Shown here piece after piece: positions 1-64,000 of a DNA stretch of 64,000 bases. Location of the stretch: NCBI RefSeq assembly GCF_022965805.1, contig NW_027330871.1, positions 36,001-100,000 of the forward strand. The letters are read 5' to 3'. Under the pieces are notes generated by a model, which was given only the letters and a program-made list of their open reading frames with translations, did no database searches and was not told the DNA's origin. The stretch is from Primulina eburnea. Lineage: Eukaryota; Streptophyta; Magnoliopsida; Lamiales; Gesneriaceae. Position numbers and translations under genes: made by a program. The number at the start of each line of letters is the position of its first letter. Positions within the stretch are counted from its first letter, which is position 1.

Positions 1-1124
1 GCCAGCAGGTGAAGGCAGAAAGAAAGAAGCCCGGAGGTTTACTTCAGAGTTTGTCTATTCCTGAATGGAAATGGGACCACATTTCCATGGATTTCGTGAC
101 GAAGTTACCTCGATCTTCGCGGGGCTGTGACGCGATTTGGGTTGTAATAGACAGACTGACCAAATCAGCGTGTTTTATTCCGTACAGAATGACCTATCGA
201 CACGATCAGATGGCAGAGTTGTATGTCAGAGAGGTCGTCAGATTGCACGGTGTGCCGAAGTAGATCGTATCAGATCGTGATCCACGATTTACTTCTCACT
301 TTTGGCACAGTTTGCAGCAGGCTTTAGGTACGACTTTACACCTGAGCACTGCTTATCATCCTCAGACGGACGGACAGTCAGAGCGGACTATCCAGACTTT
401 AGAGGACATGCTGAGAGCTGTAGTACTAGACTTTGGTACTAGCTGGCAAGATTCATTGCCGTTGTGTGAGTTTTCATACAACAACAGCTATCAGACGAGC
501 ATAGAGATGGCACCGTTCGAAGCTTTATACGGAAAGAAGTGCAGATCTCCGTTGTACTGGGATGATATCTCCGAGGTACCAGAGTTGGGACCTGATATGA
601 TTCGTGAAATGACCGAGAAAGTGAAGATCATTCAGAAGCGAATGAAGACGGCACAAGATAGGCAAGCGAAGTACGCCAATGTCAGACGTAGACCGTTGGT
701 GTTTGAGCAGGGAGACAGAGTATTTTTGAAGATTTCACCTTTCAGAGGCGTTGTCAGATTTGGCAAGCGAGGGAAGTTGTCTCCTAGATACGTCGGTCCG
801 TATGAAATTCTTGAAAAGATTGGCGATCGAGCTTACAGACTTGCTCTTCCTACTTCACTGTCCGGTATACATGAAGTTTTTCATGTATCGATGTTACGCA
901 GATATATACCAGATGATTCTCATGTCATTCAGCCTGACGAAGCCGAGCTGGATCAGACTCTGAGCTATGTTGAAAGACCGATACAGATTCTTGATCGGAA
1001 GGAGAAACATCTTAGAACCAAGGCCATTCCGCTTGTGAAAGTTCAGTGGAGTCGTCATGGCATCGAAGAAGCAACTTGGGAAACAGAGTCTAAGATGAGA
1101 CAGAGGTATCCCGAGTTATTTTGA
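1..1124 (+). pseudogene. Element A: gypsy integrase, C-terminal part, with one nonsense codon
   Basis: This is the 3' end of a Ty3/gypsy pol polyprotein that begins before the window. The reading frame opens at base 3 inside the end of the integrase zinc finger (QQVKAERKK) and runs through the catalytic core: MDFVTKLPR holds the first catalytic Asp, SDRDPRF the second, and the Glu lies in [10 protein letters not shown]. Then come the GPY/F motif (VGPYEI) and a chromodomain-like tail ending YPELF. An in-frame TAG at 261-263 interrupts the core where relatives read Ser (KSIVSDRD in element F). Reading resumes in the same frame, so this is a point lesion and not a frameshift. The protein resembles the integrase of F far more than those of B, D or H. 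Integration would act in the nucleus, but this copy cannot make a full enzyme. Confidence 0.9.
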
Positions 1125-1228
1125 TGATGTAAGTATTTATCTAGCTTTAACGTTGTTATCTTTTATGCTTATATTAGTAGAATGGCATGCGATTTCGAGG
1201 ACGAAATCATTTCTTAGAGGGGGAGAAA

Positions 1229-2710
1229 TGTAAGGCTCGAGATTTTAAGTTTTCATTGGCATAAGACTTGGAAGGCATGAGAATGCATGTCATAGGATGA
1301 AAGTAGAAACTATAGCCTGAATTATGGAATTTTGAGTGAGCAAGGCCGAAGTCACACCGCACCCGCGGTACAGGAAGGACTGCACCCGCGGTGCATTGAA
1401 AGAAAATTTGGTGGAATTGTGCGAAGCAAGACCGCACCCGCGGTCCTGCAATGACCGCACCCGCGGTCTGAGGATTCCGGAAAATGGAAAGGCAGCCGAG
1501 AGCATAGCGCACCCGCGGTGCTGCATGCGAAATGCCACCTTCGATTTTTATGTTGACACTTGGCATGGTGTATATATATATTTGTAACATGACTCAGCAT
1601 CTCTATTCAGAAGAACCTAAGAACCGAGAGAATCTCAAGAGAGGAGCAAGCTTCTTCATTTCTTAGGATTTGTATTGTGCAAGATTTACACATCCGTATT
1701 GGAAACTGAGTTGAGATTATTGTTCCCTGCAACAAGAGCTATCTAAGGATGTAAGTATATATCATTTTCCGCATGATTCAGATTGTAGATGTTGGGGAAA
1801 TTATGATTCTGTTGTGAATATGTGTTCTTGATATATAGAGCATCGTATATTCGTTGTCAGATTGATTTTCGGACACAATATGCTATTGTTTCGATTTTCA
1901 GCATGTATTATTGAAGAGTATATCGATTTTCAGAGTTTGAGAAGATTATGTCATTGATATGATGATGTTGATGAGATTATGGTATTGTTATGTGAGTTGT
2001 GAATTGACCGGTACCGAGGATGACGCCGTTATGCCGTCGATTTGTACCGAGATTTATTATTGATTGGAATATGTGTTGCTTTGACGCATAGGAGTAGATT
2101 TGCTCTATGTGTAGACCCTCGATACAGAGTTGACCGAAGTCTAGGAATAAGACATACAGTCGCCCCAAGTGGTTGGGTAGGTGACAGACCGTCTTATTCA
2201 CACCGGGATCCCTAGATTAGAAATGAGTCGAGTCAAGATTTAAATGTTGAATACATATTTGTATTCTTCTACATGTTGTAGATTTTACATTCATGTTACT
2301 TGATATATGCTATGCTTTTGTACATGATTATTATATCGCATGCATCCATGTTTTATACTGGGATATGTTCTCACCGGAGTTATCCAGCTGTTGTCGTGTC
2401 TGTGTGCATGGCAACAGGTGGGGCAGGATCTGGGTCACGAGGAAGATGAGAGATTGTTGATAGCGTGGAGATCTCGGGCGTGCAGCTTACTAGTTGTTGT
2501 ACTATACGTGTACTGAAAACTTTTAAACACTAGTGTATGATTGTACAAAACAGACATATATGTACGTTATGTTATTTATTTACTATAAAGACATGTTATG
2601 TTTTAATTATACATTTGATTTAAGATTAAAAAGCAAAATTTTGACCCACATTTTCGAGCAAAGATCCAATAAATCCCAAAAAAAATTGAGTTAGAGCCCG
2701 GGTCCCCACA
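1229..2710 (+). repeat. Element A 3' LTR with polypurine tract
   Basis: The LTR begins TGTAAGGCTCG directly after a polypurine tract (AGAGGGGGAGAAA, 1216-1228) and ends GGGTCCCCACA at 2710, giving 1.48 kb bounded by TG...CA. The half nearer the 3' end resembles the LTRs of elements C and F (shared TTATACTGGGATAT, CACCGGAGTTATCC and ACAACAGGTGGGACAGGATC-like stretches). The half nearer the 5' end does not resemble F. The 5' LTR lies outside the window, so no target duplication can be tested. Confidence 0.88.
1356..1581 (+). promoter_or_regulatory. GC-rich palindromic motif array plus TATA box in the A LTR
   Basis: Five copies of a motif close to ACCGCACCCGCGGT lie at about 1356, 1379, 1431, 1454 and 1507. 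Each contains the perfect palindrome CCGCGG and two or more CpG sites. About 50 bases downstream is a clear TATA run (TATATATATA, 1571-1580). That places the array in promoter-proximal U3. The motif is seen directly; its regulatory role is inferred from position. Confidence 0.7.
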
Positions 2711-2746
2711 ATTTATATGTATTGTGTGAGCACATTGTAGGAGTAG
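2711..2746 (+). other. Leader remnant of element B, cut by the A insertion
   Basis: This short stretch contains TGTGAGCACATTGTAG just before the B gag ATG. The same words precede the gag ATG of element D at 21838-21853, so this is B's untranslated leader. A's LTR abuts it, so A inserted about 36 bases upstream of B's gag. B's PBS and 5' LTR must lie to the left of the window. Confidence 0.8.
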
Positions 2747-3723
2747 ATGCCTCCTAAGAGAAAGGTTTCAGAAGGTGAGGATAGTTCTTCCTCGAGAGTT
2801 GTCGGCGAGTTCGGCAAGTTACTGAAAGAGCAAGCCAAGTTCCACAGTGAGCAGATTCAATAGTTGCTACGTTTGCAAGGTACATGCCAAGGTAGAGGTC
2901 AAGGGAGAGGTCAAGGGGTTCAAGCAGTTGGGACCGATGGGATTTTTACTGCTTTTAAGAAGATGGATCCACCGGAATTTGCAGGAAGCACCGATCCATT
3001 TGTGGTTGTAGAGTGGATCAAAGCTCTTGAGGCGATTTTCGATCATCTCAACTATGAAGACAAGGACAGAATCAGTTGTGTAGTGTTCATGTTAGTCAAA
3101 GCTGCACGCATTTGGTGGAATGCTACCAAGGTTAGTTTGGATGTTCCGGCATTGAAGTGGCAAGAGTTCACTGATCTTTTTTATGACAAGTACTTCCTAG
3201 ATGCACTTCGAGCTCGGAAGGTGACTGAGTTTTTGGAGCTTCGTCAAGGAGGTAGAATGTTGATGAGTATATTCTGAAGTTCAAGGAGGGCTTTCTGTTT
3301 GCCCCATATATTGCTTCCAACGACAAAGACAAGGGTGCTAACTTCATTATAGGCCTTCGAGCAGAGATCCGGAGGGACATCAACATGTCGAAGGCGGTGA
3401 CATTTAAAAAGATTGTGGCTATGGTTTTGTTGGCCGAGCAAGATGAGAAAGACATTGCCAGAGAGAGACAGGCGAGGCAGCAGGGCATTTCTCAGAGGGG
3501 TCAAGGTTCAAACCAAAGAGGAAAAGGCAATTTCAAAGGGAAAGGCAAGATAGAGTCGAGTCCGAAAGCACCGGCAGTTACATTTGATCCCGAGAAGCCA
3601 TTGTGCCCCAAGTGCAGTAGACATCATCCGGGAGAGTGCAGATTTGGTACTCATACTTGTTATCGATGAGGCACTGCAGGTCATATTGCCAAAGACTGTC
3701 AAAGAGGAGCGAATAAAGAGAAG
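2747..3723 (+). pseudogene. Element B gag (nucleocapsid/capsid), broken
   Basis: The ATG at 2747 starts MPPKRK, as in the intact D gag. The capsid region (ARIWWNATK, EFTDLFYDKYF) and a downstream Cys-rich knuckle (CPKCSRHHPGEC) are recognisable. Lesions seen: TAG at 2861-2863 where D has CAG (Gln); loss of about one base near 3250-3270 relative to D; and TGA at 3667-3669, which replaces the second Cys of the CCHC knuckle (D reads CYRCGTAGHIAKDC). Gag would package the element RNA into cytoplasmic particles. This copy cannot. D is the better representative of the family, about 327 residues. Confidence 0.88.
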
Positions 3724-6700
3724 GTGCAGGGTCGCATCTTCACCATGACGAAGGAAGGTATAAACCATGATTCTTCTGTGATCTCTAGTGCTATTTTAAT
3801 TTCAGGCAGAGTAGCTACGACATTGATTGATACAGGTGCTACTCATTCTTTAATGTCTGAATTATTTTTTAGATCTTCGGGTCTAGTTCCTTCTGTTATT
3901 CCCCTCTAGTTTAATGTTGTATTGCCTTCAAGGGATGTGTTGTGCCCGACATCTATTGTGTATGTGTGCTCTGTTCAAATTGATGAGCGAGTGGTTTATG
4001 CCGATTGGATTGTTATTCCGATGGTTGCGTTTGATATTATACTTGGCATGGATTGGCTTTCTACCTATCGTGCAGTGATTGATTACATTGCTAAGACGGT
4101 GAAATTTGCAGATGATGGCAATAGGGAAGGTATGCTCGCCAGTGCAGGTACTTCGCTGGTCTTTCCTTTTATTTCTTGTCTTGAGGCTAAGAAGATGTTG
4201 TTTAGAGGTTGTAATGGGTTTTTGGCTTCAATTGTGGATATGGATAGAATTGTGAAGTTGAATAATTATGATATTGATGTTGTGAGAGAGTTTCCTGATG
4301 TGTTTGAGGATGATGTGCCGGGTTTACCACCGGACAGAGATGTTGAGTTTGTGATTGAGCTAGTTCCAGGTACGGTTCCTATTTCTAAGGCCTCGTATAG
4401 AATGGCCCCTACAGAGATGAAAGAGTTGAAGACGCAGTTGCAAGATTTTTTGGATAAAGGTTTTATTCGACCGAGTTCTTTGCCTTGGGGAGCTCCGGTT
4501 CTGTTTGTCAAGAAGAAAGATGGGTCGTTGCGGCTGTGTATCGACTACAGAGAGATCAACAAAGTGACTGTCAAGAATAAGTATCTGTTGCCACGGATAG
4601 ACGATCTTTTTGACCAACTGCAGGGCGCTACCGTGTTTTCGAAGATCGATCTACGATCTGGCTATTATCAGTTGAAGGTTAGGGAGTCTGATATCCCTAA
4701 GACGGCGTTCCGGACCAGGTATGGTCATTATGATATTCTTGTGATGTCTTTTGGTCTGACTTATGCTCCTTCAGTCTTCATGGATCTTATGAACAGAGTG
4801 TTCAAGCCGTATTTGGATAGCTTTGTCATTGTTTTCATCGATGACATTTTGATTTATTCCAAGACCAGAGAGCTTCATGCAGAGCACCTTAGAGTTGTTC
4901 TTCAGTTGTTGAGAGAGAAGAGGTTGTATGCTAAATTGAAGAAATGTGAGTTCTGGTTGGAGCAGATTTCTTTATTAGGCCATGTTGTTTCGAAAGATGG
5001 TATAGTTGTGGATCCAGTGAAGATCGAGGCAGTTCAGAGGTGGCATATTCCTACCACTTTATCAGAGGTACGCAGTTTCCTTGGTTTGGCGGGTTATTAT
5101 CGTCGTTTTATTTCAGATTTCTCCAAGATTGCCCTGCCGTTAACCAATTTGACGAGGAAGACTGTGAAGTTTGAGTGGTCCAATGAATGCCAGAGTGGAT
5201 TCCAAGATTTGAAAGATAAGTTGACGACAGCTCCGGTACTTGCATTGCCCAGTGGTTCAGAGGACTTTGTTGTTTATACCGACGCGTCGAAGAAAGGTCT
5301 TGGTGCAGTGCTGATGCAACGTGGGAAAGTCATAGCTTATGCTTCTCGCCAGTTGAAGGATTAGGAGAAGAATTATCCTACGCACGATTTGGAACTGGCA
5401 GCTTTGGTTTTCGCCCTAAAAATCTGGAGGCACTATTTATATGGCGAAAAGTGTGAAATTTTCACGGACCACAAGAGTTTGAAGTATTTGTTTTCTCAGA
5501 AAGAACTCAATATGCGACAGAGACGGTGGTTAGAGCTTGTCAAAGATTATGATGTGACGATTAGTTACCACCCAGGCAAAGAGAATGTTGTAGCTAATGC
5601 ATTGAGCCGTAAGTCGAGTTATTCTTTGAGTTTGATGATTCAGCAGCCGTTGTTTTTGGACTTGCAACGAGAGGAGATAGCTTTAGTAGTCCTAGGAACC
5701 ATTGCTCGCTTTTCAGCATTGGTCATTCGGGCTACATTGACGGACAGGAACCGTAGAGAGCAGGTCAATGATTTAGAGTTGACAGAGTTTAGAGCCAGAG
5801 CAGAGGAGAGAGGTAATTCAGAGTTTGGGATGAACGGAGATGGTTTGGTGACCTTCAGATATTGTATTTGTGTTCCTATTGGTGATGATATTCGGAGAGA
5901 CGTCTTGACAGAGGCACATTCCGCGCCGTATTCGGTACATCCAGGTGGCACCAAGACGTATCAAGATCTTCGTAGACTCTATTGGTGGCCAGGTATGAAG
6001 AAAGATATTGCCATGTTTATTTCTCAATGCCTAACTTATCAGCAGGTGAAGATCGAGCACCAGAGACCTGCTGGGACATTGTTGTCATTGCTGATTCCTC
6101 AATGGAAATGGGAGCATATTACGATGGACTTCGTGACTGGTCTTCCCAGAACGCAGAAAGGTTTTAACTCTATTTGGGTTATTGTTGATCGGTTGACCAA
6201 GGCAGCGCATTTTCTCCCAGTGAAGACGACGTATTCCGTGAACCAGTATGCCGAAGAGTACATAGCAATGATTGTTAGAATTCTTGGTGTCCCTGTGTCG
6301 ATTGTGTCTGATCGTGACCCTATATCTACTTCAGAGTTTTTTAAGAGTTTGCACAGAGCTATTGGTTCACTGTTAGCATTTAGTACAGCTTATCATCCCC
6401 AGAGCGATGGCCAATCAGAGAGAGTTATTCAGATTCTAGAGGATATGCTCAGAGCTTGTACTATCGATTATCCTGGTAGCTGGGATTCAAAATTGACTCT
6501 TGTTGAGTTCACGAATAACAGTTACCAAGCGACGATTGGCATGGCACCGTATGAAGCACTTTATGGCAGGAAGTGTAGGTCTCCTTTCTATTGGGATGAG
6601 ATTGGCGAGAGGAAGATGTTGGGTCCAGAGTTGGTCCAACAGACAGTTGATGTTGTTGCTGTTATCCGAGAGAGGATGAAGACAGCACAGTCGAGGCAGA

Positions 6701-7164
6701 AGAGTTATGTTGATGTGCGTCGTAGGCCGTTGCAGTTTGAGGTTGGCGACCATGTGTTCCTGAAGATAGCACCTCTTAAGGGTGTGATGCGGTTTGGCAA
6801 TAAGGGAAAGTTGAGTTCGAGATTTATTGGTCCATTTGAGATCTGGGACAGAGTCGGTGATCGAGTTTACAAGTTAGCCCTACCGCCAGATCTTGACAGA
6901 GTTCATAATGTTTTTCATGTCTCTATGCTCAGGAAGTATATTACGAATCCTTCTCATGTTCTTCGTCACGAGCCATTGGATTTGACGCCGAATTTGACTT
7001 ATCAAGAGATTTCAGTCCAGATTTTGGATCAAAAAGTTAAAGTTTTGAGGAACAAAGAGATCGGCATTGTTAAAGTCCTTTGGAGGTATCATTTGATTGA
7101 AGAGGCCACGTGGGAACCAGAAGATGAGATGAAAGAGAAGTATCCTGAGTTGTTTGCGCAGTGA
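3724..7164 (+). pseudogene. Element B pol: protease, RT, RNase H, integrase with three scattered lesions
   Basis: The domains run in chromovirus order. The protease has LIDTGATHSLMS. RT has [26 protein letters not shown] and the catalytic FIDDILIYS. RNase H has [14 protein letters not shown] and [10 protein letters not shown]. Integrase follows, with an HHCC finger, [14 protein letters not shown] and [10 protein letters not shown], then GPF and a tail ending YPELFAQ. Lesions seen: TAG at 3907-3909 (Gln in D); TAG at 5362-5364 (TAT in D); and the last zinc-finger Cys replaced by Tyr (CLTYQQVK, against CLTCQQVK in D). The open stretches are long (480 and 591 codons), so B is less damaged than D. 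The natural stop is TGA at 7162. Confidence 0.9.
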
Positions 7165-7204
7165 CGTCAATTTCGAGGACGAAATTCCTTTAAGGAGGGG
7201 AGAT

Positions 7205-8982
7205 TGTAATAGCCAAGCCTGGTGAACGGTATGGTTTAAGATTTCATATGTTATTGACTATTTGGTTAAGTTGTAGTATAGTTTTGATGTTTAGAGTTGT
7301 GATTTATGGTTTTAGCATGTTGGTTTATAGTTGTTATGTGATGATTTTGTAGCGTCGTTGCGATTTAATTCTTGGTAATTTGTATGTTGAGCCAATTGGT
7401 ATGAGGCCAATTGGGGTGGTTGGATAAGTTATAGATGTGCAACTTCTTTGTTGAGTGTGTTGACGAATTATGAAGAGAAGTGATATTGCGATTCGACTTT
7501 GTTTCGTAGAGTTTATTTTTGGCTACAGAGTAGAGTGCACCCGCACTGAGTAGAGGACCGCATCCGCGGTAGCATGACCGAAGCAAGACCGTACCCGCGG
7601 TCAAGAAGGCACCGCACCCACGGTCTCATGCTTCAGAATTTCGGTTGTTTTCCAGTATCCTCAGCGCTCCCTCGGTGCAAAGTGTAGCGCACCTGCGCTG
7701 TTAGGGCAGAGACCGGAGCGCACCCGTGGTAGTCAATTTAGGATTTTTGGATGAGGTGCCGAGAGTATAGCGCACCCGCAGGTGCAAGGGCTAGCGCACC
7801 CGCGGTCCGTGAACAGTAGAAGCGTGTTTTCAGATTTAAGTGAGATAAATGGATGAGTTGCTCACTTTTCTCTCATTTCTTTCCTATTCTCTAGGTTTCT
7901 TCATACCAAGGAAGATAGGGTTCCTTTTTCCTTTCATTTCCTTCTTTTGATTCTTACATCTTGTTGGTTATTTGTGTTGAGAGCAAGGTTATTTTGGGTT
8001 CAAGGAAGCTAAGGTAAGCTTTTGGTTTAGTTTATACTTAGTTTTGGTGTTGATATAAATCATGGGTTTGGTGATGGTGTTGGTTTTATGGATTAGATGT
8101 TATGGATTTTTTTTATTGAGATGATAATGGTACAATTTATGGTTTATTGTTGTAGGAATTCAACCAAGGGTTTAGATTCAAGGTTCCAAGTGGTTGTAAG
8201 TGGAATTTCATTCCTTGTGCTCACATGATAATATTTGTATTGTATTTCAATGGTTTTAAGATGTATTCCCTTACATTTGATTCATGTTATGTATTATTAC
8301 ACTTTGTTGTATATTAGAGGCATTTTATGTCTCAATTATGTTAAAGAGAATACAAGAGAAAAGAGTCTTCAAAGTGTTTGATGTAATGCCAAAGAGAGAA
8401 TTCAAAATGATTTATTAGATTGATAGATACATAGTCAGAGATTGCATGCAATTAGTTGATCAACGACCATAGGCTTATATCCCTTAGAGTTATCGATGTA
8501 TATCAATGGGATATAGGTACAGATAGAGATACTATATAGATATCAATCCAACAGAGAAAAGAAAAATACCATCTTATTGTTATATTATGCCATGTTATTC
8601 CTGTTTTAAGAGTTGATGGTATTTAATGATTTCAAAACCATGTTTTACAGAGTATGATATATATCCATTGCTATATAAGAGTTCCACTTGCTGAGTTTTA
8701 TACTCATTTCAGTTATTTCATTTGATGCAGATAAGTGCGACGGGCTGGGACGTTGATTGTGGGCCGGAGTCGTATGCATATAGAGAAGGAAGGAAGATGT
8801 TTATTTTGATGGTATTTTGTACATGATCACGAGAATGATATTTTGCATTTTGTTGTATCATTTGATTGATCATGTATATATACTTTTGATTATACATTGA
8901 AATGTATTTTGAATCCTCCTTCCATTTTGAAGAAAATTTTAAATTCCGCTGTTATTTATTAAAACCGGTCAGAGGCATCACA
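7205..8982 (+). repeat. Element B 3' LTR with polypurine tract
   Basis: A polypurine tract (AAGGAGGGGAGA, 7192-7203) precedes TGTAATAGCCAAGCCTGG. The LTR ends GGCATCACA at 8982, giving 1.78 kb. It matches the D LTRs in order and wording throughout (for example the TAGATACATAGTCAGAGATTG, GTTCCACTTGCTGAGTTTTA and GATGCAGATAAG segments), so B and D are one family. No TATA box as clean as in the A or C LTRs was seen. Confidence 0.88.
7535..7807 (+). promoter_or_regulatory. GC-rich palindromic motif array in the B LTR
   Basis: About eight degenerate copies of ACCGCACCCGCGGT or GCGCACCCGCGGT are spaced 15 to 80 bases apart. Many carry single changes (CATCCGCGG, GTACCCGCGG, CACCCACGG, CACCTGCG), several of which are the C-to-T or G-to-A products expected at methylated CpG. 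The position in the LTR corresponds to the arrays in the D LTRs. Function is inferred. Confidence 0.6.
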
Positions 8983-9009
8983 GTTTCCATTTCTATGCTA
9001 GATAAAAAT
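8983..9009. other. Short unassigned spacer between B and S1
   Basis: These 27 bases lie after the B LTR end and before the proposed TG of solo LTR S1. The last bases are AAAAT, which pair with AAAT immediately right of S1 at 20127 as a candidate target duplication. Nothing else is recognisable. Confidence 0.4.
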
Positions 9010-10171
9010 TGAAACGTCTGCCCTTTTTATTGCTTTAAAAGTACTAGAAATTATTTTTTTATATATTTCGGCCAACTAACTTAATACCTGAAATTTTTTT
9101 TATAAAATATTTTACCCTTTTATAAAATAAAACCTCAATCAACTAGTATTTAAAAATTCGAGTAAAATAGTCGTAAAGTAAAATCGTCTACTGTTTTACC
9201 AAACCTAAAAAGCAATAATTTGAAAGGCAAAGCCCATGCTAAACCTCTCAAAAATCTTTCAAAAGCATAAATAAATAATCTTAAAAATCTTTAACTTAAA
9301 ACATAAAGCATAAGCGGAAAATGTAGGGCTGGTCCTCGGGTTGTGTGCGCCATCAGTCCAGTCAAATCATCCGTCAAGACCTCCCTCAACCTCACCTGCA
9401 TCCATCACACCTAGTGAGTCTAAAGACTCAACACACCATAATCTTTATCACGAGTAATACGTAATACAGTCAACATATAACGGTGAAAAATACTTGTACT
9501 TAAAATATTGTTTTCATGAAGATGCATAAACTTGAACATAAACATTTTCGTAAAATACTTTTTCATGATGCATAAACTTTAAATAAAAATATCTTCATAA
9601 TGATGCATCAACTTTAAACATAAACATTTTCATGACATGCATAAATAAACCTTAATCTTTTTCCTTTTTCCCTCAACATGACATAAAACCTTTAACATGA
9701 TCATAAACATTTTCCTTTTCCTTTTTCGTTGTTGAATTCAGATCGTTAATTGTGACTTTCCGCAACATGACATGACATGACAATGGATCCATCTACATAA
9801 AACCACAGTACTGGGCGGCGGGGACATCAGCGACACTCTCACCTGTCAACTGAGCCTTGGCCTAACATGATCGAATAGAAATACGATCGTCGGGGCTCCC
9901 TCTGGGACATTTTCCAATAAATGGGCCCCCTCTGGGGCCTTCTCCCCTCACGACATTCCCATTCTTACCTCAAACCTCATAACCTCATATTCGCAATAAT
10001 AGAAACACGATCGTCGGGCTCCCACTGGGACCATAACCCTCACGACGTCGCCATTATTAAAGAATTAGTCACAATCAATTCACTTCGTTCACGTTTTTCA
10101 TTCACATCACTTTATAAAAATCGTGAATAATTTTTACATTTTTCATTTTTGAAACCAAGCATGCAACCTGT
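9010..10171 (-). repeat. Solo LTR S1 (minus strand), 3' part, interrupted by C
   Basis: On the plus strand this starts TGAAACGTCTGCCC, the complement of an LTR end in TTTCA. It contains words shared with the LTR of element E (TAGTGAGTCTAAAGACTCA; ACCACAGTACTGGG). It has no coding potential. It resumes at 18107 after the C insertion and ends TGTAACGCCCC on the minus strand at 20126. The rejoined length is about 3.2 kb. No internal region adjoins either end, which suggests a solo LTR made by LTR-LTR recombination. Confidence 0.65.
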
Positions 10172-10849
10172 TGTGGGGACCTGGACGCTAATCAAGTTCT
10201 TAATCATCATTAGGACTCATTAATCAGTTATAAAACAGGGTCTAAATTTTTTTTTTTAAAATACAAAGCGGAAACGTAATGTAATTAAATCAAATTACAT
10301 ATTAAACATGAACATACAAATCTTGTGTTATCTACAAGAGTTCAACTAGGTCCAACTACATATCAGTGCTGAATCCTATATTGCTTCGAAGCTCGGATCT
10401 CCACGCTATCTAATCTTCTCTCATCCTCTTCTTGACCCTGATTCAGTCCCACCTGTTGTCATGCACACATACAAAACAAGACAACAGCCGGATAACTCCG
10501 GTGAGATATAAATATCCCAGTATAAACAATGTAAACATGCAGTCATATAAAAGCATATACGAAAGCATATAAGAAGTATTCATAACATGTCTTAAATCAG
10601 AAACATAAATTCATATCAAACATTCAATAATCATGAATGGCATAAACAATGTAACTCAACATGTCATATCAGACTCAACTCAACCGACGCGTCGTCTGAG
10701 ACTCGACTCCACTGACGCGTCGTCTCAGACTCGACTCAACACTATCCTAGGGATCCCGATGTCTGGATATAGGTAATTATATCGAATCTCAGTCGATAGG
10801 AATGAATCAATCCCTAAACGGCATCGATATAATTAATATCTCCATTGTC

Positions 10850-11210
10850 TAGGCGAATCAGCCGCAGAATTGACGACTCAGTCAATAACCCGACGAATCA
10901 GCCGGTAATTAGGCGAATCAGCCAACAATCAGACAACTCAGCCTGTAATTAAGCGAATCAGCTTAAGTTTAGACGAATCAGTCAATCACCAGACGAATCA
11001 GCCGGTGACAAGGTGAATCAGCCTATAATGGACGAATCAGACAATAACCCGACGAATCAGCCTGTAATGACTAGGCGAATCAGCCTGTAATGACTAGGCG
11101 AATCAGCCTGTAATGACTAGGCGAATCAGCCTATGACTCAACGACTCAGTAATCAATACATACAGTCAGTATCTAAGCAAATCCGTCCATGACTAGCGAA
11201 TCAGCAGTCA
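10850..11210. repeat. Tandem repeat with about 20- to 23-base period in the C 3' LTR
   Basis: At least 14 units share the core (G/A)(A/G)CGAATCAGCC followed by a variable 8- to 12-base linker (for example GGTAATTA, AACAATCA, TGTAATGACTAG). Three nearly identical 23-base units (core plus TGTAATGACTAG) occur in a row at about 11051-11120. The 5' LTR has only one such unit. The array lies downstream of the TATA box on the minus strand, that is in transcribed R/U5. Confidence 0.85.
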
Positions 11211-11979
11211 TTACATGCAGTAGCTATAAATCAATAGGCTACAAATATCAATCTTATCACACAGTAGCTATAAATCAGTAGACTACAATCATAAGTCTGA
11301 TCAATTGCAAATATCAATGCAATAAGTAAAAGTATGTGATTTAGGGAAACTCGAGTCAAACCTCACTCGAGTTGTGCAATCCCAACTCAACATTAATTTA
11401 TACCTTTCTTTCTGATACTCTGGCTCTGTCGAAGTCTCGAACCCCAAGCATGTCAATACTCAGTCTGACAACAACAATATTGAGGGTATGGTATCAATAC
11501 ACCACTCAATTAATACTGGATACAAACAGAATTCAATCAAATTCTGTTTCAACAACATAACATCATAATCTTAATATATCCAACCCTATCATATCAGTCA
11601 GATATCAATTCTAATATCCCATAATCGATCACCACTCAATCTGGATATCAATTCTTATTCAATCTTATTCTGAAATCATAACAAGTTCATATTCAGTCCG
11701 TTTCTTAATCTGACTTCGATTCTACTCTGTCTAACATGTCAAGAACAACATATATGACGTGTATTCAATTCTAACAACATCATAATTTCAAGACATGTCA
11801 AAACGTAGTAAAACTTACGTCCTTGTGTAGCTCTAGTCGAGAGGAACTCAGAACTGAAGTCGGATTCGAATTTTGCTACACGGTTTCTTCGTAAATTCAG
11901 TTCCAACGCAAAGAGGAAAGTGTCTCTCTCTAAGCTGTCGATTTCCCTTGGAAAACTGAGAGGAAGACACTGATTTCCC

Positions 11980-12270
11980 TTCCTATATATACTACATGCA
12001 TGTACAAAAACGTGGCATAATTTCCGCAGTGCACATCACACCGCGGGTGCGGTCCCTGCAACACCGCGGGTGCGCTTCAGTCTCGGCAATTCTATCTAAA
12101 ATGCACAAGTCATGACCGCGGGTGCGGCTCTTCCAATACCGCGGGTGCGGTCTGGCACCGCGGGTGCGGTGTATGCAAGACCGCAGGTGCGGTCTTGCTT
12201 CGCCCAAAATTCCTACCCTACTGGATTTACACCGCGGGTGCGGTGTAAACAAGGGCGCGGGTGCAGTCTT
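11980..12270 (-). promoter_or_regulatory. GC-rich palindromic motif array plus TATA box in the C 3' LTR
   Basis: Eight copies of ACCGCGGGTGCGGT or close variants occur, the minus-strand equivalent of ACCGCACCCGCGGT, at about 12040, 12063, 12115, 12138, 12157, 12180, 12230 and 12254. A TATATA run lies at 11983-11990, about 50 bases downstream on the minus strand. Geometry matches element A. Confidence 0.72.
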
Positions 12271-12411
12271 GCACGTTCTGAAAAATTATATTTTGCTCCG
12301 AGCAACATCCCATAATCTTATCTGATCAATTCTACAAGTCTTGGGATATTTCAGTGATCTTGTCTGATCAATTCTACGACAATTCTGGGGCATTACATTT
12401 CTCCCCCTCTT

Positions 12412-14351
12412 AGATCTGAGTTCGTCCCCGAACTCATGACAATTCCATCAAATATAATAGAAGAAATATATAACAGAGTTTAACATCCAAACTCGTTTTA
12501 CTACCATCATTCTGAGGTATGTTTCTTTGATCAAGCTCTGATTCTGGTCTGGAATCAGAAGTCAAGAATTATAATATCATAATCCTTCTTCAACTCGTTC
12601 TAGCCGAATCAATCCTGCATTACTGGCTATACAACATCCGTATATGCCAATCTGCAATCTATAACAAAACAATACCATCTGTAGTTGTTATCCTATCTGT
12701 TTATTCCAGTCTAGAACATAATCAATCTTCATCTTCAATTACCAATCGTTATTATCCAACGTTGGTTTCTTAAATCTGTCCATTCTGAACTATCTTGATA
12801 GCTACTGTCATACAATCAATCATGTCATGACAATAATCTATATCAACTAGTACTAACATCCAGTACCAAAGCTCTACAATTATCTGTCAATATCTGGTAA
12901 TCTATTCTGACTATCTGTCAATCTGTAATAAATCTGCACAAGAGAGCTTATGATATAATCTATCACAAGTACAACTCCATCAAAATCACAATCTGATATC
13001 ATCTAATTCTTGCATTTTCGTCAATCTGACTATTTCTTTGACATTGATCTATGTCATTTGGTTCTGTTTGTACGTAATCTGGTACAAACTGATAGATATA
13101 GATTGAATAATCTGTCAATCATAATCATATCATATCATAATCTAAAGAAAATGCGGTAATTTCATTACGAAAGCCATAGAAATGTACTCCCATTTCTATT
13201 CAGAACTATACAAAATCTGTAATAATCTTCTGATTTCTATCTTTTCTGGCTTCTTCTGTTAGCAATTCAGACTTATCAGTACACTTTCTGCCAACATTTC
13301 TGTACAAATTCTGTTACAACTGATCTAATCTGTTTATATCACGACTATCTGTTCGAATACAATACATTCTCAATCATAAGACTGAACACTGAATCCATGA
13401 CTGTAAGCTTTTGACAATATCTGTCCTTTCTGATTCGAACTATTTTATATACACAAATCAGTTAATAACATAAAATAAAGAGGAAATACCTACCTGGTAT
13501 TCGGCTCTAACTATCTATATCAAGCTTTATTGTACCATTCTGACATCTATGACATCACAGAGTAATCAATCTCATACAAAATATAAAATCACATATCTGT
13601 TACTCTGATCGACATTCTGTTCTGACTATCAATATTGAGTTCTAAATATTCTAATCGACTTTTTGAACTGCTATCGTTTCGAAATCAGCTCTGGTTCTGA
13701 CTGTACAATACAATCTTTATTGTCTACTATCTGTCTCAACCACTTATTCTGAATATCATCAATATTCAATCAGATTCAAACATCACTCGTCAATACTGAT
13801 CTGCTGCACTCATAAACCACAAATATCTGACACCGATGTCAACCTCAGCTGACTAATCACGGTTTAACTCTGCTAAAATCAACACATATAACATCTTCAG
13901 ATATAACACATCCTGAATACAATCTGTCTAAATCAGGATTCAAAATTTTAGCAGTTTCTGATGTCTAATCAAGACTAAAATCAATCTCTCTGAAATCAGA
14001 TCTGGAGTCTTATCTGGGGAAAACACTAACACTTTCTTATCATTGGTAAATCAGCCAATGATAGACTCAACTTCAGTAAATCAACTGAATACATAAGGAG
14101 TTACTCTGCTTCTTTCTGTAATAATTGAGTCATAGCTAGTACGAATATCAAAGGAATTCTCAGTCTAGAATTCTTATCGTACAATATTCATCTCTTGATC
14201 ATCTCAGGTCTGATTCTTACCATATTCTGGAATTAATCTATGGTAGCTTCGTACTTGATCAGCATATCAATATCAGTAATGCAGTTCCAAAATCATAGAA
14301 CACCAGTACAATACAAGCTACCACATGATCTAACTCGCTCTCATTCTCATT
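12412..14351 (-). pseudogene. Element C decayed pol region
   Basis: No reading frame of useful length survives on the minus strand. Word-level resemblance to the protease-RT linker of element F is still visible near 13990-14340: GATATTGATATGCTGA, CTATGACTCAATTATTACAGAAAG and TTCAGTTGATTTACTGAAG each have near-identical counterparts in F between 39830 and 40030. The sequence below about 13900 is too eroded for me to align. No YxDD, RNase H or integrase motif was found. The decay is much deeper than the LTR divergence, so pol died before this copy inserted. Confidence 0.7.
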
Positions 14352-14535
14352 CTACTGTAGTATACAAGATCTAACAGAAATCACTGGTACAAGATCTTTT
14401 CTCAAGGAAAGAAACACTACTACAGTAAATAAAGACTCAACAGATAATGCATGCATCAATGCAAATCTTTCCGAAATAAAAGTATGTGAAGCACCGGCAT
14501 CACTCAATACATATGCAGGATAATCAAACAAATCA
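14352..14535 (-). pseudogene. Element C protease fragment, out of frame with gag
   Basis: On the minus strand a frame different from gag reads DYPAYVLSDAGASHTFISERF, the start of a retropepsin fold. The active-site triad, usually Asp-Thr-Gly, reads Asp-Ala-Gly here. The frame ends at a TAG (14352) where F continues LQYDGHE. The protease would normally mature Gag-Pol. The Thr-to-Ala change and the stop make this copy very unlikely to work. Confidence 0.75.
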
Positions 14536-15642
14536 GTTACCTGCAATATTATCATCTGGTGCTTCCTGAGCCTGCTCCTCGGTCGAAGCAAATACTCTGG
14601 CCTGCTGTCTAGGAGGCTGGCCAACTGTCTGGCTTCCTCCTGGCCTCTGCTGTGACTGAGACGGTGCTGGCTGAAATGGAGGAACGGCAACTGATCGTCT
14701 ACCCCACTGTGCCGCTGATCCAGATGGTTCAGCTCCCTGGGATCTTTGGGAACCCTTTTGTGGACATACTCTGGAAAAATGTCCATGTTGCTTGCAGAAA
14801 TGGCAACTACCAAGTACTCCTTGGCATTGTTCAGTGGAATGTCTCCCACCACAATTTCCGCAATATACGTCGGTATAACTCTGCTGAGAACCACTGGAGC
14901 TAGAAGAACTGCCGCCAGACTTCTTAAACTGCTTTCCTCTAGCTTTCAGAAAATCTTTCGTTCCACCACTGCTACTGCCACTCTCAAATCTGGGAGGTGG
15001 TTGCTGTGGTTTCGACACTGGAGGAACAAATTCAGCTCCTCTCTGCCTTATCAGGCCTGCTTCAGCGCCCTTTGCTCTATTCATGGCATCAGCAAAGTTA
15101 TTCGGTCGCCCTGTGTTCACCAATGTAAAAATATCGGGATTCAAGCCATTGATGAACTGATCAGCAACGGCTTCGTCATTTTCAGACACATGAGGAGCAA
15201 ACTTCAACAAGGTAGAGAACTTGGTCACATATTCTTCAATGTTCAGCTGACCCTGTCTCAAGTTGGCAAACTCCGCTCCCTTGTCTTTTCTGTACGATAT
15301 TGGGAAAAATCTCTGATAAAACTCAGTTTTAAACACATCCCAAGTAATAATCGTACCTCGTTGCTCCAAGGCCCTCTTCATTGTAACCCACCAGCTTTGT
15401 GCAACATCAAGCAACTGGTGCCCAATCAACTTAATCCGGCGCTCATCACTGTACTCCAGTGAATCAAACAGCAACTCAATGCTACCTAACCAACTCTCAC
15501 ACTCGACTGATGTCTCAGTACCTTTCAGAGTGGGTGATTTGAATGACTGAAACCTCTTCAGCAAAGTTTCCATTGGATTCGGTGTTACATCCATTGGAGG
15601 ATTCGATGTACTACCCTGTTCTGGGATTCGTCTAGGAGGCAT
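14533..15642 (-). CDS. gag: Element C Gag, intact, 369 residues
   Basis: An uninterrupted minus-strand ORF begins with ATG (MPPRRIPEQGSTSNPP), the same start as the F gag. A capsid-type segment follows (ESWLGSIELLFDSLEY, AQSWWVTMKRAL, FYQRFFP, FADAMNRAKGAE). The C-terminal third is Gly/Ser/Gln-rich and holds a Cys-rich pair (CGNCGGRHSTEQC) and a canonical CCHC zinc knuckle (CHFCKQHGHFSRVC, near residue 285) for RNA binding. Gag would form the virus-like particle and package RNA. F's homologue has several stops, while this one has none, in contrast with the dead pol beside it. That points to selection for gag, or to descent from a recently transposed gag-only lineage. The ORF ends NIAGN just before the protease frame. 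Confidence 0.9.
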   Translation of the reverse strand: MPPRRIPEQGSTSNPPMDVTPNPMETLLKRFQSFKSPTLKGTETSVECESWLGSIELLFDSLEYSDERRIKLIGHQLLDVAQSWWVTMKRALEQRGTIITWDVFKTEFYQRFFPISYRKDKGAEFANLRQGQLNIEEYVTKFSTLLKFAPHVSENDEAVADQFINGLNPDIFTLVNTGRPNNFADAMNRAKGAEAGLIRQRGAEFVPPVSKPQQPPPRFESGSSSGGTKDFLKARGKQFKKSGGSSSSSSGSQQSYTDVYCGNCGGRHSTEQCQGVLGSCHFCKQHGHFSRVCPQKGSQRSQGAEPSGSAAQWGRRSVAVPPFQPAPSQSQQRPGGSQTVGQPPRQQARVFASTEEQAQEAPDDNIAGN

Positions 15643-15912
15643 ATCTGAAACTCAAAAGGATTAGTAACTCAATCCAACAAACCTGTTTCAATTCAGTCTC
15701 TCCTCCGATCATCTTACTGCTGATCGAGAATCAATTCAGATTCGTTCCCAATAATACATATTACAAAATCAAATCAGATAAATCAAGTAACATGTATTAT
15801 ATAAAGCAGTAAGTCATGCTAGCAATCACAAGCAAGGAAAGAAAACTCAGTCTACCCCGCTCACTAGCCTTTTCTATCTCAATCTAAAGAATCTACAGTT
15901 CTGGTACCTACA

Positions 15913-15924
15913 GCTCTGATACCA
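15913..15924 (-). other. Element C primer-binding site (tRNA-iMet)
   Basis: GCTCTGATACCA on the plus strand is TGGTATCAGAGC on the minus strand, complementary to the 3' end of plant initiator tRNA-Met. It lies five bases downstream of the end of the 5' LTR (15930), the normal position for minus-strand priming. Confidence 0.92.
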
Positions 15925-16609
15925 CCTGTTGTGGGGACCCGGACGCTAATCAAGTTCTTAATCATCATTAGGACTCATTAATCAGTTATAAAACAGGGTC
16001 TAAATTTTTTTTTTTAAAATACAAAGCGGAAACGTAATGTAATTAAATCAAATTACATATTAAACATGAACATACAAATCTTGTGTTATCTACAAGAGTT
16101 CAACTAGGTCCAACTACATATCAGTGCTGAATTCCTATATTGCTTCGAAGCCCGGATCTCCACATTATCTAATCTTCTCTCATCCTCTTCTTGACCCTGA
16201 TTCAGTCCCACCTGTTGTCATGCACACATACAAAACAAGACAACAGCCGGATAACTCCGGTGAGATATAAATATCCCAGTATAAACAATGTAAACATGCA
16301 GTCATATAAAGCATATACGAAAGCATATAAGAAGTATTCATAACATGTCTTAAATCAGAAACATAAATTCATATCAAACATTCAATAATCATGAATGGCA
16401 TAAACAATGTAACTCAACATGTCATATCAGACTCAACTCAACCGACGCAGTCGTCTCAGACTCGACTCCACTGACGCGTCGTCTCAGACTCGACTCAACA
16501 CTATCCTAGGGATCCCGATGTCTGGATATAGGTAATTATATCGAATCTCAGTCGATAGGAATGAATCAATCCCTAAACAGCATCGATATAATTAATATCT
16601 CCAGTGTCT

Positions 16610-16870
16610 GGGCGAATCAGCCGCAGAATTGACGACTCAGTCAATAACCCGACGAATCAGCCGGTAATTAGGCGAATCAGCCAACAATCAGACAACTCAG
16701 CCTGTAATTAAGCGAATCAGCTTAAGTTTAGACGAATCAGTCAATCACCAGACGAATCAGCCGGTGACTAGGCGAATCAGCCTATAATGGACGAATCAGA
16801 CAATAACCCGACGAATCAGCCGATGACTAGGCGAATCAGCCTATGACTCAACGACTCAGTAATCAATACA
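16610..16870. repeat. Tandem repeat with about 20-base period in the C 5' LTR
   Basis: Same CGAATCAGCC array as at 10850-11210, but with one unit where the other LTR has three near-identical 23-base units. Confidence 0.85.
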
Positions 16871-17689
16871 TACAGTCAGTATCTAAGCAAAAACGTCAAT
16901 GACTAGCGAATCAGCAGTCATTACATGCAGTAGCTATAAATCAATAGGCTACAAATATCAATCTTATCACACAGTAGCTATAAATCAGTAGACTACAATC
17001 ATAAGTCTGACCAATTGCAAATATCAATGCAATAAGTAAAAGTATGTGATTTAGGGAAACTCGAGTCAAACCTCACTCGAGTTGTGCAATCCCAACACAA
17101 CATTAATTTATACATTTCTTTCTGATACTCTGGCTCTGTCGAAGTCTCGAACCCCAAGCCTATCAATACTCAGTCTGACAACAACAATATTGAGGGTATG
17201 GTATCAATACACCACTCAATTAATACTGGATACAAACAGAATTCAATCAAATTCTGTTTCAACAACATAACATCATAATCTTAATATATCCAGCCATATC
17301 ATATCAGTCAGATATCAATTCTAATATCCCATAATCGATCACCACTCAATCTGGATATCAATTCTTATTCAATCTTATTCTGAAATCATAACAAGTTCAT
17401 ACTCAGTCCGTTTCTTAATCTGACTTCGATTCTACTCTGTCTAACATGTCAAGAACAACATATATGACGTGTATTCAATTCTAACAACATCATAATTTCA
17501 AGACATGTCAAAACGTAGTAAAACTTACGTCCTTGTGTAGCTCTAGTCGAGAGGAACTCAGAACTGAAGTCGGATTCGAATTTTGCTACACGGTTTCTTC
17601 GTAAATTTAGTTCCAACGCAAAGAGGAAAGTGTCTCTCTCTAAGCTGTCGATTTCCCTTGGAAAACTGACAGGAAGACACGATTTCCTG

Positions 17690-17980
17690 TTCCTATATAT
17701 ACTACATACATGTACAAAAACGTGGCATAATTTCCGCAGTGCACATCACACCGCGGGTGCGGTCCCTGCAACACCGCGGGTGCGCTTCAGTCTCGGCAAT
17801 TCTATCTAAAATGCACAAGTCATGACCGCGGGTGCGGCTCTTCCAATACCGCGGGTGCGGTCTGGCACCGCGGGTGCGGTGTATGCAAGACCGCAGGTGC
17901 GGTCTTGCTTCGCCCAAAATTCCTACCCTACTGGACTTACACCGCGGGTGCGGTGTAAACAAGGGCGCGGGTGCAGTCTT
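17690..17980 (-). promoter_or_regulatory. GC-rich palindromic motif array plus TATA box in the C 5' LTR
   Basis: Same eight-copy ACCGCGGGTGCGGT array as in the 3' LTR (about 17750-17980), with a TATATA run at 17693-17700. As the 5' LTR copy, this is the one that would drive the element transcript leftward. Confidence 0.75.
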
Positions 17981-18106
17981 GCACGTTCTGAAAAATTATA
18001 TTTTGCTCCGAGCAACATCCCATAATCTTATCTGATCAATTCTACAAGTCTTGGGATATTTCAGTAATCTTGTCTATCAATTCTACGACAATTCTGGGGC
18101 ATTACA

Positions 18107-20126
18107 CATGTATTTTAAATGTCTTCTTAAATCATAAAAATCCTTTAGACATTTAAAAATCATAATTTAATCATGAACAATTCATAAACATTTAAAAATA
18201 ATCATAATTCCACAAAAAAGCAATTAGGGCACTGTCATGACCTTTAATAATTTCTAGGTGCAAAAAGACCGTTTTACCCCTAGACTCGACATTTTACGAT
18301 TTCGAATTTTTTCGTGATTTCATGACTCTAACATGTCTCAAATAATTATTTAAGCCTACATGAATTTTTCCATAATTTTATTTAGCATAAATATTAGACT
18401 ATTTCATTTATCTTTAAATAATTGTTTTAACGGTGTTTTAATCCAGAAAAATCTCAAACTTTAATATAAAATTCCTAAATTGTAAATTTAGTCTTTTTAT
18501 ATTATTTTAGCCCTTATGGACCACGACTCGACCCCCGTGAGCCGTTTTCTAATTTTTCTTCTTTTAAAAGCCCTATTTGACACCTAAACTTCAACCCCGA
18601 GCCATCTCTTAATTTTCACGAGTTACTCCCGAGCCATGTCGAACCAAAACTTGCCCAACATGCCAAAGTACCCTACTGGACTCTAATTTTACCAAGGCTT
18701 CACTCGAAAACCCGAAAACGTGAACCCTTCCCTCAACCAAGTGCTGGTCGAGGATTGAACTTGCTAGGACTCTACGATTTGGTGCATGTGGCTCTAGCCA
18801 ACGCCCCGACCCTTGAACCACACCCATGACCACTTGATTAGGACCCTAGGGATTCCTTCTAGCCCAGCTCGTGACCCCGAACCAAATCCCTGAACCCTTG
18901 AACACTAGCGTGAACTCTGCACCAAACTGTGCAGTTCTCGGGTAGAGTCCTAGCATGGCTAGGACTCTTCCCCCAGCCCCTAACTCGAGTCCTAGCATGG
19001 CTAGGACTCTCCCCTAGACCCCACCATGACCCTGGCTATCCTCCAGACCGAAGCCAACCCTCGCCCAACCGTGGGGTACCAAACCCGCCGCCCATAATTC
19101 CCAAGACAGCAACTCTCGGTTGTAACTTACGTTGCTTGCCTCCTCTGGTTTTGTGGTGTTTAGGGCGTGCTTGGGTGACTCTAAACCATGTGCACAACAT
19201 ACCTGATCGTGGCCTACATCATGGAATTCCTTAATCATGCATATAACAATTTTCATGCAACAAAACTCATAAAAACGAAGGCTATACATGCTGTAAATTG
19301 AATTTCTGGAAAAAGTTAAGTGCTTCATGCATCCTACAATTTAAATAAATAATATGACATGATGGATGATAAAAGGGAGATTAAGATGTTCCTTTGTGTA
19401 TTATACGCTCGACTAATCGTAGACGACGAAGAACGGAGGAACCCTTTGGCTTGTCTTGCTAATACCTTCGAAAATTCCACAAGAATTCTTCTCTAAATTT
19501 TCTTGTGTGTGCAGCCGTGAGTTGTAGGGAGGGGAGGGAATTTTTTTTCTCAGAAATAAAACTATTTGGTGGCCGATGGTTTTGATAGTAACCTAGGGTT
19601 TTTGATTTAAAATACACATTAAAAATTAATCTAATCACTAAGTAGGCTTTAGGCCTATTAAGCCATAAAATTAAGCCCATTAGTTAAATTAGGATTTAAA
19701 TAAAATAATAGCAAAGTTTTTCTTTAATTAAATATGTGAATTTATAGCCGGGTTGGCAAAAAAAGCTCGTATTTTAGTTGAAAAACCAACACCGATAAAA
19801 TTTACGTCCCGGCGTATAAAATCACCTCAAAACCCCTTTATTTCCAAAAATACTAAAAGCATCGACCATATTAAATAATTAAAAATAATCATTTAATAAA
19901 AACATTTTACATTTTTTTCCGTCCTCGGTCCCTGTTCCTCGATCGTCACTTGAATATTCCTTAAAAATACAATTTTATGCATGATGATAATAAAATCATA
20001 TTTAACATGTAAATATGCACAACATAATTAATTAATACAATTAAAACAAATAATTAAATTACACAAAGAATTTAATAATTGCATGCATGTAGTTCGCGTG
20101 CCCCTTTAAATTTTTGGGGCGTTACA
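18107..20126 (-). repeat. Solo LTR S1 (minus strand), 5' part
   Basis: Continuation of the LTR at 9010-10171 after the C insertion. The minus-strand start TGTAACGCCCCAAAAA is at 20126. The following plus-strand bases AAAT match those left of 9010. The sequence is AT-rich apart from a C-rich stretch at about 18600-19110, where small ORFs occur but look fortuitous. Its wording resembles the S3 pieces at 36074-36433 and 44889-45241. No polypurine tract or PBS adjoins it. Confidence 0.65.
18945..19009. promoter_or_regulatory. Two perfect inverted repeats in the S1 LTR
   Basis: Two copies (18945-18967 and 18987-19009) of a 23-base dyad: the 10-base arm GAGTCCTAGC, a spacer ATG, then the exact complementary arm. 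This is another LTR with repeated dyad-symmetric motifs, but with a different sequence and without CpG in the arms. No TATA box could be placed with confidence. Confidence 0.6.
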
Positions 20127-20154
20127 AAATATGCCTCTCGTTGCAAGTCCAAAA
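20127..20154. other. Short unassigned spacer between S1 and D
   Basis: 28 bases between the S1 end and the first base that aligns with the D 3' LTR. They replace the first 46 bases of the D 5' LTR. Too short to assign. Confidence 0.4.
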
Positions 20155-21722
20155 TTTATTGGGTTATGTGATTTAGATGTGAAGAGTTGTGTTTATGGGT
20201 TATAGTGTTGTTGGTTATTATTGTTTTGTGGCCTGGTTGATGTTTATTGATGGTGGTTGTGTTGTATCAGCGTTTCGGTTCGATTTTAGTTGCTTTAGAT
20301 TTTGTCTTGGCCGTGACCAGACCGCACCCGCGCTCAGTGCAGGGCCGCACCCGCGGTCGTAATTCTTGGAAATTGGTGTTTTTCCCGTAGCTTCACCGCA
20401 CCCGCGGTGTATTAGTACTGCACCCACGGTGATGGCACCGCACCCGCGGTAGTGGTAGGACCGCGCCCGCGGTCGTCGATTTCAGAATTTTGGTTGGGAG
20501 GCCGTGAGCTCAGCGCACCCGCGGTAGAGATAGGAGCGCAACCGCGGTCGCGCATTTCAGTAAACTTTTCGAGATTTTAAGTGATGTTTTGACTCACTTT
20601 ACTCATTTCTTTCCCTTTCTTTTCGACTTTTCTCTCTAGAGATTAGGGTTTCTTCATTTTCTTTCGCTTCCTATCTTCGATTCAAGCTTCTAGTTGGATT
20701 TTCAAGTTGAGATCGAGGTTCTTGGTTGCTCTAAGAAGCTAAGGTAAGCTTTTGGTATAGTTATTTCATGGTTTTGAGGTGAGGGATGATGTGGGTTTGT
20801 TGACTATGTTGGTTTTATGGATTAATTGGCATGGGTTCTTGGTTATTGAGTTTTTGATGGTTCTTTATATGGATTATTGTTGTAGGATTTCAACCAAGAG
20901 ATTAGTGAAGGTGTTCTAGTGGTTTGTAAGTGGAATTTCATCCTTTGTGCTCACATGATTATATATGTATTGTGTTTCAAAGGTTTTATTGTGTTATTCC
21001 CTTCATTTGATTCACTATTATGTATTGATACCTTTGTTGTATATTGTGAAGGCAATTGATGTCTCAACTATGAGAAGGGAATACAAAAGAGAAAGAATAT
21101 CAAAGTGTATGATGAAATGTCCCAAAGAAAGAGTTTAAATGTTTTATGGATTGATAGATACATAGTCAGAGATTGCATGCAATTAGTTGATCAACGACCA
21201 TAGGCTTATATCCCTCAGAGTTGTCGATTTATATCGATGGGATACGAGTACCACAGACAGAGTCACTATTGATATCAATCCACCATAGTAAAGAAAAATA
21301 CCATCTTATTGCTATGCTATTGTTTTATTATCCACATTTCAAAGTTGATGGTATTTATGTTTTTATAGCTATGATTTTCAGAGTATGATATGTATCATTG
21401 CTATGTAAGAGTTCCACTTGCTGAGTTTTATACTCATTTCTGTTATTTCATGTGATGCAGATAAGAGTGACGGACCAGGACAGTGATTGTGGGCTGGGGT
21501 CATATGCATATAGAGAAGGAAGGAAGAAGATGTTATTTTGTTGGCATTTTTGGCATGATCACTCAAATGATATTTTGTATTTTGGCTTTTATCATTTCAT
21601 TGATCATGTAATTGCAAATATTTTGTAAATGTTTTTATGTTATGGAATTTTATTCCTTCCTCCCTTTAAAGAAAATTTTAAATTCCGCTGCTATTTTATT
21701 GCAAATGGGTCGAGGTGTCACA
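20155..21722 (+). repeat. Element D 5' LTR, truncated
   Basis: Alignment with the 3' LTR starts at TTTATTGGGTTATGTG, 46 bases into that copy, and runs to GAGGTGTCACA. The two copies differ by scattered point changes (for example GATGTG against GATGTT near the left end). Confidence 0.9.
20320..20556 (+). promoter_or_regulatory. GC-rich palindromic motif array in the D 5' LTR
   Basis: Eight copies close to ACCGCACCCGCGGT or GCGCACCCGCGGT are present, the last two of the GCGC type. Variants include CACCCACGG, CGCCCGCGG and CAACCGCGG. A splicing-like GTAAGCTTTTGG lies about 190 bases further on in the transcribed part. No clean TATA was seen. Confidence 0.62.
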
Positions 21723-21727
21723 TTTAG

Positions 21728-21740
21728 TGGTATCAGAGCC
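21728..21740 (+). other. Element D primer-binding site (tRNA-iMet)
   Basis: TGGTATCAGAGCC begins five bases after the LTR end. Perfect 13-base match to the complement of plant initiator tRNA-Met. Confidence 0.93.
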
Positions 21741-21856
21741 CCGTTCTTCGGACCAATGCATATGACTTCGTCTACTTTCAACTGTCCGGGTATGTTTTCT
21801 TTTGCATCTATTCATTGTTATCTATTGATATGTCTTTTGTGAGCACATTGTAGAGT

Positions 21857-22840
21857 ATGCCTCCTAAGCGTAAGGCGTCAGAGGGTGAGGATAGTTCTTC
21901 CTCGAGAGTTTTCGACGAGTTCGGCAAGTTGCTTAAAGAGCAGGCCAAAGTCCATAGCGAGCAGATTCAGCAGCTGCTTCGATTGCAAGGAACAGGACAG
22001 GGTAGAGGCCAAGTGATAGGCCACGTAGCTCAGGCAGTTGGCACTGATGCCGTCTTTTCTGCTTTTAAGAGAATGGATCCACCGGAATTCGCAGGTAGCA
22101 CTGATCCGTTAGTGGCTGTCGAGTGGGTCAAAGTGCTTGAAGCAATCTTCGACCATCTCCAGTATGAAGATAAAGACAGGATCAGCAGTGCAGTATTCAT
22201 GTTGGTAAAGGCTGCACGTATCTGGTGGAATGCCACTAAGGTTGGTGTCGATGTTTCAGCTTTGAAGTGGCAAGAGTTCACAGACGTGTTCTATGACAAG
22301 TATTTTCACGACGCACTTCGAGCGAGGAAAGTGACAGAATTCTTGGAGCTTCGTCAGGGAATCATGAATGTGGATGATTATATTCTGAAGTTCGAAGAGG
22401 GTTGCCTGTTTTCTCCGTACATTGCTTCAAACGACAAGGACAAAGGTGCTCATTTCATTCGAGGTCTTCGTGCAGAGATCAGGAGAGATATCAACATGTC
22501 TAGGGCTGTGAATTTCAAAGAGATTGTGTCAAAGGCGTTATTGGCCGAACAAGACGAGAAGGATATCGCCAGAGAGAGGCAGGAGAGGCATCAAGCTATT
22601 GCTCAGAGAGGCCAGGGCTCGAATCAGAGAGGCAAGGATCGTTTCAAAGGGAAGGGCAAGATGGAATCGATTCCTAGACCACCGCCAGTTCCAGTTGATC
22701 CTGAGAAGCCGCTGTGTCCTAAATGCAGCAGACATCATCGAGGAGAGTGCATATTTGGCACTCATATTTGTTATCGTTGTGGCACTGCAGGCCACATTGC
22801 TAAAGATTGTCCAAGGGGAGCGAGCAAGGATAAAGTGTAG
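21857..22840 (+). CDS. gag: Element D Gag, 327 residues, ending in a UAG before protease
   Basis: Open from ATG (MPPKRKASEGEDSSSSRVFD). It contains a capsid-like region (FAGSTDPLVAVEWVKVLEAIF, ARIWWNATK, FYDKYFHDALRARK, LELRQGIMNVDDYILKFEEG), a basic Gln/Arg/Gly stretch, a first Cys cluster (CPKCSRHHRGEC) and a canonical CCHC knuckle (CYRCGTAGHIAKDC) near the C terminus. The stop is TAG at 22838-22840. The frame continues in phase into protease (GRIFTMTKEG), and element B has CAG at this codon. In the family, gag and pol are therefore one frame, and the stop is most simply a C-to-T mutation. Gag assembles particles in the cytoplasm and binds RNA. Confidence 0.9.
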   Translation: MPPKRKASEGEDSSSSRVFDEFGKLLKEQAKVHSEQIQQLLRLQGTGQGRGQVIGHVAQAVGTDAVFSAFKRMDPPEFAGSTDPLVAVEWVKVLEAIFDHLQYEDKDRISSAVFMLVKAARIWWNATKVGVDVSALKWQEFTDVFYDKYFHDALRARKVTEFLELRQGIMNVDDYILKFEEGCLFSPYIASNDKDKGAHFIRGLRAEIRRDINMSRAVNFKEIVSKALLAEQDEKDIARERQERHQAIAQRGQGSNQRGKDRFKGKGKMESIPRPPPVPVDPEKPLCPKCSRHHRGECIFGTHICYRCGTAGHIAKDCPRGASKDKV

Positions 22841-25800
22841 GGTCGTATCTTTACGATGACCAAGGAAGGTATAAACCATGATTCTTCTGTGATCTCTAGC
22901 AATATTTTAATTTCAGGCAGAGTAGCTACGACATTGATTGATACTGGTGCTACTCATTCTTTTATGTCTGAATTGTTTTTGAGATCGTTGGGTATAGTTC
23001 CTTCTGTTATTCCCCTCCAATTTAATGTTGTTTTGCCTTCGGGGGATGTGTTGTGCCCGACATCTATTGTGTATGCGTGCTCTGTTCAAATTGATGGGCG
23101 AATGGTTTTTGCTGATTTGATTGTTATCCCGATGGTTGCATTTGATGTTATACCTGGCATGGATTGGCTATCAACCAATCGTGCAGTGATTGATTGCGTT
23201 GCTAAGATGGTGACATTTGCAGATGATGGTAATAAGGAAGGTATGCTCGCCAGTGCAGGTACTTCGCTGGTCCTTCCTTTTATTTCTTGTATTGAGGCTG
23301 AGAAGTTGCTGTGTAGAGGTTGTGTTGTGTTTCTGGATTCTATTGTGGATGTGGATAGAATGATTAAGTTGAATATAGATGATATCGATGTTGTGAGGGA
23401 GTTTGCTGATGTGTTTGAGGATGATGTGCCGGGTTTGCCGCCGGACAGGGATGTTGAGTTTGTGATTGATCTAGCTCCAGGTACGGTTCCTATTTCTAAG
23501 GCTCCGTATAGGATGGCTCCTACCGAGATGAAGGAGTTGAAGACGCAGTTGCAGGATCTTTTGGACAAGGGTTTTATTCGACCGAGTTCTTCGCCTTGGG
23601 GAGCTCCGGTTCTGTTTGTCAAGAAGAAAGATGGGTCGTTGGTGGCTGTGTATCGACTACAGAGAGATCAACAAAGTGACTGTCAAGAATAAGTATCTGC
23701 TTCCACGGATAGACGATCTATTTGACCAACTTCAGTGTGCTACTGTATTTTCGAAGATTGATCTTCGGTCTGGCTACTATCAGTTGAAGGTTAGGGAGTC
23801 TGATATCCCTATGACAGCGTTCTGGACCAGGTATGGTCATTATGAGTTTCTTGTGTTGTCTTTTGGTCTGACCAATGCTCCTTCAGTTTTCATGGATCTG
23901 ATGAGCCGTGTGTTCAAGCCGTATTTGAATAGCTTCTTCATTGTCTTCATCGATGACATATTGACATATTCCAAGACCAGAGAGCTTCATTCAGAGCACC
24001 TCAGAACTGTTCTTCAATTTTTGAGAGAGAAGAGGCTGTATGCCAAGTTGAAGAAGTGTGAGTTCTGGTTGGAGCATATTTCTTTTCTAGGCCATGTTGT
24101 ATCGAAGGATGGTATAGCTGTTGATCCAGCAAAGATAGAGGCAATTCAGAAGTGGCCTATCCCTACCACTGTATCAGAGGTACGCAGATTCCTTGGTTTA
24201 GCGGGTTACTATCGTCGTTTCATTTCAGATTTCCCTAAGATTGCCCTGCCGTTAACCAATCTGACGAGGAAGACTGTGAAGTTCGAGTGATCCAATGATT
24301 GCCAGAATGGATTCCAATAGTTGAAGGATAAGTTGACGTCAGCTCCTGTTCTTGCTTTACCTTGTGGTTCAGAGGATTTTGTTGTTTTTACCGATGCGTC
24401 GAAGAAGGGTCTTGGTGCAGTGCTGATGTAGCGAGGTAAGGTTATCGCCTATGCTTCTCGCCAGTTGAAAGACTATGAGAAGAATTATCCGACGCATGAT
24501 ATGGAGCTAGCAGCTGTGGTTTTCGCCTTGAAAATCTGGAGACATTATTTGTATGGCGAAAGTGTGAAATTTTCACAGACCACAAGAGTTTGAAGTATCT
24601 GTTTTCCCAGAAAGAGCTCAATATGCGACAGAGACGGTGGTTAGAGCTTGTCAAAGACTATGATGTGACTATCAGTTACCACCCAGGAAAAGAGAATGTT
24701 GTAGCAGACGCTTTGAGCCGTAAATCGAGTTCTTCCTTGTGTTCGATGATTCAGAAGCCGTTGTTGTTGGACTTGCAGCGAGAGGAGATTTCATTGGTAG
24801 TCCCTGGAACCATTGCTCGCCTTTCAGCATTGGTTATTCGGGCTACATTGACGGACATGATCCGTAGAGAGCAGGCCAATGATTTGCAGTTGACAGAGTT
24901 GAGAGCTAGAGTAGAGGAGAAAGGTAACTCAGAGTTTGGATTGAATGGAGATGGTTTCGTGACTTTCAGAGGCCGTATTTGTGTTCCCACGGGTGATGAT
25001 ATTCGGCGAGACGTCTTGACAGAGGCTCATACCGCGCCATATTCGATACATCCAGGCAGCACTAAGATGTATTAGGATCTTCGTAGACTCTATTGGTGGC
25101 CAGGTATGAAGAAAGATATTGCCATGTTTATTTATCAGTGCCTAACTTGTCAGCAGGTGAAGATTGAGCACCAGAGACATGCGGGGACATTGCTATCTTT
25201 GCCGATTCCTCAGTGGAAGTGGGAGCATATTACGATGGATTTCGTGACTGGTCTTCCCAGAACGCAGAAAGGTTTTAACTCTATTTGGGTTATTGTTGAT
25301 CGATTGACCAAGTCAGCGCATTTTCTACCAGTCAAGACGACGTATTCCATGAACCAGTATGCCGAGGATTATATAGCAGAGATTGTTATACTTCACGGTG
25401 TCCCTGTGTCGATTGTGTCTGATCGTGACCCTAGATTTACCTCAGAGTTTTGGAAGAGTTTGCACAGAGCTATGGGTTCACGGTTAGCTTTCAGTACAGC
25501 ATATCATCCTCAGAGCGATGGTCAATCAGAGAGAGTTATTCAGATTCTAGAGGATATGCTCAGAGCTTGCACTATTGATTATTCTTGTAGCTGGGATTCT
25601 AAATTGCCTCTTGTGGAGTTCACGTACAATAACAGTTACCAGGCGACGATTGGGATGGCACCGTACGAAGCACTTTATGGCAGGAAGTGTAGATCTCCCT
25701 TGTATTGGGATGAGATTGGTGAGAGGAAGATGTTGGGTCCAGAGTTGGTCCAACAGACTGCTGATGTTGTTGCTGTTATTAGAGAGAGGATGAAGACAGC

Positions 25801-26278
25801 GCAGTCGAGACAGAAGAGCTATGCGGATGTACGTAGTAGACCTTTGCAGTTTGAGGTTGCTGATCACGTGTTTCTGAAGATAGCACCTCTCAAGGGTGTG
25901 ATGCGGTTCGGCAAGAAGGGCAAGTTGAGTCCGAGATTTATTTGCCCCTTTGAGATCTTGGACAGAGTTGGTGATCGAGCCTACAGGTTTGCCCTACCGC
26001 CAGATCTTGACAGAGTCCATAATGTTTTTCATGTATCGATGCTCAGGAAGTATATTGTGAATCTTTCCCATGTTCTTCGCCACGAGCCATTGGACTTGAC
26101 GCCGAATTTGACGTACCAAGAGATTCCGGTTCAGATTCTGGACCGCAAAGTTAAAGTTTTGAGGAACAAAGAGATCGGCATCGTTAAAGTTCTTTGGAGG
26201 AACCATTTTATCGAAGAGGCCACTTGGGAACCATAGGATGAGATGAGAGAGTAGTATCCTGAGTTGTTCGTGCAGTGA
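22841..26278 (+). pseudogene. Element D pol: protease, RT, RNase H, integrase with many lesions
   Basis: All domains are present. Protease has LIDTGATHSFMS. RT has [11 protein letters not shown] and FIDDILTYS. RNase H survives in pieces around 24380-24600. Integrase has [34 protein letters not shown] and a GPY/F-equivalent reading CPFEI. Lesions seen by comparison with B: one extra base near 23640 (GGTGGCTG against GCGGCTG); TGA at 24288 (TGG in B); TAG near 24317 and 24428; one missing A near 24560; TAG at 25073 (Gln in B); and two TAG codons near the end (26234 and 26252). The natural stop TGA is at 26276. Non-functional. Confidence 0.9.
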
Positions 26279-26317
26279 CGTAATTTCGAGGAAGAAATCC
26301 CTCTAAGGAGGGGAGAT

Positions 26318-27930
26318 TGTAATAGCCGAGCCTGGTGTACGGTACGGTTTAAGTTTTCGTATGTTTATTGGGTTATGTGATTTAGATGTTAAGAGTTGTG
26401 TTTATGGGTTTTAGTGTTGTTGGTTATTATTGTTTTGTGGTCTGGTTGATGTTTATTGACGGTCGTTGTGTTGTATCAGCGTTTCGGTTCGATTTTAGTT
26501 GCTTTAGATTTTGTCTTGGCCGTGACCAGACCGCACCTGCGCAAAGTGCAGGGCCGCACCCGCGGTCCTAATTCTTGGAAATTCGTGTTTTTCCCGTAGC
26601 TTCACCGCACCCGCGGTGTATTAGTACCGCACCCGCGGTGATGGCACCGCACCCGCGGTAGTGTTAGGACCGCACCCGCTGTCGTCGATTTCAGAATTTT
26701 GGTTGGGAGGCCGTGAGCTCAGCGCACCCGCGGTAGAGATAGGAGCGCACCCGCGGTCGCGCATTTCAATAAACTGTTCGAGATTTTAAGTGAAGTTTTG
26801 ACTCACTTTACTCATTTCTTTCCCTTTCTTTTCGACTTTTTCTCTAGAGATTAGGGTTTCTTCATTTTCTTTCGCTTCCTATCTTCGATTCAAGCTTCTA
26901 GTTGGATTTTCAAGTTGAGATCGAGGTTCTTGGTTGCTCTAAGAAGCTAAGGTAAGCTTTTGGTATAGTTATTTCATGGTTTTGAGGTGAGGGATGATGT
27001 GGGTTTGTTGAATATGTTGGTTTTATGGATTAATTGGCATGGGTTCTTGGTTATTGAGTTGTTGATGGTTCTTTATATGGATTATTGTTGTAGGATTTCA
27101 ACCAAGAGATTAGTGAAGGTGTTCTAGTGGTTTGTAAGTGGAATTTCATCCTTTGTGCTCACATGATTATATATGTATTGTGTTTCAAAGGTTTTATTGT
27201 GTTATTCCCTTAATTTGATTCATTATTATGTATTGATACCTTTGTTGTATATTCTGGAGGCAATTGATGTCTCAACTATGAGAAGGGAATACAAAAGAGA
27301 AAGAATATCAAAGTGTTTGATGAAATGTCGCAAAGAAAGAGTTTAAATGTTTTATGGATTGATAGATACATAGTCAGAGATTGGATGCAATTAGTTGATC
27401 AACGACCATAGGCTTATATCCCTCAGAGTTGTCGATTTATATCGATCGGATACGAGTACCACAGACAGAGTCACTATTGATATCAATCCACCATAGTAAA
27501 GAGAAATACCATCTTATTGCTATGCTATTGCTTTATTATCCACATTTCGAAGTTGATGGTATTTATGTTTTTAAAGCTATGATCTTCAGAGTATGATATG
27601 TATCATTGCTATGTAAGAGTTCCACTTGCTGAGTTTTATACTCATTTCAGTTATTTCATGTGATGCAGATAAGAGTGACGGACCAGGACAGTGATTGTGG
27701 GCCGGGGTCATATGCATATAGAGAAGGAAGGAAGAAGATGTTATTTTGTTGGCATTTTTGGCATGATCACTCAAATGATATTTTGTATTTTGGCTTTTAT
27801 TATTTCATTGATCATGTAATTGCAAATATTTTGTAAATGTTTTTATGTTATGGAATTTTATTCCTTCCTCCCTTTAAAGAAAATTTGAAATTCCGCTGCT
27901 ATTTTATTGCAAATGGGTCGAGGTGTCACA
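26318..27930 (+). repeat. Element D 3' LTR with polypurine tract
   Basis: Begins TGTAATAGCCGAGCCTGG after the polypurine tract AAGGAGGGGAGA (26305-26316) and ends GAGGTGTCACA at 27930. Complete, 1613 bases. Confidence 0.92.
26530..26762 (+). promoter_or_regulatory. GC-rich palindromic motif array in the D 3' LTR
   Basis: Same eight positions as in the 5' LTR. Most copies are closer to the consensus here (ACCGCACCCGCGGT twice exactly, ACCGCACCCGCTGT once), which shows the ancestral form of the array. Confidence 0.62.
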
Positions 27931-29210
27931 AAAACGATCTTTATAACTTAAAATTGAAAGATATTCCACTAAACAATGTCCAAGCAATAACAACAACAAA
28001 CAAGCGAAAACAAGATACTCTAAATTCGGCACAATTATGGCATGCTCGATTATGACATATTTCCCTAAGAAGTATGAACAAGTTAGTGGGAGTGGGCATG
28101 TTTGATATGTCTGATATTAATGCTCTCACGACTTGTGAATCCTGTCTGAAAGGAAAGATGACCAAAATTCACTTTAAGGGCCAAGTGGAGCGAGCCAAAG
28201 GGTTATTGGATTTGATCCATACCGATGCGTGCGGTCCGCTTAGCATCACCACTAAGCATGGACATGCCTACTTCATCACCTTTACCGATGACTTTTCGAG
28301 GTATGGGTATGTGTATTTGATGAAATACAAGTCTGAAGCCTTTGAAAAGTTCAAAGAATTCAGATGTGAAGTAGAGAAACAGTTGGGACGAAGTATCAAG
28401 ACACTTCGATCGGATCGAGGTTGTGAGTACTTGAGTGCCGAGTTCCAAGAGTATCTTATGGAGAATGAGATTCTCTCGCAGTGGACTCCGCCCGCTACAC
28501 CACAGTTGAATGGTGTTTCAGAGCGTCATAAACGGACTTTGATGGACATGGTTCGGTCTATGATGGGGTTCACGGAGTTGCCGCCATCCTTTTGGGGATA
28601 TGCACTTGAGACAGCGGCACTGTTGTTGAACAATGTCCATTCAAAGGGAGTTGACAAGACACCATATGAGATATGGATTGGTAAGTCACCCAAATATTCT
28701 TATCTTAGAATATGGGGGTGCCCTTCTTATGTGAAGCAGGTAGTGGGAGATAAATTGGATAGTCGATCCATTTTATGTTACTTTGTGGGATATCCAAAGA
28801 ATTCGGTTGGATACTACTTCTATCATCCCCAAGAAACAAAGGTGTTTGTTTCTAGGAATGCAACATTTGTGGAAAAGGAATTTCTATTGGATAGAAAAGG
28901 GGAGATGATAGAAATCGAAGAGGTTCGAGAGACGCCCACAATTGTAGAACCCACACCCGAAGAGCCAAGAGAGGAGATACAAGCTCCTAGAAGATCCGAG
29001 AGAGTCTCGAGACCACCTATGAGGTATGCTCTGCTTCTTGAAGAGGGCCATGATGAGCCTAACCATGTATGTGATCCAATGACCTTCAAGGAAGCGTTAT
29101 CTGATGCCGATTCATCCAAGTGGCTTGAAGCAATGGAATCTGAGCTGAATTCCATGCATTTGAAACAAGTGTGGAATCTCGTGGATCCACCTGAGGAATT
29201 GTTCCCTTAG
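27931..29210 (+). pseudogene. Element G: Ty1/copia GAG-pre-integrase and integrase, 5' part missing
   Basis: The sequence opens in frame right at the D LTR (NDLYNLKLKDIPL). It contains a pre-integrase H/C finger (LWHARL, HIS, then CESCLKGK), the integrase core (DACGPLSITTKHGHAYFITF with the first Asp, SDRGCEYLS with the second, and a Glu in NGVSERHKRTL) and the copia-type region WGYALETAALLLNNV followed by RRSERVSRPPMRY. Lesions: TGA inside the finger at about 28053-28055 (Gly expected), and a frameshift or stop at about 29208 before GCKWIYKR-type sequence. Gag, protease and the 5' LTR are not in the window. They should lie left of D's 5' LTR if D inserted here, but only S1 is there, so that part was lost or rearranged. 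Confidence 0.88.
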
Positions 29211-30445
29211 GGTGTAAATGGATTTACAAGAGGGAACTTGGGGCGGATGGGAAGGTATTGACCTTCAAGGCGCGATTGGTGGCAAAAGGATATACTCAAA
29301 GACAATGAGTTGACTTTGAGGAAACCTTTTCTCCAGTTACAATGTTCAAGTCCATAAGGATATTGCTAGCCATAGCTGCATGGTATGACTATGAGATATG
29401 GCAGATGGATGTTAAGACAGCCTTTCTTAATGGGGATATTAAGGAAGAGATCTACATGTCTCAACCCGAAGGTTTTACATCTATCGGAAGTGAGCATATG
29501 GCATGCAAACTTCAGAGATCTATTTATGGTCTAAAGCAGACATCTAGGAGTTGAAACCTTAGATTCGATAGTACAATCAAAGAGTTTGGTTTTACTAAGA
29601 ATCCTGAGGAACCCTGTGTGTATAAGAAGGTCAGTGGGAGTGTTGTGACATTCCTGGTGTTGTATGTTGATGACATTCTACTCATTGGGAATGATGTAGG
29701 GATGTTGCAATAAACTAAGATATGGTTAGCGAGTAAGTTCTCGATGCAGGACTTGGGTGAAGAATCTTTTGTATTGGGAATACAGATCTATAGAGATAGA
29801 CCAAAAAGATTGCTTGGTCTCACCCAGTCCACATACATTAATACCATCGTGAAGCGGTTATCGATGGATGAGTCCAAGAGAGGACATCTACCAATGTGTC
29901 ATGGCTTGTCCCTATCCAAGTCTATGTCTCCCAAGACTGATGCAGAGATAGCGGCGATGACAAGCATTTCTTATGCATCTGCAATTGGTAGCATCGTGTA
30001 TGAGATGATATCTACACGTTCTGACGTGGCTTTCGCACTAAGTGTAGTGAGTATATATCAATCGAACTCTGGTCTTCCACACTGAAAAGCTGTAAAAGAC
30101 ATCCTCAAGTATTTGAGAAGGACCAATAAGTTAGTCTTGGTCTATGGGGAGGAGAACTCAAATTGGAAGGCTATACCGACTCTAGCTTCCAAAGCAATAT
30201 CGATGACTCGAAGTCAACCTCTGGATTCATATTCATTCTCAATGGTGCTGCTGTCTCTTAGAAGAGTTCCAAGCAAGACAGTACAGCGGATTCCACCACT
30301 GAAGCCGAATATATTGCTACATCAGATGCAGCAAAAGAGGCTGTTTGGATAAGGAATATCGTCCAAGAGTTGGACGTCATTCCTAGTAGAGTTGCTCCAG
30401 TCCCGGTGTTGTGTGACAACACGGGAGCTATAGCTCAAGCAAAGG
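29211..30445 (+). pseudogene. Element G: copia reverse transcriptase and RNase H, interrupted by S4
   Basis: Copia RT motifs are in order: CKWIYKRELG, QMDVKTAFLNGDIKEEIYM, QPEGF, YGLKQTSRS and the catalytic YVDDILLIGN, then the connection domain (SMQDLGE, YASAIGSIVYEM). RNase H follows in a shifted frame from about 30160 (EAEYIATSDAAKEAVW, CDNTGAIAQAK). Stops include TGA in place of Trp at 29552 and 30083, TAA in place of Gln at about 29711, and TGA at about 29308. The gene is cut at 30445 by solo LTR S4 and resumes at 32337. Confidence 0.88.
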
Positions 30446-32331
30446 TGTAATAGCCGATCATTCATTTCTTTTATTTTGAATTACGGTATTTTATTGTGAT
30501 GGTTTATGGCTTTACATTATGATATGAATGGTAATGAATGTTATAGAATGGAATAGATATGAATGGGTAGAATAGAAGGTTGAATTTGAGTTAAATAGGT
30601 AATGGAAGTGCTTTAACGGTATGAAAATGTGGCAGTAGTTGTGATTTTTAGCATAATATTTTGTATATTGATCCAATTGATGTGAGGCTACTTTCATTAG
30701 AAAGATAAGACATAAGGCTATAACTTTGATGTTTTGCGTTTTGTTCAAATCATTGTGGAGATAGGCCAAAAGCGCCCCGAAGTGTGTCGTGCGTTTCGTC
30801 GTTCCTCCAGTGACACATGTTGGGAGATTTAGCATAACGTTTTACTCAGACCTCCAAATGATCTGTAATTTGGAGAGAATCAAGAAAAGACATAGAGCTA
30901 CAACTTTGTGGTTTACCATTTTTCCAAATTATGACGGGAAGAGGGGTTTCGGAGGCGATCTTTGAGGCTGCTGTGCGCAGAGTATGCGCCGAGACAGCAG
31001 GTACCGCGCTAGGGCGGCAATGTTTGACCGCCCTAGCGCCCCTGGCTCTGAAATTTCGGGTTTTGGCAGTTAGGTCCGCGCTAGGGCGGTAAAACCTGAC
31101 CGCCCCAGCGCCCTGTACAGTTAGAAAAGTGTGTTTTGGTGTTTGGGAAGGCATAAAATCGAATGGGACACAATTTTTACTAATTTACCTTCTCCTTCTT
31201 TTATCTCCATCGACTTGGAAGATAGGGTTTCTCATTTTCTTCTTTGGATAAGTTTGATTAAAGCTTGTAGTTGGATAATTGAAGTGAGAAGAAGTTTATT
31301 TTTGGTCCAAGGAGATAAGGAATCCCTCAAGACTGAGCAAGCACTTGTGTATTGGGTTGTAAGTAGACTTTTCCTTTGAATGCATCTTATGAACTATGTA
31401 TATGATAAATGGTGTTTCAAATGATGTTAGCTCCTTTAAATCATTGATTATATATATGGTATGTATTGATATGTTCAAAAGAAATGGAATTGAAGCCAAA
31501 TGGCAAAGTAAAGGAGCTAAGGTTTTAGCACGTACACCACGTGTTTGATTAAATGTTTCAATGAATGTTTTTATGGCTTGATGATTATATGGTATTGTGG
31601 TGTTACCTATGGTAATTCTAAACCCACTTGAATGAAGTTGATCAACATAATGACATGTACTGTGACTGATTTTGACTGAGACGTACATGTGTACCATTGA
31701 TTGATGACCTATCAATGCCATACAAATGAAAAGAAATGAATTGTGCTATAGATGCCATCTTATAATTGTTATGTATGTATTTTCTTGATTGATGGCATAT
31801 CGCGGTAAAGAAATGATACAGATTCTTCCATTGCGCTATGGTATATGTATTTGTTATTTAAAGGTCTACTTGCTGAGTTTTATAACTCATTTCAGTTATG
31901 TTCATGAGATGCAGATGCAGGTAAACGGGATTGATACAGCGTGGTGTCAAGACAGAAGAAGGAAATGTGCCAAGCTTGGAGGAAGGGTGAAGGATTATTT
32001 TGGTTATGGATAGATAAGAAAGTATTTTGTTTCGTGTTGATGGAAGTTGACTATTATATTTTGTTGTAAAGCATTTGGTATATTTTGGGGAGTTTAACTC
32101 GTCTCAAATATTTTGGTAATCACAGGTTCTACTTTTGAATGTGTATATTGTTATGTTTAGTTGTGATAATTCTATTGTGTTTTGGTTTTATTTCTTGAGG
32201 TAGGTTATGAGTTCTTTTTATGGGGAAACTTTGCCAAAATTTTTAAAGATCATATATCCTCCAAGTTCATTTATTTTAAAGCTTCCGCATTTTAGAGTTT
32301 ATTTTCTTTTAAAACGGGTCAGGGTGTCACA
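30446..32331 (+). mobile_element. Solo LTR S4 inside copia RNase H, with perfect target duplication
   Basis: Begins TGTAATAGCCGATC and ends GGGTGTCACA, 1886 bases, flanked by AAAGG on both sides (30441-30445 and 32332-32336). The ends and several internal words (TCTACTTGCTGAGTTTTATAACTCATTTCAG; GATGCAGAT) match the B/D LTR family. Removing the LTR and one AAAGG restores the copia reading frame (AQAKEPRSHQ). This is a textbook product of unequal LTR recombination after insertion. Confidence 0.93.
31002..31115 (+). promoter_or_regulatory. GC-rich inverted-repeat array in S4
   Basis: Two hairpin-capable units, each made of CGCGCTAGGGCGG, an 8- to 10-base A/T-rich loop and ACCGCCC(T/C)AGCGC. It sits at the same relative place as the ACCGCACCCGCGGT array of the B and D LTRs, yet its motif is different. 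A possible TATA-like CATAAAAT lies at about 31151. Confidence 0.6.
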
Positions 32332-32539
32332 AAAGGAGCCAAGGTCTCATCAGAAATCCGAACATGTATTGAGAAAGTACCACATCCTTCGAGAGATTGT
32401 GGAGAGAGGAGAAGTGTCGATCGACAAAGTCGGCTCCGCAAATAATGTTGCTGATCCACTAGCTAAGCCTTTACCTGGACCATTATTTGAGAAGCATCGC
32501 GAATCGATGGGTTTGAAGCGTATGGGTAGTTGGCTCTAG
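32332..32539 (+). pseudogene. Element G: copia RNase H, C-terminal tail after S4
   Basis: Reads EPRSHQKSEHVLRKYHILRE, then IDKVGSANNVADPLAKPLPG and a C terminus GSWL before the stop at 32537. This is the conserved end of copia RNase H (RxKHxxxxYHxLRE and NxADPLTKPL signatures). It belongs to the gene interrupted at 30445. Confidence 0.92.
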
Positions 32540-32553
32540 TGCAAGTGGGAGAT

Positions 32554-34613
32554 TGTTAGAGTAGGTGCATGTCGAGCCAAGTGTTGGCCGAGTGTTCACA
32601 ATTAAACTCTATGTATAAACAATCTTTATTTTAATAATATTTGAATTTATCGTTTTGGTTCTTCTTTATCTGTATACCCATGCTAGTTGCATAGATAAAG
32701 CCCTTGAATATACAAATAGTATAAAGAATATGAGATGCTCATATGATGAGTATCATGAAACTCATATTTGTAATATTGTATATTCTAAACGGTTCCTAGT
32801 CGATTCAGCCGCCACTAAAAAGGATATAGGCCGCTCGAGTTAGAGACTAGTATCTGCGATATGAGTACCATGTTTCATTTGGTAGGGGACATTGTGATGT
32901 CCGAACATGCAGATAGGTGCTCCTTGTAGAGTGCACTGAACAACCCTCCATAAAAGGACTTTCCAAGTGGTTCTCACTTATCGAGTGGAAAAGTCCTAGT
33001 TTATGGTTGTACACCATTAGTTCTTATGACCCGGGACAACATTGAGACTCTATGTGCTAGAATTACACTTTGACTTGTTTACCGATCCTCATGGGGTCAT
33101 CAGGTGGCAAGGTTGGGTGTTCTGTCGAAACATATAGGAGTCGATGCATTGTAGTCGGGGATTCACCGCTTACCTTCGGGTATGGATATCCTATGTGATA
33201 TCATGTGTATATAGTTTGAAATATCTGATCAGAGTATGGTGGTAATTAAGAAATGGGTTTCTGAGATTACACCATCGATGCAACTACGACATGACACATA
33301 GTATCGATCCATTGACAAATCTCGATATACCAATGGTTGTCGAATCGGTCGGGATATATGAGTCGAAGGGACCGTACTGTACGCTAACCATAATTGAATG
33401 GTTTTTGCAGGCACTATCATTTGATACCTAGGGAATCATGTAAGCGATGCTGCTAGGTTTTTAACATGATTGGTTGGGTACTATCAGATTTGAGTTCTGA
33501 CGTTCTTGTTATCAAAGAGTTGATAAGTAAGAATGGAGCAATTGGGGTATGCTCATATAAGGACATGTTTAGTCCGAATCACATGGAGATGTGAACCCAC
33601 GGCTATTTGTATCAATGAACCATTGAGGGCCACACAAGTACTAGCTTTCTAGATCCCGTTGAGAAGTAAAATAGTTCAATGTGTTGAAAGGCTTATAAAG
33701 GAGTTTATAAGCGTAGGGAAAAATAGAAGTATGACTTCTATAAGGGAAATGTAACTTTTAATTTGTGGAAGTATTCCTCAATTAAAATTTGATCAAATAA
33801 ATAATGTATTTGAAAATTATGATTTTCATAAACATTATTATGGACTAAATTGAATTAATTCAACTGTTGAATTAATTAAATACTAGTAGGCCTAGTAGAG
33901 TTCAAATAATTAAATTAATTCAAGTGTTGAATTAATTAAATCATATTGGGTCTTGTGGAGCCCAATAGTAAAATAATTATTCAACTAGTGACTTGAGTAA
34001 ATTCAAGTAATGTTTAATTAGTCTCAAATTTGTTTGAGATAATTAAATGAAGTCCATTGATTTTTAATTGTTAAAAATCAAATAAAAATGCATGAATGGG
34101 AGGTGAAGAGTTGGGAGACAACTTTTTTGTACAACCAAGGCATGGCATGCACATGCTTAAATCAACTTTTTCAAGGACCAAGAAAAGTCTTCCACTCTCC
34201 CTTCACTCCTCACTTGGCCGAAAATTTCAAGAGTTTTCTCCCTCAATTTTTCTCTCATTTTTCATCTTCAATTGTTGAGGAAAGAAATCACTTCTCAAAG
34301 AAAAATCTTCTTATTTTTCTAGTGCAAAGTAAGAAGGGTTCTAGCTAGCAAGTGGTGGGCTTGATTTTGAAGGAAGGACAAGGAGAGCTTGTAGATTTGT
34401 CTTTCCTTGAAGAGCCAAGTTGTTTACAACTTGGTTAGAGCCATTACATCAGTCTTTGAGATTGATAGGTATATTTCTTAACACCCTATGTATGACATAC
34501 TTGTGTTTTTGTATTTGCTACACATTCTAGGCATGAGGTGTTCGAATTTCTTGTTGAAAAACAAATTTTGAAAATTCCGTTGCGCATTTGAACACCTTAT
34601 TCGATCCCTTTCA
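32554..34613 (+). repeat. Element G copia 3' LTR
   Basis: A polypurine tract (AAGTGGGAGA, 32543-32552) precedes TGTTAGAGTAGGTGC. The proposed end is the TTCA after TTCCGTTGCGCATTTGAACA, at 34613. Length is 2.06 kb. The start is certain; the end is inferred from the typical end wording and from the change to R1-like sequence immediately after. No palindrome array of the kind seen in the gypsy LTRs was noticed here. Confidence 0.7.
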
Positions 34614-34935
34614 TTGCACTACTGCCAAAGACTTGGCACCTCTGCCATAGACTATATCTCAATAACTATCTTCTATTATCTGCTTTTATATAAATCAATA
34701 GAATAAGCATACACATTCAACGAAAACAAATGTATTAAAGCAATACAATTAAGTATGTGGTTTTGGGAAACTCAAGTTATCTCTTACTCGAGTTGTATCT
34801 CCCGCTTAACATTGATTTATACCTTTCTTTTCATAATTCTTGGTTGAATCAAATCCCAATTTCGTTCTGTTTGTTCTTCGATGCCATCAATACCAAATCT
34901 TGAATGACATATTCGAGAAGTACGATATTTCACAT

Positions 34936-35375
34936 CACTACAAGAAATTTTGATCAATAATGACAAAAAAATAATGAGGGTACACAAAAGTGGTCATTAC
35001 AAGAGTTTTTTTAATAAAAAAAATCCGCATAATTAGCGACGGATTTATCACCGTCGCTATATTTAGCGACGTGTTTATCAAAACGGCGCATCTATAAACG
35101 TAGCGACGGTAAATTAACACCGTCGCAATATAGCGCCGGTTTTTTTTCAAAGCGGTCGCTAATTATAGCGGACGGTTTTTTCAAATCGTGTCACTAAATA
35201 TAGCGACGGTTGACTTTAATCTATCGCAAAATTTAAAATTAGCGACAGTCGAATAATAACCATCGCTAAAATGAGCGACAGCTTTTTTAAATTTGGCGAC
35301 CGTTATTGTGTTCAAACCATGGCTTAGCGACGGTTTTAATCGAAAAAACCGTCGCACCATTTCTAACAATTTCAT
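34936..35375. mobile_element. CACTA-type DNA transposon fragment (non-autonomous)
   Basis: The left end is CACTACAAGAAATTTTG, the typical terminal sequence of plant CACTA (En/Spm) elements. It is followed by about 15 subterminal repeats of TAGCGACGG or its complement CCGTCGCTA, in both orientations, between 35034 and 35360. These are the binding sites expected for a CACTA transposase. No matching TTTCTTGTAGTG right terminus was found, so the other end is lost or degraded. No transposase coding. It sits inside R1. Confidence 0.8.
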
Positions 35376-35671
35376 AAGGTATCCGTTTTTCGATCTAGTT
35401 TTGATTATACGATTATCACAATCTCAAGAACACGTAATATAAATCATATCATGATTTCTCCAATATCAGATTTTTTGAATCATACCGAAACATAAGAAAA
35501 CTTACGTCCTTTTGAAGCTCTTGACAGGAGGAGCATGAAACTATTCTCGGATCGAAAATCAAACGGACGGATTTTGCACAATCACAATTCTAGTACAAGA
35601 AGAAGACTTGAAGCTTTCCCTAATGTTCCTTTGGTTTTCTTGTTGTGTATCTGAAGGAAATGAGGATTTGT

Positions 35672-35950
35672 TATATATACCATGCATGCCAAAGACATGT
35701 GGAATCATCCTTCATACTGCACGTCTCGCGTATATGCGCAAGACTCTCTGTCTCGACACTTCTGCGTTTCACCATCTCACGCATATCCAATGCTCGCGCA
35801 TATGCGCGAGACCTACTGTCTCGGCACTTAGGAATTCGAATGCTCGCGCATATGTGTGCCCTCTCCTCGCGCATATGTTTGAGGTCTTCAGCCTCGGCAT
35901 ATGGCAGCTCACACATATGCGTGCCTCATCTCCGCGCATATGCGCTAGAA
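35672..35950 (-). promoter_or_regulatory. GCGCATATGCGC palindrome array plus TATA box in R1
   Basis: Six or seven copies of CGCGCATATGCGCG or near variants (perfect palindrome GCGCATATGCGC at about 35792-35803) lie between 35725 and 35945. A TATATA run lies at 35673-35680, about 45 bases downstream on the minus strand. Geometry is as in A and C, but the motif is unrelated in sequence. Confidence 0.68.
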
Positions 35951-36073
35951 ATTCTGGTCTCACACACACAACTCCATTATTTTCCCCAAATCATTCTCGG
36001 AGTGGTCCGTCTATAATCATATCAATTCATAAAAAAATAATCTCAGATTAAAAGGATATAATCTCGGGTTTTA

Positions 36074-36433
36074 GAAAACTTAAACAATGCCTTAACCATA
36101 CCATACCAGCCCTTAAACCACCTAGACCAGACCACTTATGACCCTCGAAAATGACCTGAAAGTTGATGGAATTTTTCTGCGTGCATACACTGACGCCCTA
36201 GTTGCACCCACAACCCCGTAATCGATCCTAGACCAAAAACCAGCATGTCCAGCACTTAACCAACTATCTTAAGACCATGATCTAGCCTAGGACTCTCTCC
36301 TGGACCAACCAAACCAACGCCTACGGCCCATGCAATCAGCCACACATGAGTTACCTAAATACAAGGAACACCCGATCCTTTAGGACCCTTGCGCCTCGAC
36401 CGACTACTAGATTATGACCAGCCATAGATGTGC
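36074..36433 (-). repeat. S3: LTR fragment related to S1, left of F
   Basis: C-rich non-coding sequence with wording like S1 near 18600-19100 (for example CCTAGGACTCTC, GACCAACC). It is interrupted by F and continues at 44889. Ends in TGTGC, the candidate F target duplication. Confidence 0.5.
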
Positions 36434-38257
36434 GGTAATGCCCGAGATTTTGATTCTATTATCTGAGATTATTGATTTTGAATTAATATGATTATAGATG
36501 GACCATTCCGAGACCAGATTGGGTAAAGCATGTGATTTATGTATATGTGGTACAAAACTGTTGGCGCCCGAGCTGTAGAAAAGGGACGCCTGGGCGCCAA
36601 TGCATCACAAGAATGGATTTTGGACATAACTATTGGCGCCTGAGCGGTAGTTTTTGACCGCCCGAGCGCCCGTGTTCAATAGAAGTATGTTCGCGCAGAA
36701 GATATGGCGCTCGGGCGGTAGTTTGCGACCGCCCGAGCGCCAGTGTGTGACAAGAAAATGTTCGGGCAGAACGTGCCGCGCCCGAACGGTAACTTGCATC
36801 CGCCCGAGCGTCGCCTGAAAGTGGTGAAAAATGATGACACGTATCTTTTCATGCAATTGGATATGTATATACAATTTCCTCAGAATTCAGAGAAGGAACG
36901 AGGAAAAGAAGCTCGAGAGAGTTCGCAGAAAATACTTACGCCTTTATATTTCAATCCCCCATCCGTTAGATTTTCAATCCGACTTCACTACTGAGTTTCT
37001 ATCGACGCGGACTTCAACTGGACGTAAGTTTCATTGATTTCTGTTATCTTTTGGAATTGTGCTATTGCTTGAATCGGATATGATTCATATATGATTCATT
37101 CACATGTTAGACATTGTATACTCGAAACCGGATTGAGGAACAGATATTATATAGAATTTTTATGTATTTCAGAGTTGATTTGATTGGGATATGATATCAG
37201 ATTGTATCGTTATTGATTATAAGTTGGGGGAAATGATATCTGTTGATTTGTATTGTTGGGTATATTGAGATTGCAGTTATGTCGTTGAAACAGAATTTGA
37301 TTTAGTTCTGGTTATATCCAGTATCGATTAATTGAGATATTGATATTACATTCCTCGTTATTGTCATTGACAGATTGAGTATTGACAGATTAGAGTCCGA
37401 GATTTCGAGAGAATAATATTGACAGAAAGAAAGGTATAAATAAATGTTGATCTAGGATTGCACAACTCGAGTTAGATTTGACTGGAGTTTTCCAAAATCA
37501 CATACTGAATGATTATTGAATTTGATATTTACAATGCTTGATATTGATATGCTTACTGTATTGATTTATAGCAAAGCATGAGTTATAGTTAGGCAGACCC
37601 GCCTAGTCTTTGGCAGAACCGCCAAGTCTCTGGACTTTTGGATATATATCGATAGACTGAGAAGAAGACCGACTCCTATTGCAGATCTTCGATATAGACA
37701 GCCAATTCTGGAACTAAGAACGTACCACCATCTAGCTGGGGTAAAGTAGATGGGAGAACGTTGCGTTCTTATTCAGAACGGGATCTCTAGATTAGAGATG
37801 AGTCGAGTCTGAGTTGATGAGTCCAAAGTGTATTTATAGTTTTATATTGACACATGTTTTTCAGATTTGATACATGTTATTGATATGTGTTTCATGCTTT
37901 TATATGACTGCATGTTTACATTATTTATACTGGGATGTATTTTTCACTGGAGTTATCCGGTTGGTTTCTTGTTTGTATGTGTGCATGATAACAGGTGGGA
38001 CAGGATCAGGGTCACGAAGAGAATTAGAGAGCCAAGATTAGCGTGGAGATCCGGACTTAGAGTAGAGTTATTTTCAGTACTTGATGTAGTAGCTGAACTC
38101 TTGTTGGAATAAACATATGTTGTACATGATTTGTACTTTATGTTGAGATTTATATCAGATTGATTACTTTACGTTTCCGCATTGGATTATAAAAAAAAAA
38201 ATTTAGACCCCGATTAATTATAATGATTAAAAGATGGATTAGGTTCGGGTCCCCACA
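36434..38257 (+). repeat. Element F 5' LTR
   Basis: Runs from GGTAATGCCCGAG to GGGTCCCCACA. The end is shared with the A and C LTRs and is followed by the PBS. Confidence 0.85.
36559..36875 (+). promoter_or_regulatory. GGCGCCCGAGCGGT hairpin array plus TATA box in the F 5' LTR
   Basis: Four units at about 36563, 36633, 36706 and 36776, each made of GGCGC(C/T)(C/T)GAGCGGTAG, a 6- to 9-base loop and ACCGCCCGAGCGCC. Arms pair almost perfectly in the second and third unit. A TATA-like GTATATAC lies at 36864-36871, about 50 bases downstream of the array. Confidence 0.68.
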
Positions 38258-38262
38258 ACAGG

Positions 38263-38276
38263 TGGTATCGGAGCAG
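38263..38276 (+). other. Element F primer-binding site, one mismatch
   Basis: TGGTATCGGAGCAG differs from the tRNA-iMet complement TGGTATCAGAGC by A to G at the eighth base. Position relative to the LTR end is the same as in C. Confidence 0.88.
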
Positions 38277-38525
38277 TAGGTTACCTTAGACTGAAATAGG
38301 AGCTAATGAGCGGGGTAGAATAAACTTTCTTTCCTTGCTTGTGATCGCTAGCATGTCTACTGCTTTATATAATACATTTTTACTTGACTATCTGATTTGA
38401 TTTGTAACGTGTGTTATTGAGAATGAATCAGAAACGATTCTTGATCAGCTGTAAGATGATCAGAGGGGGAACTGAACTGAAATAGATTTGTGGTATTGGG
38501 TTACTAATCCTTTTGATATTCAGAT

Positions 38526-39500
38526 ATGCCTCCTGGACGAGTCCCGGAACAGGGTAGTACTTCTGCAAATCCGATGGATGTTACAGCCGCCCCTATGGAA
38601 ACGTTACTGAAAAGATTTCAGTCGTTCAAACCGCCAACCCTGAAAGGAACAGAGATTTCTGTTGACTGTGAAAGGTGGTTAGATGACGTAGAGATGTTGT
38701 TTGAGTCTTTGGATTATACAGATGGGCGACAAGTTCGACTGATTGGGCACCAGTTGCATGATGTTGCCAAGAACTGGTAGATTACGACGAAGAGAGCATT
38801 GGATCATCGAGGTACGACTATTTCTTGGAATGTTTTTAGAACTGAGTTTTATTAGAGATTATTCCCAATGTCGTACAGGAAAGACAAGGGGGCAGAATTT
38901 GCCAATCTCAGACAGGAGCAGTTGAACGTTGAAGAGTATGTGACCAAGTTCTCTACCTTGTTGAGGTTTTCTCCACATGTGGCCGAGAATGAAGAAGCTA
39001 TTGCTGATCAGTTCATCAATGTTTTGAATCCTGAGATCTTTACATTGGTGAACACCGGGCGACCGAATAATTTCAATGATGCCCTGAACAGAGCCAAAGG
39101 AGCAGAAGCTAGTTTTATTAGACAGAAAGGAGCTTCATATGTTCCTCCAACACCGAGGCCACAACAACCTCCTTCCAGATTTGAGGGTGGTAGCAGCAGT
39201 AGTGGAAAGAAAGATTTCTTGAAAGCCTGAGGAAAACAGTTCAAGAAATCGTTCAAGAATCAAGGAGCAGTTCTTCTAGCTCCAGTGGTTCCAAACAGAT
39301 TTATAATGGACCTTACTGCAGAACTTGCGTAGGGAGATATCCCACTGAGCAATGCCAGAGAGTGACTGGTAGTTGCAACATCTGCAGATAGCAGGGACAC
39401 TTTGCTAGGGTATGTCCACAGAGAGGTTCCCAGAGATCTCAGGGAGCGGAGTCATCTGGATCAGTGGCTCAAACAGGTGGACGATCATAAGCTGTTCATT
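38526..39500 (+). pseudogene. Element F gag, broken
   Basis: Starts MPPGRVPEQGSTSANPMDV, parallel to the intact C gag. Compared with C it has TAG for Trp at about 38778, TAG for Gln at about 38850 (EFY-stop-RLFP), TGA for Arg at 39228, and TAG for Gln at about 39388 inside the CCHC knuckle (CR-stop-QGHFARVC). One or more frame changes lie between 39240 and 39400. Capsid-type sequence (QFINVLNPEIFTLVNTGRP) is well preserved. Non-functional. Confidence 0.87.
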
Positions 39501-42500
39501 ATTTTCAGTCAGCCCCAAATCAGTCACAGCAGAGGCCAGGAGGTAGCCAGACAGTTAGCCAGCCTATTGAGTCATTATCGTCTGTAGTGTCCCCTTCTTA
39601 TGTAGTGATTGATACCGGTGCTTCTCATACATTTATTTCTGAGAGATTTGCATTGAGTCATGCATTGCCTATTGAGTCATTATCGTCTGTAGTGTCTGTC
39701 TCTTCTCCTTTGGGGACATGTTTGATATTAGTGAATTCTGTAAAACATTGTATGCTACAGTATGACGGACATGAGATTGATTTGGATTGTATTGTACTTG
39801 GATTGTCTGATTTTGACTGTATTATCGGTATTGATATGCTGACCAAGTACAGAGCTACTATTGAAAGTTTCCACAAGATTGTAAGATTCAGACCAGATAT
39901 GACTGACGAGTTGAAATTCTACGGTAAGGGTTCCATATCTAGAATTCCTTTGATATCCGTATTGTCTATGACTCGATTGTTACAGAAAGGAGCAGAGGGA
40001 TTCCTTGTCTATTCAGTTGATTTACCGAAATCGAGTCCATCATTGGCAGACCTGCCAATGGTGTGTGAGTTTGCTGATGTCTTCTCAGATTTGATTCCGG
40101 GATTGCCTCTGATTCGAGAGATTGACTTCAGCATTGAGTTTATGCCTGGTACAGTTCCGATTTCTAGAGCTCCATACAGAATGTCACCGATTGAGCTGAA
40201 ACAGTTGAAAGATTAGTTAAAAGATTTACTGGCCAAGGGATACATTAGACCGAGTGTTTCTCCTTGGGGTGCTCCAATATTATTTGTGAGGAAGAAAGAC
40301 AGTTCTATGAGACTCTGTATTGATTACCGGCAACTGAACAAGGCAACGGTGAAGAACAAATATCCCTTGCCTCGTATTGATGACTTATTTGATCAGTTTC
40401 AGGGTTCTTCTATATATTCCAAGAACGATCTGAGATCTGGATATCATCAACTGAGAGTCAGGGATTCGGATATCTCATAGACAGCATTCAGAACAAGTTA
40501 TGGACACTATGAATTTATTGTCATGCCATTTGGTTTGACGAATGCTCCGGCTGTATTTATGGGATTAATGAACCGTGTCTTTCAGAGATATCTTGATGAT
40601 TTTGTTGTCATATTCATTTATGACATCTTGATTTATTCAAAGAATATGATTGATCATGCTGAGCATTTGAGGACTGTGTTGAGAATTTTGAGAGCTGAAA
40701 AATTAAATGCTAAACTGTCGAAATGTGAGTTCGGATTGAGACAGGTTGTGTTTCTGGGTCATATCATATCCGGAGACGGTATTTCAGTTGATCCCAGTAA
40801 GGTTGAAGCCGTGATTTTTGGCCGAGACCGACCTCAGTGCCAGAGATTCGCAGTTTTATGGGTTTGGCAGGTTATTATTGTCGATTTATTAAACAATTCT
40901 CAAGTATTGCCAAGCCTATTACTCAGTTGACTCAGAAGAATGCCCCATTTATTTGGTCAGAAGCCTGTGAATCCAGTTTTCTTGAATTGAAGAAGAGATT
41001 GACCAGCGCTTCGATCTTGACTATTCCATCAGGCATTGGTGACTTTGTATTTTATTGTGATGCTTCTCACAGAGGATTGGGATGCGTATTGATGCATCGA
41101 GGCCATGTTATTGCTTATGATTCATGACAGTTGAAGCCACACGAGACTCGCTACCCAATTCATGATCTTCAATTGGCTGCCATTGTCTTTGCATTGAAGA
41201 TATGGCGACACTACCTGTACGGTGAGAAGTTTGAGATTTATTCTGATCATAAAAGCCTGAAATATTTATTTTCACAATCAGAATTGAATATGAGGCAGCG
41301 GAGATGGCTTGATTTGCTTAAACACTTCCACTGTGAGATCAAGTACCATCCCAGAAAGTCTAATGCAGCAACAGATGCACTGAGCCGAAAGGTATGTTCT
41401 TTATCCTTATCGACGATTGGTGTTTCTAATATGATTGAAGATTGTTGTTTGTCTGGATTAGTATTTGAGACAGATTGTAGTCCGATGAGATTATATGCTG
41501 TCCAAGTCGAACCAGAGCTGATTTTGAGAATTAAAGCGGCTAAGAAAGGTGATCAGAATGTGCAGAATTCGGTATCGATGATCAGAGCAGGGCATCGATC
41601 AGAGTATCAGGTACGGGATAGTGTACTATATGTGAATAATCGTCTTGTTGTGCCGAATGTTTAAGAGTTGAAGCGACAAATCTTTTCAGAAGCACACAGT
41701 AGTCGATTCAGTATTCATCCTGGTGGCAGAAATATGTATAGTGATTTGAAAAGACAGTTTTGGTGGAAACAGATGAAAGCTGATATTACTGAATTTGTAT
41801 CCAAGTGTCTGAATTGCCAACATGTGAAGGCCGAAAGAAAGAAACCAGGAGGACTATTACAGAGTTTGTCTATTCCTGAATGGAAATGGGATCAAATTTC
41901 CACGGACTTTGTGACGAAGCTACCGAGATCCTCCCGAGGTTGCGTTGCGATTTGGGTCGTGATTGACAGATTGACAAAATCTGCATGCTTTATTCCATAC
42001 AAGATGATATACAGACATGACCAGATTGCAGAGATTTATGTCAGAAAAGTGGTCAGACTGCACGGAGTGCCGAAGTCCATTGTATCAGACCGTGATTATC
42101 GGTTTACTTCGCACTTCTGGAAGAGTTCACAGCAGGATCTAGGTACGATGCATCTGAGTTACCGCATTTCATCCACAAACCAACGGACAGTCAGAGCGGA
42201 CTATCCAGACACTGGAGGATATGCTTAGAGTTGTAGTGCTTGATTTTAGCACTACGTGGCAGGATTCATTGCCACTTTGTGAGTTCTCATACAACAATAG
42301 CTATCAGACGAGTATTGAGATGGCTCTTTTTTGAGGCGTTTTATGGGAAGAAATGCAGATCCCCTCTGTATTGGGATGATATCTAAGGTTCCTGAGATTA
42401 GACCTTTTATGATTAGAGATATTACTGAGAAAATGAAGCTGTACAGAAGAGAATGAAGGCAGCTCAAGACAGATAGGCCAAATATGCCAATGTTCGACGT

Positions 42501-42934
42501 AGACCATTGGTATTTGAGGCAGGAGACCGAGTATTCTTGAAGATTTTGCCTTTCGGAAAAGTTGTCAGATTTGGTAGGAAAGGGAAGTTGTTTCCACGTT
42601 ATATTGGGTTGTACGAGATTCTCGAGAAGATAAGAGATCGTGCCTATCGACTCGCATTACCGCCTTCATTATCAGGAATACATGATGTCTTTCATGTATC
42701 ATTATTGCGGAAGTATATGCCATATGCTTCACATATCATTCAGCCAGATGAGGCCGAGCTTGATGAGACATTAAGCTATTTTGAAAAGCCGATTCGGATT
42801 CTCGATTGGAAAGAAAAGTAGCTCAGAACGAAAACTATTCCGCTGGTGAAAGTTCAGTGGAGTCGCCATGGCATTGAAGAAGCTACTTGGGAAACAGAGA
42901 CATGAGACAAATATTTCCCGAGTTATTTCACTGA
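39501..42934 (+). pseudogene. Element F pol: protease, RT, RNase H, integrase, broken
   Basis: Protease has VIDTGASHTFISERF and GIDMLTKY. RT has [20 protein letters not shown] and DLRSGYHQL. The catalytic motif reads FIYDILIYS, so the first of the two metal-binding Asp residues is Tyr (GAT to TAT at about 40619). RNase H has FYCDASHRGLGCVLM and [12 protein letters not shown]. Integrase has CLNCQHVK, TDFVTKLPR, SDRDYRF and VRFGRKGKLFPRY. Stops and shifts: TAG 40214, TAG 40478, a frame change near 40820, TGA 41125, TAA 41662, and frame changes near 42150 and 42330-42470. The natural stop is at 42932. Non-functional. Confidence 0.88.
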
Positions 42935-43035
42935 TGTGAGTATTTTGATTTAGCTTCTGTTATACATTTCTTTCTGATATCTGATTTGATTGCATTTGAT
43001 TTCGGGGACGAAATCGGATCTTATGGGGGGAGAAA

Positions 43036-44888
43036 TTTAATGCCCGGATTTTGATTCTATTATCTGAGATTATTGATTTTGAATTAATATGATTATAGAT
43101 GGACCATTCCGAGACCAGATTGGGTAAAGCATGTGATTTATGTATATGTGGTACATCACTGTTGGCGCCCGAGCGGTAGAAAAGGGCCGCCCGACCGCCA
43201 ATGCATCACAAGAATTGATTTTGGACAGAACTTTTGGCGCCTGAGCGGTAGTTTTTGACCGCCCAAACACCACTGTTCAATAGAAGTATGTTCGGGCAGA
43301 AGATGTGGCGCGCGGGCGGTAGTTTGTGACCGCCCGAGCGCCAGTGCGTGACAAGAAAATGTTCGAGCAGAACGTGCCACGCCTGAGCGGTAACTTGCAA
43401 CCACCGGAGCGCCGCCTGAAAGTGGTGAAAAATGATGACACGTATCTTTTCAGGCAATTGGATATATATATACAATTTCCTCAGAATTCAGAGAAGAAAT
43501 GAGGAAAGAAGCTCGAGAGAGTTCGCAAACAATCCTTCCGCCTTTATGTTTCAATGCCCCGTCCGTTAGATTTTCAGTCCGACTCCAGTACTAAGTTTCT
43601 ATCGACGCATACTTCAACTGGACGTAAGTTTCATTGATTTCTGTTATATTTTGAAATTGTGGGATTGCCAGAATCGGATATGATTCATATATGATGTTGT
43701 TCACATGTTAGACATTGTATAATCGAAACCGGATTGAGGAACAAATACTGTATAGAATTGTTAAGTATTTCAGAGTTGATTTGACTGGGATATGATATCA
43801 GATTGTATCGTTATTGATTATGAGTTGTTGGAAATAATATCTGTTGATTTGTATTGCTGGGTGTATTGAGATTGTGCAGTTATGCCGTTGAAACAGAATT
43901 CGATTTAGTTCTTGTTATATCCAGTGTCGATTAATTGAGATATTGACATTATATTCCTCGTTATTGTCATTGCCAGATTGAGTATTGACAGATTAGAGTC
44001 CGAGACTTTGACAGTATCAGATTGACAGAAAGAAAGGTATAAATAAATTTTGATCTGGGATTGCACAAATCGAGTTAGATTTGACTGAAATTTTCCAAAA
44101 TCACATACTGAATTATTATTGCATTTGATATTTTCAATGCTTGATATTGATATGCTTACTCTATTGATTTATAGCAAAGCATGAGTTAGAGTTAGGCAGA
44201 CCCGCCTAGTCTTTGGCAGAACCGCCATGGCAGAACCGCCAAGTCACTGGACTTTTGGATATATATCGATAGACTTAGGAGAAGACCGACTCCTACTGCA
44301 GATCTTCGATATAGACAGCCAAGTCTGGAACTAAGAACAAACCACCATCTAGCTGGGGTAAAGTAGATGGGAGAACATTGCGTTCTTATTCAGAACAGGA
44401 TCCCTAGATTAGAGATGAGTCGAGTCCGAGTTGATGAGTCCGAAGTTTATTTATAATTTTATATTGATACATGTTTTTCAGATTTGATACAGGTTATTGA
44501 TATGTGTTTCATGCTTTTATATGACTGCATGTTTACATTGTTTATACTGGGATGTATTTCTCACCGGAGTTATCCGGCTGTTGTCTTTTTTGTATGTGTG
44601 CATGACAACAGGTGGGACAGGATCAGGGTCACGAAGAGAATGAGAGAGCCAAGATTAGCGTGGACATCCGGACTTAGAGTATAGTTATTTTCAGTACTTT
44701 ACGTAGTAGCTTAACTCTTGTTGGAATAAACATATGTTGTACATGATTTGTACTTTATGTTGAATTTTATATCAGATTGATTACTTTACGTTTCCGCATT
44801 GTATTATAAAAAAATAAAAAATTTAGAACCAGATTAATTAAGTGATCCTAATAATGATTAAAAGATGGATTAGGTTCGGGTCCCCACA
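43036..44888 (+). repeat. Element F 3' LTR with polypurine tract
   Basis: Begins TTTAATGCCCGG (TG changed to TT) after ATGGGGGGAGAAA (43023-43035) and ends GGGTCCCCACA at 44888. Confidence 0.87.
43160..43475 (+). promoter_or_regulatory. GGCGCCCGAGCGGT hairpin array plus TATA box in the F 3' LTR
   Basis: Same four hairpin units as in the 5' LTR, with several independent changes in the arms. TATATATATA lies at 43465-43473. One unit reads CCGCCCGACCGCC, so some pairing is lost. Confidence 0.66.
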
Positions 44889-45241
44889 TGTACATTCCTA
44901 GATCACGTCTTAAACTCCATAGGGACTGCACTGTTGCTCGATTAGACTCCCCAACAGCTGGTCCCCTACCCAACGCCCGATCTGGACACGACCATCACAT
45001 AAACAACCTAGGTTCGATCGGCCCTCACCAAGAATCGATTAAACCTGGACTCCAGCATCTTGACGCCACATATCTCAGCTTGAACATTCCTTAAATTCGA
45101 AGACCTAGCAGCCGCTTGCATGCAAGTCATGGAAAATGTTAGTACGAGTCAAGCGTATGCATATTCCTTGACAAAATGATGCAAAAGGAAATGTTTGAAC
45201 GTGCACTGGAGAGACGGGGAGGGAATGTGACGGGGAGGGAA
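44889..45241 (-). repeat. S3: LTR fragment related to S1, right of F
   Basis: Continues the sequence left of F. Ends in two tandem copies of the 16-base unit GACGGGGAGGGAATGT (45213-45244) that overlap the proposed end of the E LTR. Non-coding. Confidence 0.45.
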
Positions 45242-47772
45242 TGTGACATTGCATAATTTAAAACTACTTAAAATTTGCGGAAAATAAAAAAAAATATTCT
45301 TAAATAAGTAATAACCTATCAAAAGGAAATACAAGTAAAATTCTTGTCTAAGTATTTGAATTGTAAAAGAGCTTGCAATTGGTACTTTTTTAAACAACAA
45401 AAAGTAATTTCAGAGTAAATGAATTTAACATGCATAAAAATTCTTGAAAATTTTAGCAGTCCTCGGTTTAGGCCTCTACACCGTTTGAGCCAACTCACTG
45501 GTCCCCGTCTCTCGCCTCCTCATAATCGTCCTCATTGAATCGATCAAGTCTAGTGAGTCTAAAGACTCACATGTATAAACTGGGAATAGCGAGTAAAATA
45601 CGTAATAAATTCACAAGCATTTTTAAAGTAGCACATACATACTCAAACTTACATAAACATAGACATGTCATCATTTCATAAAAATATTCAGAAACGTGCT
45701 TGCATCATACATACTTTAACATGCATTATCATCATCATTTTGCGTAGAGATATGTTTCAAAGCAAGTGACCCATAAAACATTGCGCCTGATCAGAGTAAA
45801 CCACAGTACTGGGTTGACAGGGATCATCACAGGCTTTTGACCGAACGTCCACTCCTACATACATAAGATCTCTGGTCATGCTTTACTGGGGTTGAGAGGT
45901 CCCCAGACACGTCTTCGGGCTTCCAAACTCGTTCATAATTGGTCACAAAACAATTCGCATACCTAAAAAACATAGAACATTTTATTTTTGCACGTCGAAC
46001 ATACTTACATAATTTTGAGGGCCTCATTGGTTCTCACTTGGATTACTGTTGCACATACTAAGACATTATTCAAGCAACTTAAATTCCATAACTTAACCGT
46101 ACCAATTGTACTCACCACCGAAGTAATTAAATAACTTACGACTTTCTAGACCACTCGGGACTTGAAAATTTTTAACCATCATACTAGACCATGACATCAA
46201 ACCCCGAAACAATCCTGATATGGAGTATGAACATATCCCAAGTGATTGAAGACACGGACCTTGCTTAAACCATAATGCAACGTTTCTTATCCAAAATTCG
46301 TAACGGCTAATCTAACCCTCACTAAGCTTGGACATAATGACGTATTAATACCCAAACCATGCAATAGCACTTAAACCTACCACTCCTCCATTCCTGGACC
46401 AGAGCCTAGGTGCCTACAGAGTAGCGCTGCAGCGGTGGTAAAGCGCCTAGGCGCTACATCCCAGCGCCGCGGCGCTACCAGACACGAACCTCAGGCACGG
46501 AAGCGCTCCAGATACAGCGCTGCGGCACTAACCCATCGCGCCTGAAACCCAAAAATGGTCATCTTCTACTCATTCGCTTCCTTATGACTTATGTTGTAAC
46601 CAAACCCTTACCGAACCGAACGAAACACCAAAAACGTTTTGTCACAATACACGACATACCTAAATGTAGCAGTGATCAACCGGCGATTCCCAAAAAAGCC
46701 TGCAACCAATAAACCTCAAGAAAACATGAAGAAAATATTTTGATAACCACACATTTTGATCAGTCGCACGAAAATGATCATAATTCACGCGTCTATTTTC
46801 CGAAAATTATGAATTTACTATAAAATCGAAGGTATCGAAAAGTGATATGTTTACTATAAAATCTAAGGTATCGAAAAGTGATATGTTTTAAATGTTGAAA
46901 GTTTTTTCCAAACAACCTACCGAAAATTTTCAGGATGCGAAATGACACCAGATTCTGTTTTAGAGATCTAAAAGTTGTTCTAAAATCATTCCAAACATCA
47001 TTACTCAAACTTTGCATAACATAAACGAATTTTACACACAATATGCATCAAAATATTTACTATGACGAGATCAATGCGGAAAATAAACGATTATACATAA
47101 TGCACGAAGATAACGAATACCAACGCGGTGGATTGCGGGAGATGACCGGGAGACGCTTGCTACACGATTCTTGCTCGAAAAAAGGGCGTAAATCTCCATA
47201 AATTTGCAAGGGTGTGTGTGTGTGTGTGTCGATGGTTGTGTGATTGTGTAACATGTGAGTGTGTGTGAGTGGGGGTAATTAGGGAGTTAATAAAATGCTT
47301 GGTTAATTAATTAGTGATAAAATATTACTAATCTAATTACTAATCCCTCTTAAAGATTTTATAAGAATAGTTAAGTACCAAATTTTTTTAAGAATAAAAA
47401 CTTCAAATGATCAAATTAGTATTTGAAAGTTTAAAATATTAAAATCGCCTAATTAATAAAAAAATTAAGTTTTAAAATGCTAAAATTTTCATAAATCACT
47501 AAAAATATCAATTTTCTTGACTTGAAATAAAATACCACATAAATAAAAAATCGCCTAAATCATCACCGGTCTTTTTTCTCGACCCCGTATCGAATATCCG
47601 TCTGAAACATAAAACTCAAGAAAACGTTTTAACGTGCATAAAATAAATATGTAATAATTCAAAATAAAGCAAATCATAAATCATGCATCATTAAAATAAT
47701 TTTAAAATTGCATAAATAATTAAACAATTTAATAAATGCATTGGTTTACGGGTACTGATTTTGGGTTCTACG
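45242..47772 (-). repeat. Element E 3' LTR (minus strand)
   Basis: It follows the E integrase on the minus strand: TTTCGAGGACGAAATTT, polypurine tract AAGTGTGGGAGGAAA (47773-47787), then CGTAGAACCC (TG changed to CG). The proposed end is GCAATGTCACA at 45242. It shares TCTAGTGAGTCTAAAGACTCA and CACAGTACTGGG with S1. The end does not match the piece adjoining E's PBS at 50503, which is odd for one element. A (GT)n run lies at 47212-47229. Confidence 0.65.
46420..46545 (-). promoter_or_regulatory. AGCGC...GCGCT palindrome cluster in the E LTR
   Basis: Holds the perfect 14-base palindromes AGCGCCTAGGCGCT (about 46442) and AGCGCCGCGGCGCT (about 46463), plus AGCGCTGCAGCGG, AGCGCTCC and AGCGCTGCGGC. 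Another distinct motif with the same dyad, CpG-rich character. No TATA box was placed. Confidence 0.6.
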
Positions 47773-47808
47773 TTTCCTCCCACACTTAAATAAATTTCGT
47801 CCTCGAAA

Positions 47809-49035
47809 TTAAATCTTATTAAACAACTCCGGGTAGCGACTTCTAATATTTGCTTCGGCCTCCCAAGTGGTCTCCTCCACTGATTGATTCAGCCACTGGA
47901 CTTTGACCAATTTGGTCACTTTGTTCCGAAGTCTCCGCTCTTGTATGTCTAGAATTCGGACAGGTCTTTGTTCATGAGAAAAATCTGGATCAAGCTGCAA
48001 CGGATTATAACTCAAAACATGCGAAGGATTTGCCATATACTTCCTCAGCATCGAAACGTGGAACACATTGTGTACTCCGACCAAGTTTGGCGGTAGAGAT
48101 AAACGATAAGCAAGTGTCCCAACTCTGTCAATAATTTCATGGCCCAATAAATCTTGGACTCAGCTTGCCTCTCTTCCCAAACCTCATAAAACCCTTCATG
48201 GGTGCTATCTTCACGAATATGTGATCTACCACAGAAAATTTGAGATTCCTTCTTCTATTGTCAGCATAACTCTTTTGGCGACTCTGGGCGGTCTTCATCA
48301 TGTCTCAGATATTGACCACTACATCTACAGTCTGCTAAAAAATCTCTAGGCCGAGTTCTGATCTCTCACTCACTTCATCCAAATGAATCGGCGATCTGAA
48401 CTTCCTTCCATACAGTGTTAACATAGGGAGCCATACCTAAAGATGATTGAAAACTACTATCGGAGGTAAACTCTACTATGGGTATTTTCGATTCCCAAGA
48501 AGCTCGCAAAAAATCTTCCAATATCTGAATAACTAGCTCCGACTGGCCATCTGGCTGAGGGTGTAATGTCTTACTGAATAGCAACTTCGTCCCTATAGTT
48601 GCATTTAAACTCTTCCAAAAGGAAGATGTGAATCTCGGGTCCCTGTCAGACACAATAGATACTGAGATCCCGTGCAATCGGGTATTTTCCCGGATATAGA
48701 GCTTTGCATACTGAATCATGGAAAAAGTCAGCTGCATGGGTAAGAAGTGTGCCGGTTTAGTATGTCGATCCACTATAACCCAAATGGCATTAGATCCTCT
48801 AATTGACCTTGGCAATCCAACAACGAAATCCATTGTGATATTCTCTCATTTCCACTCGGGAATACGGAGCGGCTTATGCTTCCCTGGTAGCCTCTGATGC
48901 TTTGGTTTCGCTTGCTGACAAGTGAGACATTCAGACACAAATCGACGGATGTCCCGCTTCATCCCTGGCGGCCAAAACAACATCTTTAATTACTTTTACA
49001 TCTTGGTACCCCCTGAATGGATGGAATAGAGAACG
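47809..49035 (-). pseudogene. Element E integrase, decayed
   Basis: On the minus strand: zinc-finger remains (YSIHSGGTKM, CLTCQQAK), core ([27 protein letters not shown], Glu in PDGQSELVIQ) and a chromodomain-like tail ([17 protein letters not shown] ... EETTWEAEANIRSRYPELF) ending at 47809. Several frame changes and stops lie between 48150 and 48380. The finger is fused directly to RT N-terminal sequence (next entry). Confidence 0.87.
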
Positions 49036-49420
49036 TAGGTTGTCTTATGAACATCTGGATTCTTTACCTTCAGTTGGTGATACCCAGAACGTAGGTATAT
49101 CTTAGATAACACTATAGATTCATGCAACTGATCAAATAAGTCCTCGATCCTTGGTAATGGATACTTGTTCTTGATCGTTACCTTGTGCAATTCTCGGTAA
49201 TCGATACAAAAACCACATGCTTCCATCTTTCTTCTTTACGAAGAGCACTCGTGTGCCCCATGGTGAGAAACTAGGGCGGATGAATTCTTTGCCTATGAGC
49301 TCCTGATTTTTCTGTTTGAGCTCTAACATCTCTACTGGAGCATAATGGTTCGGTTCCTTAGAGATTTGCACAATGCCTTACAGAAGATCGATGGCGAACT
49401 CCACACCTCTCTCTGGTGAA
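49036..49420 (-). pseudogene. Element E reverse transcriptase, N-terminal remnant only
   Basis: Minus strand, two frames: EFIRPSFSPWGTRVLFVKKK then [20 protein letters not shown] and RSGYHQLKVKN. Immediately after KTTYV the sequence jumps to integrase LYSIHSGGTKM. The catalytic palm (YxDD), thumb and the whole RNase H, some 400 residues in relatives, are deleted. On the other side the Gag knuckle leads almost directly into this remnant, so protease is missing too. Confidence 0.85.
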
Positions 49421-50294
49421 AGACCTATGACGTCGTACCCCTATTCGGACATACTCGAGAAAATGGCCTTCCTGTCCACATTGATAACAAGTACCAAACA
49501 TATCTCGACACTTCTTGAGAGTATATTTGCCTCCACAATGGCTACAATAAAGAGAAATCACGGGACTCCCTCGCTGGATCCATTTGAACTCGAAGAAGAT
49601 GAAGAAAAGAAGCGGTCTTCTTGAACTTCTTACCTCTTGGACGCAAAGTAGACTATTGAGGTGACACTGGAGGTGAAGGAGCGAACTGAGGGCCTCCTCG
49701 CCTTAGTCTAACTTCGGCTGCCTTGGCTCTTTCGATTGCCTCTGTGTAGCTCGTAGGCAATCCTGAAATGAAAAAAGTATATATAGCATTATGCAATCCA
49801 TTCGCAAACCTGTTATATTTCGCTTTTGCATTCGCAGCTACTTGAGGTGCATATTTCAACAACGTAGAAAACTTCGAAGCATATTCTGCAACAGTCACCT
49901 TTCCCTGCTGCAGATTAATGAATTCATTCTCTTGGGTAGTATAATACGAAAGAAGAGAATATTGCTCCAAAAACTGGGCCTTGAAGACATCCCATGTGAC
50001 TTCAATCTCAGCCTCCTTCAGTCTAATCTCAGCTGCTTCCCACAAAGATTTTGCTTGGTCTTTCAATTAATACAAAGCAAGCTTCAATCTCTGAGGCTTA
50101 GAATATTCAACAATATTAAACAGATGCTCGATATCATTCAACCAGGCCTCCGATCTTTTTTCACTCTCGGTGCCAAAGAACCTCTATGGTTTCAAGTCCT
50201 GGAATCTAGCCATAACCAAGTCCATGGAAATTCCTTCGAATTGTACAACTATCCTCTCAGTACTGCTACTCACAGTTTCATTCGTGGGATCCAT
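49421..50294 (-). pseudogene. Element E gag, broken
   Basis: The minus-strand ATG at 50292-50294 begins MDPTNETVSSS. Capsid-like region: SLWEAAEIRLKEAEIEVTWD, FINLQQGKVTVAEYASKFST. The knuckle reads CYQCGQEGHFLEYV, with the last Cys replaced by Tyr. At least two in-frame stops (a TAG after FQDLKP and a TAA before LKDQAKSL). It is a distinct gag subfamily from those of B/D, C/F and H. Confidence 0.82.
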
Positions 50295-50486
50295 CTACAA
50301 ATCAAAGGATGAATATCAACACTAAATATCAATTACACATCATCATCCGATAATATCATTAATCTCATCAACAACTTACTCAAACAAAATCAAGTAGGAG
50401 CAAGTACTACAAATAAATCAAATACAACCGCACAATTCATTTGTGCCTATACGTGTACACAAGACTCAATCGAGCATTTCCATCAA

Positions 50487-50500
50487 TGCTCTGATACAAT
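50487..50500 (-). other. Element E primer-binding site
   Basis: The minus strand reads TTGTATCAGAGCAT, tRNA-iMet-like with one change (TGG to TTG). It lies two to four bases from the proposed LTR end at 50503. Confidence 0.75.
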
Positions 50501-50502
50501 TC

Positions 50503-50780
50503 TGTGTGGGACCCTTAACTCCTAATCATTATTACAATGTCATTTGATTAGGGTTAATTAATTACAGCAGAAAGAGAGTTAAATTTTTATTTACAATGAG
50601 CCCAAAATATCTTGTTCGAATACTAAAAATGATATTTCATCTCATATCATATAATAATCCCACACATAATCAAAACCAACCACATACAAAAAGCTCATAT
50701 CCTCAGGACATACCCTGTTATATAGATACATATATACACTAGGAAAAAAAATAAAAAAACTTCAGCTCAAACTATGACTA
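50503..50780 (-). repeat. Element E 5' LTR, 3' stub only
   Basis: The plus strand starts TGTGTGGGACCC, resembling the C/F LTR end (TGTGGGGACCC) and its following CTAATCATTATTA. After 278 bases it is cut by the start of LTR S2. AT-rich, non-coding. Confidence 0.6.
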
Positions 50781-53426
50781 TGTAGAACCCGTTAAATCAA
50801 ACTACGTATTAGCCATGCATAATTACTATTATTTAAAAATTAAAATGATTTCTTTTATATTTAAAGAGTTTTAAAAAGTTGTTTAGTCATGATCATTTAT
50901 TTTAATCGCAGAAGTTCAGTTTTTATCTTTTCGGTTAAATAAGCGAGGTCGGACTGGAGTTGGAGTATTGAGATAAAATTTAATAGTAAGAAAATATTCC
51001 TAAATTTAATTTAAGCCAAATAATAAGTTATTTTAATGTAAAAGAATGTTTAAGGATTTATTTAATTAATTAGAGATAAGTAGTAAATAAATTTTTTTAT
51101 GTCCAATAATTAATTAAAAGCCTAAATTAAAATGTGTGACCAATTGAGATAAGTTAATCTATGCTTATTTTATTTAAGAAATTGTAACTTAACATCTTAG
51201 TAATTTATTTGGAGAATTTTCCATGTATGCCAGAAAAGTTCTATCCCAAATTAATTTATTATTTCACTAAATACATAATAAGTGTTTAAAATTTTAAAGA
51301 GTTAAAATTCAAGAATTTAGCATATTCAACGTCCATTTAATTGCTAGAATTCGGCCACCCTCCTAAAGATTTAATTAAGTTTGGCAACTCTCCATTTTAA
51401 TTACTTTCCTCATCCTTTCTTGGTATATAATTCCCTCACTTTTAATCAACAAAAAAATTAATAAATAAGAAATATTTCTACCTTAATTTGATAAGAAGAA
51501 TTTGGGTCATCACAATCCCTCAAATCAAATAATATCATATCATTTCCTTATCTCTCAAACTTAAAGATAAAAATATTTTATCTTGACATTCAATCTCCAT
51601 TTATTTTGCAACTTCCCCATTCATTTCTAGCCTTCCCTCTCCACCATTCCAACGAAAATTTCAGAGAAAACCTCAAAAAATCGTAAGCCATCAAGAGATA
51701 AATAAGAGAGAAAAGTAGAAAAGAAAACGAACTCCGCCTCCGCCACGTCGTGTTCGTCGTATCATTTGTTTTCATTCATAAACAAATTCCAGGCATGTAT
51801 ATGTTATTTTTTTCTCTTCAATAAAGTCATATAAATATTTTTAAACCATTTTATGTTCTTAAATTATGAAGTAAAAAACGAAAATTTGATAGAAACTTTC
51901 AAAAATACTGCACAGATTTTTCGGCCCTCCCACTTGTACTTCACGATTTTGTTGGTTTAGTGGTTTCAGGAGGTTGGCTCGGTTCCAGGAGTTCAAGGCT
52001 GCATCTAGGCATGTACTAGGGTGCATTGGAGTCATGTTGGTCCATTAGTTCAAGCCCCTACCCGCTGGACGAAGACTTGACAACAACTTTTTCAATCGTT
52101 GTGAGTTGAGTCTCGATTTTGTTGATTCTTGGTTATCTAAGCCAAGCGTTCAAATCATGGTTGTTCCAAGGCCGGTAACCATGGTTAGAACCCTTCCTTA
52201 GTATGTTTAGGACGTGACCAAGATGACCTTTCATGGCTTTGTTCATGGTCCCATCAATTTTTAAAACAAACAAACACATGTCCCTCATTTTCATTTTCTG
52301 ATTTTTTTGAGTGAGTTTCGGCTCTTGAGGTTTTGGATGGATCTTGGTTGTCTTTTAGCCCTTAACCTTGGTTAATACAACAATTCATAATGTCTAGATA
52401 GAGCCATGGTTGATCATATGACCACTGGAACGACACATGACAACAAGCGATCCAAACAATTGAATGGTACATAATTTTTCTTTGTGTTCTCGATTTGAGC
52501 TTTGTGTTGTCCTAGGTGTTTGGGTGGATTGTGGTTGGCCTAGTGCCCTTAGCCACGGTTCAAACCACTCCTTATGATGTTGGTAAGAGACTTTGGTTGG
52601 TAGTTCAAGCCCCAATGGCCAATAGCCTTGTAAACGAAGCGATGCAAGCACAAGTGTCGCGACTGTATTTGGACAGCAGCTTTGCTGCAGTTCAGAGGTA
52701 TAGGTGCAAGTTCTTGTTTGGCTTTTAGCCCATGTTCTTGGACTAGACAGTACCTCATTGAGTTAGGAAGGTCATGTTTTTTTTCTATTTGTGATTTTGT
52801 TAAGTTTGGAGGTCGTATGAGAATTTACGGTGCAATGTGCCAAAGTGACTCTCGAAGGAGCGTTTTACAATTTTGGCCTCCATTCACTATTTTCGTGTAT
52901 TACAGCCCTAGGGATATCTTTTCCAGTATTTTACGAGTACTTTAATCATGGATAAATGATGGTTCAATGTTGGTTCGGGTTGGTACGAAGCCACGGTTGA
53001 ATACTAAATTTGTTGGGCGTAATTTTCTCGTTTTTGGTTCGGTTATGAAGTCTTTGTCAAGTCAAAATTATTTGCATGTTTCTTATGTTAGAATTAGGTC
53101 GCAGCGAGCCTGGGAACGATCTAACTCATTTGGTAAAACAGGGTTATAATTATATTACCTGCATAAAATATAAAATGTTTATTTTTGAGATATATGCGAT
53201 ATGTCTTGTGGCCAACTTACGCTTATGGGATTGCTTCACCCGGTGACTTACGACCGGTTTATGTTTATGTATGGGTAAGAACATCGAGTCCAAGGGCTGT
53301 GGTGATCTCTACCACCCAGTATACTGTAGTTTAGTCTTATCAGACGATTCATGTTATATTATGGGCCACTTGCGTGTACAACCTTATCTCTACAGAAAAT
53401 TACGATATGATATTCATGTGAATCTT
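50781..53426 (+). repeat. S2: plus-strand gypsy LTR, truncated at its 3' end
   Basis: Starts TGTAGAACCCGTTAAATC. Near its right side it contains CACCCAGTATACTGTAGTTTAG, the plus-sense form of the ACCACAGTACTGGG word in S1 and the E LTR. The expected last several hundred bases are absent. The sequence stops where the element I LTR begins, so I probably inserted here and the rest lies beyond the window. Non-coding; small ORFs look fortuitous. No palindrome array was noticed. Confidence 0.65.
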
Positions 53427-54225
53427 TGTACGAATAAATAGCAAACACGATTAAACAATCGCACCCTCTATTTAATTATGATAATAAGACTCGTGTGTTT
53501 TCCCGATCTTTTGAATCAAGTAATTTGATGTGTTATTCACATCTAAACTAGAAAAGTTTAGCAACAAATAAACACGAGAATAACAATCGAAATTTGATAC
53601 GAACCTTTGAAGAACGACGCCTACGACAATCCGCACAAGCACGATCGACAAACGCCACAAAATTATAAACTTTGATAAGTTTGATTTAATTTGACAAAGC
53701 TAAAGCCTTGAAAATTTGAGAGAAAAATCTCAAAAGTTTGAATAAACTCAAAATAATATGTGTATTGTGTGTAAATTTTCGTCCAATATATGTCTTATAT
53801 CAAAAAGATAACAAGGATCTAGTTACCTAACAAAATAAAACTCTAAAGAAGGAAATAATTCGCGCAGACAAACACTAGGCACGGACCCCGTGCAGACCTC
53901 CGTGTCTGGGTCCGTGTATACTCGGTAAATAAACTTCAGTTGTAAACATGGGACACGGATCCCGTGCCCACCTCCGTGTACGGGTCATTGTAGACACTGT
54001 CTTTGCCAATAACATAGGGCACGGACCCCGTGCCAGCATCCGTCTAAAGGTCCTTGTAGGCACTGGTCTCGCGCATCTCAGGATGTAAAGGGCACGGACC
54101 CCGTGTACAGGTCCGTGTACTCTCGGCCGCTTAAAACAAATGCTTGAATGGTATTTCTTCGGCTCCCAAAGCACTCCCATGTCTTCCACACCTTCCTCGG
54201 AGTTTGGCCCACCATGATCGCATCA
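53427..54225 (-). repeat. Element I 3' LTR (minus strand)
   Basis: On the minus strand the LTR starts TGATGCGATCATGG at 54225, after the polypurine tract AAGAAGGGGAGGA. The proposed end is TTATTCGTACA at 53427. Short (0.8 kb), as is usual for CRM/Reina-type elements. Confidence 0.7.
53875..54120 (-). promoter_or_regulatory. CACGGACCCCGTG palindrome array in the I LTR
   Basis: Four units with CACGGA(C/T)CCCGTG at about 53880, 53954, 54020 and 54093, each followed by CC(G)TGT..GGGTCCGTG-type half sites. Dyad-symmetric and CpG-containing, with yet another sequence. A weak TATA-like stretch (ATATAAGACATATATTGG on the minus strand) lies near 53785-53802. Confidence 0.62.
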
Positions 54226-54393
54226 TCCTCCCCTTCTTGAAAAGGATTTGTCCTCAAATATTTGCTACCTACACAAAAATGAAGCAAGTTAGTAATAACA
54301 AAGATTATGTGACCAACATGCTTACCTCGAAATTCAATTCTGTAGGTGCTATCCCCCATGTGCGTCATTGACCTTTGGAACCTCAACTCCTTG
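54226..54393 (-). other. Element I reading frame, C-terminal part after the H insertion
   Basis: Minus-strand frame reading TKELRFQRSMTHMGDSTYRI, then about 30 codons of low complexity, then LRTNPFQEGEDD at the polypurine tract. It is in phase with the ORF at 61521-62756 once H and one GTTGC copy are removed. The stretch between GTAAGCATG (about 54333) and TTTTTGTGTAG (about 54261) has the look of a short intron. Function unknown. Confidence 0.6.
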
Positions 54394-54398
54394 GTTGC

Positions 54399-55644
54399 TG
54401 TAGTGACCCGTTCCAGAATCACCTACTAATCAGAACTTAAGCATGCAAAATTAACATTTAAAACTGAATCAGGTAAACAGCGGAAAAACAGTAATACAAC
54501 CCAATCGAATCTGAAAGTACAAAATACTTAAACAACCAGATCGAACTAAATACCAAGAACAAATACTAACAACTACAGGTCAACCTCTGCCAGCTCCCTG
54601 TCCACTCCCTCCTGGACCGTCCAACCTGAGACCTGCCCCATCGAATAGGGTGTCCAAAACAGAGATAAACCGAGGACGTGAGCATAAAACGCTCAGCACC
54701 GAAAGCATGAGTATACAAGACTATGACATGCATGTATGCAAAATGTACTGGATACCAGGATCTGGGTATATCGAAATACTGCTCAGGTAAATGACGTCAA
54801 GGTATGTAGCACTCTGCGCCGTCGCACCAGGAGGTGGCTCCCATACCAAAATAAACCTGTGGATATACCGGTGACCTGACCACCGTCGGCCAACGGGGTC
54901 CAACCATCCACAACAAACGAGGGCTGAGCACCCTCTCAACAGGCTATCTCAAAAATAGTCAGGCTCAACATGATTATGCAAATGCCGCATAATAAACCAT
55001 GCATCATATGACAGATAATAATGCAACATATAAACAATGCAACACATAGCAAAGCATACTCAATCCTGCTATCTCGGATAGTACTTTCGTACCTCAAACC
55101 AGTAGATCCTAGCAATCAGTCCTAGAATCAAGTCTGCGTCCGTAGTCAGCCCACTGATGCCGCTAGCTCCCAACTAGAGCACAGCTCCGCTACAAAACCA
55201 GTAGCTCCCCGCTAGTGCCTAAACCTCGGGAAAAGACTAGAAACCCATCAGAAACGACTAAAACGCTCTGGAACACTCGGAATTGGCGAGTAACAAATGA
55301 AGCCTCGCGCCTCTATTTATAGACAACGATCGGACGATCCGATCCACTTCGGACGATCCGATCCACTGTACACTTCGGACCTTCCGAACCCTTATCGGAC
55401 GATCCGAACCCTGCATGTCTTCCACGTGTCCAGACACCTGTCTTCGGACGATCCGAACCCTGATCGGACGATCCGAACTCTGCATGTCTTCCACTGTGTC
55501 CATCCACCTGTCTTCGGACGATCCGAACCCTGATCGGACGATCCGAACCCTCTTCAGACGATCCGAACTCGGTTCGGTCCTTCCGATCTCAACGAAATAT
55601 AATTAATCCAATAATTAACTCAAATTAGGCATTGGGATACTACA
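54399..55644 (-). repeat. Element H 3' LTR
   Basis: Minus strand: TGTAGTATCCC at 55644 to GGGTCACTACA at 54399. Polypurine tract AGGGGGGGAGAA is just outside, at 55645-55656. It is 30 bases longer than the 5' LTR, largely through one extra motif unit in the GGACGATCCGAAC array. Confidence 0.93.
55313..55590 (-). promoter_or_regulatory. TTCGGACGATCCGAAC-type array plus TATA box in the H 3' LTR
   Basis: About ten copies of (C/T)CGGA(C)(G/C)(A/T)TCCGA(A/T)C, many containing the dyad CGGACGATCCG, lie from 55329 to 55590. A textbook TATA box (CTATAAATAG on the minus strand, 55313-55322) lies within 10 bases of the first unit. Two units are separated by a repeated CTGCATGTCTTCCAC stretch. Confidence 0.75.
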
Positions 55645-55778
55645 TTCTCCCCCCCTAAAAAGGATTTCGTCCGCGAAATCGAGTCTGAAGAATGACAATT
55701 CTGAACAACAATACATTCAATCTTAAGGATGAATTACAACAGAAAGTACAACTGAAATTACAATCATTACTGAAAATA

Positions 55779-58518
55779 CTACAACTTGAACAACTCTGGA
55801 TGCTCTGACCGCATGCGACTCTCTAGTTCCCAAGTAGCTTCTTCAGTACCTCGGCGCTGCCTACTGCACTAAGACAAGAGGAATAGTCTTATTCCGCAGT
55901 ACCTTATCCTTCCGGTCTAAGATCGAAACCGGTCTTTCCACAAAAGACAAATCCGGATTCAGCTGAACTTCTGTCGGATGCAAAACATGAGACTCATCCG
56001 CTACGTATCGTCTCAACAAGGACACATGAAACACATTGTGAACACTAGACAGATACGGTGGCAAAGCTAATCTGTAGGCCAAATCTCCCACACATTCTAA
56101 GATCTCAAAAGGACCAATGAATCTCGGAGATAGCTTACCTTTGAGTCCAAATCTCAGAATCCTCCGAAAAGGTGATACCTTGAGAAACACTTTCTCGCCT
56201 GCATCAAAATGAAGAGGTCTGCGCTTGGAGTTCGCATAACTCGCTTGTCGATCCTGAGCAGTCTTAATCCGCTGTTTGATCACAAGAACTTTGTCCATGG
56301 CCTGCTGAATCAATTCTGGACCCTCGACCTGTCGTTCTCCGACTTCTTCCCAGAACAGAGGAGTACGACAACGTCGACCATACAATGCTTCAAACGGAGA
56401 CATACCAATACTCCTATGAAAACTGTTGTTGTATGCAAACTCTATCAGCGACAGATGATCCTGCCAAGCTGGCCCGAAATCCATCACACAAGATCTCAAC
56501 ATATCCTCAAGAGTACGAATAGTCCTCTCTGACTGACCATCAGTCTCTGGGTGATATGCAGTACTCAAACTCAGGGTAGTGCCCAAAGCTTGCTGAAAGC
56601 TGCCCCAAAATCTAGATGTAAATCGAGGATCTCTGTCACTAACGATACTCACGGGCACACCATGAAACCGTACAATCTCCTGAATGTACAACCGTGCCAT
56701 CCGATCGAAAGTGAAATCTCTGTTATACGGAAGAAAATGGGCAGACTTAGTAAGCCGATCCACTACCACCCAGATAGCATCTCTATTCCCCACAGACATA
56801 GGCAAGTGAGTCACGAAGTCCATCGTGATATGCTCCCACTTCCACTCCGGAATAGGAAGATTCCGCAACAAACCTCCAGGTCGTCGATACTCAGCCTTCA
56901 CCTGCTGACAGACAAGGCACTTGGAGACATACTGATAAACATTACGTTTCATACCTTTCCACCAAAATCGAGTCCTCAAATCCTTATACATCTTGTTGCT
57001 CCCTGGATGAACGCTCAACTTGCTACGATGAGCCTGGGACAAAATCTCTTCCCTCAAAGTGTCATCTTCCGGTACAACAACACGACCAGATAAGCACAAA
57101 AGACCCTCGGACTGATAGTGGAAACCAGAAGTATTATCTCCATCAGCCAACCGAGCTAATTTCTGAATCTTAGAATCAGACATCTGAGCATCTCTAATCC
57201 GAGAATACAAAACTGGCTCGGACAAAATAGTAGCTATACGGATACTCTCTGATCCCTTCCGATGCTTACAATTGAATCCCATCGAACAGAAATCCTGAAT
57301 AATCCCAGATACAGTACAAGTCTGAAGAGCAGATAACCTCACCTTGCGACTAAGAGCATCGGCCGTGAGATTCGCAGATCCTGGATGATACTTGATCTCA
57401 CAATCGTAATCTTTGAGTAGATCCATCCAACGACGCTGACGCATGTTCAACTCAGCCTGAGTGAACAGATACTTCAAACTCTTATGATCGGTGAAAATCT
57501 CAAATCGCTCACCATACAGATAATGGCGCCAGATTTTCAAAGCAAAAACGATCGCTGCTAATTCCAGATCATGAACAGGATAGTTTTCCTCATGAGACTT
57601 TAACTGTCTCGATGCATAAGCAATCACATGCTCATTCTGCATCAGAACACAACCTAGTCCCTGCAAGGAGGCATCAGTGTAAACACTGAAACCACCAGAT
57701 CCAGACGGTAAAGCCAAAACAGGCGCAGATGTCAAACGTCTGCGAAGTTCCAAGAAACTCTCTTCGCACTCTGATGTCCATTCAAATGAAACATCTTTCC
57801 GAGTGAGCTGAGTGAGTGGCTTAGCAATCTGAGAGAAGTTGACAATGAAACGACGATAATACCCAGCCAATCCCAGAAAACTGCGGATCTCGGCTACTGT
57901 CGTCGGACGCGACCAGTTCAATACTGCTTCCACCTTACTTGGGTCAACTGAAACTCCCTTGCTAGAAATGACATGACCAAGGAATACAACCCTGTCAATC
58001 CAAAACTCACATTTACTCAACTTCGCATAAAGCTGATTCTCGCGAAGTGTCTGTAAAATAATCCTTAAGTGTTGTGCGTGTTCTTGCTGATCATGCGAAT
58101 AGATTAAGATATCATCTATAAACACCACAACAAACTTATCCAAGAATTCCCGAAAAACCCGATTCATCAGATCCATAAAAACTGCTGGTGCATTCGTCAC
58201 CCCAAAAGGCATAACCAGAAACTCATAATGCCCATACCGGGTCCTGAATGCAGTCTTCGATATATCTCCCTGATGAACCCGAAGCTGATGATAACCAGAC
58301 CTTAAATCAATCTTGGAATACACAGAGGTACCTTGCAGTTGATCAAATAAATCATCAATCCGTGGCAACGGATACTTATTCTTTATCGTCGCACGATTCA
58401 ACTGCCGATAATCTATGCAGAGCCGCATAGAACCATCCTTCTTTTTGACAAAAAGAACTGGTGCTCCCCACGGGGACACACTGGGTCGAATATACCCCTT
58501 GTCAAGAAGATCCTGCAA
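55779..58518 (-). pseudogene. pol: Element H pol: RT, RNase H, integrase, nearly intact
   Basis: An 885-codon open stretch on the minus strand. [32 protein letters not shown] and the catalytic FIDDILIYS. RNase [16 protein letters not shown] and [11 protein letters not shown], ending in DALSRK. Integrase: HHCC finger ([13 protein letters not shown] ... CLVCQQVK), [36 protein letters not shown], then FIGPFEILE. All catalytic Asp and Glu residues are present. Near 55861 one extra base turns CAGTGGCAG into CAGTAGGCAG. This creates a stop and drops the last roughly 27 residues, which are still readable in the next frame (EEATWELESRM ... HPELF) to a stop at 55779. It follows the gag-PR frame in phase, separated by one TAG. 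Confidence 0.92.
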
Positions 58519-60213
58519 CTACTGTTTCAATTCTTGCATCTCCGATGGAGCTAAACGATAAGGAGCTCTAGAGATTGGTGCCGTGCCTGGCACTAAATCA
58601 ATGCCGAAATCCACATCCCGAACGGGAGGAAAACCAGGAATCTCCTCGGGAAAAACATCCGGAAAATCGCAAACCACTGGAATGTCACTGATACCGACAC
58701 TATCTGCGGACGAATCAATAGCATAGATAAGGTAGCCTTCCCCGCCCGACTCTAAAGCACGACAGGCTTTCAGAGCAGAAACCACAGGCATCGGGGGTCG
58801 CGCTCCCTCTCCATAGAAAAACCAACTGTCGCCCTCAACTGGACGAAACTGCACAAACTTCTGATAACAGTCCACAGTAGCTCTAAACACAGTCAGCACA
58901 TCTATTCCCAGAATGCAATCAAAATCCTCCATCACAAGAATCATCAAATTAGCAGTTAAAACATTACCCTCAAACTCTAGAGGACAACCCAAAACTAGAC
59001 GTTTAGCTAGCACCGAATGACCCATCGGTGTGGAAACAGATACCACAACGTCCAAAGAAGTGAAAGGTAATGCATGACGCTTAGCAAATCTCGCAGATAT
59101 GAATGAATGAGATGCACCAGTGTCAATGAGAACGTAAGCAGGTAATCCACATAATAAAAATAAACCTGCGATAACTCTTTCGTTCTCCTCAGCAGCCTGA
59201 TCCTGGTTAAGAGCAAAGACCTGCCCTTGAGTACGCTGTCGGAGGTTAGAACCCTGAGTAGACTGTCCCTGCTGTGGCCTCTGATGAACTGAAGCCTGAG
59301 AACCAGATCCTGATCCTCCACCCGTCTGTGGACAATCTCTCTTCATGTGGCCCATCTCACCGCACTTGTAACAAGCACCCGCAACCTTGCGACAACGCTC
59401 CGTCGGATGATCCTTCCCGCAGTGCTGACACGGGCCCCTCTTCTTCCCAAAATGGTGAACTCCTCCAGATCCAGAGGAAGAAGAAGTAGATCCAGCCTTC
59501 TTAAATGCTTGGACGCGGGGACCCAAAGAACTAGTAGGACGAGCAGACTGCATGGCTCGACCTCTCAACAAACTGCCCTCAGCCTGGCGACAACGATTTA
59601 CAAGGCCCTCATACGATGTCGGATCATCGCAGACAACAACCCGATCATAAATCTCCTGATTGAGGCCCTGAAGAAAATGGTTATATTTGGCCATAGCATT
59701 GTCACTGACATACGGAACATATGGAAGCAACTCAAAGAACTTCTGCTGATACTCATCAACAGACAAACTTCCCTGCTTCAGATTGATCAACTCAATCGCC
59801 TTGGTCTGCAGAAGAGCTGGCGGAAAGTAAAGCAGCATGAAAGCGGCTCGGAAATCGGCCCAAAGAACTCGACCCTGTCGCTGAACTATCGGTGCAGAGG
59901 TAGACCTCCACCACTTGCGCGCACCACCCTCCAGCAAGAAATCAAGGGTATCAATCTGCTGCTCCGCCGAGCACTGAAAAGTCTTGAAGCAGCTCTCCAT
60001 CCTCTCGAGCCAGTTCTCCGCAACATCCGGGGTCTCACCGCCTGAAAGAGGTTTCGGCCCCATCTGCAAGAACCGATGCATACTAAAACTCCGAGGCTCA
60101 TCACGACGGTGTTGCCGACGTTCTCGATGCTCTCGACGACGCTCCCGATCGTCGCGGTCTCCCCAGTGTCCAACGCTGCCATGACTACTAGCATCGTCGT
60201 CAAAACCAGACAT
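58519..60213 (-). CDS. gag: Element H Gag-protease, 564 residues, ending at a single TAG
   Basis: A true ATG start (MSGFDDDASSHGSVGHWGD), then an Arg-rich N terminus. Capsid region: WLERMESCFKTFQCSAEQQ, ARKWWRSTSA, AAFMLLYFPPALLQTKAIEL. A Ser/Gly linker follows, then two Cys clusters (CQHCGKDHPTERC and the CCHC knuckle CYKCGEMGHMKRDC, near residue 280). Protease comes next with VLIDTGASHSFISARF (intact Asp-Thr-Gly near residue 358) and GIDVLTVFRATVD, then the RT lead-in APYRLAPSEMQELKQ. The TAG at 58519-58521 stands where relatives have Gln (LKxQLQDLL), and the frame continues directly into pol. The most likely origin is one CAG-to-TAG change. Gag would assemble particles and bind RNA; protease would mature the polyprotein. 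Confidence 0.93.
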   Translation of the reverse strand: MSGFDDDASSHGSVGHWGDRDDRERRREHRERRQHRRDEPRSFSMHRFLQMGPKPLSGGETPDVAENWLERMESCFKTFQCSAEQQIDTLDFLLEGGARKWWRSTSAPIVQRQGRVLWADFRAAFMLLYFPPALLQTKAIELINLKQGSLSVDEYQQKFFELLPYVPYVSDNAMAKYNHFLQGLNQEIYDRVVVCDDPTSYEGLVNRCRQAEGSLLRGRAMQSARPTSSLGPRVQAFKKAGSTSSSSGSGGVHHFGKKRGPCQHCGKDHPTERCRKVAGACYKCGEMGHMKRDCPQTGGGSGSGSQASVHQRPQQGQSTQGSNLRQRTQGQVFALNQDQAAEENERVIAGLFLLCGLPAYVLIDTGASHSFISARFAKRHALPFTSLDVVVSVSTPMGHSVLAKRLVLGCPLEFEGNVLTANLMILVMEDFDCILGIDVLTVFRATVDCYQKFVQFRPVEGDSWFFYGEGARPPMPVVSALKACRALESGGEGYLIYAIDSSADSVGISDIPVVCDFPDVFPEEIPGFPPVRDVDFGIDLVPGTAPISRAPYRLAPSEMQELKQ

Positions 60214-60283
60214 CTCTTAGCTACAAAAGTTACCAGCGATTAAAACCAAAAGAACAGTTCTAAATCCCAAAATCTTAATGCAT

Positions 60284-60295
60284 GCTCTGATACCA
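60284..60295 (-). other. Element H primer-binding site (tRNA-iMet)
   Basis: GCTCTGATACCA on the plus strand, TGGTATCAGAGC on the minus strand, five bases from the LTR end (TTTAT spacer). Perfect match. Confidence 0.93.
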
Positions 60296-60299
60296 TAAA

Positions 60300-61515
60300 T
60301 GTAGTGACCCGTTCCAGAATCACCTACTAATCAGAACTTAAGCATGCAAAATTAACATTTAAAACTGAATCAGGTAAACAGCGGAAAAACAGTAATACAA
60401 CCCAATCGAATCTGAAAGTACAAAATACTTAAACAACCAGATCGAACTAAATACCAAGAACAAATACCAACAACTACAGGTCAACCTCTGCCAGCTCCCT
60501 GTCCACTCCCTCCTGGACCGTCCAACCTGAGACCTGCCCCATCGAATAGGGTGTCCAAAACAGAGATAAACCGAGGACGTGAGCATAAAACGCTCAGCAC
60601 CGAAAGCATGAGTATACAAGACTATGACATGCAAAATGTACTGGATACCAGGATCTGGGTATATCGAAATACTGCTCAGGTAAATGACGTCAAGGTATGT
60701 AGCACTCTGCGCCGTCGCACCAGGAGGTGGCTCCCATACCAAAATAAACCTGTGGATATACCGGTGACCTGACCACCGTCGGCCAACGGGGTCCAACCAT
60801 CCACAACAAACGAGGGCTGAGCACCCTCTCAACAGGCTATCTCAAAAATAGTCAGGCTCAACATGATTATGCAAATGCCGCATAATAAACCATGCATCAT
60901 ATGACAGATAATAATGCAACATATAAACATGCAACACATAGCAAAGCATACTCAATCCTGCTATCTCGGATAGTACTTTCGTACCTCAAACCAGTAGATC
61001 CTAGCAATCAGTCCTAGAATCAAGTCTGCGTCCGTAGTCAGCCCACTGATGCCGCTAGCTCCCAACTAGAGCACAGCTCCGCTACAAAACCAGTAGCTCC
61101 ACGCTAGTGCCTAAACCTCGGGAAAAGACTAGAAACCCATCAGAAACGACTAAAACGCTCTGGAACACTCGGAATTGGCGAGTAACAAATGAAGCCTCGC
61201 GCCTCTATTTATAGACAACGATCGGACGATCCGATCCACTTCGGACGATCCGATCCACTGTACACTTCGGACCTTCTGAACCCTTATCGGACGATCCGAA
61301 CCCTGCATGTCTTCCACGTGTCCAGACACCTGTCTTCGGACGATCCGAACTCTGCATGTCTTCCACGTGTCCATCCACTTGTCTTCGGACGATCCGAACC
61401 CTGATCGGACGATCCGAACCCTCTTCAGACGATCCGAACTCGGTTCGGTCCTTCCGATCTCAACGAAATATAATTAATCCAATAATTAACTCAAATTAGG
61501 CATTGGGATACTACA
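60300..61515 (-). repeat. Element H 5' LTR
   Basis: Minus strand TGTAGTATCCC at 61515 to GGGTCACTACA at 60300. Nearly identical to the 3' LTR. Differences seen: a short deletion in GACATGCAAAATG, CCACGC for CCCCGC, one point change in a motif copy, and one fewer motif unit. Confidence 0.93.
61204..61460 (-). promoter_or_regulatory. TTCGGACGATCCGAAC-type array plus TATA box in the H 5' LTR
   Basis: About eight or nine motif copies with the CTATAAATAG TATA box on the minus strand at 61204-61213. This is the copy that would drive leftward transcription of H. Confidence 0.77.
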
Positions 61516-61520
61516 GTTGC

Positions 61521-62756
61521 CCTCTCCATGTAATCATTAATTACTTCAAACATCAAATAACGAGTGACATAGAATGATAATGTTAATATCGCATTAAGCA
61601 TCATGAAGATTAAATTCCTCCCCTTCTTAGACCTAGTTAACAACACAAAAATTTCAACACAAGTGCACACCCATAGTTTACTAGGAATAAGAACTGTCTC
61701 ATGCAATGAATATGAAATGAAAAATTTACTCCCTTTAAACATATATCCACCATGAATGGAATGATCATCATATTCAATCATGCAACACGCAAAACAATCA
61801 ACAACAAGGTACAACTCATGCAAAGGGAACACACCATGTGTACTACCCATGCAATCATTTAACTCCTCGCAAGAATTCAAGTCTAATGCATGTGAACACT
61901 GGTAGTTAACAAATCCCCACAATTTAGTAACTTGGGGGAAATCAAGATTCATGATACGTACATGCATGTCATCAATCATCTCTAGTCCATAGCAGTCAGT
62001 GAATAAGGATAAATTGACACATACTACCTTAACCCTCAAGTTCGCAACCCACATTACAACTCCTTGAAAACAAAATAACACTACTTTAAGGTAAGGGAGA
62101 AAGTCATACCTCATAGTTGTTGTAGTGGCAACTAACCTTACCTCGTCGTGATTGCACTTGCATTCTCGAGGCTCAAACTTTTGGGTTCTCCCTTCGACAA
62201 GACTCACTTGTCCCCTTGTCATGATAACTCCAAGATCCTGCAAATAAGAAATAGCAATGCTCGGGATTGAACCGGCGATTTCATCACAGTATGGGTAAAC
62301 CACTTTGTACAAAGGTCCATGTAATGGTTTATGCAATAATAAACAACTCTCAACCTCACTCTTTTCACTCCTTTGGGCCATCAAATTATTTTTCTTTTCT
62401 TTTTCTTTGGCCTCTTTTTCTCTCTCTTTTTTCTTTTCTATGGTCATCTCACTCTTTTGTTCACTCTTTCTTTCGACCATATATTTTTCTTTTTCTTTTT
62501 CTAAGGCCATCTCACTCTTTTGGACACTCTTTTTTTCGGCATCATCTCTTTTTCTTTTCTTTATTTGATCCTCAAATATTTGTTTTGGTGACAAAGGTAT
62601 TAATATAATTGGTTCTTTGTTTAGGACAAATGAGTACCTATTCTTCAAACCATCATGTGTTACCTTCCTATCAAATTGCCAAGGCCTACCCAACAAGATA
62701 TGACAAGCATGCATGGGCACCACATCACACAAAACCATCATCACTATACCTCCCAA
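61521..62756 (-). pseudogene. Element I: protease C-terminal part, Lys/Glu-rich linker and a long unrecognised region
   Basis: Minus strand. The first part matches the CRM/Reina-type retropepsin end (VLCDVVPMHACHILLGRPWQ, then KNRYSF, PLSPKQIFEDQ). Next is a charged, probably coiled-coil stretch of EK repeats (about residues 65-135), then LYKVV ... SIPSIAISYLQDL, which in the family leads into RT. From about 62215 down, RT is absent. Instead some 235 codons of unfamiliar, Cys- and aromatic-rich sequence stay open (for example MRYDFLPYLKVVLFCF, GGYMFKGSKFFISYSLHE, RYLMFEVINDYMERAT) up to the H junction and then continue in phase at 54393. No RT, RNase H or integrase motif is seen. A one-base frameshift near 62735 separates it from the upstream frame. 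Confidence 0.75.
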
Positions 62757-64000
62757 TCGAAAAAGATACTAGTACTTGTTTATTATCCTTCACTTCCGCA
62801 CAATCATTCAACCATTGAAGTCTATATGGTTGAGGGTGCTTTAAAGTAGGCAAACTCAACTTCTCCACCATCTCACAACTAGCTACGTTGGTACAACTTC
62901 CCCCATCTATAATAACGTTGCAAACATTTTCGTTCACAAAGCACCTAGTATGGAACAAATTCTCCCTTTGGCTAGCCTCCTCATCCTTGACTTGGGCACT
63001 CATGATTCGCCTAGTCACTAGCGCTTCTCCTATAACCGCCCCATATCCCTCATCGGGATCCTCCAGCTCAGGCATATCATCATCACTACCCTCGCCATCT
63101 CCCTCACTTTGAGACTCATACTCACCATAATCATTCAAAAGCATTACCCTCTTATTAGGACACTCACTAGCAATATGACCCAACCCTTGACATCTAAAAC
63201 ATTTAGTATCTCTAAAACGAGTAGAAGGAGTTTCAGTTTTACCTTGCACTCCGTGTCTAGGTGCCTCTTGATTTGTCTCAATCTTAGGCTTGGTCACCAC
63301 TTTGCTGTCATCACGCTTTGCTACATTTGGTCGCCAAGAAGAAGACGTACCTCCAGTTTGGTTGGTGCGGCCAACTCCACGCCTTTTGAGTTGTTGTTCC
63401 ACCTTTATGGCCATTTGCACCATCTCGTCAAGGTCCAAGTAGTGCCTAAGCTCCACTTGATCTTGAATCTCCCTGTTCAAGCCACAAAGAAAACGAGCCA
63501 TGGTTGCCTCACTATCCTCCTCAATATTGGCCCTAATCATGAATACCTCCATCTCCTTATAGTAGTCCTCAACACTCTTTGACCATTGCCTCAAAGTTTG
63601 TAACCTCTTAAACATCTCCCTATAATAGTAGTTAGGCACAAACCTCTTCCTCATGACCCTCTTCATCTCATCCCAAGACTCAATGGGTCTCTCATTATAC
63701 TCCCTCTTAGTGGTCACTAATTGATCCCACCAAATGAGAGCATAGTCTAAGAATTCAACCACCGCCAACCTCACCTTTTTTTTTCGGAGTAGTTGTGACA
63801 TTCAAATACGAACTCTACCCTCTTTTACCACTCTAGGTATGCCTCCGGGTCAGATTTCCCATGGAACGATGGAATTTTCATCTTAATGCTACCCATGTGA
63901 CCATCTTCCCTAGTCTCCTCATATCTACCCCGCATGGCTTCCCTTTTTCCTCTACCAAATCCTCTACCTCCTCCATTCCTACCCCAATTCTCATTTTGAC
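62725..64000 (-). pseudogene. Element I gag and protease start, running off the window
   Basis: Minus strand from the right edge: a Gly/Arg-rich start (GGGRGFGRGKREAMRGRYEE), KMKIPSFHGKSDPEAYLEW, then the capsid region (ALIWWDQLVTTKREY, MRKRFVPNYYYREMFKRLQ). The CCHC knuckle is CFRCQGLGHIASEC. An acidic stretch (YESQSEGDGEGSDDDMPELE) follows, then protease with IIDGGSCTNVAS. The Asp-Gly-Gly variant and RLQWLND are characteristic of CRM/Reina-type elements. Lesions: TAA after EAYLEW (about 63827) and a frameshift in an A-run at 63777-63785. The 5' LTR lies outside the window. Confidence 0.87.

Follow-up and report, generated by a model that had tools for sequence, protein, structure and literature searches.

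Long terminal repeats (LTRs) of gypsy retrotransposons in this part of the Primulina eburnea genome contain arrays of short dyads, raising the question of whether each LTR carries its own palindrome or all share one element, and what such an element might do. A reading made from the sequence alone (the sequence-only reading) had described a different palindrome per LTR in unrelated families. We analyzed the whole 64-kb stretch (the window) and a random sample of 40 stretches of 4 kb (160 kb) from six contigs of the same species.

Dyad sites and their host LTRs

All eight motif strings from the sequence-only reading were located in the window, each with at least one mismatch-free copy. A, B, C and D carry a single motif, and together with E, F, S4 and R1 they share the site formula SCGC-N4-GCGS, whose variable part is a 4-base core (ACCC, ATAT, CCGA, TAGG and others). 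This formula has 54 sites in the window, 54/54 of them within arrays, versus a mean of 0.72 and a maximum of 3 in 40 local dinucleotide shuffles; the short dyad arrays reported in these gypsy LTRs are thus real. Spacers of 0–20 other than 4 gave only 0–9 sites each. H and I fall outside the formula and carry CGG..CCG dyads (TCGGA..TCCGA in H, CACGG..CCGTG in I); this CGG-CCG signature is reversed (CCG..CGG) in the ACCC class and absent in the ATAT class. As most arrays share one formula, differ in a 4-bp core and lie in related backbones, we replaced "a different palindrome per LTR" with one formula and class-specific cores.

The LTRs hold 4–10 sites (A 5, B 9, C 8, D 8, F 8, S4 4, R1 7, H 9–10, I 4–5), with matches accepted from 11/18 bases in R1, 10/17 in I and 11/15 in H. 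In LTR coordinates, the motif is repeated within the upper half of the LTR (A, C, D, F and H). The features, in window positions, are:

1229..2711, + strand: 3′ LTR of element A, beginning TGTA after a purine-rich tract; end approximate; its downstream part shares homology with the LTRs of F and C
1356..1519, + strand: array A, 5 ACCC-core sites at spacings 23/52/23/52
1571..1580, + strand: TATA box of A, 52 bp past the last site
7534..7806, + strand: array B, degenerate ACCC class, with 9 sites used at spacings 23, 24, 31, 52
10171..12397, − strand: 3′ LTR of element C, 96% pair with 15924–18106; ends approximate
12040..12267, − strand: array C1, 8 sites, ACCC; TATA at 11991, 49 bp past the last site
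15929..18106, − strand: 5′ LTR of element C, from LTR pairing; ends approximate
17750..17977, − strand: array C2, 8 sites, ACCC; TATA at 17701
18945..19009, no strand: S1, two 23-bp dyad copies 42 bp apart; no demonstrated LTR
20155..21722, + strand: 5′ LTR of element D, 97.5% pair with 26364–27930; first ~46 bp missing
20321..20548, + strand: array D1, ACCC class; no TATAWA
26318..27930, + strand: 3′ LTR of element D, partner of the D 5′ LTR
26530..26757, + strand: array D2, 8 sites of the ACCC class at spacings 23/51/22/20/23/52/23; TATAWA absent
~30620–31916: S4 backbone, homologous to the B/D LTRs
31005..31112, + strand: array S4, 4 sites forming two inverted pairs, TAGG/CCTA, spacings 22/50/22
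35727..35946, − strand: array R1, 7 sites, core ATAT; TATA at 35679, 48 bp past the last site
~36073, − strand: start of the R1 LTR
36436–38257 and 43038–44888: LTR pair of element F, 91.5% identity
36563..36812, + strand: array F1, four pairs of sites (8 in all), CCGA/TCGG, spacings 22/49–50; TATA at 36866
43164..43413, + strand: array F2, 8 sites; TATA at 43463, 50 bp past the last site
46423..46529, + strand (arbitrary): cluster E, 5 sites, of which 3 are exact, at spacings 19/21/31/22; no demonstrated LTR
53878..54107, − strand: array I, CACGG-N3-CCGTG, 4 clear sites ~66–74 bp apart with weaker partner sites 24 bp off them; host is the LTR of another gypsy element with boundaries unset; homologue L057
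54399–55644: H1 LTR
55329..55587, − strand: array H1, 10 sites of the type TTCGGA-N3-TCCGAA, most spacings being 20 or 49–50; TATA box TATAAATAG at 55321, about 8 bp past the last site
60300–61515: H2 LTR
61221..61458, − strand: array H2, 9 sites, a unit shorter than H1; its TATA lies at 61213

The host elements are Ty3-type, so not Sirevirus (Ty1/copia). Pfam hits comprised SH3_Tf2-1 in A, B and D, Ty3_capsid in C, and gag and protease in H; F had a sole hit, integrase zinc-binding, and its pol DNA matches the other elements. R1, S4 and E each lack their own coding part. A viral contig search with the integrase part of D and a protein search with the ORF spanning the R1 array gave no match. 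Genuine dyads occur at E and S1, neither of which has a demonstrated LTR, and the S1 motif lacks CpG. S1 is probably unrelated to the array class, and we rejected it as a member on the grounds of LTR and CpG.

Generic dyads with 5-bp arms occur at 21.0 per kb in arrays (E and S1 counted); the density falls to 5.2 per kb outside arrays and to 3.0 per kb when the arrays are shuffled. Some 250-bp bins outside the arrays are equally rich (33751–34000, 11 dyads; 33501–33750, 32501–32750 and 35001–35250, 8 each). Raw dyad density by itself does not diagnose an array, whereas repetition of the motif, together with its spacing, does.

Occurrence, spacing and distance to the TATA box

The random 160 kb contains 62 SCGC-N4-GCGS sites. 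Other spacers of 0–18 gave 0–13 sites, and a spacer of 19 gave 31, because halves of neighboring sites 23 bp apart pair up. A motif-blind scan (G+C at least 45%) found 16 GC-rich dyad arrays in this sample versus 1 and 0 in two shuffles. At least two dyads were present in 11 of the 13 random LTRs with 400 bp or more upstream; the two dyad-free LTRs are both in L052. Homology to window LTRs extends beyond the array for 12/14 random-sample arrays, while L044b and L063 match them mainly inside the array. The dyad arrays are confirmed as real and genome-wide.

Sites follow one another mostly at 19–24, 31, 41–43 or 49–53 bp, near whole helical turns. In random arrays, 71/84 spacings fell within 10.4n±2.6 (75/94 with L031, L035 and L042, which the first count excludes). 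This tally omits the two opening values of L063 (13 and 10), enters the twin array of L059 a single time and includes L045, which was found by pattern only. The corresponding count in the window was 51/59. Spacings within one array and among related copies are non-independent; among unique class values, 35/48 fell within the same limits (jitter-null P = 0.00125). In 31 arrays of the ATAT class, 170/176 spacings of 15–60 bp were near helical turns, a count that excludes L071 (the R1 array of the window) and two spacings of 12 and 65 bp; intermediate gaps in ATAT arrays are mainly 31 or 41–43. We rejected a best period of 29 bp in the spacing test, which reflects only two modes, ~22 and ~51. This test, like the comparison of sites with linkers below, used one LTR per family (C1, D2, F2 and H1) and hand-picked centers; for B, D, S4, R1 and F, overlapping secondary matches were dropped.

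The last site lies 47–54 bp upstream of TATAWA in 12 of 17 arrays examined, with cores ACCC, ATAT and CCGA; this count leaves out H, I, E, L044b, L055, L056, L057, L059 and L063. TATAWA is absent from the other five (B, D1, D2, S4 and L054), and only CATAAA occurs downstream of S4. Among A-like loci the distance is 48–54 bp in 29/30 (background, 61/581 tiles). Strict TATAWA is present in only 2/6 sense-oriented ATAT loci (L073–L078); L071 and L072 are antisense and hence outside this count. The sequence-only reading placed arrays about 10–60 bases before the TATA box; within the window, the distance is 48–54 bp in A, C, R1 and F and roughly 8 bp in H1 and H2.

Core classes, linkers and LTR backbones

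LTR backbones fall into two groups of homologues, A/C/F/R1 and B/D/S4. In an R/U5 tree, with R1 placed on 37% of columns, a single clade was rejected for ATAT and likewise for ACCC; core classes were partly clustered (4 changes versus a shuffled mean of 5.6, with 15/200 shuffles as low). This mismatch between core class and backbone tree is observed directly, as are the sites, their formula, position, spacing and genome-wide occurrence. The proposal of a common, promoter-proximal and diversifying module is supported: it is genome-wide, has a fixed position in TATA-bearing LTRs, and its cores do not follow backbones.

Linkers tend to follow cores and not backbones (mean z 4.2 versus 1.8), as compared in 11/15 arrays with long linkers, leaving out B, D, S4 and L063 and one linker each of L034 and L069. 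Linkers also matched across classes (L034-F2, z 5.3; L034-C, z 3.7; L041-F2, z 3.5). Across 15 arrays, with L063 probably in the wrong orientation, the words TTTTGG, CCGAGA and CAGTAG recur in 8, 6 and 6 (shuffled maximum 5). Judged from the tree and the linkers, arrays appear to move as cassettes between LTR backbones. We set aside concerted core replacement inside one conserved array skeleton, a reading suggested at first by the recurring words, as the less likely alternative: linkers tend to accompany cores, which makes exchange the simpler account.

Sites and linkers differ in conservation. ACCC sites are 86% alike between A–D, versus 55% for long linkers (shuffled, 47%). Within arrays, sites are 88–94% alike in A, C and D and 77% in B. 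Long-linker sequence is near random or little above, and linker lengths are mostly 9 and 37–38 bp, two 17-bp linkers in B being the exception. Retention of linker length is only moderately unusual, with 38–52% of 38-bp windows elsewhere holding their length within 1 bp at similar divergence.

Candidate functions of the arrays

We think it probable that the arrays are U3 enhancers of Ty3/gypsy LTRs, with dimers docking on the same face and cassettes being exchanged; binding, activation and template switching are the parts we infer. Each dyad would be a putative dimer site, with inverted CpG half-sites and a fixed spacer. Sites 2, 3, 4 or 5 helical turns apart would place the dimers on one DNA face, and in TATA-bearing LTRs this strip would end about 50 bp upstream of the TATA box. 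Which factor or paralogue binds would depend on the core class (ACCC, ATAT, CCGA, TAGG, H type or I type). Recombination, possibly through template switching, would swap whole cassettes between LTR backbones, and arrays would therefore change faster than the LTR remainder. The D and F arrays diverge more between LTR partners than the remainder (Fisher p = 0.012 and 0.031), which weighs against the enhancer reading; the difference is not significant for C and H. A broader version, which is possible but which we put forward tentatively, is that the gypsy LTRs of this plant share a modular promoter code. Its dimer sites would keep their outer half and vary in an exchangeable core, on one face at 2–5 turns and ~50 bp from TATA. 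Cores would be swapped as cassettes between families under selection, and an element could thereby alter the host factor or the silencing to which it responds and leave the LTR remainder as it is.

Tandem activator boxes upstream of TATA are known from the U3 of Tnt1 and from retroviral U3 enhancer repeats, which have a ~72–75 bp unit and modules that vary among subfamilies. The Primulina arrays resemble them in the boxes before TATA and in unit length, but we know of no common dyad formula with exchangeable cores in those systems. The CAMTA or CGCG-box motif is [ACG]CGCG[CGT], which occurs 2–14 times per array on both strands in A, B, C1, D2, S4, R1, F2 and E and has no match in H1 and I. LBD/AS2 proteins, whose core is given as GCGGCG in passages of PMC10118128 and PMC8755679, were rejected as array-binding factors: this core is absent from A, B, C1, D2, S4, R1, H1 and I and occurs once in F2 and twice in E.

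Another explanation, which we consider unlikely, is that the dyads act as hairpins, of RNA or of extruded DNA, at the transcript 3′ end, read by host silencing machinery or protecting the RNA, as passages on maize Sirevirus palindromes propose. Those palindromes lie in the LTR promoter region, evolve fast and are described there as small-RNA hotspots (PMC5311732, PMC10760457). The Primulina LTRs have a similarly palindrome-rich, fast-evolving promoter region, but their helical spacing argues for a role at the DNA level. Folded as RNA, each of 11 arrays exceeded its dinucleotide shuffles in stability (z −1.56 to −7.70), and F and S4 pairs form long stems, yet no F site is fully symmetric across its four half-site pairs. 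Double changes, counted on both strands such that sites may count twice and including some stray matches, exceeded expectation at the ATAT outer pair (10 versus 5.9, with 8 of 10 still paired) and at H pairs 2 (3 versus 0.9) and 3 (4 versus 2.3). In ACCC, however, the best-sampled class, four of five pairs had no excess (pairs 1, 2, 3 and 5: 2, 13, 4 and 0 versus 3.2, 14.3, 5.3 and 0.5; pair 4: 5 versus 2.6), and half-sites change about independently. A selected stem within each dyad is thus disfavored, though only that, because paired changes in ACCC are near expectation and spacing follows helical turns, which, like the fixed TATA distance, have no evident role in RNA. Among the functions first proposed, a factor-binding module fits best.

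Neutral tandem growth is more doubtful still. Here a ~72-bp two-dyad unit would have been duplicated without function, with spacing and similarity due to descent and conversion. The regular 22+50 bp units, the extra unit of H1 relative to H2 in the same insertion and the excess divergence of the D and F arrays are as it predicts. It does not readily accommodate the likeness of sites in A, C and D next to near-random long linkers, the similar geometry of unlike dyads (H, R1 and F), a TATA distance that is constant across cores, or intermediate gaps that differ by ~10 bp.

Least probable is a methylation or anti-silencing platform, with CpG-rich palindromes read by a methyl-sensitive or VANC-like anti-silencing protein: array CpG observed/expected is 0.89–1.60 versus 0.55–0.94 in the LTR remainder, except in R1 (1.38 versus 1.51), and VANC targets are described in part of PMC5735166 as fast-diverging, family-specific tandem motif arrays, but no extra element-encoded protein was seen in the H interior (4356 of its 4655 bp belong to two gag-pol ORFs), the remaining elements being broken or incomplete, and arrays show no clear deficit of CpG transitions between LTR partners relative to the remainder (C, 0/50 versus 4/128; D, 4/66 versus 3/44; F, 8/67 versus 12/94; H, 1/56 versus 0/70). 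The VANDAL targets of VANC share short, family-specific motifs in rapidly diverging non-coding arrays (passages of PMC5735166 and PMC10398659), but VANDALs are DNA transposons with their own VANC protein, and the motif, YAGTATTAC/T, has no dyad.

The sequence-only reading did not recognize this architecture, having overlooked the repeated motif (RM) of Sirevirus (Ty1/copia) LTRs, which is palindromic (Bousios et al., 2010, PMC2829016) and the closest precedent. More generally, repeat arrays, sometimes palindromic, are described as frequent in cis-regulatory regions of transposable elements (in part of PMC10760457). Like the RM, the Primulina dyad is repeated in the upper LTR half. Passages of PMC2829016 give the RM a CGG-CCG signature, at least 8 copies per element and a TATA shortly downstream. 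The Primulina sites are mainly SCGC-N4-GCGS (CGG..CCG only in H and I), number 4–10 per LTR and lie 47–54 bp or about 8 bp from TATA, some LTRs having none. Spacing grammar, a fixed site-TATA distance and cassette exchange are Primulina features that these passages do not describe. On sequence grounds, the Ty3/gypsy host, the different formula, the spacing grammar and cassette exchange appear new.

The same passages call the RM Sirevirus-specific and absent from the paper's "classic" elements; the promoter architecture so described now extends to gypsy elements of another plant. It also gains a testable grammar of formula, helical spacing and fixed TATA distance, and core movement between LTR backbones is indicated. 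If the dyads bind host dimers, this grammar predicts workable distances and cores, and core swapping would offer a handle on regulatory change in retrotransposons versus host silencing. Rough extrapolation from 62 sites in 160 kb (six contigs) suggests hundreds of thousands of sites per genome, and the arrays may therefore affect nearby genes.

Elements and dyad arrays in the window

Nested LTR retrotransposons make up the window. Self-comparison identified LTR pairs for elements C (minus strand), D (plus), F (plus), and H (minus), whereas A, B, S4, and R1 each gave a single LTR. Ty3/gypsy Pfam matches were obtained in A, B, and D (SH3_Tf2-1), in C (Ty3_capsid), and in H (gag, protease, and zinc knuckle). 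The gag protein of H shares 96% identity with a P. eburnea protein across 70% of its length. Although the sole Pfam match in element F was the integrase zinc-binding domain, its pol DNA matches the other elements. I is another gypsy element and seems to be split by the H insertion, with a gag-like ORF to the right of H (61491-63801) and the I array to the left (~54200). The window also contains:

28056-29210, copia fragment

The sequence-only reading had described promoter-proximal arrays in almost every gypsy LTR, with a different palindrome per LTR across unrelated families, and all of its motif strings were found in the window. A blind scan for GC-rich dyads that recur in at least four copies, whatever their sequence, recovered 13 arrays: A, B, C1, C2, D1, D2, R1, E (a dyad cluster), I, H1, and H2 (numerals denote the two arrays of one element), together with one unrelated repeat that occurs twice in the C LTRs. 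This second tandem repeat lies downstream in these LTRs (10894-11132 and 16631-16859; ~11118 and ~16828 in the scan) and consists of a 20/60 bp unit, CGAATCAGCC.., with the dyad TAGGCGAATCAGCCTA. The scan misses F and S4, which have inverted units.

In most array classes the sites follow one formula, SCGC-N4-GCGS, which occurs 54 times in the 64 kb compared to 0.72 expected, every time inside the A, B, C, D, S4, R1, F, or E arrays. Other half-site spacers from 0 to 20 gave at most nine matches each. Each class has its own four core bases: ACCC in A-D, TAGG/CCTA in S4, ATAT in R1, CCGA/TCGG in F, and mixed in E. The dyads of H and I are TTCGGA-N3-TCCGAA and CACGG-N3-CCGTG. Outside the arrays, four bins between 32501 and 35250 contain 8-11 dyads per 250 bp.

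Occurrence across the genome

From the 812 Mb assembly (1224 contigs), we chose 80 positions at random on six large contigs and used the first 4 kb of 40, giving 160 kb. SCGC-N4-GCGS occurred at 62 sites spread over 12 of the 40 stretches, with the cores ACCC (27), ATAT (15), CCGA (6), ACAT (4), CCGG (3), and six others (1-2 each). Spacers of 0-18 other than 4 yielded 0-13 matches; the 31 matches with spacer 19, and peaks of the turned-round formula at several spacers, are expected from neighbouring sites. The blind scan found 16 arrays in this sample, compared to 1 and 0 in two shuffles. Thirteen were of kinds known from the window, including H-type L055 and L059 and I-type L057, and three were of other kinds (L031, L035, and L042). 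At L059:780-3530, two H-type arrays lie just ~2.45 kb apart and may mark the LTR pair of a short non-autonomous element.

Among 14 random arrays compared with the window LTRs, including L045, which was detected by pattern alone, 12 showed homology beyond the array, while L044b and L063 match mainly within it. Of 13 random LTRs for which 400 bp or more of upstream sequence was available, 11 have at least two dyads there; both exceptions are in L052.

Spacing of sites and distance to TATA

Centre-to-centre spacings are mostly 19-24 and 49-53 bp, the main others being 31 and 41-43 bp; spacings of 17, 18, 25, 26, 36, 45, 48, 54, 59, 66, 73, and 74 bp were also found. Spacing was mainly 23 and 51-52 bp at 30 A-like loci found by search. 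Spacings lay no more than 2.6 bp from a multiple of 10.4 bp in 51 of 59 cases in the window and 71 of 84 in the random arrays. When each core class contributed a given spacing value a single time, 35 of 48 were near such multiples (jitter null mean 0.50, P=0.00125). Among the 176 spacings of 15-60 bp in 31 ATAT arrays, 170 were within 2.6 bp of these multiples, although the copies are related and the 176 spacings are therefore not independent events. This one class has gaps of ~31, ~41, or ~51 bp, the intermediate gaps being 41-43 (26), 31 (3), and 36, 38, and 45 bp (1 each).

Between A, B, C, and D, sites are 86% alike and long linkers 55% (shuffled, 47%). Linker lengths are 37-38 bp for long and mostly 9 bp (range 5-10) for short linkers, although B has two of 17 bp; the control for length retention is only moderately strict. 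The two LTRs of the H insertion, with array regions at 55325-55600 and 61215-61471, differ by one dyad unit (21 gap columns in the array) but only four substitutions. Judged from this pair, the copy number of units in an array changes fast.

TATAWA starts 47-54 bp past the last site in A, C1, C2, R1, F1, F2, and six random arrays, covering three core classes. It lies 48-54 bp past the last site in 29 of the 30 A-like loci. The background is 61 of 581 tiles. In H, the distance from last site to TATA is ~8 bp. TATAWA was not found after arrays B, D1, D2, S4, and L054, and a strict match was absent in four of six sense-oriented ATAT loci. In the dyad-TATA gaps of C1, R1, F1, L044a, L045, L048, and L069, CCAC/ACACGT-like words recur ~25 bp past the last dyad, and CATGC(A), which we take to be RY-like, recurs ~38-43 bp past it, directly before TATA. 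These words are possible seed or pollen elements.

Probable mode of action and possible movement of arrays

According to published work, Sirevirus (copia) LTRs carry repeated motifs, palindromic and rich in CpG, on the upstream side of TATA (PMC2829016), and in maize these motifs are small-RNA hotspots (PMC5311732, PMC10760457). Among the openly licensed papers listed, our literature search did not find such arrays reported for gypsy LTRs, nor a plant paper with any of four motif strings. Of the motifs of candidate binding factors, the LBD core and several other plant cores are absent or rare in the sites; CGCG boxes occur in most array classes and in neither H nor I.

CpG density is 8.7-11.8 per 100 bp in arrays versus 1.3-4.5 in the remaining LTR. 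LTR partners differ more in the array than in the rest in D (12/246 versus 26/1321) and F (26/256 versus 98/1564) and less in C (1/241 versus 32/1935); the differences in C and in H (2/255 versus 2/961) are not significant.

All 11 arrays folded as RNA were more stable than shuffles, a necessary consequence of palindromes. Small excesses of paired changes in the two halves of a dyad occur at the outer pair in the ATAT class (10 versus 5.9 expected) and at pairs 2 and 3 in H. In the ACCC class, paired changes were not above expectation except at pair 4 (5 versus 2.6 expected). Since paired changes in ACCC sites are mostly not above expectation, symmetry of F sites is incomplete, and helical spacing is without evident meaning in RNA, we favour the prediction that the dyads act by binding to double-stranded DNA.

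We built a tree of 11 LTRs from R/U5 sequence of at most 600 bp. Core classes are dispersed over this tree; L034 (ATAT) groups with L044 and L048 (ACCC) with 100/100 support. Single clades were rejected for both ATAT (AU p 4e-35) and ACCC (AU p 6e-66), although core labels remain partly clustered (4 changes versus a shuffled mean of 5.6; 15 of 200 shuffles as low). Linkers tend to follow cores: the mean best-linker z was 4.2 for the 17 pairs from one class and 1.8 for the 38 pairs from different classes, and L034 scored 3.4-4.0 against other ATAT arrays and 0.7 and 0.4 against its backbone sisters. Contrary to this tendency, L034 scored 5.3 against F2 and 3.7 against C, and the score of L041 against its sister F2 was 3.5. 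An array skeleton may be distantly shared among arrays. Because core classes are scattered on the tree and linkers tend to follow cores, arrays seem to move between LTRs as blocks, which would presumably occur by template switching.
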